A stretch of DNA of 64,000 bases. Source: Tribonema minus. Lineage: Eukaryota > Sar > Xanthophyceae > Tribonematales > Tribonemataceae. The notes below the pieces were generated by a model. It saw nothing but the letters and a program-made list of their open reading frames with translations, had not been told where the DNA came from and ran no database searches. The DNA is taken from assembly GCA_017506865.1 (NCBI GenBank), contig JAFCMP010000104.1, positions 186,001 through 250,000 on the forward strand, read 5' to 3'. Position 1 is the stretch's first letter. Each line of letters starts with the position of its first letter. Positions 1 to 64,000 of the stretch are shown here, piece after piece. Position numbers and translations under genes: made by a program.

Positions 1-391
1 AGAGAAGGAAAAACATCGCACGAGTCGCAGCGCAGCGAAATTGCAAGTGAATGCATGGACAGAAATGTCAACATCTCACGCACATCCCCGCTTTTGCTCG
101 CCGACTGCAGGCGCTGGAGCAGCCGCGCCGCCAACGCCACCTTTGGAGGCGGCACGCACCACCGACCAGGGTCCCAGACAGGGCCCTGAACAGCGCACAC
201 GGCCGCGGCGCGCAATCGCCGTTGCTTAGGGCTACAGGGCAAGCTCGCCCGTCGAGAACTGTGCGGCACACAAACTCACGCTGTGATTTGCGGTATTATG
301 TGTACTCGTTGGCAGTTGAAGTAGGGGGTCCACGGGCTGGCGAATCGGGCGTAACTTCCATGTTCTGTTTGCACTGGCGTGGCGGCAGCAG

Positions 392-465
392 CCCCCCCCC
401 CCCCCCCCCCCCCCCGTTGCTGCGCTGGTCGCAGGGGGGTCTGTGGGGAGGGGGGGGGGGGGGGG
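392..465. repeat. Paired poly-C and poly-G runs
   Basis: An uninterrupted C run (392-415) is followed about 35 bp later by a G run (450-465). The two could pair as a hairpin or form quadruplex or i-motif structures. Runs this long are also prone to length error in assemblies. Confidence 0.9.
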
Positions 466-1160
466 ATTTGGGAGACTTGCAGCGCCTGTCGCTCGTGCCG
501 TTGTTAGAGATTGTCATTGTGTTGTTCGTGCCTCCGTGGTGGAGTGCCTGTGTGCGAAGAGAGACCCAATTGCCGTTTGTTTTTTTGCAAACGCCCCCCC
601 CCACCCCTGGTGCCCTTACAGCGCGTTTTAGGGGGTCAGGGGGGGGGAGAGCGCAATTGGCGCGTGTAGTGTTGTGTGTGTGTTCCGTGTTGGTTGGCCG
701 GGACACATATGCTACTAGAGTGCTTTGTAGTGCGTTTTCTGGTGTGAGATGCGGCCCCCGTTGCAGCGCTCAACGCTCGGCGCGCACGCCAGCTGCTCAG
801 ACTATAATACACATTCCCACATGCAGCAGCCTGAGTGCGTACTCTCGTTGTTCTTCTGCATGCCCCGCCTGTCTGTGCATCTGCGGTGCTTGCGTGTCGG
901 TTGCATGCTCTGACACTGCTCTTTGACTGCAGCACTCGCTGCTGCCGGCTGCCCTGACAAGGCGATTGTCTATGTGGATGTCAGTGCTCGTTGTGCTGCT
1001 TTAGCTGAGCACAGTGCCCAAATCGCATAGCACAGCTGGTTGCCGGCTAGGCCAACTACATTCAGCAATCTTGATCCATCAGTACGTATACACTAAAGGC
1101 CGCCCTCACGCTTTGTACCCTTGCGCGGCCATACGCAGTATACCACTACATACTTCATCT

Positions 1161-1200
1161 ATTTCCGCTTGCGGGGCGGAAACCCTACTCTGCACCACGT
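1161..1200 (+). repeat. Dispersed CCGCTTG-GGGCGGAAACCC repeat, copy 1
   Basis: A roughly 40 bp block running from TTTCCGCTT through GGGGCGGAAACCCT to TCTGCACCACGT. The same block recurs inverted at 13451-13489 and direct at 63931-63975. The core CCGC...GCGG can fold into a short hairpin. Function is unknown. Confidence 0.75.
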
Positions 1201-2383
1201 CTATGCAACACCCATGCTCCTTTCAGCTTGTGGCAAGTACTTATGGACTTGTGTTTATAAAGGCCCAAGGGAGGCTGGGTTGCCTATGCAATCGAAAAGT
1301 TTGCGTCAACGCAGCAGCCTAGTGGCAAGTACTGTGAAGTGCTTTGGTAGTGCCCCCTGTCACTGCAGTGAGGGGCAGAAGGGGATCGGCAAAGATTCCA
1401 TCTGAGGATACCCATCACAGCAGCGGCACACAGGCATACCACTGCGGGGCGGCATTGTCCAGACTTGATGATGCAGCCGCGGGATGGTAGCTGTCATTTT
1501 CCAGCACATGATGCATGCTTCACCGCAGTCCAAACCCTAACCCCTACCCCTGCTCAGCGCTCTTGGGAGCAACAGCATCTGAACAGACACGCAACGTTGC
1601 CTGTCCCGCGCGTGCAGCCTGCCCTTGCTCGACCGCACTGCTTCTTTTGAAGAAAGGATGTCAGCCTGCGCCCGGTCTATGCAGTCATTGCCAGTTTGAA
1701 GTTCATCACGCTGATAAACTTCAATACGGTGAAAGTAGTTGGCGGGCTGCGCAATTGGCGCAGCAAGGTGACCGCGCTCTGCTCTCGCCAGATCGCCAGA
1801 CTGAACCCGCTGCTGCTATGCAATGCCACCATCTCATAGCACGTGTGGTGACGCGATGGTACCTGCGTAAGAAATTCAAATGTGACATGCGGGCAGCACG
1901 GGAATGATCCAGGCAGTGCCTGACCCGCGTGTGCGTATGCCTCCTGACAGCTACTAGTTGCAGTGCAGCATGGCGAATGCCAAGCTTCCACAGAGAAACA
2001 GAACCGCTACCGACCGTCGTCTATATCATGAGCCACACTGGAAAACGTTGCTTGATGCAAGGAACGGGGCGATGCTCGTCACGCGCGCGTGCGCAGCTTG
2101 AGGTGCCATGTAGGCTTCAATCAGGGTGACCCCTGACGTGAGGTCACCCCTGACTGCAATGGCACCGGTCGCGGAGCATTGCGCGCGCAAGGCCCGCGCA
2201 GACACTCTCGCTGATGCTGCCCCGCAGATAAATTGAACTTGAAGGTATTTTATCTCACTGGTGCAGCAGCAACACTCATGCGCCTTGGACGCGTGCGTCG
2301 GCACGCCGTAGCGGCATTGTGGGGGGGAAGGGGGGGGGGAAGGGGTGGAGCAGCTTCGAGCGGCTTTGTGCGTGTGGCCAGGG

Positions 2384-3067
2384 TTAGATGGCTGCCGCTG
2401 CTGCGCGCGCTGGAGCAGCTGCGCCGCCTGCCGTTGCTGCTGCTGGTGTCGCTGCTGCCGCAGGTGCTGGTGCAGCGCCTGCCGCATTGGCCGCTGCCAC
2501 CGCCGTCGCCGCTGTCGCAGCCGACACGGTTGCGGCGCCGCCTGCTGCCGCTGCTCCTGTTGCAGGTGCTGCAGCAGCCCTAGTAGGGCCTGGAGCAGCT
2601 GTGTTGCCTATGCCCGCAGCAGCTGCTGGTGATGCTGCAGCTAGTGATGCCGCCGATGCCGCTTGAGGTGCAACATGTGCTGCCGCTGCTGCTGCCTCTG
2701 ATGCTGGAGCAGCTGCTGCTGCCGCTGCTGCTGCTGCCGCCGGAGTGATTGCGCCGTGCGCCGCCGCTGCTGCCGCTGGTGCCGCCTGTGCTGCCGCGGC
2801 GGCCCCTGATCCAGCGGTAGCTGCGCCGTGTGTTGCCGGAATGGCTGCGCCATGAGCGCGGCCTGCCGCTGATGCAGTTGCCGCTGCCGGTGGAGCGGTT
2901 GCGCTTCCACTGGTAACCGCCGCTGCCGCTGCCAGTGTAACAGTTGCGGCTGCTGGTTCTGCTGGTGCTGGTGCTACTGCTGCTGCAGCCGGCGCCGCTG
3001 GTGTTGCCGCATCCTCAGCAGCGTTGTCTGCGGCTTGAGGAGTCGCCTGCTGCAGCACCCCGCCCAT
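2384..3067 (-). repeat. Imperfect GCN trinucleotide tract (Ala-rich in one minus frame)
   Basis: About 600 bp of imperfect (CTG/CCG/GCG) triplets. On the minus strand one frame (3067 to 2384) reads as a 227-residue chain that is mostly alanine, and the neighbouring frame reads as Gln-rich. The tract directly follows the reverse transcriptase frame ending at 3015 on the same strand, so it may be the low-complexity linker of that retroelement after a frameshift. It could also be an unrelated microsatellite. No domain is visible. Confidence 0.5.
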
Positions 3068-3911
3068 CCAGAGAGTGCTGGTTGCAGCGCTTGCAGCGTG
3101 CCCGCCACATACGCAGCATCAGCGATGTCGCAGGCGCTGGTAATGCCAAGGCCGCCATGCCGTGTGGGGAGTCGCGCTTGTTGTAGGGCGGGGCCGTTCG
3201 CTGCCAGATGGAAGCGGGCACCACTTTGCCAAACTGGCGCCAGGTCTGGCCTGGTGGCTGCAGGCCCATTGAGTGTTCGAGCACCCACTGCGTGACCCGA
3301 TCCCACTCCTTGGCGGCTGGCGCTGTCTGTGTAGTGGGAATGGTGCGCAGGCAGTACGTCATGCGAGGCACCACGCAGTAGTGCAGTAACCTGAACATGG
3401 CCCTCGGAGATGTCAGGCGCGCGCATCGCTCTGCGAATCGAGCCCCTGCCCCGCCGGCACCCGCTTCCCTGCGCAGCCATGCCTCCACAAAGCTGTTGTG
3501 GCCCACCGGCACCCCCAGCAACACAGCTCCGCGATTCTCATTTTCGTCCGTATCCCCCACTAGCTGAACGCCCAGCTGCTGCAGCAGTCGCCGCTCGTGG
3601 TCTGTCACCACTTGCCCCCTGCCAGGCAGCGCGCGTGACTTGGTGAGGTTTAGCTCCAGCCCCACCTCCGCAAAGTGTTGTTTGAGCTGTGCCACTGCCT
3701 GTATGTCATCCTGAGTCAGCGTGCAGGCGCCTGTTCGGACGTTGGCGTCGTCCATGTAGGCGCCCATCCGCTGTGCTGTACTCCTCTTTTGAAAAACTTG
3801 CTGTTTTTGTACAAAACTTGGTGTACTCGGCTTCAAGAGGTTCATCGCTGGAGGAGCAACACACTTGGTGTTTTCTCCAGTAAATTTACCACTATTCTGT
3901 AAATTCCACAC
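3015..3911 (-). mobile_element. Non-LTR retrotransposon fragment: C-terminal half of reverse transcriptase
   Basis: This is a 298-residue minus-strand frame. From about residue 50 it carries the reverse transcriptase catalytic box AYMDD, followed about 35 residues later by GLELNLTKSRAL, which is the next conserved RT block. The thumb-like motifs LLGVPVG and LLHYCVVPRMTYCLRTIP are typical of LINE-like elements in algae and oomycetes. The fingers and the first palm motifs are missing, so the copy is truncated at its 5' end around 3770; the first 50 residues look like unrelated flanking sequence. The frame ends in a triplet-repeat tract. It lies antisense to the gene beginning in view at 4550 and may sit in one of that gene's introns. 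It looks inactive. Confidence 0.75.
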
Positions 3912-4315
3912 TGCATTTGAAGTTATCGATCACTTGAAGTTCACGTTCGTTGTCCGTGCACCTGAGCGCTGCCACGCGTGGTCACGCCACGTGTGTCATG
4001 GCTCAGCGCTGCCGGCGCGTGCTCACCACGCAGCGCACCCTGGCATCTTCCGTGAATGCCAGTAGCTGACCGCAGGCATGCACACCATCTTTAAACGTCA
4101 TGCTGCACGGCTTAAATAGTGAGCGTGCTTTCACCAGTAGTGCTGTGCCAGGTTCCTGAAACACCTGCCTGTATGCATGCGAAACGGGTTTGAGGAAGGA
4201 GGTAGTCAGTTGGTCAACAACCGTCGACACAAGACGCTCTTGCGTTGATGCGGGGAGTGTCAACGATAATCTATCATCTGACACGAGTGCTGTGCACTGC
4301 CACGGTGCTGCCGCA

Positions 4316-4549
4316 GGTGATGGGCAACAGCGGGCTGCAGCACACGTTCCGCTATCGTGTTGAGACAAGGGCTTCGCATAAGAGTATGTTGTCTAACAAG
4401 CTTGTTGTGCACTGCTGCGGTGCTGCCGCAGGTGATGGACAACAGCGTGCTGCAGCAGACGGCGTTCCGCTCTCATGTTGATACGGTGACTTTGCTCCAG
4501 AATCAGTATCCTAACATGTGTGCTGTGCACTACTGCGGCGCTGCGGCAG
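4316..4549 (+). repeat. Acceptor-side echoes of exon 4550-4636
   Basis: Two degraded copies of the exon's 5' end lie at about 4316 and 4434, spaced about 115 bp apart, ahead of the exon at 4550. Each has the same lead-in (gctgccgcag) and then GTGATGGRCAACAGCG. The farther copy is more diverged. Confidence 0.8.
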
Positions 4550-7500
4550 GTGATGGACAACAGCGTGCTGCAGCAGACGGCGTTCCGGCTCATGACTCAC
4601 GGCTCCGGCGGCCTCAGCAGGCTCATGGAGGGGCAGGTATGTATGTATGGTGTAGTTCGTACCTCTAGTATTTGAAGTACAAAAAGGCGTTGTCATGTCA
4701 TTCAATGTCACAGAGTTTCCAACATCTCAGCGGTTATGCTTTGCATAAAGCTCCAGCGGCAGGCTCAAGGAGGGGCAGGTATGTATGCATGCCGCAGCTT
4801 GAACTTCCAGTGCATCAAAGTGCTGTATGTTGGCTTGTCGATCGCATGTCGTTCAGTATCATGGAGATCTGATCATGATAGCCGCAGTGCTGTGAGTAAG
4901 GGGCAGGCATGTACGCTGCAGCACATCTTCAGGTGTTGCACTGCGGTCTGTTGTCTTACGCTTTTGAGCACTGTTCATACTTCCAAACTTGAAGTTGACA
5001 TGCACATGTGGATGGAGTGCATCCGTGTTTAAAGGGCTCTGCGACACTACTTGCAGTCAATCAAGGTGTGAACCCCCTCTTGCGAAGCCTCATGCACGCG
5101 TGCTGCTCTCACTCATTGGCACAAGGAACGCTGGCGGTGACCATGGCGGCGGCAAACGATTCCTTGCTGTGGACCGCACTCGCCTGCGGCGCAGCGATGC
5201 TCCACCCGATCAACCTCAAGCGCTACTTGAAGTTAATGCAATGTCACATATTTTGAGTCTAGTTGTGAGCCTCAATTGCGTGCTGCTCTGAAATCATGGC
5301 ACAGGAAACGCTGGCGGTGACCGTGGCGGCGGCAAACGAGTCCCTGCTGTGGACCGCACTCGCCTGCGGCGCAGCGATGCTCCACCCGATCAACCTCAAG
5401 TGTTACTTGAAGTTAATGCAATGCATTCTTGGCACCTTTCTTTCGAGCCTCATAAACTCATACTGCTGTTGACTCGTGGCGCAGGGAACGCTGGCGGTGA
5501 CCGTGGCGGCGGCAAACGAGTCGCTTCTGTGGTCCACACTTGCGTGTGGCGCAACGATGCTCCACCCCATAGACCGGCCGTGACTCGACGCGTACGTCGA
5601 GTGCGCGGCGGTGACGCTGCGTCAGTGCTCAGACGTACGGACCATGGAGGTGCTGCGCGGCCACCTCACGCTCGCGTGGCTGTACATGATGCTGGACGAC
5701 TTTGCTGGGTGAGACTTCAACAGTTGAATTGAAGTAAGAGATGACGTTGAAGTTGAATCAGTGCTCCGACGCGCCAACCGCGGAGGTGCTGCGTGGCCAC
5801 CTCACGCTCGCGTGGCTGTACATGATGCTGGACGACTTTGCCGGGTGAGAACTCCAAAAGTTGAAGTGAAAGTGAGACTCAGAGTTGAAGCTGCGTCAGT
5901 GCTTCAACATGCCGACCATGGAGGTGCTGCACGGCAAGAGGTGCAGCACTGCAAGGAGGGTTAGAGTTAGGGTCAGGGTTGGGGTTAAGTTAGGTGTACC
6001 GGCGGGCACATTGAGCGCTGCACCAAATACCATCCGAGAGAACACAGCTGCCACGCACTAGCTAGCTTACGTGCACGCTTAGAGTTAGGGTTAGGGTTAG
6101 GGTTAGCAAAGACGCCCTGTACGTCATCATGATCGTCAGGCCTGCACTGTGGCCAGCAGTGGTCAAGGTGGGGGATTGGTGTGGGATGTACACTTTCAGA
6201 AGTCACACGACATGCAGATTCCGTACAGCAGCATCAAGTTAGACCATCATCTGGGCTTTTTCGCGCCCTGAGCGAGAATTAATAAAAAGCACACTGTCCT
6301 GTACTTCAAATTACAAACTTCAAGTACCATATGTCATCCCCGGCCGTACCCCAGCCTTACCCTGATCCCCCAACCGGCGCAGGCTCTACGCTTACTACCA
6401 CAAGTCGGATTGGTATGAGTGTGTGTGCACTACCCTGTACTTTTTATTAATTCTCGCTCAGGGCGCGAAAAAGCCCAGATGATTGGCATCTAGCTGTAAG
6501 GAATCTACATGTCGTATGACAGTCTGAAAGTGTCGCAACGACAACCACTCAAACGCCGCCGCCGCCAAATGGCATCTCGGGGTCCTCCCCTACGTCCTCC
6601 TCCATGTGCCCCCCCCCCCTGGATTCTGCCATGTGTGTCATGACACGGCCAGAGTACGCCATGTGGAGCGCTGCCGACAGTGCCGACGGTAAGAGACGCC
6701 ATGTGGAGCGCTGCCGACAGTGCCGAGCGTAAGCGCACCAGGGCGATGCCCTTGAGAGCTTTAGGGCGCGCTCCTCCGGGCACTGACATCCTGCTGGCAT
6801 ACTCCGTCGCCACAGCCTCCAGCAGCTTCCGCCCCTGCTCCCCGATGCTGCCAAATGCCCCTATTGCCAAAGTGGCAAGTTTGTAGCAATTCTGATCATA
6901 ATGACCAGAATAGTGGGTAGTCTTGGCGGCCTCTTGGTCGCGGCAGCATCGCTCGGGGTCTGCTGCAGTCTTCGCCGCCCGCGACGCCACCTGTGCCTCG
7001 AAGCAGGTAACGTCCACCATGAGCGGTAGGTGGCGTGTCGGGTCGTCGTAGCCGGTCACCGGGAAGGCGTCGGCAGGCAGCACGATGTCCATCCTGCGAC
7101 TCCTCGGCGGCCCGGCGGACCCCAGAAACGGCGTGTAGTCCTCGTCCACCAGTCCCGTTTTGAGGTATTGCCGCAGGATGCGCTGCGTGGCCCTCTTGAC
7201 GCTATATGGACGATGGTGTCGTGCGCCTTGACGCGTGGCGCTTGACACAGCCGTGCATGCAGGGTGCCGCCCGGCGACTTCCCGCACAGCTTGCAGCCTG
7301 CCGTCTGCTCCTCTACTCCGATGGCGCGTTTGACGGCCAGCTGCCAGGATAGGCCATCGAACGAAGCCGTTGTGGAGTACATGGGCTCGTTGAGGAATGC
7401 CATGCCGATCGAGTGCATGTGGCGCTGCGACCGGAATCGAGCAAGTGCTTGCGTGCGTTGCGTGCCCTGCGGCAGCTGTTGCAGGTCCGCCTCCACCTTA

Positions 7501-10500
7501 TCTGCAAGCTCGGTAGCGACGGCATCTGCAAGCGCACTCTGATTGGGGCGCTTCAGGCTACACTGCAACTGCAGAGCACTGGCGTCAAGTACTTCAAGTT
7601 ATGTACTTGAGGTACCATTATCATGGCCGTGCGTCACCTTGATACCTCAAATCGGCGCAGGTTCTACGCCTACTACGGCCAGCGGTGGTGAGGGTGGCGT
7701 GGGCGTTGGGGATGTGTGTGTGGTCCTGTACTTCAAGTCCTGAACTTCAAGTCATGTACTTGAAGTATCATAACCTCGTACCCCAGCCTCACCTTCATCC
7801 CCAAATCGGCGCAGGTTCTACGCTTACTACCACAAGTCCACGAGCGTAGCGAAGGAAATCCTGGATGTTCAAGAGGCCGCCGACGGCGTGGGCGACGACT
7901 TGCCCGAGATTGACCAGGACGGCTGGATGTCACTTGAGGTTAGCGCAGTCACTTTATTTCTTCAACGTTGTGCACTTTGGCGTATGCATGCACATGGTCT
8001 TTGGACGCGCGCGCGCATGCGTGCAATGCGTGCAGCATCGGTCTGCCTCAGGCAAATGTACTTTATGGGTCAGCGCAGCTTTACCTGTCAGAACAGCTGG
8101 AGTTCGCTTAAGGTTGGCGTTGTTGCTTCCAGAAGCCCAATGCACTGGTTATGTCCATTTCCTTGAAAATATGCGTGTGTGCAATACATTCAGCATTGGC
8201 GTACCTCGGGCACATATGGGCCAGCATCGTGTCACCCATGTCTTATGAGGCTTGGATGAACCCAAATGCTAACCCTAGCCATAACCCTAATCCTAGCCTG
8301 CCGTAGGCCGACCGCGTGGCTGTGCATTGCATGAGGTGAGCGCAGAGGTATGCCCAGGGGTACACGCTGCCTATCGCGCTCGCATGTAGGTGCATTTGCT
8401 GCCTGGTACCACGATGAGACTGAAGCCCGTCATCCGCAGCAGCATCGTTCCATCTCTGCCGCGTGCGCCCGCAATGGACCAGCCAGCTGTTACGACACAG
8501 CCAGATGCCGCCGTTGCGCACGCTGCATCATGAGCGCCCTGCTGTCGCTGAGCACTGATGCGACTTCTCCCTGAGCGCCGACGTTGCTGCTCTCTGAGCA
8601 CTGACACCTCTGAGCGCTGACGTTGCTGCCGCTGTTGCCGCAGGCGCTCAAGGTCGCCAAGGTGTACATCGTCGCCTACCTGGAGAGCGAGCCCGATGCA
8701 CGGGGCATGTAGGTATATGATGCCTATCGCGCGCACATAAAATACATTGCGTGCCTGGTACCACGATGAGACTGAAGCCTGTCGTTGTCTCGCCAACTGT
8801 CACTGCTGTCGCAGGCTCTGAAGGTGGCCAAGGTCTACATCGTCGCCTACCTGGAGAGCGAGCCCGATGCAAAGATGGCCGTGCAGCGCCGGCTGTTCCA
8901 GTGCTTCAGGGGGTGGGTTGAAGTTGTGGATTTCGTTCAAGTGCGAGTTGAAGTTGCAGTTTATAGGGAGAGTTGCATCTGCTCGCGGACTGTGCTGAAT
9001 AGACGCCGGTTGATGACCTGCACAGGCAACAAGGGTATAAGGCGACTCACGTGAGAGTTTGGAACGTTGTGAGTCGGGCTGAAAGATGGCCGTGCAGCGC
9101 CGGCTGTTCCAGTGCTGCAGGGGGCGTGTTGAAGTTGAAGCTTCCTGGCAAGGGGTTGTTGTGAAGTTTAATATTCCGCAGGAGAGTTGGGTTTGCAACA
9201 ATGTGAGGCGGGTTCAAAGATGGCCGTGCAGCGCCGGCTGTTCCAGTGCTTCAGGGCGTGAGTTGAAGTTGAAGCTTTCATGTCTCAACCCCTAACCCTA
9301 TGCCAGTCTTCGGATATGATTTGAAGTTGAACCTTTCATGGAAGATTTGTGTTTGAAAAAGTATGAGTCAGGCTTAAAGACGGCTGTGCAGCACCGGCTA
9401 TTCCAGTGCTTCAAGGGGCGAGTTGAAGTTGAAGCTTGCGTGCCCCAGTGCTTCAGGTGCAGGTTGAAGTCGAAATGTACGGGAGAGCTGTGTTTGCAAC
9501 AGTGTGAGTGCAAAGACGGCTGTGCAGCGCGGCTGTTTCAGTACTTCAAGGGGTGAGTTGAAGCTGAATATTCCGTGGGATAATTGTTTCAGCAGCCAGT
9601 GTGGGTCCCCATGCAAAGGCGGCTGCACGAGGCAGCGTAGGCTAGCCACACGCACTCCGGCAACGATGCTGCGCATGGTCGGCACTGTGCGATGGCGTCG
9701 TTCGTGACACGCTTTCGCTCGCTTGGGTGTTGCATTGATCGGCAGGGCTCGTTTCGCGCTCTGAGCGAGAGTCGACGCAATGTGCAAAGCAGGCATCTCC
9801 GACGACACGCCTGCTGCAGCGTCTCTTTCCCGACCATCTGGGCTGTTCCGCGCCCTGATCACGAAACAGGCACGTTGAACTTTCAAACCATGAGCCGCAG
9901 GATGGCATTCCCATACCCTACATACATACCCTACATTTAATGTGGCTACATACCTGCATGGGTATCTCCATAGCGAGGCAGTATTGTTCATCCGCCACTG
10001 AGCTAGTGCTGGACGGATCAGTTGTGGACCAATCCACCTTTCAAGAGTGTCGTGTTCTGCCACGGAGCTCACTTCGGTCGCCAGGCATCACTGATGGCAT
10101 GCACCGTGCGGGTGAGTGTGCACGGCCGCAGCAGGCTGTGCCTCGTGCAGCGCAGCGATGGCGTCGCGCGCACTTGAGCACAGTGCACTGCATCGCATCG
10201 TTTTCGAGACGTCCCTCCAACTTGTTAACTTCTTTGTACCAGCGTTCGCCGCCCTCAACGAGCACCCGCATGTGGTTGAAGCTGGGGTGTGAAAGCAGGC
10301 ATGCTGGGGCAACGAGCGCTTAGTAGTGGCGCAGGCTGCGGCCAATGCAGTGCGGCGACGTAGCGCGCGCTGCCATCGCCGCCCTGCAACCATGAGAACG
10401 CTCCAGCTTTGCACACGCCGTCTGTGCCGTTTTAGCCCCTGCATGCGAATAAACGTACTTTTGAGCTACGAAGCAGCCATTCTGACGACGCGCGCGGTGT

Positions 10501-13500
10501 GTGCGCACATAGACCGCCTCCACCACATTATCAATATCGTTGGAAGGCACTTGCGGCTAACCACTCCTTGTGACGTAGAGCTCTACGATCTTTTGATTCG
10601 TTTCCATCAATCATGTGGGCTTCTCTTGAAGTTTTCTGACGGTGCGTACGGTGCACTGCGCGCGGCAACTGCAGGCTGTGCCCGATGCAGTGCGACGACA
10701 TAGAATGCTCCAGTTCTCTGCACACGCCGTTTGTGCTGTTTCGCCCCTGCACCGAGAAAAAAAAGTGCTTGTGAGTGACTGAGCAGCCCTTCTGACGACG
10801 CGCGCGGTGTGTGTGTGTGAGCGCTGCTGCAGGCTGTGCCCGATGCAGTGCGACGACATCTATTCAGCTTTGTTGAAGTTTACTGACGGTGTGTGCGATG
10901 GTCTGTGTTGAGCGCTGCTGCAGGCTGTGCCCGATGCAGTGCGACAACATTGGGCGTGGGGCCCCCGGGACCCTCTTCAGCAGCTGTTCGCCGTGCATAC
11001 AGGGGCTTCCGAGCTACCGGCAGCTGCAGCGCGACGAGGACCACGTGGCGATGCTCAGCGCCAACCTCAAGGGCAAACGGGTATGTAGGTATCACGACAG
11101 CATAATTGCAGGCGGCCAAACCACACGGTGCTCGTAACCTTGCTCTGCTTGAACTTCAACTGTAAACGCAGGCGGCCAAGACGCCGGCGCACACTGCTGA
11201 TTCACTGCCGAAGCCTAACCTTCACCAGCTTCGTTTGTACGTTTGCGAAGTCGCATCGCACACGTGCGCAACAGATATGCTTGTGTGACCGTCACGTCTG
11301 TACGCCCAAACTTCAACTATGAATGCAAGCGGCCAAGACGCCAGTGCTCTCAGCGCTTGCGTGCTTGAACTTCAACTATACCTGCAGGCGGCAACACACG
11401 GTGCTCAACCTTGCACTGCTTAAACTTCCACACGGTGCTCAACCTTGCTCTGCTGGAACTTCAACTGTAAACGCAGGCGGCCAAGACGCCGACGCACACG
11501 GTGCGCGCCGTCGGCGCCACGCTGCAGCAGCTGGGGCAGCCCGAGACGACGGGCATACATACCATCCTCAGCGCGGCAACGCTCAACCTGAAGCGCGTCT
11601 GCCCCGTCATATTCGCCATGGACTACAGGGGGATGCAGGTGCGTGCGAAGCGCTGACGCGCAGCGGCGCAGCAGCAAAAGGTGAAGTTGAGGTTGAATGA
11701 GGCAATGAAGCCACTGCAGCACTCTGTCATCTGGCTGGTCTTGCAGTGAGCCCCGCCCTCTGACGCAGACCGCGCGCCCCGAAAATGCGCCTCGTGAGGC
11801 AGCGCTGCTCAGCACGCCGCATTGTTCCCCTCGTGTGATCGCTCGGCGGTTACCGTAAATCACGGGGTATGAGACAGTGCCTCTGTATAAGAAACGGGTA
11901 TCTTATACGGCGTATAAGATACCCGTCTCTTACAGCATTTTGACAGGCGTGTATGTAAGATACTAGGTTTGCTGTATAAGAAACACCCTTTCTTACACGC
12001 GGCATAAGGAACCTTCGCGTGTAAGAAAGGGGGTATGCAACGGTATAAGAAACCCCGTACCTTGTACAGCAAGCAAGGCAACTTGTACATCGTAGCAAAG
12101 CATCACCGACAGGCATGCAGCAAGCAGTACATGAGCCTGGCAGGCCCTCGCTTGCGCTCAGCAGGCTCTGGTGCTGGTAGCGGTCATCTGATTCGCCATC
12201 GCTAGTGGCGCTGCTGCTGCTGCTGCTGCTGCTAAACCGGCTAAACCAGCTGCACTACCACCGGCGGCATTCATTGTTCAGCCGTACTACCTCTCACTGC
12301 CTCCCTCGCAGCTCTCAACTTCAAGACCCCAACACCGTTGGTGACGCATACGCTTGCATGCGCAACGCCGTAAAGATACCTGGTTTTACAGCATGTTGAC
12401 AGTGGTGTATGTAAGATACTAGGTTTGCTGTATAAGATACTCCCTTTCTTGTATGCCGTATAAGAAATCCGTATCTAACAGGGCTAAAAAGTTGGCGCTG
12501 TGAAGGTACGGGTGTCTTATACCCCGTGGTTTACGGTACCGCGTCGCGCGCCCTGAGCAGGCCACGGTTGCACGGCCGCTGCAGTGCTGGGGTCGCAATG
12601 CTGTGCAGAGAAGATGGAAAAGGTGTTGTGGCGATATTGGAGAGACACCCCTGGTGATTTTGTGGCGTTGAGAGACACCCCTGCTTTCTGCACCATCACA
12701 TCGCAATGCGGCGCAGATACATGGCAATTTTGGGGCCCCTTCATGCGTGCCTTAAAGGCTGTGAATATGCGACGGTTACCAGAAGCGCTGACCTGGCTCA
12801 TCACATCGCAATGCTGCGCATAATGAACATGGTGGTTTCGGCCCCCACATGCCTCACGGGCTGTGATTGTGGTGATGTTGGACATAAACCCTGACCTGTT
12901 TCATCACATTGCAATGCTGCGCAGATAATGAACATGGTGGTTTCGGCGCCTGGCGGAGACCTCGGGCCCGCGCGCGCAGCCGGCGCGCGCGTGTGCTACA
13001 TCGTGGAGCGCCTCGCGTCAGCGCTCGGCAGGGACTTCTGGCAGCGCAACAGCATCGCTCAGCTCATGTTTGCGTACGTCGTCGTGTGGATGAGGCTGAT
13101 CAGCGGCGACGAGGCGAGTACCAGTTGTGCATACATGAACACTATCCTACAACACAACACATTACTGAAGTATTATAGTGGAGACGACATGGTGAGATGC
13201 GTATGCACCGTGTCAGCGCTCGGCAGGGACTTCTGGCAGCGCAACAGCATTGCTCAGCTCATGTTTGCGTACGTTGTCGCGTGGATGCGGCTGATCAGTG
13301 GCGACGAGGCGAGTACCTCTCGTGCAAACATGAAAACTGTACATTACATCACTGAGTAATTTGCTTCTCGAGTATGATACAGTGACTGTTTGTGTATGTT
13401 CCCAGCAAGAAAAGCGTGGACAAGCTCAATTGGAGCATACGGTATGTATACGCCGTGGTGCAGAATAGGGTTTCCGCCCCTCAAGCGGTACTTCCAAGTA

Positions 13501-16500
13501 AATCAAGTACTTCAGTGGAGGTATGTACTTTTTATTAATTCTCGCTCAGGGCGCGAAAAAGCCCAGATGATTGTGTACTATGATGTATGTACCGCGTCAG
13601 TGGCTGCGCAGGGGCTTTCTGGCAGCGCAACAGCATCGCGCAGCTCATGTTTGCGTACGTCGTCGCGTGGATGCGGCTGATCAGCGGCGACGAGGCGAGT
13701 TGCATACACAAGCATTACAGCACGTCACTAAGTATTGTTGTGGATATGGTATGATAAGATGTGTGTGCCTCGCGTCAGCGCTCGGCAGGGGCTTCTGGCA
13801 GCGCAACAGCATTGCTCAGCTCATGTTTGCGTACGTGGTCGTGTGGATGCGGCTGATCAGCGGCGACGAGGTGCGCACCTCTCATACATACGTCAATACT
13901 CTACAAGACATGACTGAAGTATTATACATAGCGGATACAACTTGATGAGATGTGTATGCACTGTGTCAGCGCTCGGCAAGGACTTCTGACAGAGCAACAG
14001 CATCACTCAGCTCATGTTTGCGTATGTTTGCGTATGTCGTCGTGTGGATGCGGGTGATTAGCGGCGATGAGGTGCGCACCTTTGGTGCATACATGAGCAC
14101 TATACAAAACAGTCACTGAAGTATTATAATGGAGGCAGTTTGATGAGATGTGCATGCACAGTGTCAGTACTCCGCGGGGGCTTCTCGCAGCGCAACAGCA
14201 TCGCGCAACTCATGTTTGAGTATGTTGTCGTGTGGATGTGGCTGATCAGCGGTGACGAGGTGCGCATACATACATCTACAGTACACCAAAATCATACTGC
14301 TTTGAAGGGTGATGGCCCAGAGCACTTCAGAGTTTCCTGATGGTGTGTGTATGCATAGTGGCAGCAGTGCGGCATGCCTGTGCGCATACATGGCACCAGC
14401 GCTCAGCGCGTCTTGCGTCCTACTGCCACTGCTCGCTACTGCTGCGCGCCTGCAGGCGGAAGTGCGATGGACGAACTTCAACCCCAACCTCACCTTCACA
14501 TCAATCCTCAACTTCACCTTCACATCAATAACTTCAACCCCAACCTCACCTTCACATCAATCCTCAACTTCACCTTTACATCAATAATCAACTTCTGAAG
14601 CGCCCTTGAACTCCAATGTTCCTTGCTGCCGTCTGCTGCCTTGTGTGCCCACAGCAGCGGTGCCTGAACATGGGTGAACCTTTAACTCATGTTGAACACC
14701 AAGTAATCTTGAACTTCAACTCTCATGGTTCAAAATGTTCAACCTCAACTCTCAACTCTCAATTCATGTTGAACGCCAGATGATCTTTGACTTCAACTCC
14801 ATCTTGAACTTGCATTATCTTATGGTACATTTGAGCACATCGTCAACATGGCATGTGTCCCGCGGCTGCGCGTTTGTTTTGCGCATCCACAGGAGGGGTG
14901 CCTGCAAATGGTGCTGCAGATAGGGCGTCTGGTCTGCCAGTCGCCGGCGCTGCTGCACCTGCCGACGCGCCGGCATAACATTGAGTGGTGCGTCATTTGC
15001 TGAAGTTTGCATGTTACTGCCGCCGCCAGCACCAAACGGCAACCGTTTGTGGTCTCAAACAGGGTCTCACCAATCCGAATGACGTGAACACGATGCTTTC
15101 TGAGGCATGACCTGTTTTGTGGTCTCAACAGGGTTTCACCACTCTGAAACATGTGAACACGATGCTTTTTGAGGCAACGCAGCGAGCTGTCTGCCCACTA
15201 GCCTGATGCTGCACATTGCCAGAGGTAGACGTCAAGGTGACTCCTGCAACAGAAGACCGACGCCAGTGGTGTGCTGCTACAGTAAAAGCGAACGTGTTGT
15301 AGTCGGTCCATCGGCAAGTGTAACTGCCGTAACCGTCAAGCGTGCAAATGGCAACGAGCATTGAACTCCCCAATGGCTCCAACAGCTTAGAGAGGTAATC
15401 AATGCGTGCAGCGTTTTGGGGTGTGTGAATGTCAGGGCCGCACCCATACCCTGTACCCTGATTGTGTGAAGTGGGAGTCACGCAAAGCACCAAATTTATT
15501 GACATGATTGATTGAATGCGCTGCTTGCTCGCTCATTGACTCTATGACATCCTCTTTGGCATGGCTGGGACCCAGCGAGACATCTTGAAGCATCTGGAAG
15601 TAAACTCTGGGGGGCCCCTGTGGACCAGCTTGCCACCCCGCCGCTTGCCGAGACGTGCCACGTACCTGATGTCGCTCGTCGCTGGTGCAGTAAGCTACTG
15701 CTGTAGATGCAGAAGCAGTGCTCATTATATGCACCATGATAAATCAGTTTTCCTACGCAAGACGGGGGCCTGCTGTGTGCCCGCAGCATGACGCGAAGGT
15801 ATCCTGTGAACTGCAGCAGTGGTGGTAGTGCCACACGTAGCAGTGGGCATGCTCTTAACAGCCGTGGACTGCAGAAAGTCTTGTCACCTGTTACAAACGA
15901 TGTCACCTGTTAACAAACGATGTCACCTGTTAACAAACAATGATCAGAAGCATGTGCTGAGACCCCCCCCCCCCCCACACACCTTCCCCTGTTCTCAAGC
16001 GGTGATCAGAAGCTCGTGGCTGACCCCCCCCCCCCTTTCGCTTGTATGTCATGCCTCAGGATCGCGACGCTGCTGCTGAACGCCGGCCTGCATGGCGAGT
16101 ATGACCGCCTAGTGCGCGCGTACAATGCGCTGGGCTTGGCCGGCGGTCTCGACAGGCTCCCCGAACACCCCTCGGAGATGCAGAAGGCGCAGATGTGCTG
16201 CTGCAGGTGAGCACTGCCACTATTTGGTGATGCGCAACTACCTTAATTGACTAATGAGAGGCTTGGCCGGCTGCCAAGGCAATATTAAGAGGCTTGGCCG
16301 GCGGCCTTGGCAGGCTCCCCGTACACCCCTCGGAGATGCAGAAGGCGCAGCTGTGCTGCTGCAGGTGAGCACTGCCACTATTTGGTGATGCTCAACTGGA
16401 TTCAGTGATTAATGACTGGCTTTGCCGGCGGCCTTGACAAGCTCCCCAAAAATCCCTCGGAGAAGCAGAAGGCACAGCTTTGCTGCTGCAGCTGAGCACT

Positions 16501-19500
16501 GCTGCTGACCGCTGATGCTCAGGGGCACTGTAACAACAGCTGTTAGAAAGACACACGCAAGCGCTCTAAGTACATGCATCTGATGGGGACACCGATCCTC
16601 TTCACAAAGAGGTTTGATTGCACTTAGTCTGAAGAAGCTTCACGGAAGCTGGGCAAGTCTGTTGCTTCAGCGTCGCATGCATGCTGGCACCTCGCCTTTT
16701 GATAATCTCACTGTTTACGCAAACTAGTTCTTACTGCTTCCCCATCTTTCCCCCGGTCCTCTGCCCCCCCCCCGCCCCACCACCACCCCGTGCCCCCCCC
16801 CCCATCCTTCAACAGCAACATCCGCTGCTCCGCAATCCACCGCGTCGTCGCGGACAGCGTCGCGCGCGGCACCGCGCGCATATTCATGCAGTGACGCTCA
16901 CTGCTTCCCCCTCTTTCTCCTCCCCCCCTCACCCACTTTCCCCTTGCCCCCCCCCCCTCAACAGCAACATCCGCTGCTCCGCAATCCACCGCGTCGTCGC
17001 GGACGGCGTCGCGCGCGGCGCCGTGCGCATCTTCACGAGCTACACGCTGCACGCCATCCCCGGCGGCGCCGCGGCCATCGACCACGCCTTGCAGCCGTGC
17101 GAGATGTACATGCGCCGCGGTCACGCGCCGCCGCTGCCGGCCTATGCGGCCGTCATCCCGCCATCGCCATCGCCGCCGCCGCTGCCAAGTGCTGCTGCCT
17201 CCTGCGGCGGCGGCAGTGGCGGCGGCGGCGGCAGTGGCGGCGGTGGTGACAGTGGCGGCGGCAGTGGCGGCGGCAGTGGCGGCGGCGACGGTGCTGGAAG
17301 CGGTAGCGGCACCTTCAGCCTTGCCAGTGACCGCAGCGGCTATGGGCAGGAGGGCAGCAGCGGCGGCAGCAGCGGCGGCGATAGCGACGGCAGCAGCAGC
17401 AGCGGCGCCTCACCTGGTGTACTGCCCAAATTTCCGGGCGACGGCAGCAGCAGCAGTGGCGCCTCACCTGGCGTGCTGCCCAAATTTCCGGGCTCCGGCG
17501 CCACGGCTGCAGGCGCAGTGGTTGCACGCATGCCTGCGCACGTACGCCACATGCAGCAGCAGCGGCACCAGCAGCGCTCAAACGCTGGCACCGCTCCGGC
17601 GCATTCAGCCGTGGACACCACGGCGCTGAGCGGTACGCTGCACGAATCCAGGTGCATGCCAAGGCCGCAGCAGGCACGCGCAGCAGCGATCCCTGTGCAG
17701 CAGCTGCTGCCACAGCAGCAGCGACGCAGTGAGTACAGCAGCCCTGCACACCCGCATGATGACATCATTGGGTGCCAAGGTCCGCTGCCGCCGCAGCAGC
17801 TGTTGCCGCGGCAGCAGCGTCAAGGTCCGCACGCCAGCAGCTCTCTGCCGCCCAGCAGCGCGCTGCTGCAGGGCGGCGCTCAGTACAGCGGCAGAAGCCG
17901 CGGCAGCAGCAGCAGCAACAGCAGCAGCAGCGGCGGCAGCAGCGCTCAGTATAGTGTGGCATCGGGCCCTGCCGCGTTTGATTCCACCGCCTCAGCAGCG
18001 CTGAACGCTGCCCAGCAGCAGCTGCTTCAGCCGTCGCTTCAGGCAGTGCTGCATCTGCGGCAGCAGCATCGGCAGCAGCATCAGCAGCAGCAACAGCAGC
18101 AGCGGCAGCAGCAGCAGTGGCGGCCGAAGCTGTACGCCCCCGTGCCTCGTATGCCTGCGCCGCTGCGGCAGGACATGGGCAGCACGGCTGCCCTGGCAGG
18201 CGCCACAGCGGCGGCGGCGGATCAGCGCACGGCGCCGCCGCATGGCGGCAGCAGCGCGCCGTGCGAGCTGGACTCCACGCAAGCTCTGCTCGACATACTG
18301 CGTGCGCTGCCGACGCTGCCGCTGACCGCCGCCGCAGGCAGCCCCTTCGGCGGCAGCACCGGCGGCAGTGACGCGCAGAGCGAGCTCGAGCAGCAGCTCA
18401 ACGGATTTGCGGCGGCAGCCGCCGCGCAGGATGAACCTCAACTTCTAACATTGGCGCAGCAGCGGGGAACGGCAACGATGCCCCTGCAGACTTTGTCCGT
18501 CGTGCCACTGCTGCCGGGTGAACGCAGCAGCAGCAGCGGCAGCAGCTGCACACCGTACCTTGTGGGCAGCAGCAAGCCACAGCGGCAGCCCCAACAGTTC
18601 AACTCGGCGGGGCTTGCTGCGCCCTTCGAGTTCAGGGTGCCTGTGCTCGCAAGCGCCTCCGGTGGCTGCATTCCGTATAGCGGCAGCGGCGCGCTCAGCA
18701 GCAGTGTTCTGACAAGCAGCAGCGGCAGCAGCAGCGCCGGCAGAAACAGCAGCAGCAGGACCAGCAGCAGCAGCAGCGGCGGCGGAAGCAGCGCCAGCGG
18801 CGCGCCCGCCGCTGCACATGCCTACCTCCTTCCCTCTGTCGGCAGCTGCGACGGCGGCACCGGCGCCGCTCCATCAATGCTTCAGAGCGCCTCCGGCGGC
18901 GGCGGCGGCGGCAGCTACAGCAGCGCTCAGCGCTTTGGCGACGCGCGCTTCGAGCCGGCCGCGCAGCACCTGCTCGGCGCCCTCGACGCGGACGGCATCA
19001 CGGTGGACGAGGTTCTCCTCGCGCAGCTGGCCGGCGAGCTGAGCGATGAGGAAACGCTGTTTGACTTTGCGGCCGCTGCAATAGGTGACGCTCCCATTGC
19101 CGTCCCGCTCGCCGAAGCGGGCGCGCCGGCGGTGCGCGACAGTGGCGCGATGTCGCCTCAGCCCTGGGCACTGCAGGGGGCGGCAGCGGCGCCGTTCCAC
19201 ATGAGCGGCGTGCAGAAGGGCAGCGACGGTGCGTCACACTTTGAAGTTTGTGGCGCTGTGTCCCGTTTGACCTAGCTCTACCCAAGGAGGGTTGCTTGCC
19301 GCGTGTGACTGCCCGCTATGGCAGCGCTCTACAAGAGTGCCACGTCACGAGTCGACAGCAGCGCGTTGCTCGCTAGTGAGAGTCACCGTGTCGGCGTCTG
19401 CTATGATGTACCATGTTCGGGCTGCATGGCCATGCTTGTTGGCACCTCAGTCGCCCATGCGCGCTTGGCTCAGGTCCTGAGCGCTGATGCATGCATGCAG

Positions 19501-19942
19501 CGGTCGCGCGCAGATACGCAGGGCCTGCTGACACCAATGCTCTGGCATGTTGGTGTACACCGCGCTTTGTTTCAAGGTTGTGGAGTTGGGGCGCACAGCG
19601 TTGCGCCATCCCACCCCGACCATGAACTACAGACCCTGATATCTGCTGATGACTTTGCCGCCTGACGCGTGCCTGTGCGCAGCTGCCGCGGGCGTGCCGG
19701 GCAAGGTACCCATAGGGGCGCTCGCATATCAGCTGGACTTTGGCAGCAGCGGCGGCGCCGGTGCAGGCGGTGCCGGCAGCACAGGCGTGCGCTATGCGCC
19801 CGCGGCGGCGCAGAGCCAGCAGCAGCTTTGCAGCAGCGGCAGCCGCGCCGCATACATGCAGCAGCAGCAGCAGCAGCGCGCGCGCCATGATGCCATGGCG
19901 CACGACGGCGGCGGCAGCAGCGGCAGGGCCGCCCACGCTTGA
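4550..19942 (+). CDS. Large spliced gene, possible Zn2Cys6-type regulator; 5' end not identified
   Basis: I place exons at 4550-4636, 5485-5708, 7815-7938, 8815-8912, 10924-11080, 11477-11638, 12925-13113, 14893-14987, 16060-16206, 16965-19228 and 19683-19942. All junction phases agree and the lengths sum to 1269 codons including the stop. The first eight exons encode about 380 residues of helical, partly hydrophobic protein (for example LTLAWLYMMLDDFAG, then FYAYYHKS, then MFAYVVVWMRLISGDE, then LQMVLQIGRLVCQS). This recalls the middle homology region of fungal-type Zn2Cys6 regulators, but that is inferred and no zinc cluster is visible. Exon 10 turns into about 700 residues of Ser/Gly/Gln/Ala low complexity, and the last exon ends in a Gln/Gly-rich tail. 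Two oddities: an in-frame TGA at 5581-5583, and a GC (gcgagt) donor after 13113. The 5' exons may have been displaced by the retroelement upstream. Confidence 0.65.
5126..5484 (+). repeat. Acceptor-side echoes of exon 5485-5708
   Basis: Two roughly 95 bp copies (from about 5126 and 5306) match the start of the exon at 5485. They encode the same TLAVT-AAAN-SLLWTALACGAAMLHPIN stretch with few changes. Each copy ends in a TACTTGAAGTTAATGCAATG spacer. The period is about 180 bp. Confidence 0.9.
5762..5935 (+). repeat. Donor-side echoes of exon 5485-5708
   Basis: A near-exact copy of the exon's 3' end plus its GGgtgag donor lies at 5762-5850. A short remnant (CCGACCATGGAGGTGCTGC) follows at 5910-5930. 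Spacers contain TTGAAGT motifs. Confidence 0.85.
5958..6106 (+). repeat. Interstitial telomeric-type repeats in an intron
   Basis: Degenerate TTAGGG units lie at 5958-5992 (variants GTTAGAG, GTCAGGG, GTTGGGG), and clean (TTAGGG)n units lie at 6080-6106. Both are inside the intron between the exons at 5485 and 7815. Confidence 0.9.
6246..6483. mobile_element. 238 bp element with 44 bp perfect terminal inverted repeats, carrying an exon echo
   Basis: Positions 6246-6289 and 6440-6483 are exact reverse complements (ATCATCTGGGCTTTTTCGCG...). The interior has no ORF. It contains a copy of the acceptor and first codons of the exon at 7815 (ggcgcag then CTCTACGCTTACTACCACAA, about 6377-6400), preceded by a CCCCAGCC..ACCCTGATCC lead that also precedes the real exon. 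An identical 44 bp terminus occurs alone at 13528-13571, and a diverged piece lies at about 9836-9860. The structure is MITE-like; I did not find a clear target-site duplication. Confidence 0.8.
6505..7568 (-). mobile_element. Non-LTR retrotransposon fragment: CCHC finger and restriction-like endonuclease
   Basis: Two overlapping minus frames (7568-7056 and 7287-6505) form one protein broken by a 1-2 nt frameshift near 7205. The first carries CKLCGKSPGGTLHARLC, a C-x2-C-x7-H-x4-C finger. The second carries MDIVLP, then MVDVTCF, then a Lys and Tyr-rich stretch, then LAIGAFGSIGEQGRKLL. This order (CCHC then a PD-D-K-like nuclease fold) is the C-terminal end of RLE-type non-LTR elements such as the R2, NeSL and CRE groups. 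A 37 bp tandem duplication lies in the tail near 6654-6728. It cannot be contiguous with the RT fragment at 3015-3911 because the order on the strand is wrong, so it is a second truncated copy. Confidence 0.65.
7650..7814 (+). repeat. Acceptor-side echo of exon 7815-7938
   Basis: A copy at 7650-7680 (aaatcggcgcag then GTTCTACGCCTACTAC) precedes the true exon start by about 155 bp. Both copies are embedded in TACTTCAAGT/TACTTGAAGT-rich sequence. A further dispersed copy of the same edge lies at about 24788-24825, far outside the gene. Confidence 0.8.
8370..8814 (+). repeat. Acceptor-side echo and intron duplication of exon 8815-8912
   Basis: The block TGCCTGGTACCACGATGAGA occurs at about 8400 and again at about 8754. 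Between them, an upstream copy of the exon's 5' end (GCGCTCAAGGTCGCCAAGGT..., from about 8644) follows a CCGCAG acceptor. The duplicated unit therefore contains intron 3' end plus exon 5' end. Confidence 0.85.
9083..9555 (+). repeat. Donor-side echo array of exon 8815-8912, four copies
   Basis: The exon's last about 40 bp (AAAGATGGCCGTGCAGCGCC...) recur at about 9083, 9217, 9376 and 9512, spaced 134-159 bp. The first two copies are nearly exact and the last two carry several substitutions. The spacers share GAGTTGAAGTTGAAGC. Copies differ at the donor position: some have gc, and the fifth reading (including the real exon) regains gtgagt. Confidence 0.9.
10126..10923 (+). repeat. Acceptor-side echo array of exon 10924-11080
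   Basis: The edge gctgcag-GCTGTGCCCGATGCAGTGCGACRACAT occurs at the real exon (10924), at about 10841 and 10671, and in diverged form at about 10330 and 10130. Units also share CCCCTGCA..GAATAAACG and GACGACGCGCGCGGTGTGTG stretches. Spacing varies from 83 to about 340 bp. Confidence 0.85.
10537..10612 (-). repeat. Dispersed GGAAACGAATC repeat, copy 1 (partial)
   Basis: Reverse complement of the repeat seen at 46244-46355, 55565-55680 and 57893-58018. It runs from GGAAACGAATCAAAAGATCG through GTAGAGCTCTA to TTAGCCGCAAGTGCCTTCCA. No coding capacity is seen. Confidence 0.85.
11112..11476 (+). repeat. Acceptor-side echo array of exon 11477-11638
   Basis: The edge GCAGGCGGCCAARACGCC recurs at about 11110, 11171, 11328 and 11389 ahead of the exon at 11477. 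Most copies are preceded by TTGAACTTCAACT and some are followed by ACACGGTGCTC. The two middle copies are the best preserved. Confidence 0.85.
11851..12538. mobile_element. MITE-like element with about 24 bp terminal inverted repeats and TA duplication
   Basis: The left end TA-CCGTAAATCACGGGGTAT and the right end ATACCCCGTGGTTTACGG-TA are inverted repeats with one mismatch, flanked by TA on both sides as in Tc1/mariner-type insertions. Inside are many TATAAGA(A/T)AC units, a strong hairpin (ACGGGTATCTTATAC / GTATAAGATACCCGT at about 11896-11929), a direct repeat of about 48 bp (11932-11980 and 12389-12438) and a (CTG) run at about 12210-12232. No transposase frame is present. It lies in the intron between the exons at 11477 and 12925. 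Confidence 0.75.
12690..12924 (+). repeat. Acceptor-side echoes of exon 12925-13113
   Basis: The block CATCACATCGCAATGCNGCGCA recurs at about 12696 and 12799 and immediately precedes the exon (CATCACATTGCAATGCTGCG). The second copy also keeps the exon's first codons (ATAATGAACATGGTGGTTTC). The period is about 105 bp. Confidence 0.85.
13451..13489 (-). repeat. Dispersed CCGCTTG-GGGCGGAAACCC repeat, copy 2
   Basis: Reverse complement of the repeat at 1161-1200 and 63931-63975, including the CGTGGTGCAGA end. It lies inside the echo array of exon 12925-13113. Confidence 0.75.
13528..13571 (+). repeat. Solo 44 bp terminal repeat of the 6246-6483 element
   Basis: Identical over all 44 bp to 6440-6483, with no partner nearby. 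It interrupts the echo array between the second and third copies of the exon edge. Confidence 0.9.
14473..14592 (+). repeat. Tandem 57 bp repeat, two units
   Basis: AACTTCAACCCCAACCTCAC followed by TTCACATCAAT units, duplicated head to tail with one change. It sits in the intron between the exons at 12925 and 14893. A short echo of the latter's acceptor edge (CACAGCAGCGGTGCCTGAAC) lies near 14650. Confidence 0.85.
15040..15172 (+). repeat. Tandem repeat of about 72 bp, two units
   Basis: TTTGTGGTCTCAAACAGGGT...GTGAACACGATGCTTTCTGA occurs twice in a row with scattered changes. Intronic, with no coding role evident. Confidence 0.8.
15885..15946 (+). repeat. Tandem 21 bp repeat, three units
   Basis: Three consecutive units of TGTCACCTGTTAACAAACGA (the first lacks one A). 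Intronic. C runs follow at 15962-15976 and 16024-16035. Confidence 0.85.
16262..16498 (+). repeat. Donor-side echoes of exon 16060-16206, two copies
   Basis: The exon's 3' end (GGCTTGGCCGGCGGYCTYG through GCTGCTGCAG) and the donor region gtgagcactgccactatttg recur at 16284-16380 and 16420-16500. The second copy is more diverged and has lost the GT (gctgagc). Confidence 0.9.
16800..16890 (+). repeat. Acceptor-side echo of exon 16965-19228
   Basis: A 79 bp copy (CAACATCCGCTGCTCCGCAA..., from about 16813) of the exon's first codons follows its own pyrimidine tract and caacag. It ends in CGCATATTCATGCAG then tgacg. An open frame beginning at 16681 runs through both this echo and the true exon, so its first part is intron. 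Confidence 0.9.
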
Positions 19943-21698
19943 TGTGTGCATGATGACGCTGGCTGCGCCTGCAGCGGTGCGTCTGGAGGCACTGCTACTG
20001 CAGCTGTGGCGCACGATTCTCTTTATGCAGCGCCACCGAAGTGCAGAGGCGGGCGCGCAGCAGCAGCGGCGGCGGCGGCGGCGGGGACGGCACCGCCTGG
20101 CTCGCACGGTCGAGCGCGCGATGTGTTGCACGCATCAGCACTGCGCTTACCGGTGCATCAAAAGGTCTTTTCTCGCTGGTGCCGCACGCGGCAGCGCTCC
20201 CGCTGGCGGCGCTTGCAGCGTCGCGTACCAGCACTGTGCGTTGTGAGCGCTGCTGCCACTATAGCAGACACTGCCGCGCGTGCGCGCGCTGCTCTGCAAA
20301 ACGTGCTTTCACGGCCAAGGTGGACCTCAGGTCAGGGGTCAATATGGCTGGAACTTGCATGGTGCGCTCGAAAGTTTCGAGTCGAAACGTGCGCGATCGT
20401 GAAGAGAGGTGTCCCGTTTTACGTCAAGGTTCACGATGCTCGAGCGCGCTTCACGTTGCGGCATTATCGAGTAAGTGCTTCCAGCCACTAAAAGTAGCTA
20501 ATTGTCGTGTAGAGTGTGGTGGGTGGTGCTGTTATTTCTCTGCGGCGTGGCGCCGCTGCCAAAGCCGCAAAGACTAATTGCGCTACGCTTTGCGTGTGCA
20601 CACGCGCGATCAGGCACTGCCTGAATCATTCCGCTGCTGCCGCTACGCCACATTCGCTTTTTCTCGCATTAGAAGTGCATCGTGTCGACATGCGCGTCGT
20701 CAGGTCGTAGCACAGCGTATGCTATATCGGGCAGCGGCGTCGGTCAGTCGTGCACCATTTGCGCGAGATCGTCAAGTTGCCGCGGCAGCGCAGTGTCTGG
20801 CGCCAGCCAGGGGATTTACTCAGCCGACATGCTGAGGTGCGGCTGGACATGTGTGCTTCGACAGGGGGGCGCAGGACGCAAAGTGGCAAACACTTCATTC
20901 ACAGTTTGCACTAAGAAGACATGTGTCGCTTCCAGAAGCACTAGGCAAGGGCGAAACACTCGCGCGGTGCATTTGAATGTTACTGCTCTCTTCACTTGCA
21001 TATGTCACGCTGGCCGTTTGCAATTTGGCCGTTCCATTGAATGCCCTCGGTGCTGCTTCCGACTGTGATGTGCGATTGACTGGCATGATGCTATCAACGA
21101 TGTTTGAAAGGTGACACACTGTGCTGTAGCACAGGCCATGCAAAGGCGCACATGCATGTGTTGACATGTACACATGTACAAGTGATCTCTCGCCCAGTTG
21201 GCCGTGCCAAAGGCGATGTGCCAAGTGCGATGAACTCAATGCATTCAGCTGTACCCATGGTCTTGATTTAAGCCGCACAAAGTGACATGGCACCTTTCGC
21301 CATTAGTGCGTTAATCAAGGTGGCATAGCTGAGCCATGCGACGCACAGAGCGGCGGCAGTAGTTGGCGAGTGCTAGCCACGCAGGCAGTTGCCAGTGCGC
21401 GAGGTTACTTGCTCACAAGGCATTGCAAATTTCGTGCAGGCCTTGAACTTTGGAAATATCAGGCCTTATACCATTCATGCCGACAGTGTCACCCGGTGGT
21501 CCGTAAACTTTCACACGTGTGCGGTGTACATGGATATTGGTACTACTTGGTAAGAGGGGCTTGCTTCATTATGATGCCATGCTCAAGAAGGTACAGCCAC
21601 CCTCTGCTGGCACCGGCAGCACTGGCGTTCGCCATTACGTGCCGCCGTAACTCAGAGCCATCAGCAGCACCGCAGCAGCGCGGTCGCGCTCCATACAT

Positions 21699-21737
<39 letters not shown>

Positions 21738-21917
21738 CTCGATCTATGAGTACATGGCGCACAGCGGCGGCGGCGGCGGCACCGGCAGCGGCAGCAGGCC
21801 GCTCATCAACACATCTGCGGCGCGGCTGGGGGGGCGCGCCGCAGTGCAACGCTTCTTGTGTCACCTCGCTCTCTCGCGTCTTTTCCCATATCTTTCCTGG
21901 ATCTTTTTTCAACAGAA
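19943..21917. other. Intergenic region with a duplicated exon remnant
   Basis: No gene is recognised in about 2 kb. The open frames at 19946-20577 have biased composition and no domain. Near 21604-21800 lies a decayed copy of the last exon of the preceding gene. Confidence 0.55.
21604..21800 (+). repeat. Decayed copy of exon 19683-19942
   Basis: The order of sequence blocks matches the last exon of the large gene: GCACCGGCAGCACTGGCGT, then the codons for a MQQQQQQ run (here expanded to twelve CAG units at about 21700-21735), then TACATGGCGCACAGCGGCGG. Frames are broken, so this is a nearby partial gene duplicate. Confidence 0.7.
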
Positions 21918-23408
21918 ATGGCGAGCAGGGCGCAACATAGTGCTCGAATGCAGGTATGGCATGTGCCGCTGTTCCTGGAGGCATGCCTGCAACATGCTGC
22001 TGTGTCGCTGGACTTGCTGGAGGCAAGCGACCCTGCCCCCCACATGGTCCTCCCAGCTGCAATCGCGCTGGCGCTGCAGCTGTATTCGGTTCCCAAGGTG
22101 TGGGCCTTGTACCAGCGTAGGTTTACCTGGAAAATCACCTGCGGCAGCTTCATATTCGCCTCCCTGAGCACACTGCTGTTCCTCGGACTGAGTGTAGTGG
22201 TCACCTACAAGACAATGAAGCTCGGCCTGACGGCACTCGCAGCAGCAGCAAAAGCGCTAAGCGGTGCCGAGGCTCTCGGTCCAGCGTACGAGCCTCTGTT
22301 GCTGTCTCCACGCATGTGGTCCGGCATGATCACTGCATTGCTGGTGACCAAAGCCTGGTGGGCAGCACGCCCCTTCCTCACGGCGGCGTTTGCCGAGCCG
22401 CCAGCGGCGCATAATAACGCAAACCCCTCCGCGGTTGACAGCCAGATTCGCGAATTCAGAACTGTGTTTTGGGAGCCAATGCACCACAAAGACAACGCTG
22501 GCCCGCTGCTGGACTTCCAAAACGGCCTGCGAGCAGCAGCGGCGCAGCCCCCCCGGGGCCACCGCCCACCTGCGACTTGGCGCAGCTTGGTCGGCTTCAA
22601 GTGTTATGTCGCGCTCGCCTGCGCGGCGGTCGCGTGGCCCGTGGTTGAAGTCCCCGCCAGGTACGCGACGCGCGACGCCGTGCTCCGCGGCTGCTTGATG
22701 GGCGCGCGCTGCGTTTACTTCGGCGGCGGCGCGGCGCTCACGCCGGTCGTCTTCCACTCCTGCCTCCTCGTCGGCGGCGCGCTGTACCTAGCCGCGTGGA
22801 GCGTCGCCCTCACCGCGCTCGCCGCGGTCGCCGCGGTGCCCTGCGACATGACGCGCTTCTCCAACGACGACGAGCTCGTGTGCGCGTGGCGCCGCGCGCA
22901 CGCGTCCCCGGAGCTCCGCGCCATGCTGGAGGCCTGCGCCAGCCAGCCGTTGACTCGGAGGGACGGTGCGTACGCGCAGCAGCAGCGGCAGCGGTTGCCG
23001 CCGCCGCCCGGCGCGTACCGCAAGCCGCGGGCATTCTGGTGCCTGTTTGCGGTGTGCGCGGCGTTTGCGCCGTACGTGCTGCTGTTCCCGGCGGTCGGCG
23101 CGCGCGCGCTCGCCTTTACGCTTGACGGATCCGGCGCCGCCGCCGTGGACGTGACGCACGCCGTCCGCATCGCCATCGCGACGCCCCTGTGGTGGGTGTT
23201 CCAGGCGGTGTACGACAACTACGCCATCGCGTTCGCCTACAGCTGCGCCGTCACGCGCAGGCTCGTGTCGCCTCTAGATTTGGAGCCCCCCCCGCGGGGG
23301 CTCGCGTGGCGCGACTGGGCCCTGTTTCTCATCGGCAAGGCGTACCGCAACGCGGACGGTAGCGAGTACAAGCCCTTCTTCTGGGTGACGCAGCCTGCGC
23401 GCCAGTGA
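21918..23408 (+). CDS. Multi-pass membrane protein of unknown function
   Basis: A single uninterrupted frame of about 496 residues from the ATG at 21918, chosen because it follows TTTTTTCAACAGAA; an in-frame upstream ATG at 21858 is also possible. At least six hydrophobic stretches look like membrane spans, for example FIFASLSTLLFLGLSVVV, FKCYVALACAAVAWPVV, LVGGALYLAAWSVALTALAA and FWCLFAVCAAFAPYVLLFPA. The loops contain an Ala/Pro-rich segment and a basic stretch near GAYRKPRAFW. I do not recognise the family and no transporter signature is obvious. It is intronless, unlike the neighbouring spliced genes. The frame and hydrophobic pattern make it very likely a real protein. Confidence 0.7.
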   Translation: MASRAQHSARMQVWHVPLFLEACLQHAAVSLDLLEASDPAPHMVLPAAIALALQLYSVPKVWALYQRRFTWKITCGSFIFASLSTLLFLGLSVVVTYKTMKLGLTALAAAAKALSGAEALGPAYEPLLLSPRMWSGMITALLVTKAWWAARPFLTAAFAEPPAAHNNANPSAVDSQIREFRTVFWEPMHHKDNAGPLLDFQNGLRAAAAQPPRGHRPPATWRSLVGFKCYVALACAAVAWPVVEVPARYATRDAVLRGCLMGARCVYFGGGAALTPVVFHSCLLVGGALYLAAWSVALTALAAVAAVPCDMTRFSNDDELVCAWRRAHASPELRAMLEACASQPLTRRDGAYAQQQRQRLPPPPGAYRKPRAFWCLFAVCAAFAPYVLLFPAVGARALAFTLDGSGAAAVDVTHAVRIAIATPLWWVFQAVYDNYAIAFAYSCAVTRRLVSPLDLEPPPRGLAWRDWALFLIGKAYRNADGSEYKPFFWVTQPARQ

Positions 23409-25505
23409 GCGGCGCCAGTCGTGTTGCTGAGAGACTGAAGGCAGGCAGCGGCGGCGGCGGCGGCGGCGGCGGCGGGTGCGCAGTTTCCGATTTTAGAAAA
23501 GTCAACTTTTAAGTTGTGCACGCTGCAGTTGTCCGCGCTGGTCAAGCGCGACGCAGTGGCGTGCGCGCTGTCGCACGCTGTTAGGGATGTTGATGTTTGT
23601 TTACGCAGCATTTGAGATGAGAGTGAGTTTTTCACCGCTAGCGCGGACAGCGTTGCCTGCTGAGGTCTCAGCAACTTTACAACGCATACCGCATGTCGTT
23701 GAGGGACACAGCACAGTGCTCAGCAGTGGGGCGCTCCAGGGGGGCCTACCGTACACCCCACGGTACTGGCCTGTTTCGCCCTGTTCATGCACTGAGCACG
23801 GCTTGCGCTTCATGGTCGAAAGCATCGTTTGGACAGTTTTGACCAGAAGCATGATGTGCGGATCTGTTGCCCGCCGTGGGCGCCAAGTTGTTTAGTGTGA
23901 TGTAGCGGTGGCTTGTGTCATCGTTCAATACATGGCGTACAATCGACATACCAGTCCTGGTTCGAGGCGCTTCTGCTACAGCTTTTGTGTGCTTGCAGGC
24001 GTAGCAGGTACAGCCTGCATGTACTGTCACAGATTTCAAGTGCAATTTCTCCACAACAGCCGGCTTCATTTTTGCGCATATTGTCATTATGCACAACAGC
24101 AACCGACGGTTTTGCGGTGCATGCTTTGACTTGCTGCCTACGCAATGGCGCAGGGTCGCACACTTCAGGTCGTGCACTGTCAGCCAGACCTTGCATATCT
24201 AGCATGTCTCTGCCTTGTGAATGTCTGAGGGTACACATGCTGCACTTGGTTGCGTGTCTACATAGTAGCACCAACGCACAGGAGCATTGGTCAGGTCGCA
24301 GTGACACCAACTCAGCTGATGCGATGCCTGTGTATGTGGGAAGTAAAGCAGTTGATGTATGTGTGCTGGTGAACTGGGCACGTACCCCTGCTGCAACTAC
24401 CACAATATTTGTAAGCACACATTGAGCTTGCTACTGTGTGCGTGCAGCGTGACCGGGTACAAGACATAATGGCATGCCAGCTTGTTCAGGTCACATCAAC
24501 ATCAATGCAGCTGATCTCGTTCATGCTTGCATGACCCTGCACTGTGACACAGCAGCACTGCACATGCAAATGGGTACACACCGCCTGCTGCTCTATATTC
24601 CACGGTCCTTGTGCACGCATTGGTATGAGAGCGTAGATCATAACTTACAGTATACATCGGAGAGGCACATGCATGTGCTCCATGCTAGGCTGCAGCAATT
24701 GAGCTTAGTAGTCGATCACTCTGACATCATGAACGAGTGCCTGCACTGTGGCCAGCAGCGGTAACTTGAAGATGGGCTAACCCTGACTTCGCGTCTGCAC
24801 AGGTTCTACGTTGCTACAACAAAGCAAGTGTGTTGGCATATCAGTTTGCGCGTGCAAACATTTTATTCCGACCTCACCTTGCACTTTGAACTTGCTCTTT
24901 GATTTGCACACTCCCTACATGGGTGCATGCAAAGGTTTCTTGATCAACAATATGTCACTGCATGTCCATCACTGCCGCACTTCCTTCAGTGAGGGCAAGT
25001 CGAGGGCAAGAAGTACGTGCACTGGTAGCGGAATGCCGTGCAAGTCACCTCATAGTTGCAGGACAGTGTAAAATTACAACAAGCATGACACATGGCGGAT
25101 GCAGCCCATCAGGCGTCCATGCACAAGCACAGCCCCCCACTTCTGCCGCCATCAGCTTGCCGACTACAGCAGCATCATAATCACCAGCAACCACACCTTC
25201 AGCAGCAATACTAGCAGAAGAAACACATGGCCCGGGACAGATGTCGTTTTCGAAAGAGCAAGCGCCTATGTATTTTTAATTGACTGCAAGCTAGCCGTCC
25301 TAGATAGTCAATGACACCGGCGAGCTCACAAACAAAGGCATAAGCGCCATTACCACACGTGCGAGAGCACCTATGCATACAATAGCTGAACTGCTACTTA
25401 CCAGAGCCCTAGCTCTCGGGAGCTACCATGTCGAGTTAACTTCAAGTCCTGGCTGCGTGAAGCTCCTATCATTGTAATGATATCGTAATCAGGTGTCTAC
25501 TCCTG
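23409..25505. other. Intergenic region
   Basis: I see no supportable gene. A (CGG) run lies at about 23448-23474. A stray copy of the acceptor edge of exon 7815 (ctgcacag then GTTCTACGTTGCTACAACAA) lies near 24796-24820, followed by ACTTTGAACTTG-type motifs. Confidence 0.5.
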
Positions 25506-26456
25506 CTACGGGGGAGCGGGTTCGGGGCACCCATTGGCGCGCGCCCAGTCCACCACATGCCGCTTTCCGGCCTTCTCAGCGTATGCTATGGTGGCGCTGT
25601 CCCAGGGACACCCGTTGGCACGGGCCCACTGCAGCACCTCCAGGTGGCCGCTTTGGGCAGCAGCGCTGCAGACCCATAGGTCCCAGGGGCAGCCATTGGC
25701 ACGCGCCCACTGCAGCACCTCCAGGTGCCCGCCGCCTGCCGCAGATGAACATGTGTCTGCGTCCCAGGGGCATCCGTTGGCGCGCGCCCACTGCAAGACT
25801 CGCAGGTGCCCGCCCTTGGCAGCGAAACTGCAGGTTTGCTCATTCCACGGGCAGCCGTTGGCGCGCGTCCACTGCAGGACCTGAAGGTGCGCGCCTCCCG
25901 CTGCAGAGCTGGTTACCCCAGCATACCAGGGGCAGCCATTGGCACGCGCCCACTGCAGCACCTGAAGGTGCCCGTTTGCCGCAGCAGCCACGGGCGTTTG
26001 CGCGTTCCAGGCGCAGCCGTCCGCGCGCAGCCACTTGAGTAGTTCGAGCTGACCGCCTTCTGCAGCAGACGAGCACAACCATGTACTGTCGTTGCCGTGG
26101 CGGCAGTGTTCTCGCAGCCATCGCACCAGCTGCTGATGTCCCCTCTTTGCAGCGATGCTCGCGTGCCTTTTGACCAACTTGGGCGTGTGTGTGTGGCGGA
26201 GCAGAAGCAGTGCTTCCAGATCGCCCCTGCGGACGCAAGATGTTTGCGCCATGGCGGCATCCATGCCGTTCTGCACTGCCCACAGGACCAGGCTGGTGCT
26301 GACGATAGCGTCCGCCGCCACGGTCTGATGCTTTCGGGGTGCTGGACCATGCTCCAGCACATCGTGGAAGGCGTGGCAGGTGCTCCTGAGCATGAGCGAT
26401 GGAGGCAGGAAGGCCAGGACATGGGTTGCGGCGCTCACGATCGGGGTGTCGGCCAT
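25506..26456 (-). CDS. F-box-like/ankyrin-repeat protein, family member 1
   Basis: A 316-residue intronless frame. Residues 1-45 (MADTPIVSAATHVLAFLPPSLMLRSTCHAFHDVL) resemble an F-box: the LPP...LRSTC-AFHD pattern fits, but weakly. From about residue 75 there are roughly nine ankyrin-like units, the last six being regular 27-residue units with the consensus DxxTCSxAAxGGHLEVLQWARANGCPW. The chain ends in ARANGCPEPAPP and lacks the acidic tail of the other members. If the F-box reading is right, the protein would be a substrate adaptor for SCF ubiquitin ligases; that is inferred. It is the most diverged of the five paralogues in this cluster. The start is set by conservation of MAD-PI-S across the family. 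Confidence 0.8.
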   Translation of the reverse strand: MADTPIVSAATHVLAFLPPSLMLRSTCHAFHDVLEHGPAPRKHQTVAADAIVSTSLVLWAVQNGMDAAMAQTSCVRRGDLEALLLLRHTHTPKLVKRHASIAAKRGHQQLVRWLREHCRHGNDSTWLCSSAAEGGQLELLKWLRADGCAWNAQTPVAAAANGHLQVLQWARANGCPWYAGVTSSAAGGAHLQVLQWTRANGCPWNEQTCSFAAKGGHLRVLQWARANGCPWDADTCSSAAGGGHLEVLQWARANGCPWDLWVCSAAAQSGHLEVLQWARANGCPWDSATIAYAEKAGKRHVVDWARANGCPEPAPP

Positions 26457-26582
26457 TTGTCTAGCCTCGATCGGTGCTTCTGTGTGTGATTGTGATCGGT
26501 CTCAAGTTCAAGTGTTAACTTCGAAATCTAGGACCATGAGAAAATGCAGTCTGCATTGTCCAGACATTGCTGAATATGCACT

Positions 26583-26805
26583 TTTACCCCCCGAGTGTGA
26601 GTATGGGTGACTCATGCAGAGACCGAGTGATTATGCACCGAGTATACTTGCCATGTTGGGCACACCGAGTACGAGTGCTGCAGCTCGGCAGCCAAACCGA
26701 GTGCAAGTATTTACTCGCACACCGAGTATGGGCCCTAAAGGCTGCAGGCGAGTATTGACCGAGTATTTGGCGAGTATTGACCGCGTATTGGCGAGTATTG
26801 ATGCA
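26583..26805. repeat. Cluster of ACCGAGTA / GCGAGTATTG units, first
   Basis: At least eight CCGAGTA-like heptamers occur in about 220 bp, mostly on the plus strand, and end in a tandem GCGAGTATTGACCGAGTATT run. A second cluster lies at 27466-27612 on the other side of a small minus-strand frame. Confidence 0.75.
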
Positions 26806-26983
26806 TTGCAGCATGCATTCGCATGTGAATCAGGCATAACACTTGCAGCACACGTGCAGCATGTGGGGTTTGCAGCATGATCACACGATACACATCTAGC
26901 AGCAATGCAGCAGCAGAGTTAACAGAGTCATCATGACCATCTGCTGACCATGTCAGGCAATAATGTGTTAACTTGAATATGAG

Positions 26984-27334
26984 TCATGTGCCGCAAACAT
27001 GTATTGCAAGGGTAAGGAGCGCCAGCTGATTAGCAGAGCAGGGTAGGGAAAAGCACCAAAATGCCAGCAGCTTCGTATTGTCCGTGGGGTGCTCCACGAT
27101 GACATAATACTTGTAGATGGCACCCTCGCGCTCGACGACAGTGTACGGGGCCAGGCGATCATCGTCCTCCCAAAGAATCGGTGGGTCAGAGCCAGCTGCT
27201 GCTGCAGGCAGCGCAGCTTCAGGGCCAGCTGCTGCTGCTGCTACTGCAGGCAGCGAAGCTTCTGTCTCGTCGATGACAATTAAATCTGCAGCAGCATCAG
27301 CAGCAGAATCGACCGCAGCAGCTGCCGCCTCCAT
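26984..27334 (-). CDS. Hypothetical acidic/Ala-rich small protein
   Basis: A minus-strand frame starting at ATG 27334 (an upstream extension to 27799 is open but looks random). It begins with an Ala-rich acidic segment (VDSAADAAADLIVIDETEAS), then a more globular piece, PPILWEDDDRLAPYTVVERE followed by GAIYKYYVIVEHPTDNTKLL, then a hydrophobic end. The second part has natural protein composition, so this may be a gene or the last exon of one. It lies between two clusters of CCGAGTA repeats. No family is recognised. Confidence 0.25.
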   Translation of the reverse strand: MEAAAAAVDSAADAAADLIVIDETEASLPAVAAAAAGPEAALPAAAAGSDPPILWEDDDRLAPYTVVEREGAIYKYYVIVEHPTDNTKLLAFWCFSLPCSANQLALLTLAIHVCGT

Positions 27335-27465
27335 GACAGCAGGAGCAGGAGTCACTGGTTCAAAAAGTTTGAAAAGCCCGCGTCGGAGGACCGAGAATGG
27401 TCGCGAAACGGTCCGGGCAAGCGAGCCCGCAGGCCAAGCCTGTTTGCCACCGCGCCACTGTACTC

Positions 27466-27612
27466 GGTCGCATACTCGGTTGTAGCCGTCAGACCGAGTG
27501 ATTATCCACAGCTGCTTCTGCAGACCGAGTGAATATTGACCGAGTATAATCGGTGCCTGTGCGGCACCGAGTGCCGAGTAATACTCGGTCATACTCGAGT
27601 GCTGCACTCGGT
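27466..27612. repeat. Cluster of ACCGAGTA / TACTCGGT units, second
   Basis: About ten copies of the same heptamer occur in both orientations, including the near palindrome ACCGAGTGCCGAGTAATACT. Spacing is irregular, 8-30 bp. Confidence 0.75.
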
Positions 27613-29249
27613 GTCCCGAATTATTCGACAATGTCTGGTTTGGAGGCAAAATTGGTGGAAATTTCCAAATCAGTCGTGTGCCCCCATGCTTAGCGGTTGC
27701 TGAGCAGTGACAAGTGGGAGCGTCACCTGCCTTGCCTGCACTTGCACAATGATCACTCCTGCATGGATCTGGTGGTGTGTGGTGTACTGCTGCTTGCACA
27801 GCGCAGTTCTGCTGGCCCAGAGAGGCCTTGTTTCAACATTGGAGGAGTCTGAGGGCATGCTAACGAGCAGAGCTGGCAACAGGCCATCACTACCTACCCA
27901 ACTCAGCGACCTTGCACCCCGCGGGGCAGGCTGCTTCAACAAGATGCAGCGCAAGTTTCAGCAGCGGCATCGCAACACCCAGCATAAATGGCGCGTTATT
28001 CGTGCCTCCTGCCTGGCCTGCGCTCTTTCCGCGGCGGCGGTGGCGGTGGCAGCAGCAGAAGGCGCGTTACTCGCGCCTGTGCTCTTTCGGCGGCGGGCGT
28101 GTTACTCGCGCCTGCACCCATACACATGCCTGGGAGCAGCAGTGCAGAGCTTGGTAGTGACAGCTAGCTGATGTTGGTGCTCTGGACATGCTTCAGGCCT
28201 ATGCTTGCCAGTCTCCTCACTTGCATGCCAGCTGAGGCCTATGCTTGCCAGTCTCCTCACTTGCATATGCCAGCGGCCACAGCATGGCACATGGTGGCCT
28301 TTGCCACGATGTCTAGTGGTTTCAGCGTCCCCTATGCAACTCGCTAGCCCGTTTGCAGCACTGTCGCTCCCTAATGAGTGTTTCAATGTGTTACCAAAGC
28401 TTCTGAGGTTCCTTCAGAATAGACCAGCCAGCTGAGTGAAATGCTATAACCAAGCTGAGACTAGCAGCAGCTCGCAGCAAGAGCATGATGTAACACAGAG
28501 ATACTGGTGGAGTCGTCTCTAAGCGCATTTTCTCAGCTGTGCCTGGCGCTCGAGACACAAGACACATAACCTGTGATCAGCCTTCTGGGTCTGACCCAAT
28601 GAACATTTTCGACATTTTGTAGCACTGCCATTGAAGGTCGCCTGCCTGTGGGTGCGCGAGCCATCATCTGCTGGTCATATCGCAGCACCATCGGTCCCAG
28701 CTACGGAATTGGGTTCTGTTCAGTGCTGCTAATATCTGACATTTACGGTCACGGGCATGGGGCCACCATCCTTTGCGGCCGACCGAGGGACGCTTCACAA
28801 CTATGTAAACTGGGGTCCTGTAGTGACTCATATTGTAAAACAGAGTGCCCAACGACTTGAGTTCAAGAATAAATTCGGTGATGCTGAATCACTGTGGATG
28901 ATACTGCCATGCAAACTGAGGAGCTGCACACTGACGGCCGCCTGCCAAGCACCTCTCTGCATGCACAACACAATGACACAGCTACTGCTAGTGCTGAACA
29001 ATCACCCGAAAACAACACAAACAGCACCAGCAGCAGCACCAGCAGAAAACAGCATTATGGCTTGGCTCTGACACAAACCCGTGACGAAAATTCTGTGAAA
29101 ATCTTTTCAGCTGATGCATATTCATTGACTGCAAGCAAGCGAGCGCTGACGCTCATGCCTCTGATGAAGCGCGCACGCTGAGGCGGATGCGTTGGCATAC
29201 CATACCTACCCTAACATCAGCGACTCCCACGTATCCAGCTTTGAAAGCC
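27613..29249. other. Intergenic region with short tandem repeats
   Basis: No gene is supportable. GCGTTA(C/T)TCGCGCCTG-type units recur at about 27992, 28062 and 28100, and a 43 bp tandem duplication (GCCTATGCTTGCCAGTCTCC...) lies at 28195-28275. The stretch 28960-29150 (CAGCAGCAGCACCAGCAG, then TTCATTGACTGCAAGC) resembles the 3' flank shared by the ankyrin genes. Confidence 0.5.
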
Positions 29250-29548
29250 CTAATCGCTCAGGTCCTCGTCGGTGTAGTCCTCACTCTCGTCGTGAGAGGT
29301 GTAAGAGTCAGCGTTGGCGTACACGTCGCCATCTGCGTCATCGTCTTCGAAGCCTTCACGCTACACTCGTCCGTAGCGGGGCATCCGTAGCGCGCGCCCG
29401 GTCGGCCACGTGCTGCTGCCCTTTTTGCTCCGCAAGCGATATGGTTCTACTGTCCCAGTGGCACCCGTTTGCACGCGCCCACTGCACCACGTCCAGGTGC
29501 CCCGGCCGTGCAGCAAAACAGCACGTCTGCTCGTCCCAGGGGCATCCT
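29250..29548 (-). pseudogene. Collapsed F-box-like/ankyrin gene remnant
   Basis: Only the last two ankyrin units survive (GCPWDEQTCCFAARPGHLDV, then a second ending in WDSRTISLAEQKGQQHVADR). An in-frame stop falls soon after ARATDAPLRTSVA. The acidic tail (DESEDYTDEDLSD) can still be read in another frame down to a stop at 29250. Immediately upstream on the minus strand, 29570-29750 matches the 5' flank of the intact members, so everything from the start codon through most of the repeats has been deleted. Confidence 0.8.
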
Positions 29549-29569
29549 ATGGAACTGCCGAGAATGATG

Positions 29570-30345
29570 GGAACGACCTTTGCGGCAGCAAGGGAGAACC
29601 AGCTGTGAGAGTGTGTGGTGCGCTAGTATAGACTGAGACTGGCGGCAGCTTGCAGGAGGCTGAATGCACGTGAGCAACTGGAGGAGGTTGCTGCTGGAGC
29701 ACCTGCTGTTCGAAGAACTCGCAATTTACTAGCTCGCACACTATGCACGCTCTTAGACTATTGAACGTACCGCCTCATGCGGCTCAAAGGCTTGTAAGAG
29801 GAACTATGACTTTTATCTGCGCTTGAATTGCCTTGAAGACGCTAGCGGTGCGGCAGCCGTCGAAGACCGATCCCCTGGTGGGTGAACGACCGTTGGAACA
29901 TCAGGAGCTCTGGCAATTGTCACTTCCGCAGCTGCACCAGCAGCAGCAGTGGTGTCGGTTTAAAAAGCATCGCAGTTTCACCAGCCAATGGGCTATACCA
30001 CGTTGACTCAGCTGTGGCGTGCCGTCTGCTTAGGGGTATATAACACTTCGCATACTTCGAAGTACGATGGCTATGCAAGTGCGTTCATGCAAATCGGTTC
30101 TAATGAGCTGCACGCATGGCCTTGCGTGAACGTCTGCGCAAGTCGAATGCTCAGCAGCCCCGAATGTAGGCACATCATTGAGCAGGCATCGCCTGTGGCA
30201 CCGCTGTGCAAGGTCACAACTGCATGCTTACACTGTATAGAAGTGGGTAAAGAAATGCTGCCCCATTGCACTGCAAACACTACACGTGCACGCGCAGTGC
30301 AGTTAGAACGCAAGCAGACTCTGCTGCTGGCGACAGACGTGCAAA
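29570..30345 (-). repeat. Duplicated 5' flank of ankyrin genes, copy A
   Basis: Matches 37700-38345 in the same orientation and, for its first about 150 bp, 34020-34150. Shared marks are CAGCTGTGAGAGTGTG, GGAGGCTGAATGCACGTGAG, GAACGTACCGCC, GGGCTATACCACGTTGACTC, ACTTCGAAGTACGAT and CAAGTGCGTTCATGCA. Similarity stops just before the mitochondrial insert at 30356. The block probably contains the promoters of the family. Confidence 0.8.
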
Positions 30346-30355
30346 CTGTGCGCTT

Positions 30356-30525
30356 GGGCTACACACATGTTACAATGGGAAAGCCAAAATGTTACAATAT
30401 ATATAAATGTCAATCATTAAAATTTGTCTTAGTTCGGATTGAAAGCTGCAACTTGTTTTCATGAAGGAGGAATCACTAGTAATCGTGGATCAGGATGCCA
30501 CGGTGAATTTGTACCTGGACTTAGG
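30356..30525 (+). pseudogene. rns: Mitochondrial small-subunit rRNA fragment
   Basis: GGGCTACACACATGTTACAA and, about 100 bp on, GAAGGAGGAATCACTAGTAA with TCGTGGATCAGGATGCCACG are diagnostic of bacterial-type SSU rRNA (helix 41 to the 3' minor domain). The segment breaks soon after the GGTGAAT block, before the universal TACACACCGCCC site, so the decoding-site end is missing. It cannot make a working rRNA. Confidence 0.88.
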
Positions 30526-30570
30526 CGAAACAAAAACAGTGTAGAGTCATTAATCAACAACCAAAAATAA

Positions 30571-30762
30571 GTCTTTATATTTTTTTTACCAATAACCACT
30601 AGAAAATATATTAAATGATTGTGGAAATGAATAATACCAATTATAATCGGCGTTGCAGGATCTTGAAACCCTAATTGCCATGGTATTGGAGAACCCTGAT
30701 TGTCTACAACTTGATCAAAGTTGATAGCTTCAGCAGGGGCTAACCTAAAAATCCAAGTGAAA
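30571..30762 (-). pseudogene. cox2: Mitochondrial cox2 N-terminal fragment
   Basis: On the minus strand one frame reads FRLAPAEAINFDQVV, then PIPWQLGFQDPATPII, then GIIHFHNHLIYFLVVIG. This matches the start of cytochrome c oxidase subunit II (the WQLGFQDPATPI-EGI--FH-H signature and the first membrane span). The copper-binding C-terminal domain is absent. Similarity fades after VVIG near 30588. Confidence 0.9.
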
Positions 30763-30878
30763 TTAAGACATAATACTCAAAATTTTTGATTTTTTTACTT
30801 TTTCCAATACATAAACAAGCACGCCATTTTTTTCTTTTTATTGTCTTATAACGTGATTTATTTGGTGTTTTTTTTTAG

Positions 30879-30935
30879 AAACATCCAGATCTTCGTCATA
30901 TTTTAACAGATTACGGATTTGAAGGACACCCACTT
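30879..30935 (+). pseudogene. nad9: Mitochondrial nad9 fragment
   Basis: A 19-codon stretch, KHPDLRHILTDYGFEGHPL, is the signature of the 30 kDa subunit of complex I (nad9/nuoC). The expected continuation (RKDFPLTGY-like) is replaced by unrelated sequence at 30936, marking a junction. Confidence 0.85.
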
Positions 30936-31149
30936 TTCTATTTGCGTCAAAGCTTCTTTTTTTAATTTTTTAATCAAAAGACCAAGACAATTAAGATCCA
31001 GGTTTAAAACAGTACATATAATATTTTCATTTATATTGTATTTTTTCTCTAAATTTTGTATAATAATGATAAAACCTTGTATGTTTTTATTGTCTTTACA
31101 AGGCCTTGTTACACCACCATCACCTCCTGTATTGCAAGCCACCAGAAGC

Positions 31150-32240
31150 AGCTACCACTTCAAGTTGTTCACTCGCTTACATGCAAATCACTTGCGCACT
31201 CACAGTTTGTGCAGCAATCCCATATGCGTGTTCATTAGTGAGTCATCTCCGAGAGTCTTCACTGATGTTTGTGAAATGAATTCAATGTGGCTGACCACAG
31301 CTGTGTCTGCAACAGCAAAGGCGCCCCAGCCACGCTCTGCGCTAGCAGCGGCGCGCGCTTCCAAATGTTGCATACGTGCAATGGCAACATACGTGACAGC
31401 GGTCCATGCCGGCACATGGCGGCGATGCGGGTGACACTGGTGTGCACGGCATTTCAGCCGTGCTTGCAGTGCCAGTTGCGGCAATGCTTTCATTGCAGCG
31501 CGTGGTCCCGGTGATGTGCATGGCAACAGCATCGCTTTGCCTGCGCGCTCAGAGCAAGTGCGAGGAGGCAGAGGCTGAGGCTGACACCAATATGCAGAGC
31601 GGAACCAGTGGCTGGTGCTCGGAGACTCCAGTGGGTACTTCACAACTGACTCAGGACCGCAGAGTACTTTTGTGAAGTGGATGTGAAAGTGCTGACCACG
31701 AAGAGAGGTTGCGTCTGGGGAGCCAGAGACTTTAAGCTGCTCGCATGGTATGCGTTGCCAACAGTGTGGCCCAACACTGCAGAGTGAGTCCACCAAGGCA
31801 CAATGGGGAGAGGCTGCACTGTATGCCACATCTATTTAGTATAGGCCGGCGCCATCTTCGTGGCAATTGTGCGCCCAGGTGGTCAATGCGACGCATTTCG
31901 ACCTGTACGACAATGCGTTGCATTGACCACCTGGGCGCACACAATCAACACATCTGCAAGCATACAACCTACAGTAGCACTACGGACATCATGACCTCCT
32001 AGGCAAGTAACAGAAAGCATGTACGCTTGCACCGACTGCATCCATCATTAATCCTCATACTGTGAATCATATACCATCCTGAAGCAGCATGGCCCCACGC
32101 ACAACATAATGTTTGTCTCCTTCCTTGAAGAGTGCAATAATTGTAGCATCAAAGAAACACGGTGCTGCCTTGCTCTTCCACATGGTGCACGGCTTATGCG
32201 CAGCAACAGATGAATGACGACAAACGTGTACGACACATGT
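31150..32240 (+). repeat. Inverted duplicate of 38345-39390
   Basis: The block matches the reverse complement of 38345-39390 through many marks: GCAAATCACTTGCGCA, AGGCGCCCCAGCCACGCTC, GTGTGCACGGCA-TTCAGCCG, the repeat of GTACTGTGAATCATA-AC-ATCCTG and others. Overall similarity is patchy, perhaps 75-85 percent by eye, so it is an old duplication. No ORF is conserved between the copies. Confidence 0.75.
31869..31940. repeat. Long hairpin, 29 bp arms
   Basis: GTGCGCCCAGGTGGTCAATG... (31869-31897) and its reverse complement (31912-31940) pair with one mismatch around a 14 nt loop. Related GTGCGCCCAGGTG-TGTCAATG-type sequence forms a decayed array at about 56125-56372 inside the RRP6 gene. Confidence 0.85.
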
Positions 32241-32289
32241 CACATTGGCTCGCCATGGGACGTCATGTATACATATATGAAGTATCACA

Positions 32290-32690
32290 TGAAAACTATT
32301 ACACCAGGTAGACAAGTTGGACAGCCTTGACAAAGAGAAAGCCAAGGCATGAATCGATGCAGCATGGCATCTTACATACCTTGCAGCTGCAATGCAGTGC
32401 AGCCTTTTCAAGCAGAACCGCCCTTAGCGACACCGCACAGCATGTGTCAACTACAATGCACAACATTCCATCGCTGCTGCCACATAAACTACCCAGTACA
32501 GGAGGATCACAAGCAGCAGCAGCAGCACAACCAGCGCCAGCAACAACACAGCAGGAGCAGCAGCAGCAGCACGAACCTGACACAAATCGTACGTCCTGAT
32601 GGCCTGAGAAAGGCTCACGCACGCATTCATTGACTGCGATCACCTATGCATGATCCTTGACTGCAAGCATAAGCGCATGCCTACATGGTC
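32290..32690 (-). repeat. Duplicated 3' flank of ankyrin genes
   Basis: Matches 39735-40150 in the same orientation: CATGAATCGATGCAG, ACAATGCACAACA-CCATCGCT, GTACAGGAGGATC-CAAGCAGCAG and the CAG/CAA-rich tract. It lies just 3' of family member 2, as its partner lies just 3' of member 4, so the duplicated unit includes gene plus both flanks. Confidence 0.8.
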
Positions 32691-32783
32691 CATAAAGCAG
32701 GCGAGCGCGCACAAAGGCGCATGCACTAATATACCACCGCATGCGCTAACATACTGCCTATTGCAGCACCATATTCACACCTG

Positions 32784-33932
32784 CTACTCACCAGAGCCCA
32801 CACTATCCTCATCGGAGCTTTGCATTTCCTCATCGCTCGCGTCCTCCCCGCTAAAGACCTCGCTATCGTCTTGAGGGACGTAAGAAACCACAGCGGATGC
32901 CTCGTTTTGCTCAGGCTCAGGGCAACCACTGGCACGTGCCCAGTCCAGCACGTGCTGCTGCCCATGGGCCTTGGCAAGCGCTATGGTTTTACTGTCCCAG
33001 GAATACCCGTTCGCGCGCGCCCACTGCAGCACCTCCAGGTGCCCGCACTCCGCAGCGGACCTGCATGTGTACTCGTCCCAGGGGCACGCATTGGCGCGCG
33101 CCCACTGCAGAATATCGAGGCGCCCCGTTCGTGCGGCATATCCGCACGTGTCCTCGTCCCACGGGCAGCCGTTGGCGTGCGCCCACTGCAGTATCGCGAG
33201 CTGTTTGTTTTGCGCAGCATATCTACACGTCTCCTCATCCCAGGGGCATCCACTGGCACGCAGCCACTGCAGTATCGCAAGGCGCCCGCCTGCCGCCGCG
33301 GCTGCGCACAAGCGCTCGACCCAGGGGCACCCGTTGGCGAGCGCCCACTGCAGCACGTCAAGATGCCCGCTTGACGCAGCTAGCGAGCCTGTGGACGCAT
33401 CCCATGGGCAGCCATTGGCGAGCACCCACTGCAGTAATGCAAGGTGCCCGCCCATCGCGGCATCCATAGGCGTGCACTTGTCCCAGGCGCACCCATCGTG
33501 GCGCAGCCACTGCAGCACTTCAAGCTGACCGCCCTGTGCAGCAACTCTGCACAATCTAGTACCCCCATCGAGAGTGAGGCAGCGCTGCCGCAGCCACTGC
33601 AGCAGCTGCAGATGTCCCCCCTTGGCAGCGATTTCGGCGTGTTGTGGACGCAACACTGTCGCGTGGGTGCGGCGCAGCAGCAGCAATGCTCCCATATCGC
33701 CCCTGCGGATGCATGAGGTCTGCGCCATGACGGCATCCATGCCGTTCTGCACCGCCCACATTATCAGGCTAGTGCTGCCGAGAGCATCCGCCGCCACGGT
33801 CTGGTGCTTTCGTGGAGCCGGACCAAGCTCCAAGATATCGTGGAAGGCGTGGCAGGTGCTCCTGAGCATGAGCGACGGAGGCAGGAGAGTCAGGACATCG
33901 GCGGCGACGCTCAGGATCGGGTGGTCTGTCAT
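32784..33932 (-). CDS. F-box-like/ankyrin-repeat protein, family member 2
   Basis: A 382-residue intronless frame. The N-terminus MTDHPILSVAADVLTLLPPS then LMLRSTCHAFHDIL is the F-box-like segment. About ten ankyrin-like units follow from residue 75; the regular ones read DEDTCGYAARTGRLDILQWA then RANACPW. A linker (GCPEPEQNEASAVV) leads to an acidic Ser/Glu/Asp tail (DASDEEMQSSDEDSVGSGE), a likely casein-kinase-type substrate. Closest in arrangement to member 4 at 40210. Upstream 33960-34150 carries the family's shared 5' flank. Confidence 0.85.
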   Translation of the reverse strand: MTDHPILSVAADVLTLLPPSLMLRSTCHAFHDILELGPAPRKHQTVAADALGSTSLIMWAVQNGMDAVMAQTSCIRRGDMGALLLLRRTHATVLRPQHAEIAAKGGHLQLLQWLRQRCLTLDGGTRLCRVAAQGGQLEVLQWLRHDGCAWDKCTPMDAAMGGHLALLQWVLANGCPWDASTGSLAASSGHLDVLQWALANGCPWVERLCAAAAAGGRLAILQWLRASGCPWDEETCRYAAQNKQLAILQWAHANGCPWDEDTCGYAARTGRLDILQWARANACPWDEYTCRSAAECGHLEVLQWARANGYSWDSKTIALAKAHGQQHVLDWARASGCPEPEQNEASAVVSYVPQDDSEVFSGEDASDEEMQSSDEDSVGSGE

Positions 33933-36514
33933 GGTTTAGCCTTGGAGAGCGTACAGTAAATGTACGCCAAAGTTCAAGTGCATCTTAAAGTATGGAACTG
34001 TGTTGAAAGGTGCACCATCTGTGAGTGAGTGGTGCGCTAATGTAGACCGAGAGTGCGGCAGCTTGCAGGAGGCCAAATGCACTTGAGTAACTGGCGGAGG
34101 TGTTGTCGGTGAGTGCTGCAGCATCGTCTTTGACGAGCTCGGATTTGCAAGCTCGCACCCCGCACCCTGAATGACAAACCTTCTGTGGCCGACAATAGTT
34201 GATTTTGCGCTTGGCTTTCGCACGGAGTGGCGATATCATCGAAACTGGTGTGCAAGCCTGTGCTCCTACGTTCTGAGTATTACAGCACCATCGCCTTCCT
34301 GTACATAAGGACATGATGGTCAATGTGTCAGTAGAAACCGATTGTATGGGACTGACCATTGTTGTCGGTCAGGCCTGCATAAGTTTAGTTGTGAAGTTCG
34401 GCAACACGTGGCCTGCTACTTCGTTCAATTCAGTGCAAACCTCACATATTGCTGGCAAAACTAAGAGCTGCAAGCTCAACCGCGCCAGAGTGGCCTGTAC
34501 AAATAGTACGGCATCAGCTGGTAGCACACATGGTCGATTTTCTTGACGCACAGCAGCGCTAGCAGCCTCTTCCTTCATCTGGCTTATCCTGGCATTTTGC
34601 CGTTCGGCGTACGGCAAGTCACGCAGTTCCTGTTTTAACAAGGCGCATATGTGATGCCTACAACCAGCTGCACTGGCACATCTCTTTGTTTCTGGCTGGG
34701 TGGATGTGGGGGTCGTGCACCAATGCATGTGAACTGCTGCATGTGGTCAAACTGATGATTTGATGTATATGAGGTGGTGCCTGTGTGTGAGGTGGTACCT
34801 TTGACAGAGTCTGCACACCTCTGTGTGACATACATCCAGAATCGACTAGCCGGTGATCATGCAAACACTGACCTTGCGTGAGCACCAATGTCGTCGCGCC
34901 TCCAGCATTCACAAACGAATGCAGTGTGCGCAAGTGAATTATTGCAAAACCTACAGGTTGATTTAATCTTGGCCTCTCATATAATCCCAGTATAACCGAG
35001 CACAAAATGTCCATAGATAATCCCAGTGTAACCGAGCACAGGGTGTCCGCAACAGCAGCAACGCAGCCACACATGCAGCACCGGCAGCAGCGGCGAATTG
35101 GACGGCCCTGGTGCATGCGTGCGCTCACAATGCACTCGACCGCTGTGGCACATCAGTTGCATTTTGAGCACTGGCGGCGGCCACGCAGTTTTGTTCGTGC
35201 GCTTGCAGCAGCAGTGCGTGCCGCGAGACCGTACGTCACACGCGCTTTAATCGCAGGAAGCGACAGTCACACTGTGCTTCTGTTCAGGCACATGAGACGG
35301 TTGTGCGGCACAGCAGCAGGGCCATGGCAGTCACCACTCATCAGTGCGGGTGATGGTTGTGCGCGCGGCACTGCAGCGGCAGAGCTGAGCCGCGCTTGTC
35401 AGCACCAGCAATGCACGGCGACGCGCTGGGCAAGATTCATAGCAGCTAGATGTGGCATGATCTCAGCGTTCCGATGTTCGTCACTGTCACCGTGACGAGG
35501 CAAAGGCGGGACCGGTGGACGCGGGAGTGGGGGGGTAGGGGTGCACGCACATGGGGGGGGAGGGGTGAAGGGGGCCCTGGACCAGTAGCAGCAAACCTTA
35601 GAGCAGCTGAAGGCTCTGAATATACGCTAGCTTCTCTCGCCGAAGAAATCAACTTGAATACAATGCACATCGCACTTGAGGGAGCTCACTGCATGCTAGC
35701 ATCCCATGTCTGCAATTTACAGTTGACGGCAGCAAGTTGCCTTATTGCTAGCGTTGAAGTGATGCCAATGCTTGCAATTGATCCTTACCATGTGCACGTG
35801 AAACTGTACTTCTTGACAAGGTGTTAGAAAAAAAGAAGTACAGTACTAGCCAAAGAGGCCTGGCGCAATATTGCTTCACAGCTGTAAATGTATGTGAACG
35901 TCAGCGTGCGCGACGTTGCTGAGGATCCAACTGGCAGTTTGGGCAGTGATGATCAGCAAGCAATCCTGTCGAGTGGACGCAATGTGTAGCTCACCTGCAA
36001 TATGATGCAAACAGAACAAGCAGCACTTGACCGACGCAGCCTATCATGCAATTCATCCACTCGCACAACACTCCATCAGTGCTTCTTCAAGGTGGGAAGA
36101 CGCACGTGACTGCTCATGCACAGCACTACCATGTAGATTGTCCAGCGTTTCAAAAATAGACAACAGCATCGGAAGCAGAACAGCAGCGGCAGCAAAGCAA
36201 GAGCAGCTCAGCTTAACAGAGCCTCATCTTGAAAGAACTGAAGCGCTCGTGTGCATTCATTGATTGGAGGCAGAGCCGTGCATGCGCTACTCGTTGAAGG
36301 CGAGTGAACACTAGGGTGTATGCATGCACTGACAAATGAGACCTGCAGCCATCGCAGTGGCCAATGCAACTGCCACTCACCAGATAATCCGCTTTCCTGG
36401 CCGGAGCTATGAAAACCCCAACTCGCTCACATCCTTTTCGATGAAGCCGTGCCTGTCGTTACACCAGGCACAACAGAGACATAGGTAATCAAATACTCAC
36501 CCTATCGCTAGCGG
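33933..36514. other. Intergenic region between ankyrin genes
   Basis: 34020-34150 matches the shared 5' flank of the ankyrin family. No other gene is supportable. A G-rich stretch lies at about 35515-35575. Near 36160-36265 a CAGCAGCGGCAGCAAAGCAA tract followed by TGCATTCATTGATTG resembles the family's 3' flank. Confidence 0.5.
34978..35044 (+). repeat. Tandem repeat of about 34 bp, two units
   Basis: ATAATCCCAGTATAACCGAG...TGTCC occurs twice head to tail with a few changes. Confidence 0.8.
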
Positions 36515-37621
36515 CTAGGGCTCGGGGCACCCATTGGCACGCGCCCAGTCCACCACGCTCTGCTCTCCTTGCGCCGCGGCATACCGTAAAGTTCTACTGT
36601 CCCAGGGACACCCGTTGGCACGCGCCCACTGCAGCACCTCCAAGTGACCGCCCTCCGCAGCGGACGTGCAGGTGTACTCGTCCCAGGGGCAACCGTTGGC
36701 ATGCAGCCACTGCAGCACCTCCAGGTGCCCCCACATCGCAGCAGAGCTGCATGATTTCTCACTCCAGGGGCACCCATTGGCGCGCGCCCACTGCAGAATA
36801 TCGAGGTGCCCCGTTAAAGCGGCACCACTTGTAATCCCTTCGTCCCAGGAGCACCCATTGGCGCGTGCCCACTGTAGCACATCAAGGTGCCCGCGTTCGG
36901 CAGCATTTCTGCATGTCCACGTATCCCAGGGGCACCCGCTTGCGCGTAGCCATTGCAGGATATCTAGGTGCCCTCTGCCTGCAGCATAGCCGCATGTGTC
37001 CTTATCCCAGGGGCAGCCGTTGGTGCGCGCCCACTGCAGCACGTCAAGATGCCCGCCTCCCGCCGCGGACCTGCATACCCCAGCATCTCAGGGGCACCCA
37101 TTGGCAACTGCCCACTGCAGCACCGCAAGGTGGCCGCCCGCCGCGGCGACCATGGGTATCGTTGCGTCCCAGGCGCTGCCGACCCGGCGCAGCCACTGCA
37201 GCACTTCAAGCTGACCACCCTGTGCAGCAACTCTGCACAATCTAGTTCCCCCGTCGAGAGTGAAGCAGCGCTGCCGCAGCCACTGCACCAGCTGCAGATG
37301 TCCCCTCTTGGCAGCGATTTTGGTGTGTTCTGAACGCAATTTTATCGCGTGGGTGCTGCGTAGCAGCAGCAATGCTCTCATATCGCCCTTGTAAATGCAC
37401 GAGGTCTGCGCTACGGCAGCGTCCATGCCGTTCTGCACCGCCCATGTAATCAGGCTGGCGCTGCTGACAGCATCTGCCGCCACGGTCTGGTGCTGCATCC
37501 GTGGTTTCGGACCAAGCTCCAAGATATCGTGGAAGGCGCGGCAGGTGCTCCTGAGCATGAGCGTCGGAGGGAGGAAAGCTAGAATATCGACGGCGACGCT
37601 CAGGATCGGGTTGTCGGCCAT
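36515..37621 (-). pseudogene. F-box-like/ankyrin gene, member 3, with one nonsense codon
   Basis: The frame from ATG 37621 (MADNPILSVAVDILAFLPPT) runs through the F-box-like segment and four ankyrin-like units, then meets TGA at 37088-37090. The same frame continues without another stop through about seven more units to ARANGCPEP at 36515. At the stop the family has the conserved Trp of GCPW, so a single TGG to TGA change explains it. There is no frameshift. It is either a young pseudogene, a read-through gene or a sequencing error. It also lacks the acidic tail of members 2 and 4. Confidence 0.8.
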
Positions 37622-37699
37622 GTCTACTGTAGACTTGGGATCATCGGGCGTGCTGTGATCAAGAATCAGTCTGACTAAGTTCAAGTGCATCTTGAACTA

Positions 37700-38345
37700 T
37701 GGAACCGAGAAAAACGTTGAGGTGCACCAGCTGTGAGAGTGTGCGGTTCGCTAATGTAGAACGAGACTGGCGGCAGCGCTTGCGGGAGGCTGAATGCACG
37801 TGAGTGACTGAAGGAGGTTGCTGCTGGAGCACCTACGTTGAAAAGCTGGCAAATTGCACAGCATACTCGCTCTTCTGAACGTACCGCCTTATGGGGGCTA
37901 AATGACTTCGAGAAGCTGCGAAGCTTATCTGCGTCCGATTGGTCTTGAAAACGGTACATAGCGGTGCCATCGAAAGACCGATCCTCTGGTGTGCAATCAG
38001 AGGTGTCGCGAACACAGCAACAAAGCCTCTGACATTCAATCTCCAACAGCAATATTGGCGGTTGAAACATCCGTTTTCAGCAGCGGATGGGCTATACCAC
38101 GTTGACTCAACTAAGGCGTGCTGTGCTTAGGGTTTGTCGTAAACATACTTCAAAGACTTCGAAGTACGATAGCATATATGCAAGTGCGTTCATGCAGATC
38201 GGTTCAGATGAGCTGCACGAATGGGCCTGCATGAAAATCTGCGCAAGCCCATTGCTCAGCAGCCCTCGATGCGTGCACATCATATGCAGCAGGCATCCCC
38301 TGTGGCACGGCTGCGCGAGGTCACAACTGCATGTTTGAAGTCTAT
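37700..38345 (-). repeat. Duplicated 5' flank of ankyrin genes, copy B
   Basis: Partner of 29570-30345, in the same orientation; it directly precedes the start of member 3. It contains the palindrome ACTTCGAAGT at 38157-38166. Confidence 0.8.
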
Positions 38346-39390
38346 GCTTATAAATGCACTCTTCAAGGAAGAAGGGCTCAAATGCAAGTGTCTTGTGCTT
38401 GGCCATGCTACTGCAGGATCGTGTATGATTCACAGTACGAGATCTGCCACGGATGCACGGTGGCGCAATCGTACAAGCTTCTTCCTATTTGCCCTGGAAG
38501 CCATGATGTAAGTAGCGCTAGGTTGCGTGCTTGCAGATGTGTTGATTGCGAAGATGGACCTTTCTCAATAGATTGGCATTCAGTACAGCCTCTCCCCATC
38601 GTACCTAGTGGACTTACACTGCAGTGTTGGCAATGCATACCCATGCATGTAAGCAGCACCCTCAAGGTCTCTAGTTCCCCGGACGCAAACTTTATTTGTG
38701 GTCACCCTGGACCGACCCATGCACTTACAAATACACTCTGTCGTCCTGAGTCAGTTGTGCAAGTACCCACTGGATTCTCTGAGCACCAGGCACGCACGCA
38801 CTGGTGCTAAAGAGAATAAAGCCAACTATTTCGTCTGCAGGCTCTTAGATTACTGGACCTTTTTGCCCCCCTTTTACTGCACCAGGCTTCGCTCCGCATA
38901 TTGGGGAACAGCCTCAGCCTCTGCCTCCTTGCGCTTGCATGAGAGCCAAGCGCTGCTGTTGTCATGCACATGACCACGCGCCAAAATGCAAGCACTGCAG
39001 TGCCGCCACTGGCACTGCAAGCACGGCTGAACTGCCGTGCACACCAGCATCACCCGCATAGACACCTAGCGTGCAATTCACTGTGCATGTCGCCGCCATG
39101 CGTCGGCACAGAGCGCTGTCACGTATGCTGCCATTTCAGGTATGCACCATTGGAAGCGCCGCTGCTAGCGCTGAGCGTGGCTGGGGCGCCTCTGCTTTGC
39201 AGACAGAGCTGTCACGATCGTCAGCCACATTGAAATTAAGATACTTCAAGCATGGTCTGAAGCGAGAATGAAGCGATGACTCATCAATGAAAATGTATGT
39301 CGTGTTGCTGCACACACTGTGGCTGCGCAAGTGATTTGCATGCAAAGCGGGTGACTATTACTAGTAGCTGCTTCTAGTAACTTCCAAAGT
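38345..39390 (-). repeat. Inverted duplicate of 31150-32240
   Basis: Here the block continues without interruption from copy B of the 5' flank, whereas at 30345-31150 the mitochondrial insert separates the two and the second part is inverted. A further inverted match links 39575-39670 with 30260-30345. Confidence 0.7.
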
Positions 39391-40209
39391 GTAGGGAGCG
39401 TTGGTGGTGCAACAAGGCCCTAGGGCATGGTTTGCACGTCTGTTGTCAGGTTAAGATGGTTTGCACTAAGGTGTTGGCGTGGTAAGTAAGCATGCAGCAC
39501 TACAAGGCACGCTCATCAACTATTAACGGCACTGGTGTGCAACTCATTGAGGACTCCGCCAGCCAAACATCTCTGTGCAAATTTCATTGTTGGCTGCGGC
39601 CAGCCTATGCTTGCGTACTGACTGCACTACACGCGCACGTATAGCGTCTGCAATGCAATGTGGCAGACACCACTTCTGTGACACTGTCACGGTGCTGCCT
39701 CGCTCACCCGCATACAACATGACAACGCCAGAAAGACAAGCTGGACGGCGCATTTCCCTTCACAAACATGAAGCCAAATAAGGGCATGAATCGATGCAGA
39801 CTGCATGGCGTCTTACCTTGCAACTGCACTTCACTGCAGTCTTACAAACAGCACGTGGTCCACCCTTAGCAACGCAGTACACAGTGTGTTCATCTACAAT
39901 GCACAACACCCCATCGCTACTGCCACATGAACAATGCAGTACAGGAGGATCGCAAGCAGCAGCAGCAGCAGCACAACCACCACCACCGGCAGCAACACAT
40001 CAGGAGCAGCAGCAGCACAACGCTGACACAAATTATCGTCCCGGAAAACTGTGAAAGGCTCATGTGCATCCATTGCCTGCGATCACCTACATATGGGCCA
40101 TCCTCGACTGCACGCATAATAGCATGCCCTACATGGCTCATCGAAGCAGGCGAGGCGCATGCGCTAACATACCACACCATGCCTATGGTTAGCACCGTTT
40201 TTACACCTG

Positions 40210-41439
40210 CTACTCACCAGAGCCCGCACTATCCTCGTCGGAGCTGTGCACCTCCTCATTGCTCGCGTCCTCTCCGCTGCAGTCCTCACCATCGTCGTAA
40301 GAGGCGTAAGGAACCGAATCGAATGCTTCAGATTCCTCGGGCTCGGGGCACCCGTTGGCACGTGCCCAGTCCAGCACGTGCTGCTGCCCATGGGTCTTGG
40401 CAACCACTATGGTTTTACGGTCCCAGGGACACCCGTTGGCACGCGCCCACTGCAGCACCTCCAGGTGCCCGCACTCCGCAGCACCGCTGCATGTGTCCTC
40501 GTCCCAGGGGCACCCATTGGCACGCAGCCACTGCAGCACCTCCAGCTGCCCCCACCTCGCAGCACACCAGCATGTTCTCTCACCCCAGGGGCACCCATTG
40601 GCGCGCGCCCACTGCAGAATATCGAGGCGTCCCTTTTGTGCGGCACATATGCATGTCCCCTCGTCCCATGGGCAGCCGTTCGCGCGCGCCCACTGAAGTA
40701 TTGAAAGCCGTTTGGTTTGCGCGGCATATCTACACGTCTCCTCATCCCAGGGGCATCCATTGGCACGCAGCCACTGCAGTATCGCAAGGCGCCCGCCTGC
40801 CGCCGCGGCTGCGCACAAGCGCTCGACCCAGGGGCACCCGTTGGCAAGCGCCCACTGCAGCACGTCAAGATGGCCGCCTGACGCAGCTGACTCGCCTGTG
40901 TACGCATTCCATGGGCAGCCGTTGGCGAGCGCCCACTGCAGTAATGCAAGGTGGCCGCCTCCCGCGGCGTCCATGGGCGTGCACGCGTCCCAGGCGCAGC
41001 CGTCGTGGCGCAGCCACTGGAGTACTTCAAGCTGACCGCCCTGTGCAGCGGCTCGGCCCAAATTTTCTCCCTCATCGAGAGCAGGGCAGCGCTGCCACAG
41101 CCACTGCAACAGCTGCAGATGTCCCCTCTTGGCAGCGAGTTCGGCGTGTTCTGGACGCAATGCTGTCGCGGGGTTGCGGCGGAGCAGCAGCAATGCTGGC
41201 ATGTCGCCCCTGCGGATGCATGAGGTCTGCGCCACAGAGGCATCCATGCCGTTCTGCACCGCCCACGTAATCAGGCTGGTGCTGCCGACAGCATCCGCTG
41301 CCATGGTCTGATGCCTTCGTGTTGCCGGACCAAGCTCCAAGATATCGTGAAAGGTGCGGCAGGTGCTTCTGGTCATCAGCGTGGGAGGCAGGAAAGCCAG
41401 GATATCGGCGGCGACGCTCAGGATTGGGTTGTCTGCCAT
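40210..41439 (-). CDS. F-box-like/ankyrin-repeat protein, family member 4
   Basis: A 409-residue intronless frame, the longest intact member. It has an F-box-like N-terminus (ILSVAADILAFLPPTLMTRS then TCRTFHDIL), about eleven ankyrin-like units, and an acidic tail (GEDASNEEVHSSDEDSAGSG). Units alternate between QWARANGCPW and QWLRANGCPW types, and units 5-7 are nearly identical in DNA to those of member 2, which suggests recent conversion or unequal crossing-over. The overlapping 447-residue plus-strand frame at 39927-41270 is an antisense shadow. Role as an SCF adaptor is inferred only from the N-terminus. Confidence 0.85.
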   Translation of the reverse strand: MADNPILSVAADILAFLPPTLMTRSTCRTFHDILELGPATRRHQTMAADAVGSTSLITWAVQNGMDASVAQTSCIRRGDMPALLLLRRNPATALRPEHAELAAKRGHLQLLQWLWQRCPALDEGENLGRAAAQGGQLEVLQWLRHDGCAWDACTPMDAAGGGHLALLQWALANGCPWNAYTGESAASGGHLDVLQWALANGCPWVERLCAAAAAGGRLAILQWLRANGCPWDEETCRYAAQTKRLSILQWARANGCPWDEGTCICAAQKGRLDILQWARANGCPWGERTCWCAARWGQLEVLQWLRANGCPWDEDTCSGAAECGHLEVLQWARANGCPWDRKTIVVAKTHGQQHVLDWARANGCPEPEESEAFDSVPYASYDDGEDCSGEDASNEEVHSSDEDSAGSGE

Positions 41440-41692
41440 GGTCCTTGATCAATGAAGTGAGTGTCATCTGATCATAAAGTGAAGTGCATCTTGAAGTGTC
41501 ATGTGAACCTGGAGGTGTGGAGGCCTTTCCTGGAGTAAGTGCAGCACATACTGCATTTGGCGACTCATTTAAGGAACCGGATTGAAGAACATCGTGAATC
41601 CAATCTACTGAGAGGAGCGGCCGGAGGAGTTGCCGCCAGCCCGCAGCGGCACAGTTCTGCCCACAGACTTCAACTTCACGTTTAATAAAAAC

Positions 41693-44600
41693 ATGAGCCA
41701 GACAGCAGACCAGGTGTTGCTCGGTGCGAGCGAGGATGCAGCGGACGGAGGCGCGTTCGTCAGGGGTGTGTTTGAGGCGCTGCTGCTGGCGACGCGCGTG
41801 AGCAACACGCTTCCAGCAGCTGAGGAGTTCGCCTTCAGGACTACTTATGATGGCTTCAGCGAGGGAGCAGAGAAGGCGTCAGAGCAGGTGCGGTGAACGT
41901 GGGTGCTCATTCAAAAGCGTGTGCGTCAATGCTGGTCATACGTCAGCGCAGCAGCACATGGGCTCTTCTTGTGGCTGTGCTGCAAGTGTTGCTAGTGTGG
42001 GATGATACTCGCATGATTTTGGGTTCAAGACTGGTGACCTGCTCTGCTGCAACATCACGTCATGAAGATCCTGCGTGCACATGATCTTGTAGCATCCGGC
42101 ATCAGTACCTGCTGTTGTTTCTGGCCTCACACTACAGTAGGAAGGTAGAGCAAATGTTGGGCACATACCTGGGCCCTGCAACAGCCGTGCCGATAGGTCA
42201 TCCCATTGGGTCGCTGCCCATATGTAAGTCCTGATAATCATCAAACCTCAAGACTCGTCGCTGTGTAGATGCTCGCTGCTTAGATTTCAATCCCGATAAT
42301 CATCAGTCTGTAAGAAACAGATCGCATCAGGTGGTGCCGTGTCCAGGAACCTGGTGTGTGCGACAGTATGCGGACCGGGCATTTGCTGAGCGATGCTGCT
42401 CACAGGTGCAACCGAATCCAGATGCTGTTTGTGTGCGCTGCGCAAGCCGTCATCCCTCAGCGCATCCTTATGTATTACTAAAGCAGCTTCGCATGGTGAT
42501 GTGCCGGCAATTGAAGTACAGGATGGCACTTTCGAAAGTTGTTTTGATCTCAGATTCTGAGTCTTGTGAGCACCGCTGCTGTACCCGCGACCGCCACTGC
42601 GGAGCCGCCTACACAGTGCCGGCGAGCTGCAAGGATTGCATCGTGTACGTCCGATTGCGTCAATTCACCTCAGTCGCCAACTGAGATAGGCCCCGTAACA
42701 GAGGCACGCCACCTGACGCAACCCTGGAAACAGTAAGTGCGTGTGTGCGCGCCGCCATGCGCACACGCCCGCACTTTACTAAGTCGAAGCAGGACACTCA
42801 ATGCACCACCGCCAGCCGCAATACTCGTGCTCAGGCGCTGGATCCGCTGCAGCTGCCGCTGAGCTTTTCACCGATAATGAGGCGAGGCTTTTTCACATTC
42901 GCCAATATGACTTGACCGGTTTACTCGATGTCACATATGGCTGTTAGAGCACGCTTACGCCCGCTTGACTCCGCCGCCGACCGAGGCAGGCCCCGCAGTA
43001 ACTGAACCAGGACGCTCGCGCAATACTTCAACAATATCAATACTACAACAATAATAAACTCGCCGTTTCCGCGACTGCGTGCAGGTGCTGGAGCTGCTGC
43101 AGCTGCTGCTGGACTTTGCGCGCGACGACGGCGCCAAGCACGTGGACGTGCAGCGCGCAGAGGACCCCACGGAGGCAGCTGTTTTCGACAACGTCGCCGA
43201 CGTCGTCGACGGCCTCCTCGAGCAGGTCCGTCGTAGCTGTACTTTGCACTCCAGCGCGCAGGCCACTGTGTACTGTATGTGTGCTTCGGTGTACTGTACT
43301 GTACTGTTCTGTACTGTACACTGTACTTGTAGCATTATGGTGCTTGGGGCATCGGCGCGTCATGTACAGTGTTCAGGACGGCGTTGGCGGGCCCTTTCAG
43401 CGGGTCAGCTACTGTACCTTGCAGTTAACTGTGAACTGCTTTGTGCTTCAGTGTACTGTACTGTATGTACTGTACCCGCGCCATCACGCGAGTTCTCAGC
43501 GCGCAGGGGGGCGTGTGCAGGACTGCTTCAACTGCTATCACACATTCATCATTTGACCTTCTGTGCTGTGGTTGTGGCAGCATGGCGGGTCAATGCATAC
43601 AATTAGGGTTAGGGTTACTGTTAGTGGCAGCGCTCCACCCTGCAACTGGTACTCTCATTTAGCACGTCATCATCGTGCCTGGAAACCGCCACCATCATCA
43701 ATGAATACTCGACTCCGCTCTGCCGTTGGGAGGACACCTTGGTGGAGGAGTCCAGCAGGCACGCCGCAAAGCTCTGCAACCATGTAATTAGACGGCATTG
43801 CTCAACCACACTGCCGCATCGCTTGCACCTGGACGCGTAAGCGCGCTCGTCCCATCCATGCACCGCCATCATTGATCGCTACCGCAACGCACCGCCGCAC
43901 TTGAAGTCAGGTCGAGGCCTTCATGGAGGAGTCGAGCAGGCGAGGTGCGAACCTCTGAACACATGTAGGATCAGGGTTACCCTACCCTTAACCCTCAGGC
44001 GGCAGTGCTCCACCATACTGCCACATTTGCTCGCACCTGGACATGCAAGCGCATCCATCCCATCCACTATCATAACTTGCTCATGCAATGAATCATCACT
44101 CCGCCATCAGGTTGAGGCCTTTGTTGAGGAGTCGAGCGGGCGTGGCGCCAAGCGGCAGGTGGAGGTGATGAAGGGGCAGCTGCGGCCGCGGGGGCTGGCG
44201 CTTGCGGGGGCGGGGGCGGGGGGCAAATCGGACAAGGCCGGCGCATTTGCGGCGATGGCGGCGGCGTCTGGTGACGTGCCCAAGCCGCAGCTGGAGTTCA
44301 TGGACGAGATAGACAACTCGAGGGACAGGTGCGCAGATTCTTGAAGTTGTTGTTGAAGTTTGTGCGCGTGGTGGTGGTGGGAAGTTGATATTGAAGTTGT
44401 CAATCAACACGTGCAAATACGCTGAACGGTCGGTGTGAGATTGCGGCCGTGATGGCAGCGTCCGGCGACGTGCCCAAGCCGCAGCTGGAGTTCATAGATA
44501 GACAATTCGAGGGAGCGCAGATTGTTGAAGTTGGTGTTGAAGTCACCAAACAAAGGCGTGCGCACAAGCGGAGCGGGTGGGTTTGCGGCGATGGCAGCGG

Positions 44601-47600
44601 CGTCCGGCGACGTGCCCAAGCCGCAGCTGGAGTTCATGGACGAGATAGACAACTCGAGGGACAGGTGCGCATATCCTTGAAGTTGCTGTTGAAGTCACCG
44701 ACTGGCGTGCACACACGTTGAGCAGGCAGGTTTGTGGCAGTGGCAGCGGCGTCCGGCGATGCGCTACTGCCGCAGCTGGAGGCCATGGACGAGATTGACA
44801 ACTCGAGGGAGGAGTGCAGGTTCTTGAAGTCGCCATTGAAGTTGGGGTGTGGTGGTGGGCTTTAGTCTGTGGCCATGGCAACGACATCTGAATATATGCC
44901 CAAGCCACAACTGGAGTTCAAGGACCTCATAGACAACCTGGGGCGGGGGACCCATGCAGAATGCGGTAGGCAAGTGGCTCTAGTGAGTGCACACTTGTCC
45001 AATGGGCGGGTTGGCAGCAATATGGTGGCGTCTGGTGACGTGCAAGCCGCAGCTGGAGTGCATGAACGAGACATGCAACATAGAAAAACTCGAGGGAGGT
45101 GCACACTTTCCTTGAAGTTGGAGTTGAAGTTATCAATTGGTGCGTACAAACATGCTGAAGGGGCGGTTTGCGGCCATACGGCGGCGCCTGGAGACGTGCC
45201 AAAGCTGCAGCTGCAGGTCATAAGCGGGAGTGACATCTCTAGGGAGCGTGCATTGTTTTCCTTGAAGTCACCGTTGAAGTAAGCACTGTGTGAGGCCTTT
45301 TCTGTGGTCACGCTAGTGGTGTCTGACAGCAGACGTGCCCAAGCCGCAGGTGGATTCATGGACGACATTGGCGCCTGGAGAGGGTTCTATTACTTGAAGT
45401 TACAGTTGAAGCTTCTTTAATGTGTGGTTATAGAGCGTGATACGTAGACATGTCGCGTGGGCGCTTCTGCGTTTATGCCAGCGGCGCGCGGTGCTGTTGC
45501 TGAGCTGCAACTACGTCGTCACATACCGCTTACCGTGCATCCATTCTGACATTACTGCCGGCCGTTTCAGCGAGGTTCCACAGCAAACTGCATACTGTGA
45601 CGCCCCTGAATCCGGTGACGCACATAGGCCCCCATGAGTGCACTTTATCAACTGGTCGATGATTTCACTGCGAGTGCAGTGCTACAATGTTGTGCCCAGC
45701 ACGAGCGCGCGCACACACACAACACACAACACATACAAACACACACACAGAAGACGGTGTCGGCAGCAGAATCTTATGATTTGTTCTTCACCCCACGCCG
45801 ATACTGCTGCAGGCCGTTCATGCCGCGGCTGCGTAGCAAACCGCACGCAGTGACATCCCTGGATCTGGTGACGCACCTGCATGAATCTGACGACTTCAAG
45901 TGCTGATTGCATTTGCGGATATGTTGTCAATGAGACCATCTGTAAGCACACAACACATGCACACACCCACACACATGCACACACGAGAGAGATGTAGCCG
46001 CCAAGTCATGAGTTGTCCTTCACCCCGCACCCATACTGCTGCAGGCCGTTCATGCCGCGGCTGCGCAGCAAACCGCACGCGGTGACGCCCCTGGATTTGG
46101 TGCCAACACCGTTGGATGGGGGGGAAGACGGGGGGCGCTACCCAGAGTACTTTCCTCACCCATATGAGGCGGAGTTACAGGAGTTTAAGCCGGAGCCCTG
46201 GCAGTTGGAGGTGCCAAAGGAGGCTGATCTGGTGGTGCCACAGGTAATTGGAAACGAATCGAAAGATCGTAGAGCTCTAGGTGACAAGGTGTGGTTAGCC
46301 GTCAAACTGAATGCCTTCCACCAATGCCCGTGGTCGCCGCTGCTGCGGCAGTTGAATGTCACCGTCATAGCAGCGGCTGGAGAAAGTAATATTGCGGTTT
46401 AGTGCATGTAGCGGTTGGAGCATTGTTGGAGCGCGTTGGCCAACGCACGCACGCATTGCGTTTGAGCCACCTACGATATATGCGGACTGAGAGGGAAGTT
46501 GTGTGCATTGAAACTCAGAAACAAGACGCAATTGGTAGCGCCACAACTGTCATGCAACTGTCATCAGTATCAGCAGCGAGTGGAAAGATGCTCTGCGGTT
46601 CCCAGCATGTACGAGCGCCGGTGAACCGCTGTAAAGCGCTACATGTGCCTGCCTGCATGTTGTGCTTGTTGCTTGGTCCGCCCGCATCTGTCGGGGCAGC
46701 GTAGTGGGTGCCGTACGGGTCACATTTCCAGCGACCCATTGCCAATCAGCTCCATATTGCGAAACCGCTCTTGGCGGCCCCCCTGCTGCTTCCAGGCAAG
46801 CCCGGTGCGCAGCGAGTGAAACTGCGGTCTGGACAGCAAACTTCAGCAATGGCTCTCCTTCTCATGCCGACAGTACCATGATGCATATCAACTTGAAGTT
46901 ATGCCTGCGCGACTCTGCAACGCTGTGTGCGCTGCGCTTTTCGCTTCTGGAGCCTGCGCCGCATTCACAACAGCGCGGTGTTGCTGCTGCCAAAGGAAAG
47001 AAGGCGCTGGTGCCGACGCTTGCAACTCTGACCGTAACCCTGATGCCACCAAGCGCAGGGCAATTGTCATCCCAAACGTGAAGTATGCGCTCGCCTGCCG
47101 ATGCTTACAACTCTGGCAGTAATCCTGATGCCACCAAGTGCAGGGCACTCAGCATCCTCAACTTGAAGTATGCACTCGCCTGCCGATGCAAATCTGACCG
47201 TTACCCTGATAGCACAGCACAGGGCAGTCAACATCTTCAACTTGAAGTATGACATCTATCTCTCTCTCTCTCTTGTTGACAGAGCCTGGACCGCAGCAAG
47301 GAGAATCCGAATCCACCGCCGCACAAGTACATCGACACGGAAGCGGACTTGCGTGCCATGCTACAGGACCTCACGGGCTGCAGGGAGGTTGCGATCGATC
47401 TGGAGCACCACAGTTACAGAACGTTCCAGGGGATACTGTGCCTCATGCAGCTCAGGTGAGGAGTTTGATTTGCGCGCGGAACTCACTTTGTGCGCTGATG
47501 CAGACAACACTAAACAGAAAGCATAATCCATGCATACCTAGTAGTATTACCTACCTCTTGCGCAGTTGTAAAGACATCAGCGGCAGAGAGCACCCATAAA

Positions 47601-50600
47601 CACATAGAAGTACCTATCTTCTTGTTACAATCTGCCCACATGATGTCTCAGGGAGCGGCGTGGCTCGGGATCTGAGCCAAACCTGACCCGGAGGGCGTGG
47701 ATTCGACTCATTCATGTTCATGCACCTGATCATTCACGCGCGCAGCATGCATTCGGCTGACTACATCATTGGCATGATCACGTTCCGCGCCAGCTGCACC
47801 TGCTCGTGTCGCGTTTTACTGACCCGTGCAAGCTCAAGTTCACTTCATGCTTGTGAACGAACTGACCAATTCATCTTCATGAATTCACCCGCCCATTCCC
47901 GTACTCCACACGCGCGCAGCACGCGATCGGCAGACTACATAGTCGACGCCATCGCGCTGCGCCGCCGGCTCCACCTGCTCGCGCCGCTGCTCGTGGAACC
48001 GCGCGTGCTTGATCATCTTCATGAATTCACCCGCCCATTCCCTGAATTCATGCGCGCGCAGCACGCGGTCGGCTGACTACATCATCGACGCCATCGCGCT
48101 GCGGCGCCGGCTCCACCTGCTCGCGCCGCTGCTCGCCGACCCGCACGTCCTCAAAGTCACTTCATGCGTATTGACAACCTGACCAATTCATCTTCGTGAA
48201 TCCACGATCATACACTCCGTGCACGCGCAGCACGCGGTCGGCGGACTACATCATCGACGCCATCGCGCTGCGGCGCCGCCTGCACCTGCTCGCGCCGCTG
48301 CTCGCGGACCCTCGCGTGCTCAAAGTCCTGCACGGCGCCGACTCCGACGTCCTCTGGCTGCAGCGCGACGCAGGCGCATACGTCGTCAACATGTTCGATA
48401 CGGGCCGCGCGGCGCGCACGCTCGACCTGCCGAGCCGGGGCCTCGCGTACGCGCTGAAAGAGTTCTGCGGCTTCGAGGCGGATAAGAAGCATCAGCTGGG
48501 GGACTGGCGCGTGCGGCCGCTGCCGCCGGCGATGCTGAAGTACGCGCAGGCGGACACGCACTACCTGCTGCACGTTTATGATCGGCTGCGCGCGATGCTG
48601 GGGACGCCGGAGGCCATTGCACAGGTGAGCGCTGCTAGTGTAACTGTAACTGTAACAGCTGGCGCGTGGGGTGCGCTGCTGCCGGCGATGCTGAAGTACG
48701 CGCAGGCGGATACGCACTACCTGCTGCACGTGTACGACCGGCTGCGCGCGATGCTGGGGACGCCGGAGGCCGTCGCGCAGGTGAGCGCTGCCAGTGTAAC
48801 TGTAACTGTAACAGCTGGTGCGTGAGGTGCGCTGCCGACGGCGATGTTAAAGTATGCGCAGGCGGACACGCACTACCTGCTGCACGTGTACGACCGGCTG
48901 CGCGCGATGCTGGGGACGCCAGAGGCCATCGCACAGGTGAGCGCTGCCAGTGTAACTGTAACTGCAACAGCTCGTGGGGTGCGCTGCCGCCGGCGATGTT
49001 GAAGTACGCGCAGGCCGACACGCACTACCTGCTGCACGTGTATGATCGGCTGCGCGCGATGCTGGGGACGCCGGAGGCCATCGCACAGGCGATGAGCACT
49101 GCTGCTAGTGTAACTTACTGTATCAGCTGTTGTGCAGGGTACGCTGCTGCGGGCTGCTGGCTGGTGCCGATGCCGGCAGTGTTATAGTTCGTGCAAGCAG
49201 ATACTGCGCTACGTGCTGCACGTTCACTTCACGTTTCGCACGTCGCTGGGGACTATCGGACACGGTCCACATAGGTAACAATGAGCACTGGTTCGATGTC
49301 GAGCTTGCAGGTTGGCAACCGCACCATCGTCGGTGCACGCCCTTGACTGTGGTAGCACGGCTCAATGCCCACAGCAGTGAGTGGTAAGGCTGCATGCTAT
49401 TAGCGCTACTGTGCGCCCTTGTGCGGCAGGTCCTGGAGTCGTCGCGCGAGCTGTGCCTGCAACGATACGAGAAGGAGTGGATTCTACTATGTTGTTATTA
49501 ACAGCACAAACTGAGCGCTGCTTTGCGGCTGTGTGCGGCAGGTCCTGGAGTCGTCGCGCGAGCTGTGCCTGCAGCGCTATGAAAAGGAGGCGTTCGATCC
49601 GGAGGGGTGGCGGCGCGTGCTGCAGCGCATAGGGGGGGAGGGGGCGGGGGCGCTCGACAGCGCTCAGCAGGCGCGCATGGCGGCGCTGTGGGACTGGCGC
49701 GATGCGCTGGCGCGAGAGGTGAGTGCAATAATGAGGCAAGCACATGACAAGACGTAACGCGTGTCTCAACATTGCTTGCTGCAAAGCTGTAGGCCATGGG
49801 GGCGCTCGACAGCGCTCAGCAAGCACGCATGGCGGCGCTGTGGGGCGGGCGTGACGCGCTGGCGAGAGAGGTGGGTGCGATGGTGTTTTGTGCCAAGGCC
49901 TTTGGAAACCGCATGACAAGACGCGGTGATGTTTGCTGATGCTGAGTCACCAGCGCGTAGGCGCCACGCGGACTCTCAACAGCGCTCAGCCACCTGTGGG
50001 AGTGGCAGTGCCCAGCGGTCCAGGTAGCGTACCTACCTCACGTCACGCCTCCACCCCAGCACCCGACTATTCTCGTCACCTAGACTCAATGCCAGGTTTG
50101 ACACTGCTAGCGGTTTGACTCCAGTCTTATCCTGTCCTACGTCCTACGTTGCCCTGCAGGAGAACGAGTTGTTCGATTATGTCATGTCAATATACGTGCG
50201 TACCTCATGTTGGGCCTCGCCAGACTGGTACCCTGGCCTCAATGCATCTTGAAACGCAATCTACCCCCTCCCCCCCCCACCACCACCACCACAGAAAGAT
50301 GCGTCCCCCGGCTACACTATGTCAGACCTGCTTCATGCCGGCTTTGTCATGCCGCGTACCTCATGCTACCCCCATCTCTGTCGGTCACACTCCACCGCTG
50401 ACCCGGCTCAATCCCCCAAATTCAACCCAACCTGCACCGCAACTGATTTCCCCCCTCCCAATCTTGACCCAAACTGCACCGCCGCAGGAGGGCGAGTCCC
50501 CCGGCTACGTCATGTCGGCGTACCTCATGCTGCCCCTCAAACTTATCCGCTACCTCAACCCCACCGCTTACCCGGCCTCACAGCTCACCTCTGACCCCCA

Positions 50601-53600
50601 GTCCGACCCCCCAATTCCAATCCAATCCGCACCGCGGCAGGAGGACGAGTCCCCCGGCTACGTCATGTTGCGTACCTTGTGCTGCGCTTTAACGCTCATC
50701 GCTGCTTCAAACCGCACCACGATGTACCAGGCATTGACGCCAGCTACAACCCTCGGTCTGCTGTCAGCCACATCTGACCCTCAGCTACCCCACTCTCGCC
50801 CCAACGCACCCATCCCAGGAGGACGAGTCCCCCGGCTACGTCATGTCGGCGTACCTCATGCTGCGCCTCGCGGTTATCGAGTATTCGATCACTTTGTCTG
50901 GCTCCCGATAACTTGTCTGGTACCCGAACTTTACCTGGTGCAGGTGCCGCGGCCCTCGCCAGCCGGCGCCGACCCGCCGGCCTCCCCGTAGATATGGTAA
51001 TCGCAAAGCCCGTTTTATCGTGTGCTCCGCCCATGCGATTTAGGACAGAATATAAAACTTCACCTGGCCTCAACGCTCGCCTTGGACCCCGCAACCTAGT
51101 CCCACACCTCATTGCCATCTGCATCCATCTCAGGAGGACGAGTCCCCCGGCTACGTCATGTCGGCGTACCTCATGCTGCGCCTCGCGCGCGCGGCGCCCG
51201 CGTCGCACGACGCCCTCGTCCGCTGCGCGGCGCCGCTGCCGCCGCTCGTGCAGCAGCGCTCCGACGAAGTCATCGCGCTGCTCGCTGCCGCGGCCGCCCC
51301 CGCCCCCTCCCCCGATTCGGTGACCCCGGGGCGCGTGGGCGCGCAGCGGCGGCGCGGCGGCGGGTCCTACGGGCGGCAGTTCAGCGTGACCCCAGGGGCG
51401 TCGGTCGCGACGGAGGGGGCGGCGCCGATGGACGTCGTCGGCGGCGGCGATGGCGACGGGGAGAAGGTGTCATACTGTATGTGGTCGATGTGTCGGGGCG
51501 GGTTCGCGCTGTTGGTGGCGTGGATGGTATAACTTCAAGTTGAAGTTGAGGTGATGAAAGCGGCGGCGAGAAAGTACAGGCTGCGACCGCTGTGTCGGCG
51601 CGGGTTTGCACTGTTGGCGACGTAGGACGGTAGAACGTCCTGTTGACTTTGAGATGGCGATGGCGACAGCGAGAAGGTAGAGGGCGCGGTGTCGGCGCAG
51701 GTGCCCTTTTGGTGGCGTAGGCGTAGGACGGTGGAACTTCAAATTGAAGGTGTAGTTGGCGATGGCGGCAGCAAGAAAATACAGGGCGCGGTCGCTGTAT
51801 TGGCACAGGCGTGGGCTCGCACTCTTGGTGGGGTAGGGCGGTATCACTTCAAGTTGAAGTTGTAGTGCTTGCCGTGTGCGAAAGTGAGAATCCGCACGCG
51901 CACGCAATCAGAGTGTGGCCGCATTCCAAGTCTCGCCTCGCGTGCACCTTGCGCGCGCAACGTCGCTTTAGGGTTAGGGTTAGGGTTGTGGTCTGATCGT
52001 AGCTGGGCCGGTTGATGTGGTACGGTCACACCCTGCTGCGCCTGACACTGTCACGTGCGGCGCAGCGCAAGTTGCCTGCGACCCCATCGGCAGCGGGGCG
52101 TCGGTGTTTGCAGCGACAGGTCGCCGCCTGGCCCTCACAAGACCCTAACCCTAACCTGATGCTGCCCCTAACTTTAGCAGCGGAGCTTTGTTGTTCGCAG
52201 CAAAAGGTCAACGCCTTGCCCTCAGCTTGTGTGGTACCCTAGCCTCACCTCAACTTAAGTTCTGAAGAGGAGCATGGCAGCGCTCAGCCAGCTTGGCCTG
52301 CAGCAGCTTGCATGGCCGCAGCTCATGCATAAGGTTAGGGTTAGGGTTAGGGTTGCGGTCAGGTAAAAGTGCAAGGAGATGAAGCGGAGTGAGTCCCCTG
52401 TTTGCGCATTCGAGTCAGCGCTCAGCCGGCCTGGCCTGCAGCAGCCTGCTGGCCGCAGCTCACGCATTCAAAGCGCAGATGAAGCGGAGCGAGTTAGTGC
52501 AAGCGGTATACTGGTGCCGCTGGTCTAGTAATTACGTCAATGTTGCTCTGGCTCATGTCTGCTGCGAGGCTGCGAGACGGAATCAACATTTAAATATGCA
52601 TGCTCACTTTGTGCCTTGCTGTATAGACTACTAGAAGTATCTACCAGAAAATACGTGTGCTTGATGCAGAATAATATATCGTGTACTTCAAGATGCTCCA
52701 AAGTGCTATTGACGCTTATATATGCTATCTGCAATGCGCACCTTGCTACCGCTCACCGTCCGTGCTGCGCGCTGCTGCTGATCGCTGTTGCCGCAGGAGG
52801 GCGAGCACGCGCCGCTGGGGACGTGCCGGCTCGCGTGCGTGGCAACCGCAAACTTGAAGTTTGACACGCGCGCGCGCATGGCGCACACCATGGTCCTCTC
52901 CATTCACTCCGGTACGTTGCTGAGCTGCTGCACCGCTGCTAGAGCTTGGTGTAATTGACGTAACTGCCAAGTCGTCATGCTAGGCGAGCTGAGGCGAGGT
53001 GTCCTGTGACCCCTGCTTTGCCAGGCATGACCTTGACATAGTGTGACTGACGCAACTGCCACTTTCTAGTTTGTACCATGACTTGAGGTTTGAAATTCAT
53101 AGTAGAAGTATCGTTGTTCCGCCAAATTGTCACTCTTGCTGTCTTGCCTTGCGTCAACAAAGATACACCATCTGCAAGGGTGGGTCGATACACACTGCAC
53201 ACTATGTAGGTCCCAAATGATCGAAACCTCCCTGGTCGTGAGCTTACACGGTGCCGCCGCCCCCCCCCACCCCCCTTGATTGTTTGCTACCACGCACTGC
53301 CACGGATGCCAGTGCAAGCGCAGCTTCAACATAATCTTTGATACTTCGAAGTACAACGTTAGGGTACAGGTTAGATCTAGCGCATTGCTCCGGGTCGAGA
53401 TGAGAGTAAGGGTTATGATTGTAGGTAGAGTAGGCGCACCATCCCCCCCCCTCCCCCCCTTCCCCCAAACATGTCCATCTGCATAACATCCCAAGAGGTG
53501 CGCCCCTCGTGTACCGTGAGAGCGCAACGTGCAAGTAGCATTGTTGTGATTCGCGTCTGCTGTGTGCTGCATTTCCAAGGTGTCCTTGCGCTGCCGCGGC

Positions 53601-56600
53601 TGCAATCTCATGCCCGCCCGCCCAGATCGCAAGAAGCGCTGCGCTGCTGCCGCTTCTCGCCGGCGCGATGCACCTCCTGCCGTCCGCTGCTGCGGGCGCG
53701 GGAGCGCAACGCCATCAGCACATCCGCCCCACACGCCCGCCCTGCTCTATTCCTCTTCTGAGCGCTGCTGCAGAGCTAGCGCCAGCTTGTGCCGCGCCAG
53801 CATGCGCAGCGTGCTGCTGGTCCTCCGCCGCGCGATGCATCTTAGGGTTAGGGTTAGGGTCAGGGTTAGAGTTACGGTGGCGGCGCGCGCAAGCACGCAC
53901 CTGACACTTTATGTACTTCCTCACGTCTGCTCTATACTTTGTATTTACATATCACCATTAATGTTATAACACACTTCAAGTATAGCTTAGGATTCTCCCA
54001 TCAGGTCAACAATCCCGACATACTATGAGATAAGTTTTGATCGGCTTTTGCCTGGATCAGCTTTCAATGTATATTCAATCACTTTATTAATCACTTCATC
54101 AGGCTTTTGTACACTTGGATGCTTTTTCCCGTCCTGCTGCGCTGCTGCAGCCGCCAGCGCCAGCGCGCGCGCGCAGAGCATCCGCGACAAGATCGCGCAC
54201 GCGCCCGTGCCGTGCGCTGCTGTGGCGGCGGCGGGCGCAATGACACACCTAATATATACTTCACCATAATGCACTTCTTTCTCGCGCCCGCTTCTATGTC
54301 TCTTCTGAGCGCTGCTGCAGCCGCCAGCGCCAGCGCGCGCGCGCAGAGCATCCGCGACGAAATTGCGCGCGCGCCCGTGCTGTCGCTGCGCCACGCCGCC
54401 GCGTTTCTGCTGGAGGGCGAGAAGCCCGCCGCTGCCGCCGCCACCGGTGGTGCTTCGGGCGCCGCGCCTGCTGCCAAGGTGCGCCGATATTCAATTGAGG
54501 GGATGCTGGAAACCATTGAATTTTCTTGTACATAGATATCGCAATGGAGGTGCACAGTGTTGGATCTGCTTGCCCGGCCGCGGCAGCAGCCGAGTGTGCT
54601 GCCAGATAGACATCGCAATGGACGTGCACAGTGTTCTGAGTGTGCTGCTAGATAGATGTCGCAATGGAGGAACGTGGTGTGTTTGTGCTGCTTAAGCTGG
54701 CCGCGACAGCAACTGAGTGCGCTGCTAGCGTGGGGTCAGGCGCAGACAGATGCGCGTTGCTTGCATGGGGGTACCAGCGCCGGTACGCTTTTTGCATTGA
54801 GCGCTGGCAGCTCGCTTCTGACTTGATAGTTTGAAGTATTGCTTTTTGAATTACAAAGTGCGGCACTTTACTGCATTGCATCGCCTGTTGTCAGCACGCT
54901 TGATGGCCTGCAGAATGTGCCGCTGTGTCTGCAAGCCGTCCATTCTGAGCACTAACGCCCATTGCGCCCCGCCCCTCCTTTCCCCGCATATTTATGCGGC
55001 TGTGCAGGCTGACGTGAAGGCGGAGGCGGCAGAGGCTCCGCGCAGCATGGCTGAGGTTTACGAGGTAATAATAATCCCACAGTACAATCAATCTCTTTTC
55101 TCAGCACTAATTGTCTCGCGACCAGTGTCGATCCATCAACCTTCAAAGGATACAATTCGTTGTATACGATCTGTCTATACATCTGTCTATGCATATTTCA
55201 TGCATCATGACGCCCAGAGACGCTGGCGGCACAGGCAGGCTTGGCAGCGCGCTGGCGTTTGCGGCTCGCTGCCAGCGCGCGGCGGTTTCATTCACTCCGC
55301 CACTTTGCCACTAATTGTCACCCCGCTCCATAGCTTGGAGCAGTACACCATTACAACTAGTGCTTCTGGCATGTTCGCACACCACCTTCTACACTACGCG
55401 CATTCAAGAGCGCTGTCAATAGCTGCTGCACCTCCTGTGTTTGGGCTACCAGCTGGAGCTGGCCTACCGAACACGTGAGACCTTTCCATACTGAACACCC
55501 ATGCCCTCGAACGCTACAAAGCTCGCACACAGAAGTCTTTTGACCTGTGGATATGATGGCACTGTTTGACTCGTGGCCAATGACTGCAACAGCGGCGACC
55601 ACGGTTATTGGTGGAAGGCACTTGCGGCTAACCATCCTTTGTCACCTAGAGCTCTACGATCTTTTGATTCGTTTCCATGTTATTAGGCCGCCAGGGCAGT
55701 GATGCAGGTGTAGTTGCACCTGGCAGGCCAGTGACTCCAGTGATAGGTGCGCGCCTGCAAGTAAATAAACATGGTTTGCTCGCCCAGGTATTGCGCTCAG
55801 GTGTTGAGAAAGCTGCTTCACACGCACCCCCCTCCCTCACCCAGGCGCTTTGTCAGCAAAAAGTCATTGTTATAACCCGCCCCACGCACCCTCCCTCCGC
55901 TGCATCTGCTGCGCCAGCTCTCCAACCGCAATCGGCGGCGATACGCGGACAGGCAGCACGCGGATGCCGTTGCCAGCAGCGGCGGCAGCGGCGGCAGCAG
56001 CAGCAGCGACGCTGGCAGCGGCGACAGCGAGAGCGAGGAAGGAGCCGTGAGCGGTGACGGCGGACAAAGGCGGCATAAGCGTGCGGGCGCCCCTGCTCCG
56101 TAAGTCCACCGGTCGTCATTGCCACAGTGTGCGCTCAGGTGTTGTCGATTGGTCGTCGTTGTGCGCCCAGGCGTTGTCAATTGGTCGTCGTTTTGGTTGT
56201 CGTGCGCCCAGGTGCTGCCAGGCCAGTCGTCATGTGTGTGCCGCCAGGTGTCGTCAACTGGTCGCCGTTGTGCGGCCTACCCCTAACCCTAACCCTAACC
56301 CTAAGGTGCTGTCAATGCAACGCATCTCGGTATCTGGACGACAGTCATCGATAACACCTGGGCGCACATCTTGCACTGCATGGCATGCGGGCGATACTTC
56401 AACAAGTGTTAGGTTGCACATGGGTTGCGCGTGCTTGGTCCATTGGCGGGCCTTATTAGTCAGTCATGGGAGCAGGCGGTAGGCACCGCTCCATGTTTTG
56501 GTTGTCATACATTGTAATAGTGGCAATTATTGCGGTGGCGGTGGCACCTTTGATCTGCTAAAAAAGTGGCACGCTCTTGCTCAAGAAATCCGGAGTTAGG

Positions 56601-57294
56601 TTGGCTGCCTGGTGTGGCCTATTGATTGTGCACGGCTTCGTGGGCACAGGCGTAACCTTGGAGTGCATACATGGATAATTGGATCATGGTCGCATCTGCA
56701 CCACACTGGCGCGCAATTCGCCTCTGATTGACAGGGGCTTAGCGCTCCGCTGCACAGCAGGTATCACGACGCTGCGCAGGTGTCAGACGGCTGCGCGCAG
56801 CGCATGCGCTGCATGTTGCGACATGCTGCTCATTCGCATTCAAAAACCTGCTTCCCACACTCGTTCCACATCGCAGCGATGATGACAGCGAGGCCGGCGG
56901 CGACTCCGATGGCGCTGAAGCGGAAGCAGACGCTGCTGCACCCGCACAGCCTAAAGCCAAGCGCCGCAAGCGCGAAGCCGCCGCCGCCGCCGCCGCTGCT
57001 GCTGCGGCAGCAGCGGCGCCCTTTGACTACGGCGCCGTCGCCGGCATGGCGGGGGCGTACGTAGACGCGGAACAGGTGGCAAACCCTTTTCTCGCCGCCG
57101 GCGCGCAGCAGCAGCAGCGGAAGTCGGGAGGCAAGGGTAAGCAGCAGAAGGACCGATTGCGCGGCCGCGACCCGGACCGCAACGGCAGCATCATGGGCCG
57201 TGGCGGCGGCGGCGGCGGCCGCCGCGGCGGCGGTGGCGGCGGCGGACGGGGCGGCAGCGGACGGGGCGGAGGGCGCAAGAGCAATGGATTCTAG
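41693..57294 (+). CDS. EXOSC10: Nuclear exosome 3'-5' exoribonuclease RRP6/EXOSC10
   Basis: I place 13 exons: 41693-41887, 43085-43225, 44111-44328, 46045-46243, 47283-47455, 48231-48624, 49542-49718, 51134-51466, 52797-52911, 54321-54478, 55008-55064, 55918-56099 and 56877-57294. Every junction is GT-AG and in phase, giving 919 residues (human is 885). In order: PMC2NT-like N-terminus (FVRGVFEALLLATRVSNTLP), the DEDD-Y exonuclease with DLEHHSY (D290, E292), HGADSD (D348) and YAQAD (Y413, D417), then HRDC (ARMAALWDWRDALAREEDES), LGTCRLACVATA, VYELSNRNRR, an acidic Ser stretch, PFDYGAVAG and an RG/Gly-rich basic tail. It trims and degrades nuclear RNA with the exosome core. All four acidic residues and the Tyr are present. 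Introns 2 and onward are filled with exon echoes and telomeric repeats. Confidence 0.93.
43265..43485 (+). repeat. (GTACT)n-like microsatellites, two blocks
   Basis: TGTACTGTACTGTACTG-type units lie at about 43287-43330 and 43450-43475 in RRP6 intron 2. Confidence 0.85.
43603..44006 (+). repeat. Telomeric-type units in RRP6 intron 2
   Basis: TTAGGGTTAGGGTTA lies at 43603-43618, and a mixed CAGGGTTACCCTACCCTTAACCCT junction at about 43974-43998 joins G-strand to C-strand units. Confidence 0.85.
43720..44110 (+). repeat. Acceptor-side echoes of RRP6 exon 3
   Basis: Copies of GTYGAGGCCTTYRTKGAGGA-type sequence lie at about 43731 (strongly diverged) and 43911 before the true exon start at 44111. 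All carry GAGGAGTC-AGC-GGC. The period is about 190 bp. Confidence 0.8.
44440..45365 (+). repeat. Donor-side echo array of RRP6 exon 3, seven copies
   Basis: The 3' end of exon 3 (GTGACGTGCCCAAGCCGCAG..., encoding GDVPKPQLEFMDEIDNSRD) is repeated at about 44465, 44606, 44755, 44890, 45037, 45190 and 45335, each followed by AACTCGAGGGA-AGGTGCRCA or a remnant of it and a TTGAAGTT spacer. Conservation falls with distance; the third copy is nearly exact. The period is about 140-150 bp. Confidence 0.92.
45550..46044 (+). repeat. Acceptor-side echoes of RRP6 exon 4, two copies
   Basis: Copies of GCCGTTCATGCCGCGGCTGC... lie at about 45558 (diverged) and 45814 (close), ahead of the exon at 46045. 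The closer copy is preceded by the same CCCCAC-CC-ATACTGCTGCAG and by the ACACAC-rich stretch seen before the real acceptor. Confidence 0.9.
46244..46355 (+). repeat. Dispersed GGAAACGAATC repeat, copy 2
   Basis: Begins exactly at the donor of RRP6 exon 4 (CAG then gtaattGGAAACGAATCGAA) and runs through GTAGAGCTCTAGGTGACAAG, TTAGCCG and CCACCAATG-CCGTGGTCGCC. This intron therefore starts with the repeat. Confidence 0.88.
47015..47250 (+). repeat. Tandem repeat of about 85 bp, three units, in RRP6 intron 4
   Basis: Units read GCCGATGC-TACAACTCTG...CACCAAG-GCAGGGCA...TCAACTTGAAGTATG. Each ends with the AACTTGAAGT motif, and the last abuts the pyrimidine tract of exon 5. Confidence 0.85.
47740..48230 (+). 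repeat. Acceptor-side echoes of RRP6 exon 6, three copies
   Basis: Copies of gcgcag-CACGCGGTCGGCGGACTACA start at about 47745, 47921 and 48060, ahead of the exon at 48231. The farthest is most diverged (CATGCATTCGGCTGACTACA) and the nearest keeps about 90 bp almost exactly. Each ends in a TCATCTTC-TGAATTCACC-type spacer. Confidence 0.92.
48650..49095 (+). repeat. Donor-side echoes of RRP6 exon 6, three copies
   Basis: The last about 95 bp of exon 6, including the catalytic YAQADTHYLL codons, and the donor-side spacer gtgagcgctgctagtgtaac recur at about 48688, 48838 and 48991. They are nearly identical, more so than echoes elsewhere, so this array is young or maintained by conversion. The first echo is open in frame with the exon. 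Confidence 0.93.
49420..49541 (+). repeat. Acceptor-side echo of RRP6 exon 7
   Basis: The copy TGTGCGGCAGGTCCTGGAGT...CTGTGCCTGCAACGATACGA at about 49420-49475 precedes the exon at 49542. Confidence 0.9.
49790..49990 (+). repeat. Donor-side echoes of RRP6 exon 7
   Basis: A close copy of GGGGCGCTCGACAGCGCTCA...GCGAGAGgtg lies at 49799-49872. A remnant (GACTCTCAACAGCGCTCAGC) lies at about 49971. Confidence 0.88.
50155..51133 (+). repeat. Acceptor-side echo array of RRP6 exon 8, five copies
   Basis: Copies of cag-GAGGACGAGTCCCCCGGCTA followed by GTCATGTCGGCGTACCTCAT lie at about 50160, 50297, 50488, 50639 and 50817 before the exon at 51134. The farthest two are most diverged. The spacer before each holds ACCCCA-TC-GACCC and CCGCA motifs. 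Confidence 0.92.
51540..51862 (+). repeat. Donor-side echoes of RRP6 exon 8, three units
   Basis: Units of about 110 bp read GGCGATGGCGACRGCGAGAA then GGTCGMTGTGTCGGCGCRGG then TTGGTGGCGTAG-GTAGGACGGT and end in AACTTCAAGTTGAAGTTG. They derive from the exon's 3' end and donor-side intron. Confidence 0.85.
51968..52355 (+). repeat. Telomeric-type repeats in RRP6 intron 8, three blocks
   Basis: TTAGGGTTAGGGTTAGGGTT lies at about 51969-51988, a C-strand block CCCTAACCCTAA at about 52143-52154, and AGGTTAGGGTTAGGGTTAGG at about 52331-52353. The last two are accompanied by a duplicated TCAGC-GGC-TGGCCTGCAGCA block (about 52277 and 52422). Confidence 0.9.
53750..54320 (+). repeat. Acceptor-side echoes of RRP6 exon 10, with telomeric units
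   Basis: The edge TCTTCTGAGCGCTGCTGCAG then CC/AGCTAGCGCCAGC appears at about 53752 (diverged) and 54135 (close: CGCCAGCGCCAGCGCGCGCG), before the exon at 54321. TTAGGGTTAGGGTTAGGGTC lies at 53843-53862 within the array. Confidence 0.88.
54530..54720 (+). repeat. Tandem repeat of about 60 bp in RRP6 intron 10
   Basis: Units of ATAGATATCGCAATGGAGGT then GCACAGTGTT-TG occur three times, with CGGC-GCAGCAGC-GAGTG between the first pair and at the end. Confidence 0.8.
55565..55680 (-). repeat. Dispersed GGAAACGAATC repeat, copy 3
   Basis: The minus-strand copy in RRP6 intron 11. It shares the 3' end GGCCACGAGTCAAACAGTGC with copy 4, which copies 1 and 2 lack, so the full repeat is about 120 bp. 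Confidence 0.88.
56120..56372 (+). repeat. Decayed array in RRP6 intron 12 with telomeric block
   Basis: Units of about 38-60 bp with GTGCGCYCAGGYGTTGTCRA and TTGGTCGTCGTT recur four or more times. CCCTAACCCTAACCCTAACC at 56280-56303 interrupts them. The end (GGTGCTGTCAATGCAACGCA ... ACACCTGGGCGCAC) resembles the hairpin at 31869-31940. Confidence 0.8.
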
Positions 57295-57892
57295 CATGCC
57301 ATTCTCTGTCTGTCGCTGTTGGCAGACGGCTGCTGCCGCTGGCGAGTGAGCCGTGTACCAGCCACTGGCGCAGTGCTCACGATCAACTTGCTGCCGCGGT
57401 AATGAACAACCATAATCTCAATTGACACACCTGGTCAGGAGCTCTGGAGTTCCACTGCAAGTTGCACTTTGCCTGTCAGCATCACAGTCACATCGTGGTG
57501 CACTGGCCAGCAACTGCCAGCACCATAGTCTGTCTTTTGGCAAAGTGCTGCTTAAGAATTCTTAGTTTGCCTCCCCCCCCTCCCCCCTAGCACAGCCGCA
57601 CAAACTCGTGGGCAGTTGTGTCGTACACATACCCAGATGCTGCATTGCGTCGTAGAGGCACCAAAATCACTCGGCGAAGTGCGTTGCATCAACAGCATGC
57701 GCGCGTCGTGAGGAACTTTGTTGATGCCAGGGATGCTAGCAGGTGGACTTCGTCGAACTGTACAAAAGGACCCCTTACAATTGTCAATGACCCAGCATGC
57801 CATTGGATTCAATGCGTGGTTTCGAAGCTGTCAACCGCCCATTGAAGTCAAAACAAGTGAATCAAGAGGGGGGAAATTTCAATACGCATTGG

Positions 57893-58018
57893 TGAAAATG
57901 AATCCAAAGGTCGTAGAGCTTGGTGACAAGGTGTGGTTATCCGGCAAATTGAATGCCTGCCACCAATGACCGTGGTCGCCGCTGCTGCAGCAATTGGCCA
58001 TGAGTCAAACAGTGCCAC
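57893..58018 (+). repeat. Dispersed GGAAACGAATC repeat, copy 4
   Basis: A diverged start (AAATGAATCCAAAGGTCGTA), then GTGACAAGGTGTGGTTATCC, CCACCAATGACCGTGGTCGC and the end GGCCATGAGTCAAACAGTGC. Confidence 0.88.
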
Positions 58019-58044
58019 ATTATACTAATAATGCTATACTATAA

Positions 58045-58200
58045 TGGGGGATATATGGCATTCATCACTATATCATCTCCTGCTCTGAGACTCAAAAGTG
58101 AGATGACAAAAGATTTGAAACCTGGGGGATATATGGCATTCATCACTATTTTATCTCCTGCTCTGAGACTCAAAGTGAGATGACAATAGATTTGAAACCA
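58045..58200 (+). repeat. Tandem duplication of about 77 bp
   Basis: GGGGGATATATGGCATTCAT...AGATTTGAAACC occurs twice in a row with three or four differences. Confidence 0.92.
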
Positions 58201-59026
58201 TTGTACAATACTGTATTACTGAGCACTTGGGTACAAATCATTGAATGCTGTCGGCGGTCTACTGTAGGTGGTGCTTGAATCTGGAACTTAGAGTCGGTGT
58301 GTATATCGTTGACCCAGGGTATCTGCACTAACGACAATCGGTGCCATGCCATGCAATTGCCAGTGGCAGACAATGTCACGAAGGCTGTGTACTCCTATAT
58401 ACCGGTTTCAGCAGATTTAAATGCTGAAGACATCTTACTGATGTAGCTTGAAGGTGCCATCGCATCTGATCGTAGATCTCCCACGGTGTACCAGAGCAGC
58501 AGGTCCCATCGTCAACCGCGGATGCGCGGATGCTCACACACGTGATCACGAGTCAATGCAAACACACGTGCACCACACATGTGTGTGAACAGCAGCTCGT
58601 CATGCAATCGGTTGTGACTTAGCTTCTTTTTAGTTACGGAGCAGCTCGCTCCCTCTTTGCGGTTGTTGGTGCAGCTCCCCATCCCGTTCTGAGTTTGCAG
58701 AACTGTGTGTGAACCTGAGTCAGCCTGCCGTCATGCACTGAAGGCGGCCATTAGCGCACAGCGCGACGATCCATACAGGACCTCTGCACACTCCCTGCAC
58801 GATATATGTGTGTACTGGCTATGCGCACGATATGGTAACTCGTTTGTATCCATCACGTGACAACGCCTAGCTGCCTAGCTGCCGGTGCGTCTGTGCAGCA
58901 TCAGCTTCTGCAAGTCTGGATGCATCATATGTTGCGTCATACACAGTCATACACACACGGGGCTGCCACGTGACGTGTGCCTGCAGAAGCAGAAGCTTGA
59001 TGAGCGTGGTGCGTGCACGGCTGCAG

Positions 59027-59559
59027 GTCGTTCGCCGGGATTTGACCAACAGTCGCACCGCTGCAATGGCACGCTCTGTGCAGTGCATAGCGCCTTTGCG
59101 CAAGCAGGATACGCGGCGTACGCTTGCTCGCAGCTGGACGCAGAGCACACGCCAGAGCATCGCTCAAGGTATTCACATGACACACGACTTGCAAAACCGG
59201 GAAACCGGTAAACCGGTACATCTCTGGTTGAATCGTCGCACGGAAACTTCCATGTCATACATGTCATAGTCCTCGCCAGCTCACCATCACAGACGTGCCA
59301 CGCTGGAAACGGGACGCCAACGTGGTGCACTTCGCATCAGCGAGGCGCGCGTCTCAGGCCTCAATCAGCAGTGGTATGTCACAGCGCCATCGAATTCAGC
59401 TTCCATGCTCGCGGCGGCCTGGACATGCAGCGACAGCAGTTGCAGCAGGAAAGCAGCGAGGCAACACTCCGCCAACAGCAGCAGCAGCAGCATCGCCAGC
59501 GACAGCAAGAGGACCTGGGCCGTGGCGGTCGCCGCATCATTGGCGTCTTCGGAACCGTC
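59027..59559 (+). CDS. Possible spliced gene of unknown function (three exons in view)
   Basis: Three putative exons (59027-59168, 59293-59373, 59400-59559) have good splice sites (ctgcag, tcacag, ttcag; gtattc, gtatgt, gtaagt) and join in phase. The predicted chain begins VVRRDLTNSRTAAMARSVQC, continues QDVPRWKRDANVVHFASARR, then becomes Ser-rich (SANSSSSSIASDSKRTWAVA). The second intron would be only 26 nt, which is very short and weakens the model; alternatively exons 2 and 3 belong to different readings. In another frame the last exon is Gln-rich (LQQESSEATLRQQQQQQH). It lies about 2.3 kb upstream of the zinc-cluster gene and could be its 5' end. No family is recognised. Confidence 0.3.
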
Positions 59560-61823
59560 GTAAGTGCTGTCATGTTTTCACCTCTCAGCTGTGTCTAGCT
59601 GCTACCTGGACAGGACAGCAGATTCATCTATCAGCAGATTCATGCGTTTCGGGCATGCCTGCTAAAGCGCAGTCTTCACAGTACTTACCGGTCGACAATC
59701 CAGGTCATGTGTAACGAAAAAAGAGCAGTGTTGCTCAGAACTGATGAAAGGGCAGCAGATGCCTGCACCATAGCCGCTTGAGAGTGGTATTCCATGGGAC
59801 AAGGCACAAATACGGCAGTAGTCTCCAGAGTCGGGGTGATCGAAAATATTGCAGGCTTTCTGTGCACAGCCTGGTGCCACCAGTGTGTATCAAGGTCATC
59901 TTACAGATCCTTTCAGGCATTGCCGACTATGTCAATGCCATCATCCTGGCACTTCAAGTTGGTGTAGATGATATTGTGTGGTCAATTCTGTCATCGAGAT
60001 CTGTGACTGTAACTTTGAAGTTGATGGCTTGTGGCACCCATTACGCCCCAAGGCTGCCGCACAGTCACGGTGTGTGGTGTTGGTAGAGCAGGTCCTCTCG
60101 ACTCGGAGTCCAATTGCCTCACTGGCTCACGCGTCTAATCCACCAGTGGTCATCATCAGGAGCAGCAGCTTGCTGCGGGTGCACAATATTCCTGAATGCA
60201 ATACATGCATGGACGTAGCTGTGACAACTGGCAGGGCGCCGTGCCATTAGTAGCAGTAGATATCCTGGCTGTCACTGCAGAAAGCGTTTGCAGCGAGCGT
60301 CAAGGATACTCGGTTGTGGGCAACTAGTAGATGATCAACATACACGATATGCTGCACAGCGGGCAATTTGGACTACTTAACTAGTACACCTTCTTTCGCC
60401 GAAGGCCCCCCTCCGCAGCTGTTTGGTCATGTCGTGACCTCAACTTGAAGTTGGCATGACGTCAAGCACAAAACAAAACATGCGCAATCAGTCAATATGT
60501 ATAGAGGAGATCGCCAGCGAGTTGCGTGCATGTTTTGCTATTAATGTCATTGAGGGCGAAGCTCAAGTTGGCTTTTCATTTCTCAACAGTGACTGCAACA
60601 TGAACTTGAAGCTTTTGTCATGGCACGTCCTGCCAGTGCAATGATTTGAGGCATCTGGAGTCCTGTTGAGTTTCGGCAAGTGTTATGCGAGTCTCTTCAG
60701 CGGCTCAGTTACATTATTAACGCTTGTCATTGTCAATCAGCATCGTGAGCAATGGCGGACTTGAGTGATTGTCAGTGAGTCATGTCATCATTGCCATCAC
60801 GATTATCATAATCATTATGTCAGCTTAACACCGGCGCTGATATGTAACACAGTAAACTTCGAGTCCAGTAAGCATGCATCAGTACAGTCAATGTTGTATA
60901 TGTGGCAGTGATGGCTTTCTTGTAGTACCTCTACGGCTGTCCGGGGTTGTCAGTGACACTGTGTAATAGCGCTGTGGGTACAGTAGGCTGCCAGTGCCGG
61001 GCCAATGACTGTTCACAAAGGTGCTGATTGCAAGGGCCTTGAAGTGCCATCACCAGTGAGCCTCAAACTGAGGCTGTTGGAGAGAGTCACGTCATTGTTA
61101 CCATTTAAACACTACTTCGAAGTATAACAGTAGTGAGTGTCACAGTGCATTGCCTCAATGCTTTCGAACTGAAGTGCCACTGTTTAGCAACCGACAGCAT
61201 GTCGCTCCCTCTTCAGTGTGCTGTGCATCCTCTGTTACATTTGCAACTTGAAGCGGCCCGGGGGTGATGACTTTGGCTTCTGAATCACCACTGGGCTAAG
61301 AAGCTTGTGCAAACTTAGCAGCCTGAGGGCAGTTGAGCCTCCCCCTTCTGCCAGTGTGCCAGTGGTTGTTCCAGGACACCACAAACAACCATTCAATCAG
61401 TTTGTTTTGTACGTCATGGGTATCATTCGTTGATGTTTGCACCTTTGCAACAGTGCCTGTTCAAATACTTCGAAGTAGCAATTAAATGACGACATCAAGC
61501 ACTCAGTGCTACTGCAGGAGCCTCTGTAATACTGCACCGGCAGCTCACGAGCTTTCAAGTACTGTAACTGCAACTCATGCCACCAGTGGCAACTGCCAGT
61601 GCTACAAGAATCTGACCAGTTGTTCTGACTCAAAACTTAGTCGCTCACGCTCTGCATCTGCTGATGTGTGTGAGAGGCTCTGCAACTTGAACTACACAGA
61701 CTCTGAGTTGACATTGTCTTCAAATTTACTTAAGCTACGCTCACTGACAGCAGCGATTGCCCACGTGCATACATCAGTGAAAACTGCTGTCATTGGAACG
61801 TCCTTGTTTGCGTTAAATCGCAG
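59560..61823. other. Intergenic or intronic region
   Basis: I see no gene in about 2.2 kb. Base composition is less GC-rich than in the gene bodies. Palindromes ACTTCGAAGTA occur at about 61110 and 61468, and AACTTGAAGTT at about 60440. If the exons at 59027-59559 belong to the zinc-cluster gene, this is an intron. Confidence 0.45.
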
Positions 61824-63373
61824 ATGATGCAAGCAATTAACCAACGAGCCTGCCTGCATGCGTTGAACCTCCTGTGCGCGCAGCGTTACTCCTGCAACCG
61901 GTGCTCCTACAAGAAGCGCAAGTGCTCTGGCACGTCACCCTGCCAGTTGTGCGTGGCGAGCGGGCACGCCGCGTCATGTCACTACAGCACGGTGCGTCAC
62001 CATCACCAGTTGTCGCTCATCAACTTGAAGTTAGAGATTCAGTGCATGTGGTCACTTGTGCAAGCGCTTCAAGTTCTCGTTGTTGCGCTAAGCACATGTC
62101 ATCATTGATGCGCAGTCCTCAATCTGATAAAATGTGTGTTTGAAGTTGCGTGTTTAAAGTTGCAGACCTAACTGACAGCATCCCCCACCCAGCAGTGAGA
62201 GATGCAACAGCAATCTGAACACGCTCCCCTGCAGTGACGGCTGATTCTGCCGCTTGTGTCCCCCACATGTTAGTAGGCAGCTGCCAATGCAGTGCTCAAC
62301 CATTGCCATGCCTACGTCCACTGGCAGACCTGGCATCTGCGCTCCGGCTTCTGAGCGCGAGTGTTTGCCTGAGCAAGGCTGCACTCGGTGACTTGCGATG
62401 ATGGTGCTGCTGTGGCATGCTTGCCCTGACACTGCTCTCACACATGTACAATGGGAACTTGAAGTGGGTCCTGCCGGTCCAGATCAACAGCACAAATGTT
62501 CACGCTACTTCAATATCGCTTCTAATCTGTGAAGTATTTCTTTGTATGCGCCTCAGCGGCAATCATTGCACCAGTGCCAGGTTACCTTGACATGCTTCCA
62601 TCACGGCTTCAACGAAGCAGGCACGCTCTGCTGTGTTTAGCCATTCCACATCCTAGTTGCGGCCCTGCACCGAAACCCCTGGACCCTAACCCCCTGCCCC
62701 CCGTCTGCGCTCACTCCATCGCCCCCCTGGTGCCCATGTCGCAGGCAGCGAAGCGTGGCCCAAAACCCAAGCGGTCAAAGCCGTCACATGAGGGCGGCGA
62801 CGCTCCAACGTTTCCGTACTTCAACCCTGGAAATGCGCTCATGAGCAGCGGCATCGCGGCCGCGGCGTCAGCGTCGCCGTCGCCGCCGCCGCAGCAGCAG
62901 CAGCAGCAGCAGCAGGTCAGCGAGCCGCAGCAGCGGCGGCGGCGGCGGCAGCACCTGCTGCCAGAGGACGAGCTGTCGCTCAAACGAGAGCAAGACTTTT
63001 CTGACGCGCAGCAGCCGTGGCAGCAACACGAGCAGCAGCAGCAACCGCAGCCGCAGCAGTGGTGGCAACCGCAGCAGCAGCAGCTGCAGCTGGCAGAGCA
63101 GCAGATGTTGAAGTACGAGCTGATGCCGGAACCGCAGGTGCCGCTGCGGACGGGGTTTCCCTCCGTGGCGTCTCCCATGAGGCATGATGCAGCTTTGCTG
63201 CCTGACCAGTGGCCGCTAGGGTGGCAGCAGGAGCAGCAGCAGCAGCAGCAGGGGCGGCACCAGCAAGAGCAGCAGCGGCAGCCGCTGGAGCAGATTGACC
63301 AGTGCTTTGATGACTACCATCAGGACGCGCCGCTATTGCCACCGCTGCTGCTGCCGCCGCCGCCGCCGCCGCC

Positions 63374-63406
<33 letters not shown>

Positions 63407-63425
63407 GCAGCAGGACAATGATCAC

Positions 63426-63457
<32 letters not shown>

Positions 63458-63492
63458 GCAACAGCAGAAGCAGCAGCAGCAGCAGCATCAGG

Positions 63493-63548
<56 letters not shown>

Positions 63549-63773
63549 GACGAGCAGCAGCGGCAGCGGCAGCAGCGGTGGCAGCAGCGGCAAGAGCAGC
63601 CGCACACGCACAATGACACGCAGCAGCATGACCAGGAACACCAACTCGTCATCCAGCGCAACCCTGGGCAGTTCAGTGCAAGCGGAGGTGATTTGTTGAG
63701 CGCTGCTGACACATTCGGCCACCACGAGCGGCGCTACCTGGAGTCCTTCCTGATGTCGCACAGGGGGCTGGGG
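61824..63773 (+). CDS. Zn2Cys6 zinc-cluster transcription factor, 5' part
   Basis: Two exons are in view, 61824-61991 and 62745-63773, joined in phase; the gene continues beyond the window. The start is the ATG pair at 61824, which gives the zinc cluster the N-terminal position usual in the family. SCNRCSYKKRKCSGTSPCQL followed by CVASGHAASC fits C-x2-C-x6-C-x5-C-x2-C-x8-C exactly, with the basic loop KKRK. The next exon supplies the basic linker AAKRGPKPKR, a Pro/Ser stretch, then about 250 residues dominated by glutamine (63225-63600), and a charged end (GHHERRYLESFLMSHRGLG) before a gtgagc donor. The cluster binds two zinc ions and CGG-type half sites in fungi; the DNA target here is unknown. 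The Gln tract is a likely activation or phase-separation region. Confidence 0.85.
63378..63552 (+). repeat. In-frame (CAG/CAA)n tract
   Basis: About 175 bp, almost entirely CAG with scattered CAA, CAT, AAG and GAG codons, inside the zinc-cluster gene. A shorter CAG run lies at 62888-62915. Length is likely polymorphic. Confidence 0.95.
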
Positions 63774-63930
63774 GTGAGCACTGAGATCGATAGTCGTCTT
63801 TCAACTTTAACTTGATGATTGAAAAGTGTGCGATTGTGTTCATGAACGTAGGATTGTCAGTGTGAACTGGATGGAATCTGCGCGTATGCTGTGCAGCAGA
63901 TGCTGCTGGTCCATTTTGTGCTCTATTTAC

Positions 63931-63975
63931 TTCCGCTTGAGGGGCGGAAACCCTTGGGCTGTTCTGCACCACGTT
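63931..63975 (+). repeat. Dispersed CCGCTTG-GGGCGGAAACCC repeat, copy 3
   Basis: TTCCGCTTGAGGGGCGGAAA then CCCT, an insertion, and GTTCTGCACCACGTTGTA. It lies in the intron after the long exon of the zinc-cluster gene. Confidence 0.75.
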
Positions 63976-64000
63976 GTATACACCTATGCCCCAATTGAGC

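Follow-up and report, generated by a model that had tools for sequence, protein, structure and literature searches.

Partial copies of exon edges form arrays beside splice sites in Tribonema minus, probably as ordinary local tandem duplications

How does an intron come to hold, next to an exon, a row of decaying partial copies of that exon's own edge? The question is raised by the window, i.e., the whole 64,000-base stretch analyzed here (bases 186001 to 250000 of contig C104, which has 268,450 bases, in the 158-Mb, 554-contig genome of Tribonema minus). A sequence-only reading had noticed such arrays around exons of RRP6 and of a large gene at 4.5 to 19.9 kb and had ascribed them to a process tied to splice junctions. 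Self-BLAST, TRF, and translations show that the arrays exist where they had been noticed (Table 1). We consider, with a probability of about 0.6, that these copies (hereafter, echoes) are ordinary tandem duplications from break repair that are over-represented at exon edges.

The best protein match of the RRP6 gene is an annotated T. minus protein, and its exonuclease domain has matches in Pfam (PF01612) and among solved structures of exosome component 10/RRP6. The annotated protein begins within exon 4 and holds exons 4 to 8 once each; therefore, the annotators' gene model removes the intronic copies by splicing. An Ectocarpus homologue spans 100% of the RRP6 query that includes the putative exon 3. 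At the other end (window 51134-51530), the annotated protein continues through the donor-like site that follows exon 8 before meeting a stop codon; the gene model in the database may thus end too early at this point.

A measurable intronic echo was found at 8 of the 11 RRP6 splice edges tested, and arrays of partial copies flank exons 3, 4, 6, 7, and 8. The downstream copies of exon 3 carry the 3′ part of the exon (92 bp), the donor, and the start of the intron. Six of them were counted by self-BLAST and one by eye, in agreement with the seven reported earlier, although only one of the two reported upstream copies could be measured. For exon 6, the three copies noted on either side were recovered, with a further weak one downstream. 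Where five upstream copies of exon 8 had been counted, four were found, and the supposed three downstream copies turned out to be an array of intron sequence only that starts after the donor. Furthermore, the array in the intron preceding exon 5 stops short of this annotated exon and is a counter-example, not an edge array; the edges of exon 5 itself were examined, and no echo was measured there. In the large gene, the exon near 12925 has the expected five downstream copies (of 13014-13143) and one or two, where two had been seen, upstream. A second array-bearing exon lies near 16055. When the long last exon of this gene was searched at the protein level, no match was obtained at E 1e-20.

Table 1. 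Exons and echo arrays in the window (window coordinates)
Feature	Position	Strand	Details
Large gene, exon near 12925 and copies	12694..14288	+	upstream offset 105 bp; five downstream, period 195 bp
Large gene, three copies reading as exon 3′ edge and donor	16133..16521	+	offsets 158 and 127 bp; edge by eye
Upstream echo, RRP6 exon 3 acceptor	43790..44151	+	43790-43951 versus 43997-44151; intron part 0.65, exon part 0.81
RRP6 exon 3	44111..44328	+	absent from annotated protein; putative, from frame, splice sites, and Ectocarpus homologue
Downstream echoes (about 7), RRP6 exon 3 donor edge	44381..45411	+	period about 146 bp; TRF, self-BLAST
Upstream echoes, RRP6 exon 4 acceptor	45555..46044	+	45716-45870: intron 0.76, exon 0.91
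RRP6 exon 4	46045..46243	+	start of annotated protein falls inside
85-bp array, intron preceding RRP6 exon 5	46998..47251	+	TRF, self-BLAST
RRP6 exon 5	47328..47454	+	as annotated
Three upstream echoes, RRP6 exon 6 acceptor	47735..48230	+	period about 142 bp
RRP6 exon 6	48231..48624	+	3′-5′ exonuclease domain
Three strong and one weak downstream echoes, RRP6 exon 6 donor	48659..49253	+	period about 155 bp
Upstream echo, RRP6 exon 7 acceptor	49402..49477	+	88%
RRP6 exon 7	49542..49718	+	in annotated protein
Downstream echo, RRP6 exon 7 donor	49798..49881	+	89%
Four upstream echoes, RRP6 exon 8 acceptor	50261..50878	+	self-BLAST; one identical at 54/54 exon bases
RRP6 exon 8	51134..51466	+	putative 3′ end at a donor-like site; annotated protein continues past
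Array of 102-bp units 3′ of RRP6 exon 8	51473..51867	+	begins past donor; intron sequence only

Elsewhere in the window, no such pairs were listed by self-BLAST between about 20 and 43 kb, setting aside simple repeats, the coding repeats of the ankyrin genes, and a duplication of 40 bp at 28195. The single-exon genes are free of edge arrays, as had been noted: no such pair occurs at 21.8 to 23.4 kb, and the ankyrin genes show internal 81-bp coding repeats. The latter are several related minus-strand reading frames at 25504-41448 with an F-box-like start (by eye) and ankyrin-type repeats of 27 residues (LQWARANGCPWD); the frame at 40210-41448 matches Pfam ankyrin models, and its 81-bp repeats are detected by TRF. 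Minus-strand frames at 3015-3929 and 6505-7598 resemble, by eye, portions of a retroelement; a Pfam search with the former gave no match, and a peptide resembling that of 6505-7497 recurs in one of the random regions used below (L011, near 3980-4275). TRF also detects TTAGGG and CCTAAC in short interstitial stretches at 53842-53878 and 56276-56304, which we take to be telomere-like.

Beyond the window, we examined 16 kinesin loci, taken from 132 matches for having several close exon matches and chosen before their repeats were inspected, and 20 random 10-kb regions. Kinesin splice sites were set by domain matches and a site matrix; of 59 acceptors, the site score retained 54, and of 53 donors 49; visual inspection then led us to discard four acceptors and one donor as wrong. 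All counts exclude low-complexity pairs. Local direct repeats cover 22% of the kinesin loci and 8.7% of the random regions; in random DNA lying over 2 kb from any coding segment, the figure is 3%. Arrays had been noticed in two unrelated genes; they are present in both but are not confined to them, as the kinesin loci have them too. The statement that most exons are bordered holds for RRP6 but is not general, since a local direct repeat straddles 17 of 50 kinesin acceptors and 7 of 48 donors, i.e., 24 of 98 edges. At every straddled edge, the partner copy lies on the intron side, upstream for 17/17 acceptors and downstream for 7/7 donors.

This two-sided rule does not require a process dedicated to splice junctions. 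In our preferred reading, a local tandem duplication with a unit of about 50 to 350 bp would arise by break repair or slippage, break repair being the putative source. When the unit spans an acceptor or a donor, the transcript would go on splicing the original exon. The side rule would then follow because the partial copy produced by a duplication across the edge comes to lie within the intron (upstream for acceptors, downstream for donors) as long as the old exon still must splice. There, the copy would decay without constraint, and further rounds of duplication would build the arrays. We infer that correct splicing is kept since the shortest acceptor-donor pair defines the exon; the choice of the right site among copies is most simply explained by such exon definition.

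The position of the arrays, in contrast to their sidedness, exceeds what controls predict. We used 20 complete kinesin introns (20.7 kb in total), each flanked by exons that follow directly on one another in the domain; recognizable arrays span 24% of them, and 7 of the 20 have none. Fourteen of the 17 arrays in these introns reach into an exon by 15 bp or more (six at donors, eight at acceptors), versus 3.2 to 5.3 expected to touch an exon on random re-placement, and 14 of 16 still do so when neighboring arrays are merged. The random-region introns, predicted by coding and splice scores, gave 8 of 12 touching arrays at lengths up to 1500 bp (3.2 to 4.8 on re-placement) and 11 of 23 when longer introns were included (3.8 to 6.2). 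Three of those eight (L010, and L012 twice) are doubtful, lying in low-complexity coding-like sequence, and omitting them leaves 5/9. Among ten random-region exons checked against Pfam, three were at or over the cut-off (L008, UPF0029; L016, RrnaAD twice), and six gave weak or no matches; a further L016 exon gave a weaker RrnaAD match. Pooling kinesin introns with random-region introns of up to 1500 bp gave 22 of 29 touching arrays versus 6.4 to 10.1 expected, a count attained in 0 of 4000 re-placements. Array coverage was 0.25 to 0.44 within 300 bp of an edge and 0.00 to 0.02 beyond 500 bp, where the deep sample comprises only about 4.6 kb. A circular shift over whole kinesin loci, the kind of shifted control proposed with the initial observation, gave an acceptor excess (17 versus 9.35 expected, sd 2.25) but no donor excess (7 versus 7.9, sd 2.1) in these loci, where many exons are unannotated; this result speaks against an edge effect.

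Could the arrays or their placement be an artefact of detection or assembly? Exon-bearing pairs do stay detectable longer (0.91 versus 0.71 in one setting). However, when uniform duplication with a constrained exon, a neutral echo, and the same BLAST detection was simulated, constraint and detection together raised the touching fraction from 0.26 to merely 0.28 to 0.31. Therefore, the detection bias is too small to explain the placement. Moreover, the copies mostly differ by 5 to 30% and show a codon-position pattern of mismatches, unlike assembly errors, and we regard an artefact as improbable. Because the arrays touch edges beyond both re-placement and simulation, a bias tied to exon edges exists, and it operates in formation, survival, or re-amplification. 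Thus, the part of the original proposal that placed the phenomenon at exon-intron boundaries stands, and the need for a splice-junction process does not.

The divergence of the echoes indicates how they behave after they arise. Of the 63 echoes, 22 had 60 or more bases of distal intron in the alignment and were used to test decay; one of these rows (L023 5814/5748) is an alignment artefact that contributes zero to both totals. With the exon static and the echo drifting, half the intron divergence predicts 148 exon-part mismatches, and 162 were observed. Over all 63 echoes, divergence was 0.096, 0.075, and 0.181 at the three codon positions and 0.201 at fourfold sites, near the intron-part level. 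Because of these mismatch totals and the codon-position pattern, the exon is, as judged from sequence, constrained at coding sites and the echo free. Coding constraint on the echoes themselves was considered and rejected, as 162 versus 148 mismatches in the 22 of 63 echoes is what a neutral echo gives.

The splice dinucleotides of the echoes raise the question of whether selection retains them as decoy or accessory sites that aid exon definition. The AG is intact in 38 of 42 acceptor echoes and the GT in 32 of 38 donor echoes, together 70 of 80 in alignments that were required to span the site; intact decoy dinucleotides are thus common. Without three gapped rows the count is 70/77, against an assumed neutral level of about 0.79 to 0.81 (P 0.005 to 0.014). 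As a sign of constraint, this retention is weak evidence at best, because alignments that had to cross the splice site favor intact dinucleotides. The exon parts of the echoes, moreover, decay near the neutral rate, and retention of decoys by selection seems to us improbable.

Some echo cores match their exon perfectly (RRP6 exon 8, 0/54 mismatches; L034, 0/40) and are too alike for plain decay, hinting at gene conversion, which would favor an account based on survival. Gapped echoes of high identity were at first set apart as a separate templated-copy class, which we mostly dropped: several are far array members with decayed intron parts (L036, offsets 156 and 313; L022, offsets 172 and 145), and the few that remain suggest conversion. 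The farthest copies had been described as usually the most diverged; in 12 arrays with at least three measured echoes, the farthest copy is the least similar in one and the nearest the most similar in six, although the weak far copies of RRP6 exons 6 and 8 (about 70%), which are outside these 12 arrays, do fit the description.

A different origin, in which copies of pre-mRNA or of splicing intermediates are reinserted beside the gene, would account for short-core echoes that end on the intron side near the splice site (about +3 to +17 for donors, -9 to -30 for acceptors). Such a source is very improbable in view of three features. First, the 16 kinesin loci hold 170 direct local pairs and no true inverted copies, the five inverted matches being all self-palindromic at 57 to 66% identity. 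Second, 22 of the 63 echoes have long intron parts. Third, near-tandem pairs of 60 bp or more account for 55 of the 170, the rest being more distant array members or gapped cores. The near-tandem units measure 50 to 348 bp (median 125). In 44 of 47 kinesin echoes, the exon part does not exceed 66 bp, and the 3/47 above that length compare with 51% for uniform units. Neutral geometry fails to predict such short exon parts; perhaps breakpoints fall preferentially in one zone, or longer exon copies are selected against.

The youngest duplications might be expected to separate formation from survival. The young set, with identity of at least 92%, comprises 18 rows corresponding to 17 arrays, located by eye; a 17th kinesin locus (L038) entered only this comparison. 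The 11 young arrays outside the window include one at a clear exon edge (L004), one entering an exon by about 9 bp (L020), one consisting of acceptor-edge echoes (L025), three confined to introns (L028 4478, L030 962, and L033), one in coding sequence (L014), and four that could not be placed (L002, L010, L028 2209, and L030 3378). The six in the window comprise two at edges, one in coding sequence, one in a retroelement-like frame, and two unplaced. These events are few and mixed, and on them the bias may lie in formation or in survival. The array in the kinesin locus L025 (6884-7436) contains several copies, 93 to 95% identical, similar to the beginning of the exon at 8012 with its LNLVDLAGSER motif; it is a young-looking, edge-derived array. 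Tandem duplications also lie within apparent coding exons at L014 8331-8440 (42 bp) and window 17384-17493 (54 bp); both lengths are multiples of three.

The edge excess may come from duplications founded at exon edges, to which we give somewhat less than an even chance, or, with much the same chance, from arrays with one intact exon copy surviving longer and being amplified again. Stated in full, the latter alternative holds that duplications form evenly along genes and differ in survival: edge arrays keep a constrained copy, so that their homology persists, and are refreshed and multiplied by conversion and unequal exchange, and intron-only arrays fade or get deleted. It is plausible but rather doubtful. 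It draws on exon parts that decay about half as fast as intron parts, on the cores that look refreshed, on the 12 edge arrays with at least three measured echoes, and on the single clear, fresh exon-edge case among 11 young duplications outside the window. On the other hand, simulated constraint and detection gave only the small lift described above, the intron parts of measured arrays, at 0.08 to 0.27 divergence, point to a young age at which intron-only pairs should still be visible, and a putative strong re-amplification would be required. A stronger version of the formation account, which we hold to be unlikely, is that exon-intron edges of T. minus are hot spots that found tandem duplications, that introns grow outward by shedding edge copies, and that splicing passes over the almost perfect decoys by taking the closest acceptor-donor pair.

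Small tandem duplications of this type are well known. In a study of induced breaks, they are reported to arise by repair of staggered breaks, either through CST/Pol alpha fill-in and NHEJ or through Pol theta joining, at breaks with long overhangs and with junction microhomology tracked; in humans, they are described there as the commonest insertions under 100 bp (PMC8355091). The duplications there and in T. minus are both direct, with head-to-tail adjacency near-tandem in 55 of our 170 pairs, and T. minus differs in its units of up to about 350 bp, its multi-copy arrays, its exon-edge position, and a break origin that is putative here (PMC8355091). Junction overlaps in six two-copy young cases, no clear exon-edge case among them, were 0, 0, 1, 2, 2, and 8 bp. 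The direct orientation fits break repair as favored above, and so do these short overlaps.

Whole-exon tandem duplication with alternative splicing repeats the exon sequence within a gene. In contrast, T. minus copies only the exon edge with one splice site, and the copy decays; no complete exon with both splice sites was copied among the measured echoes, which are defined at one edge. In the model of intron gain by tandem genomic duplication, the intron that a duplication creates is said to begin with sequence matching the downstream exon, whereas in T. minus pre-existing introns carry their own exon's edge and adjoining intron. For RRP6 intron 6, the one intron compared by eye, the start does not resemble the start of the downstream exon. 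What that model has in common with T. minus is tandem duplication interacting with splice sites (PMC4974935). No description of exon-edge arrays was found in the titles and abstract beginnings of openly licensed PMC papers. On this search, the new part is the concentration of such duplications at splice edges in one genome.

The arrays form a datable record of intron lengthening in T. minus, and they raise the question of whether, for duplications, exon edges act as fragile sites or as protective ones. Furthermore, they constitute a natural experiment in splice-site choice, in which most of the measured copies keep an AG or GT by exon-like sequence and none appears in the annotated RRP6 protein.
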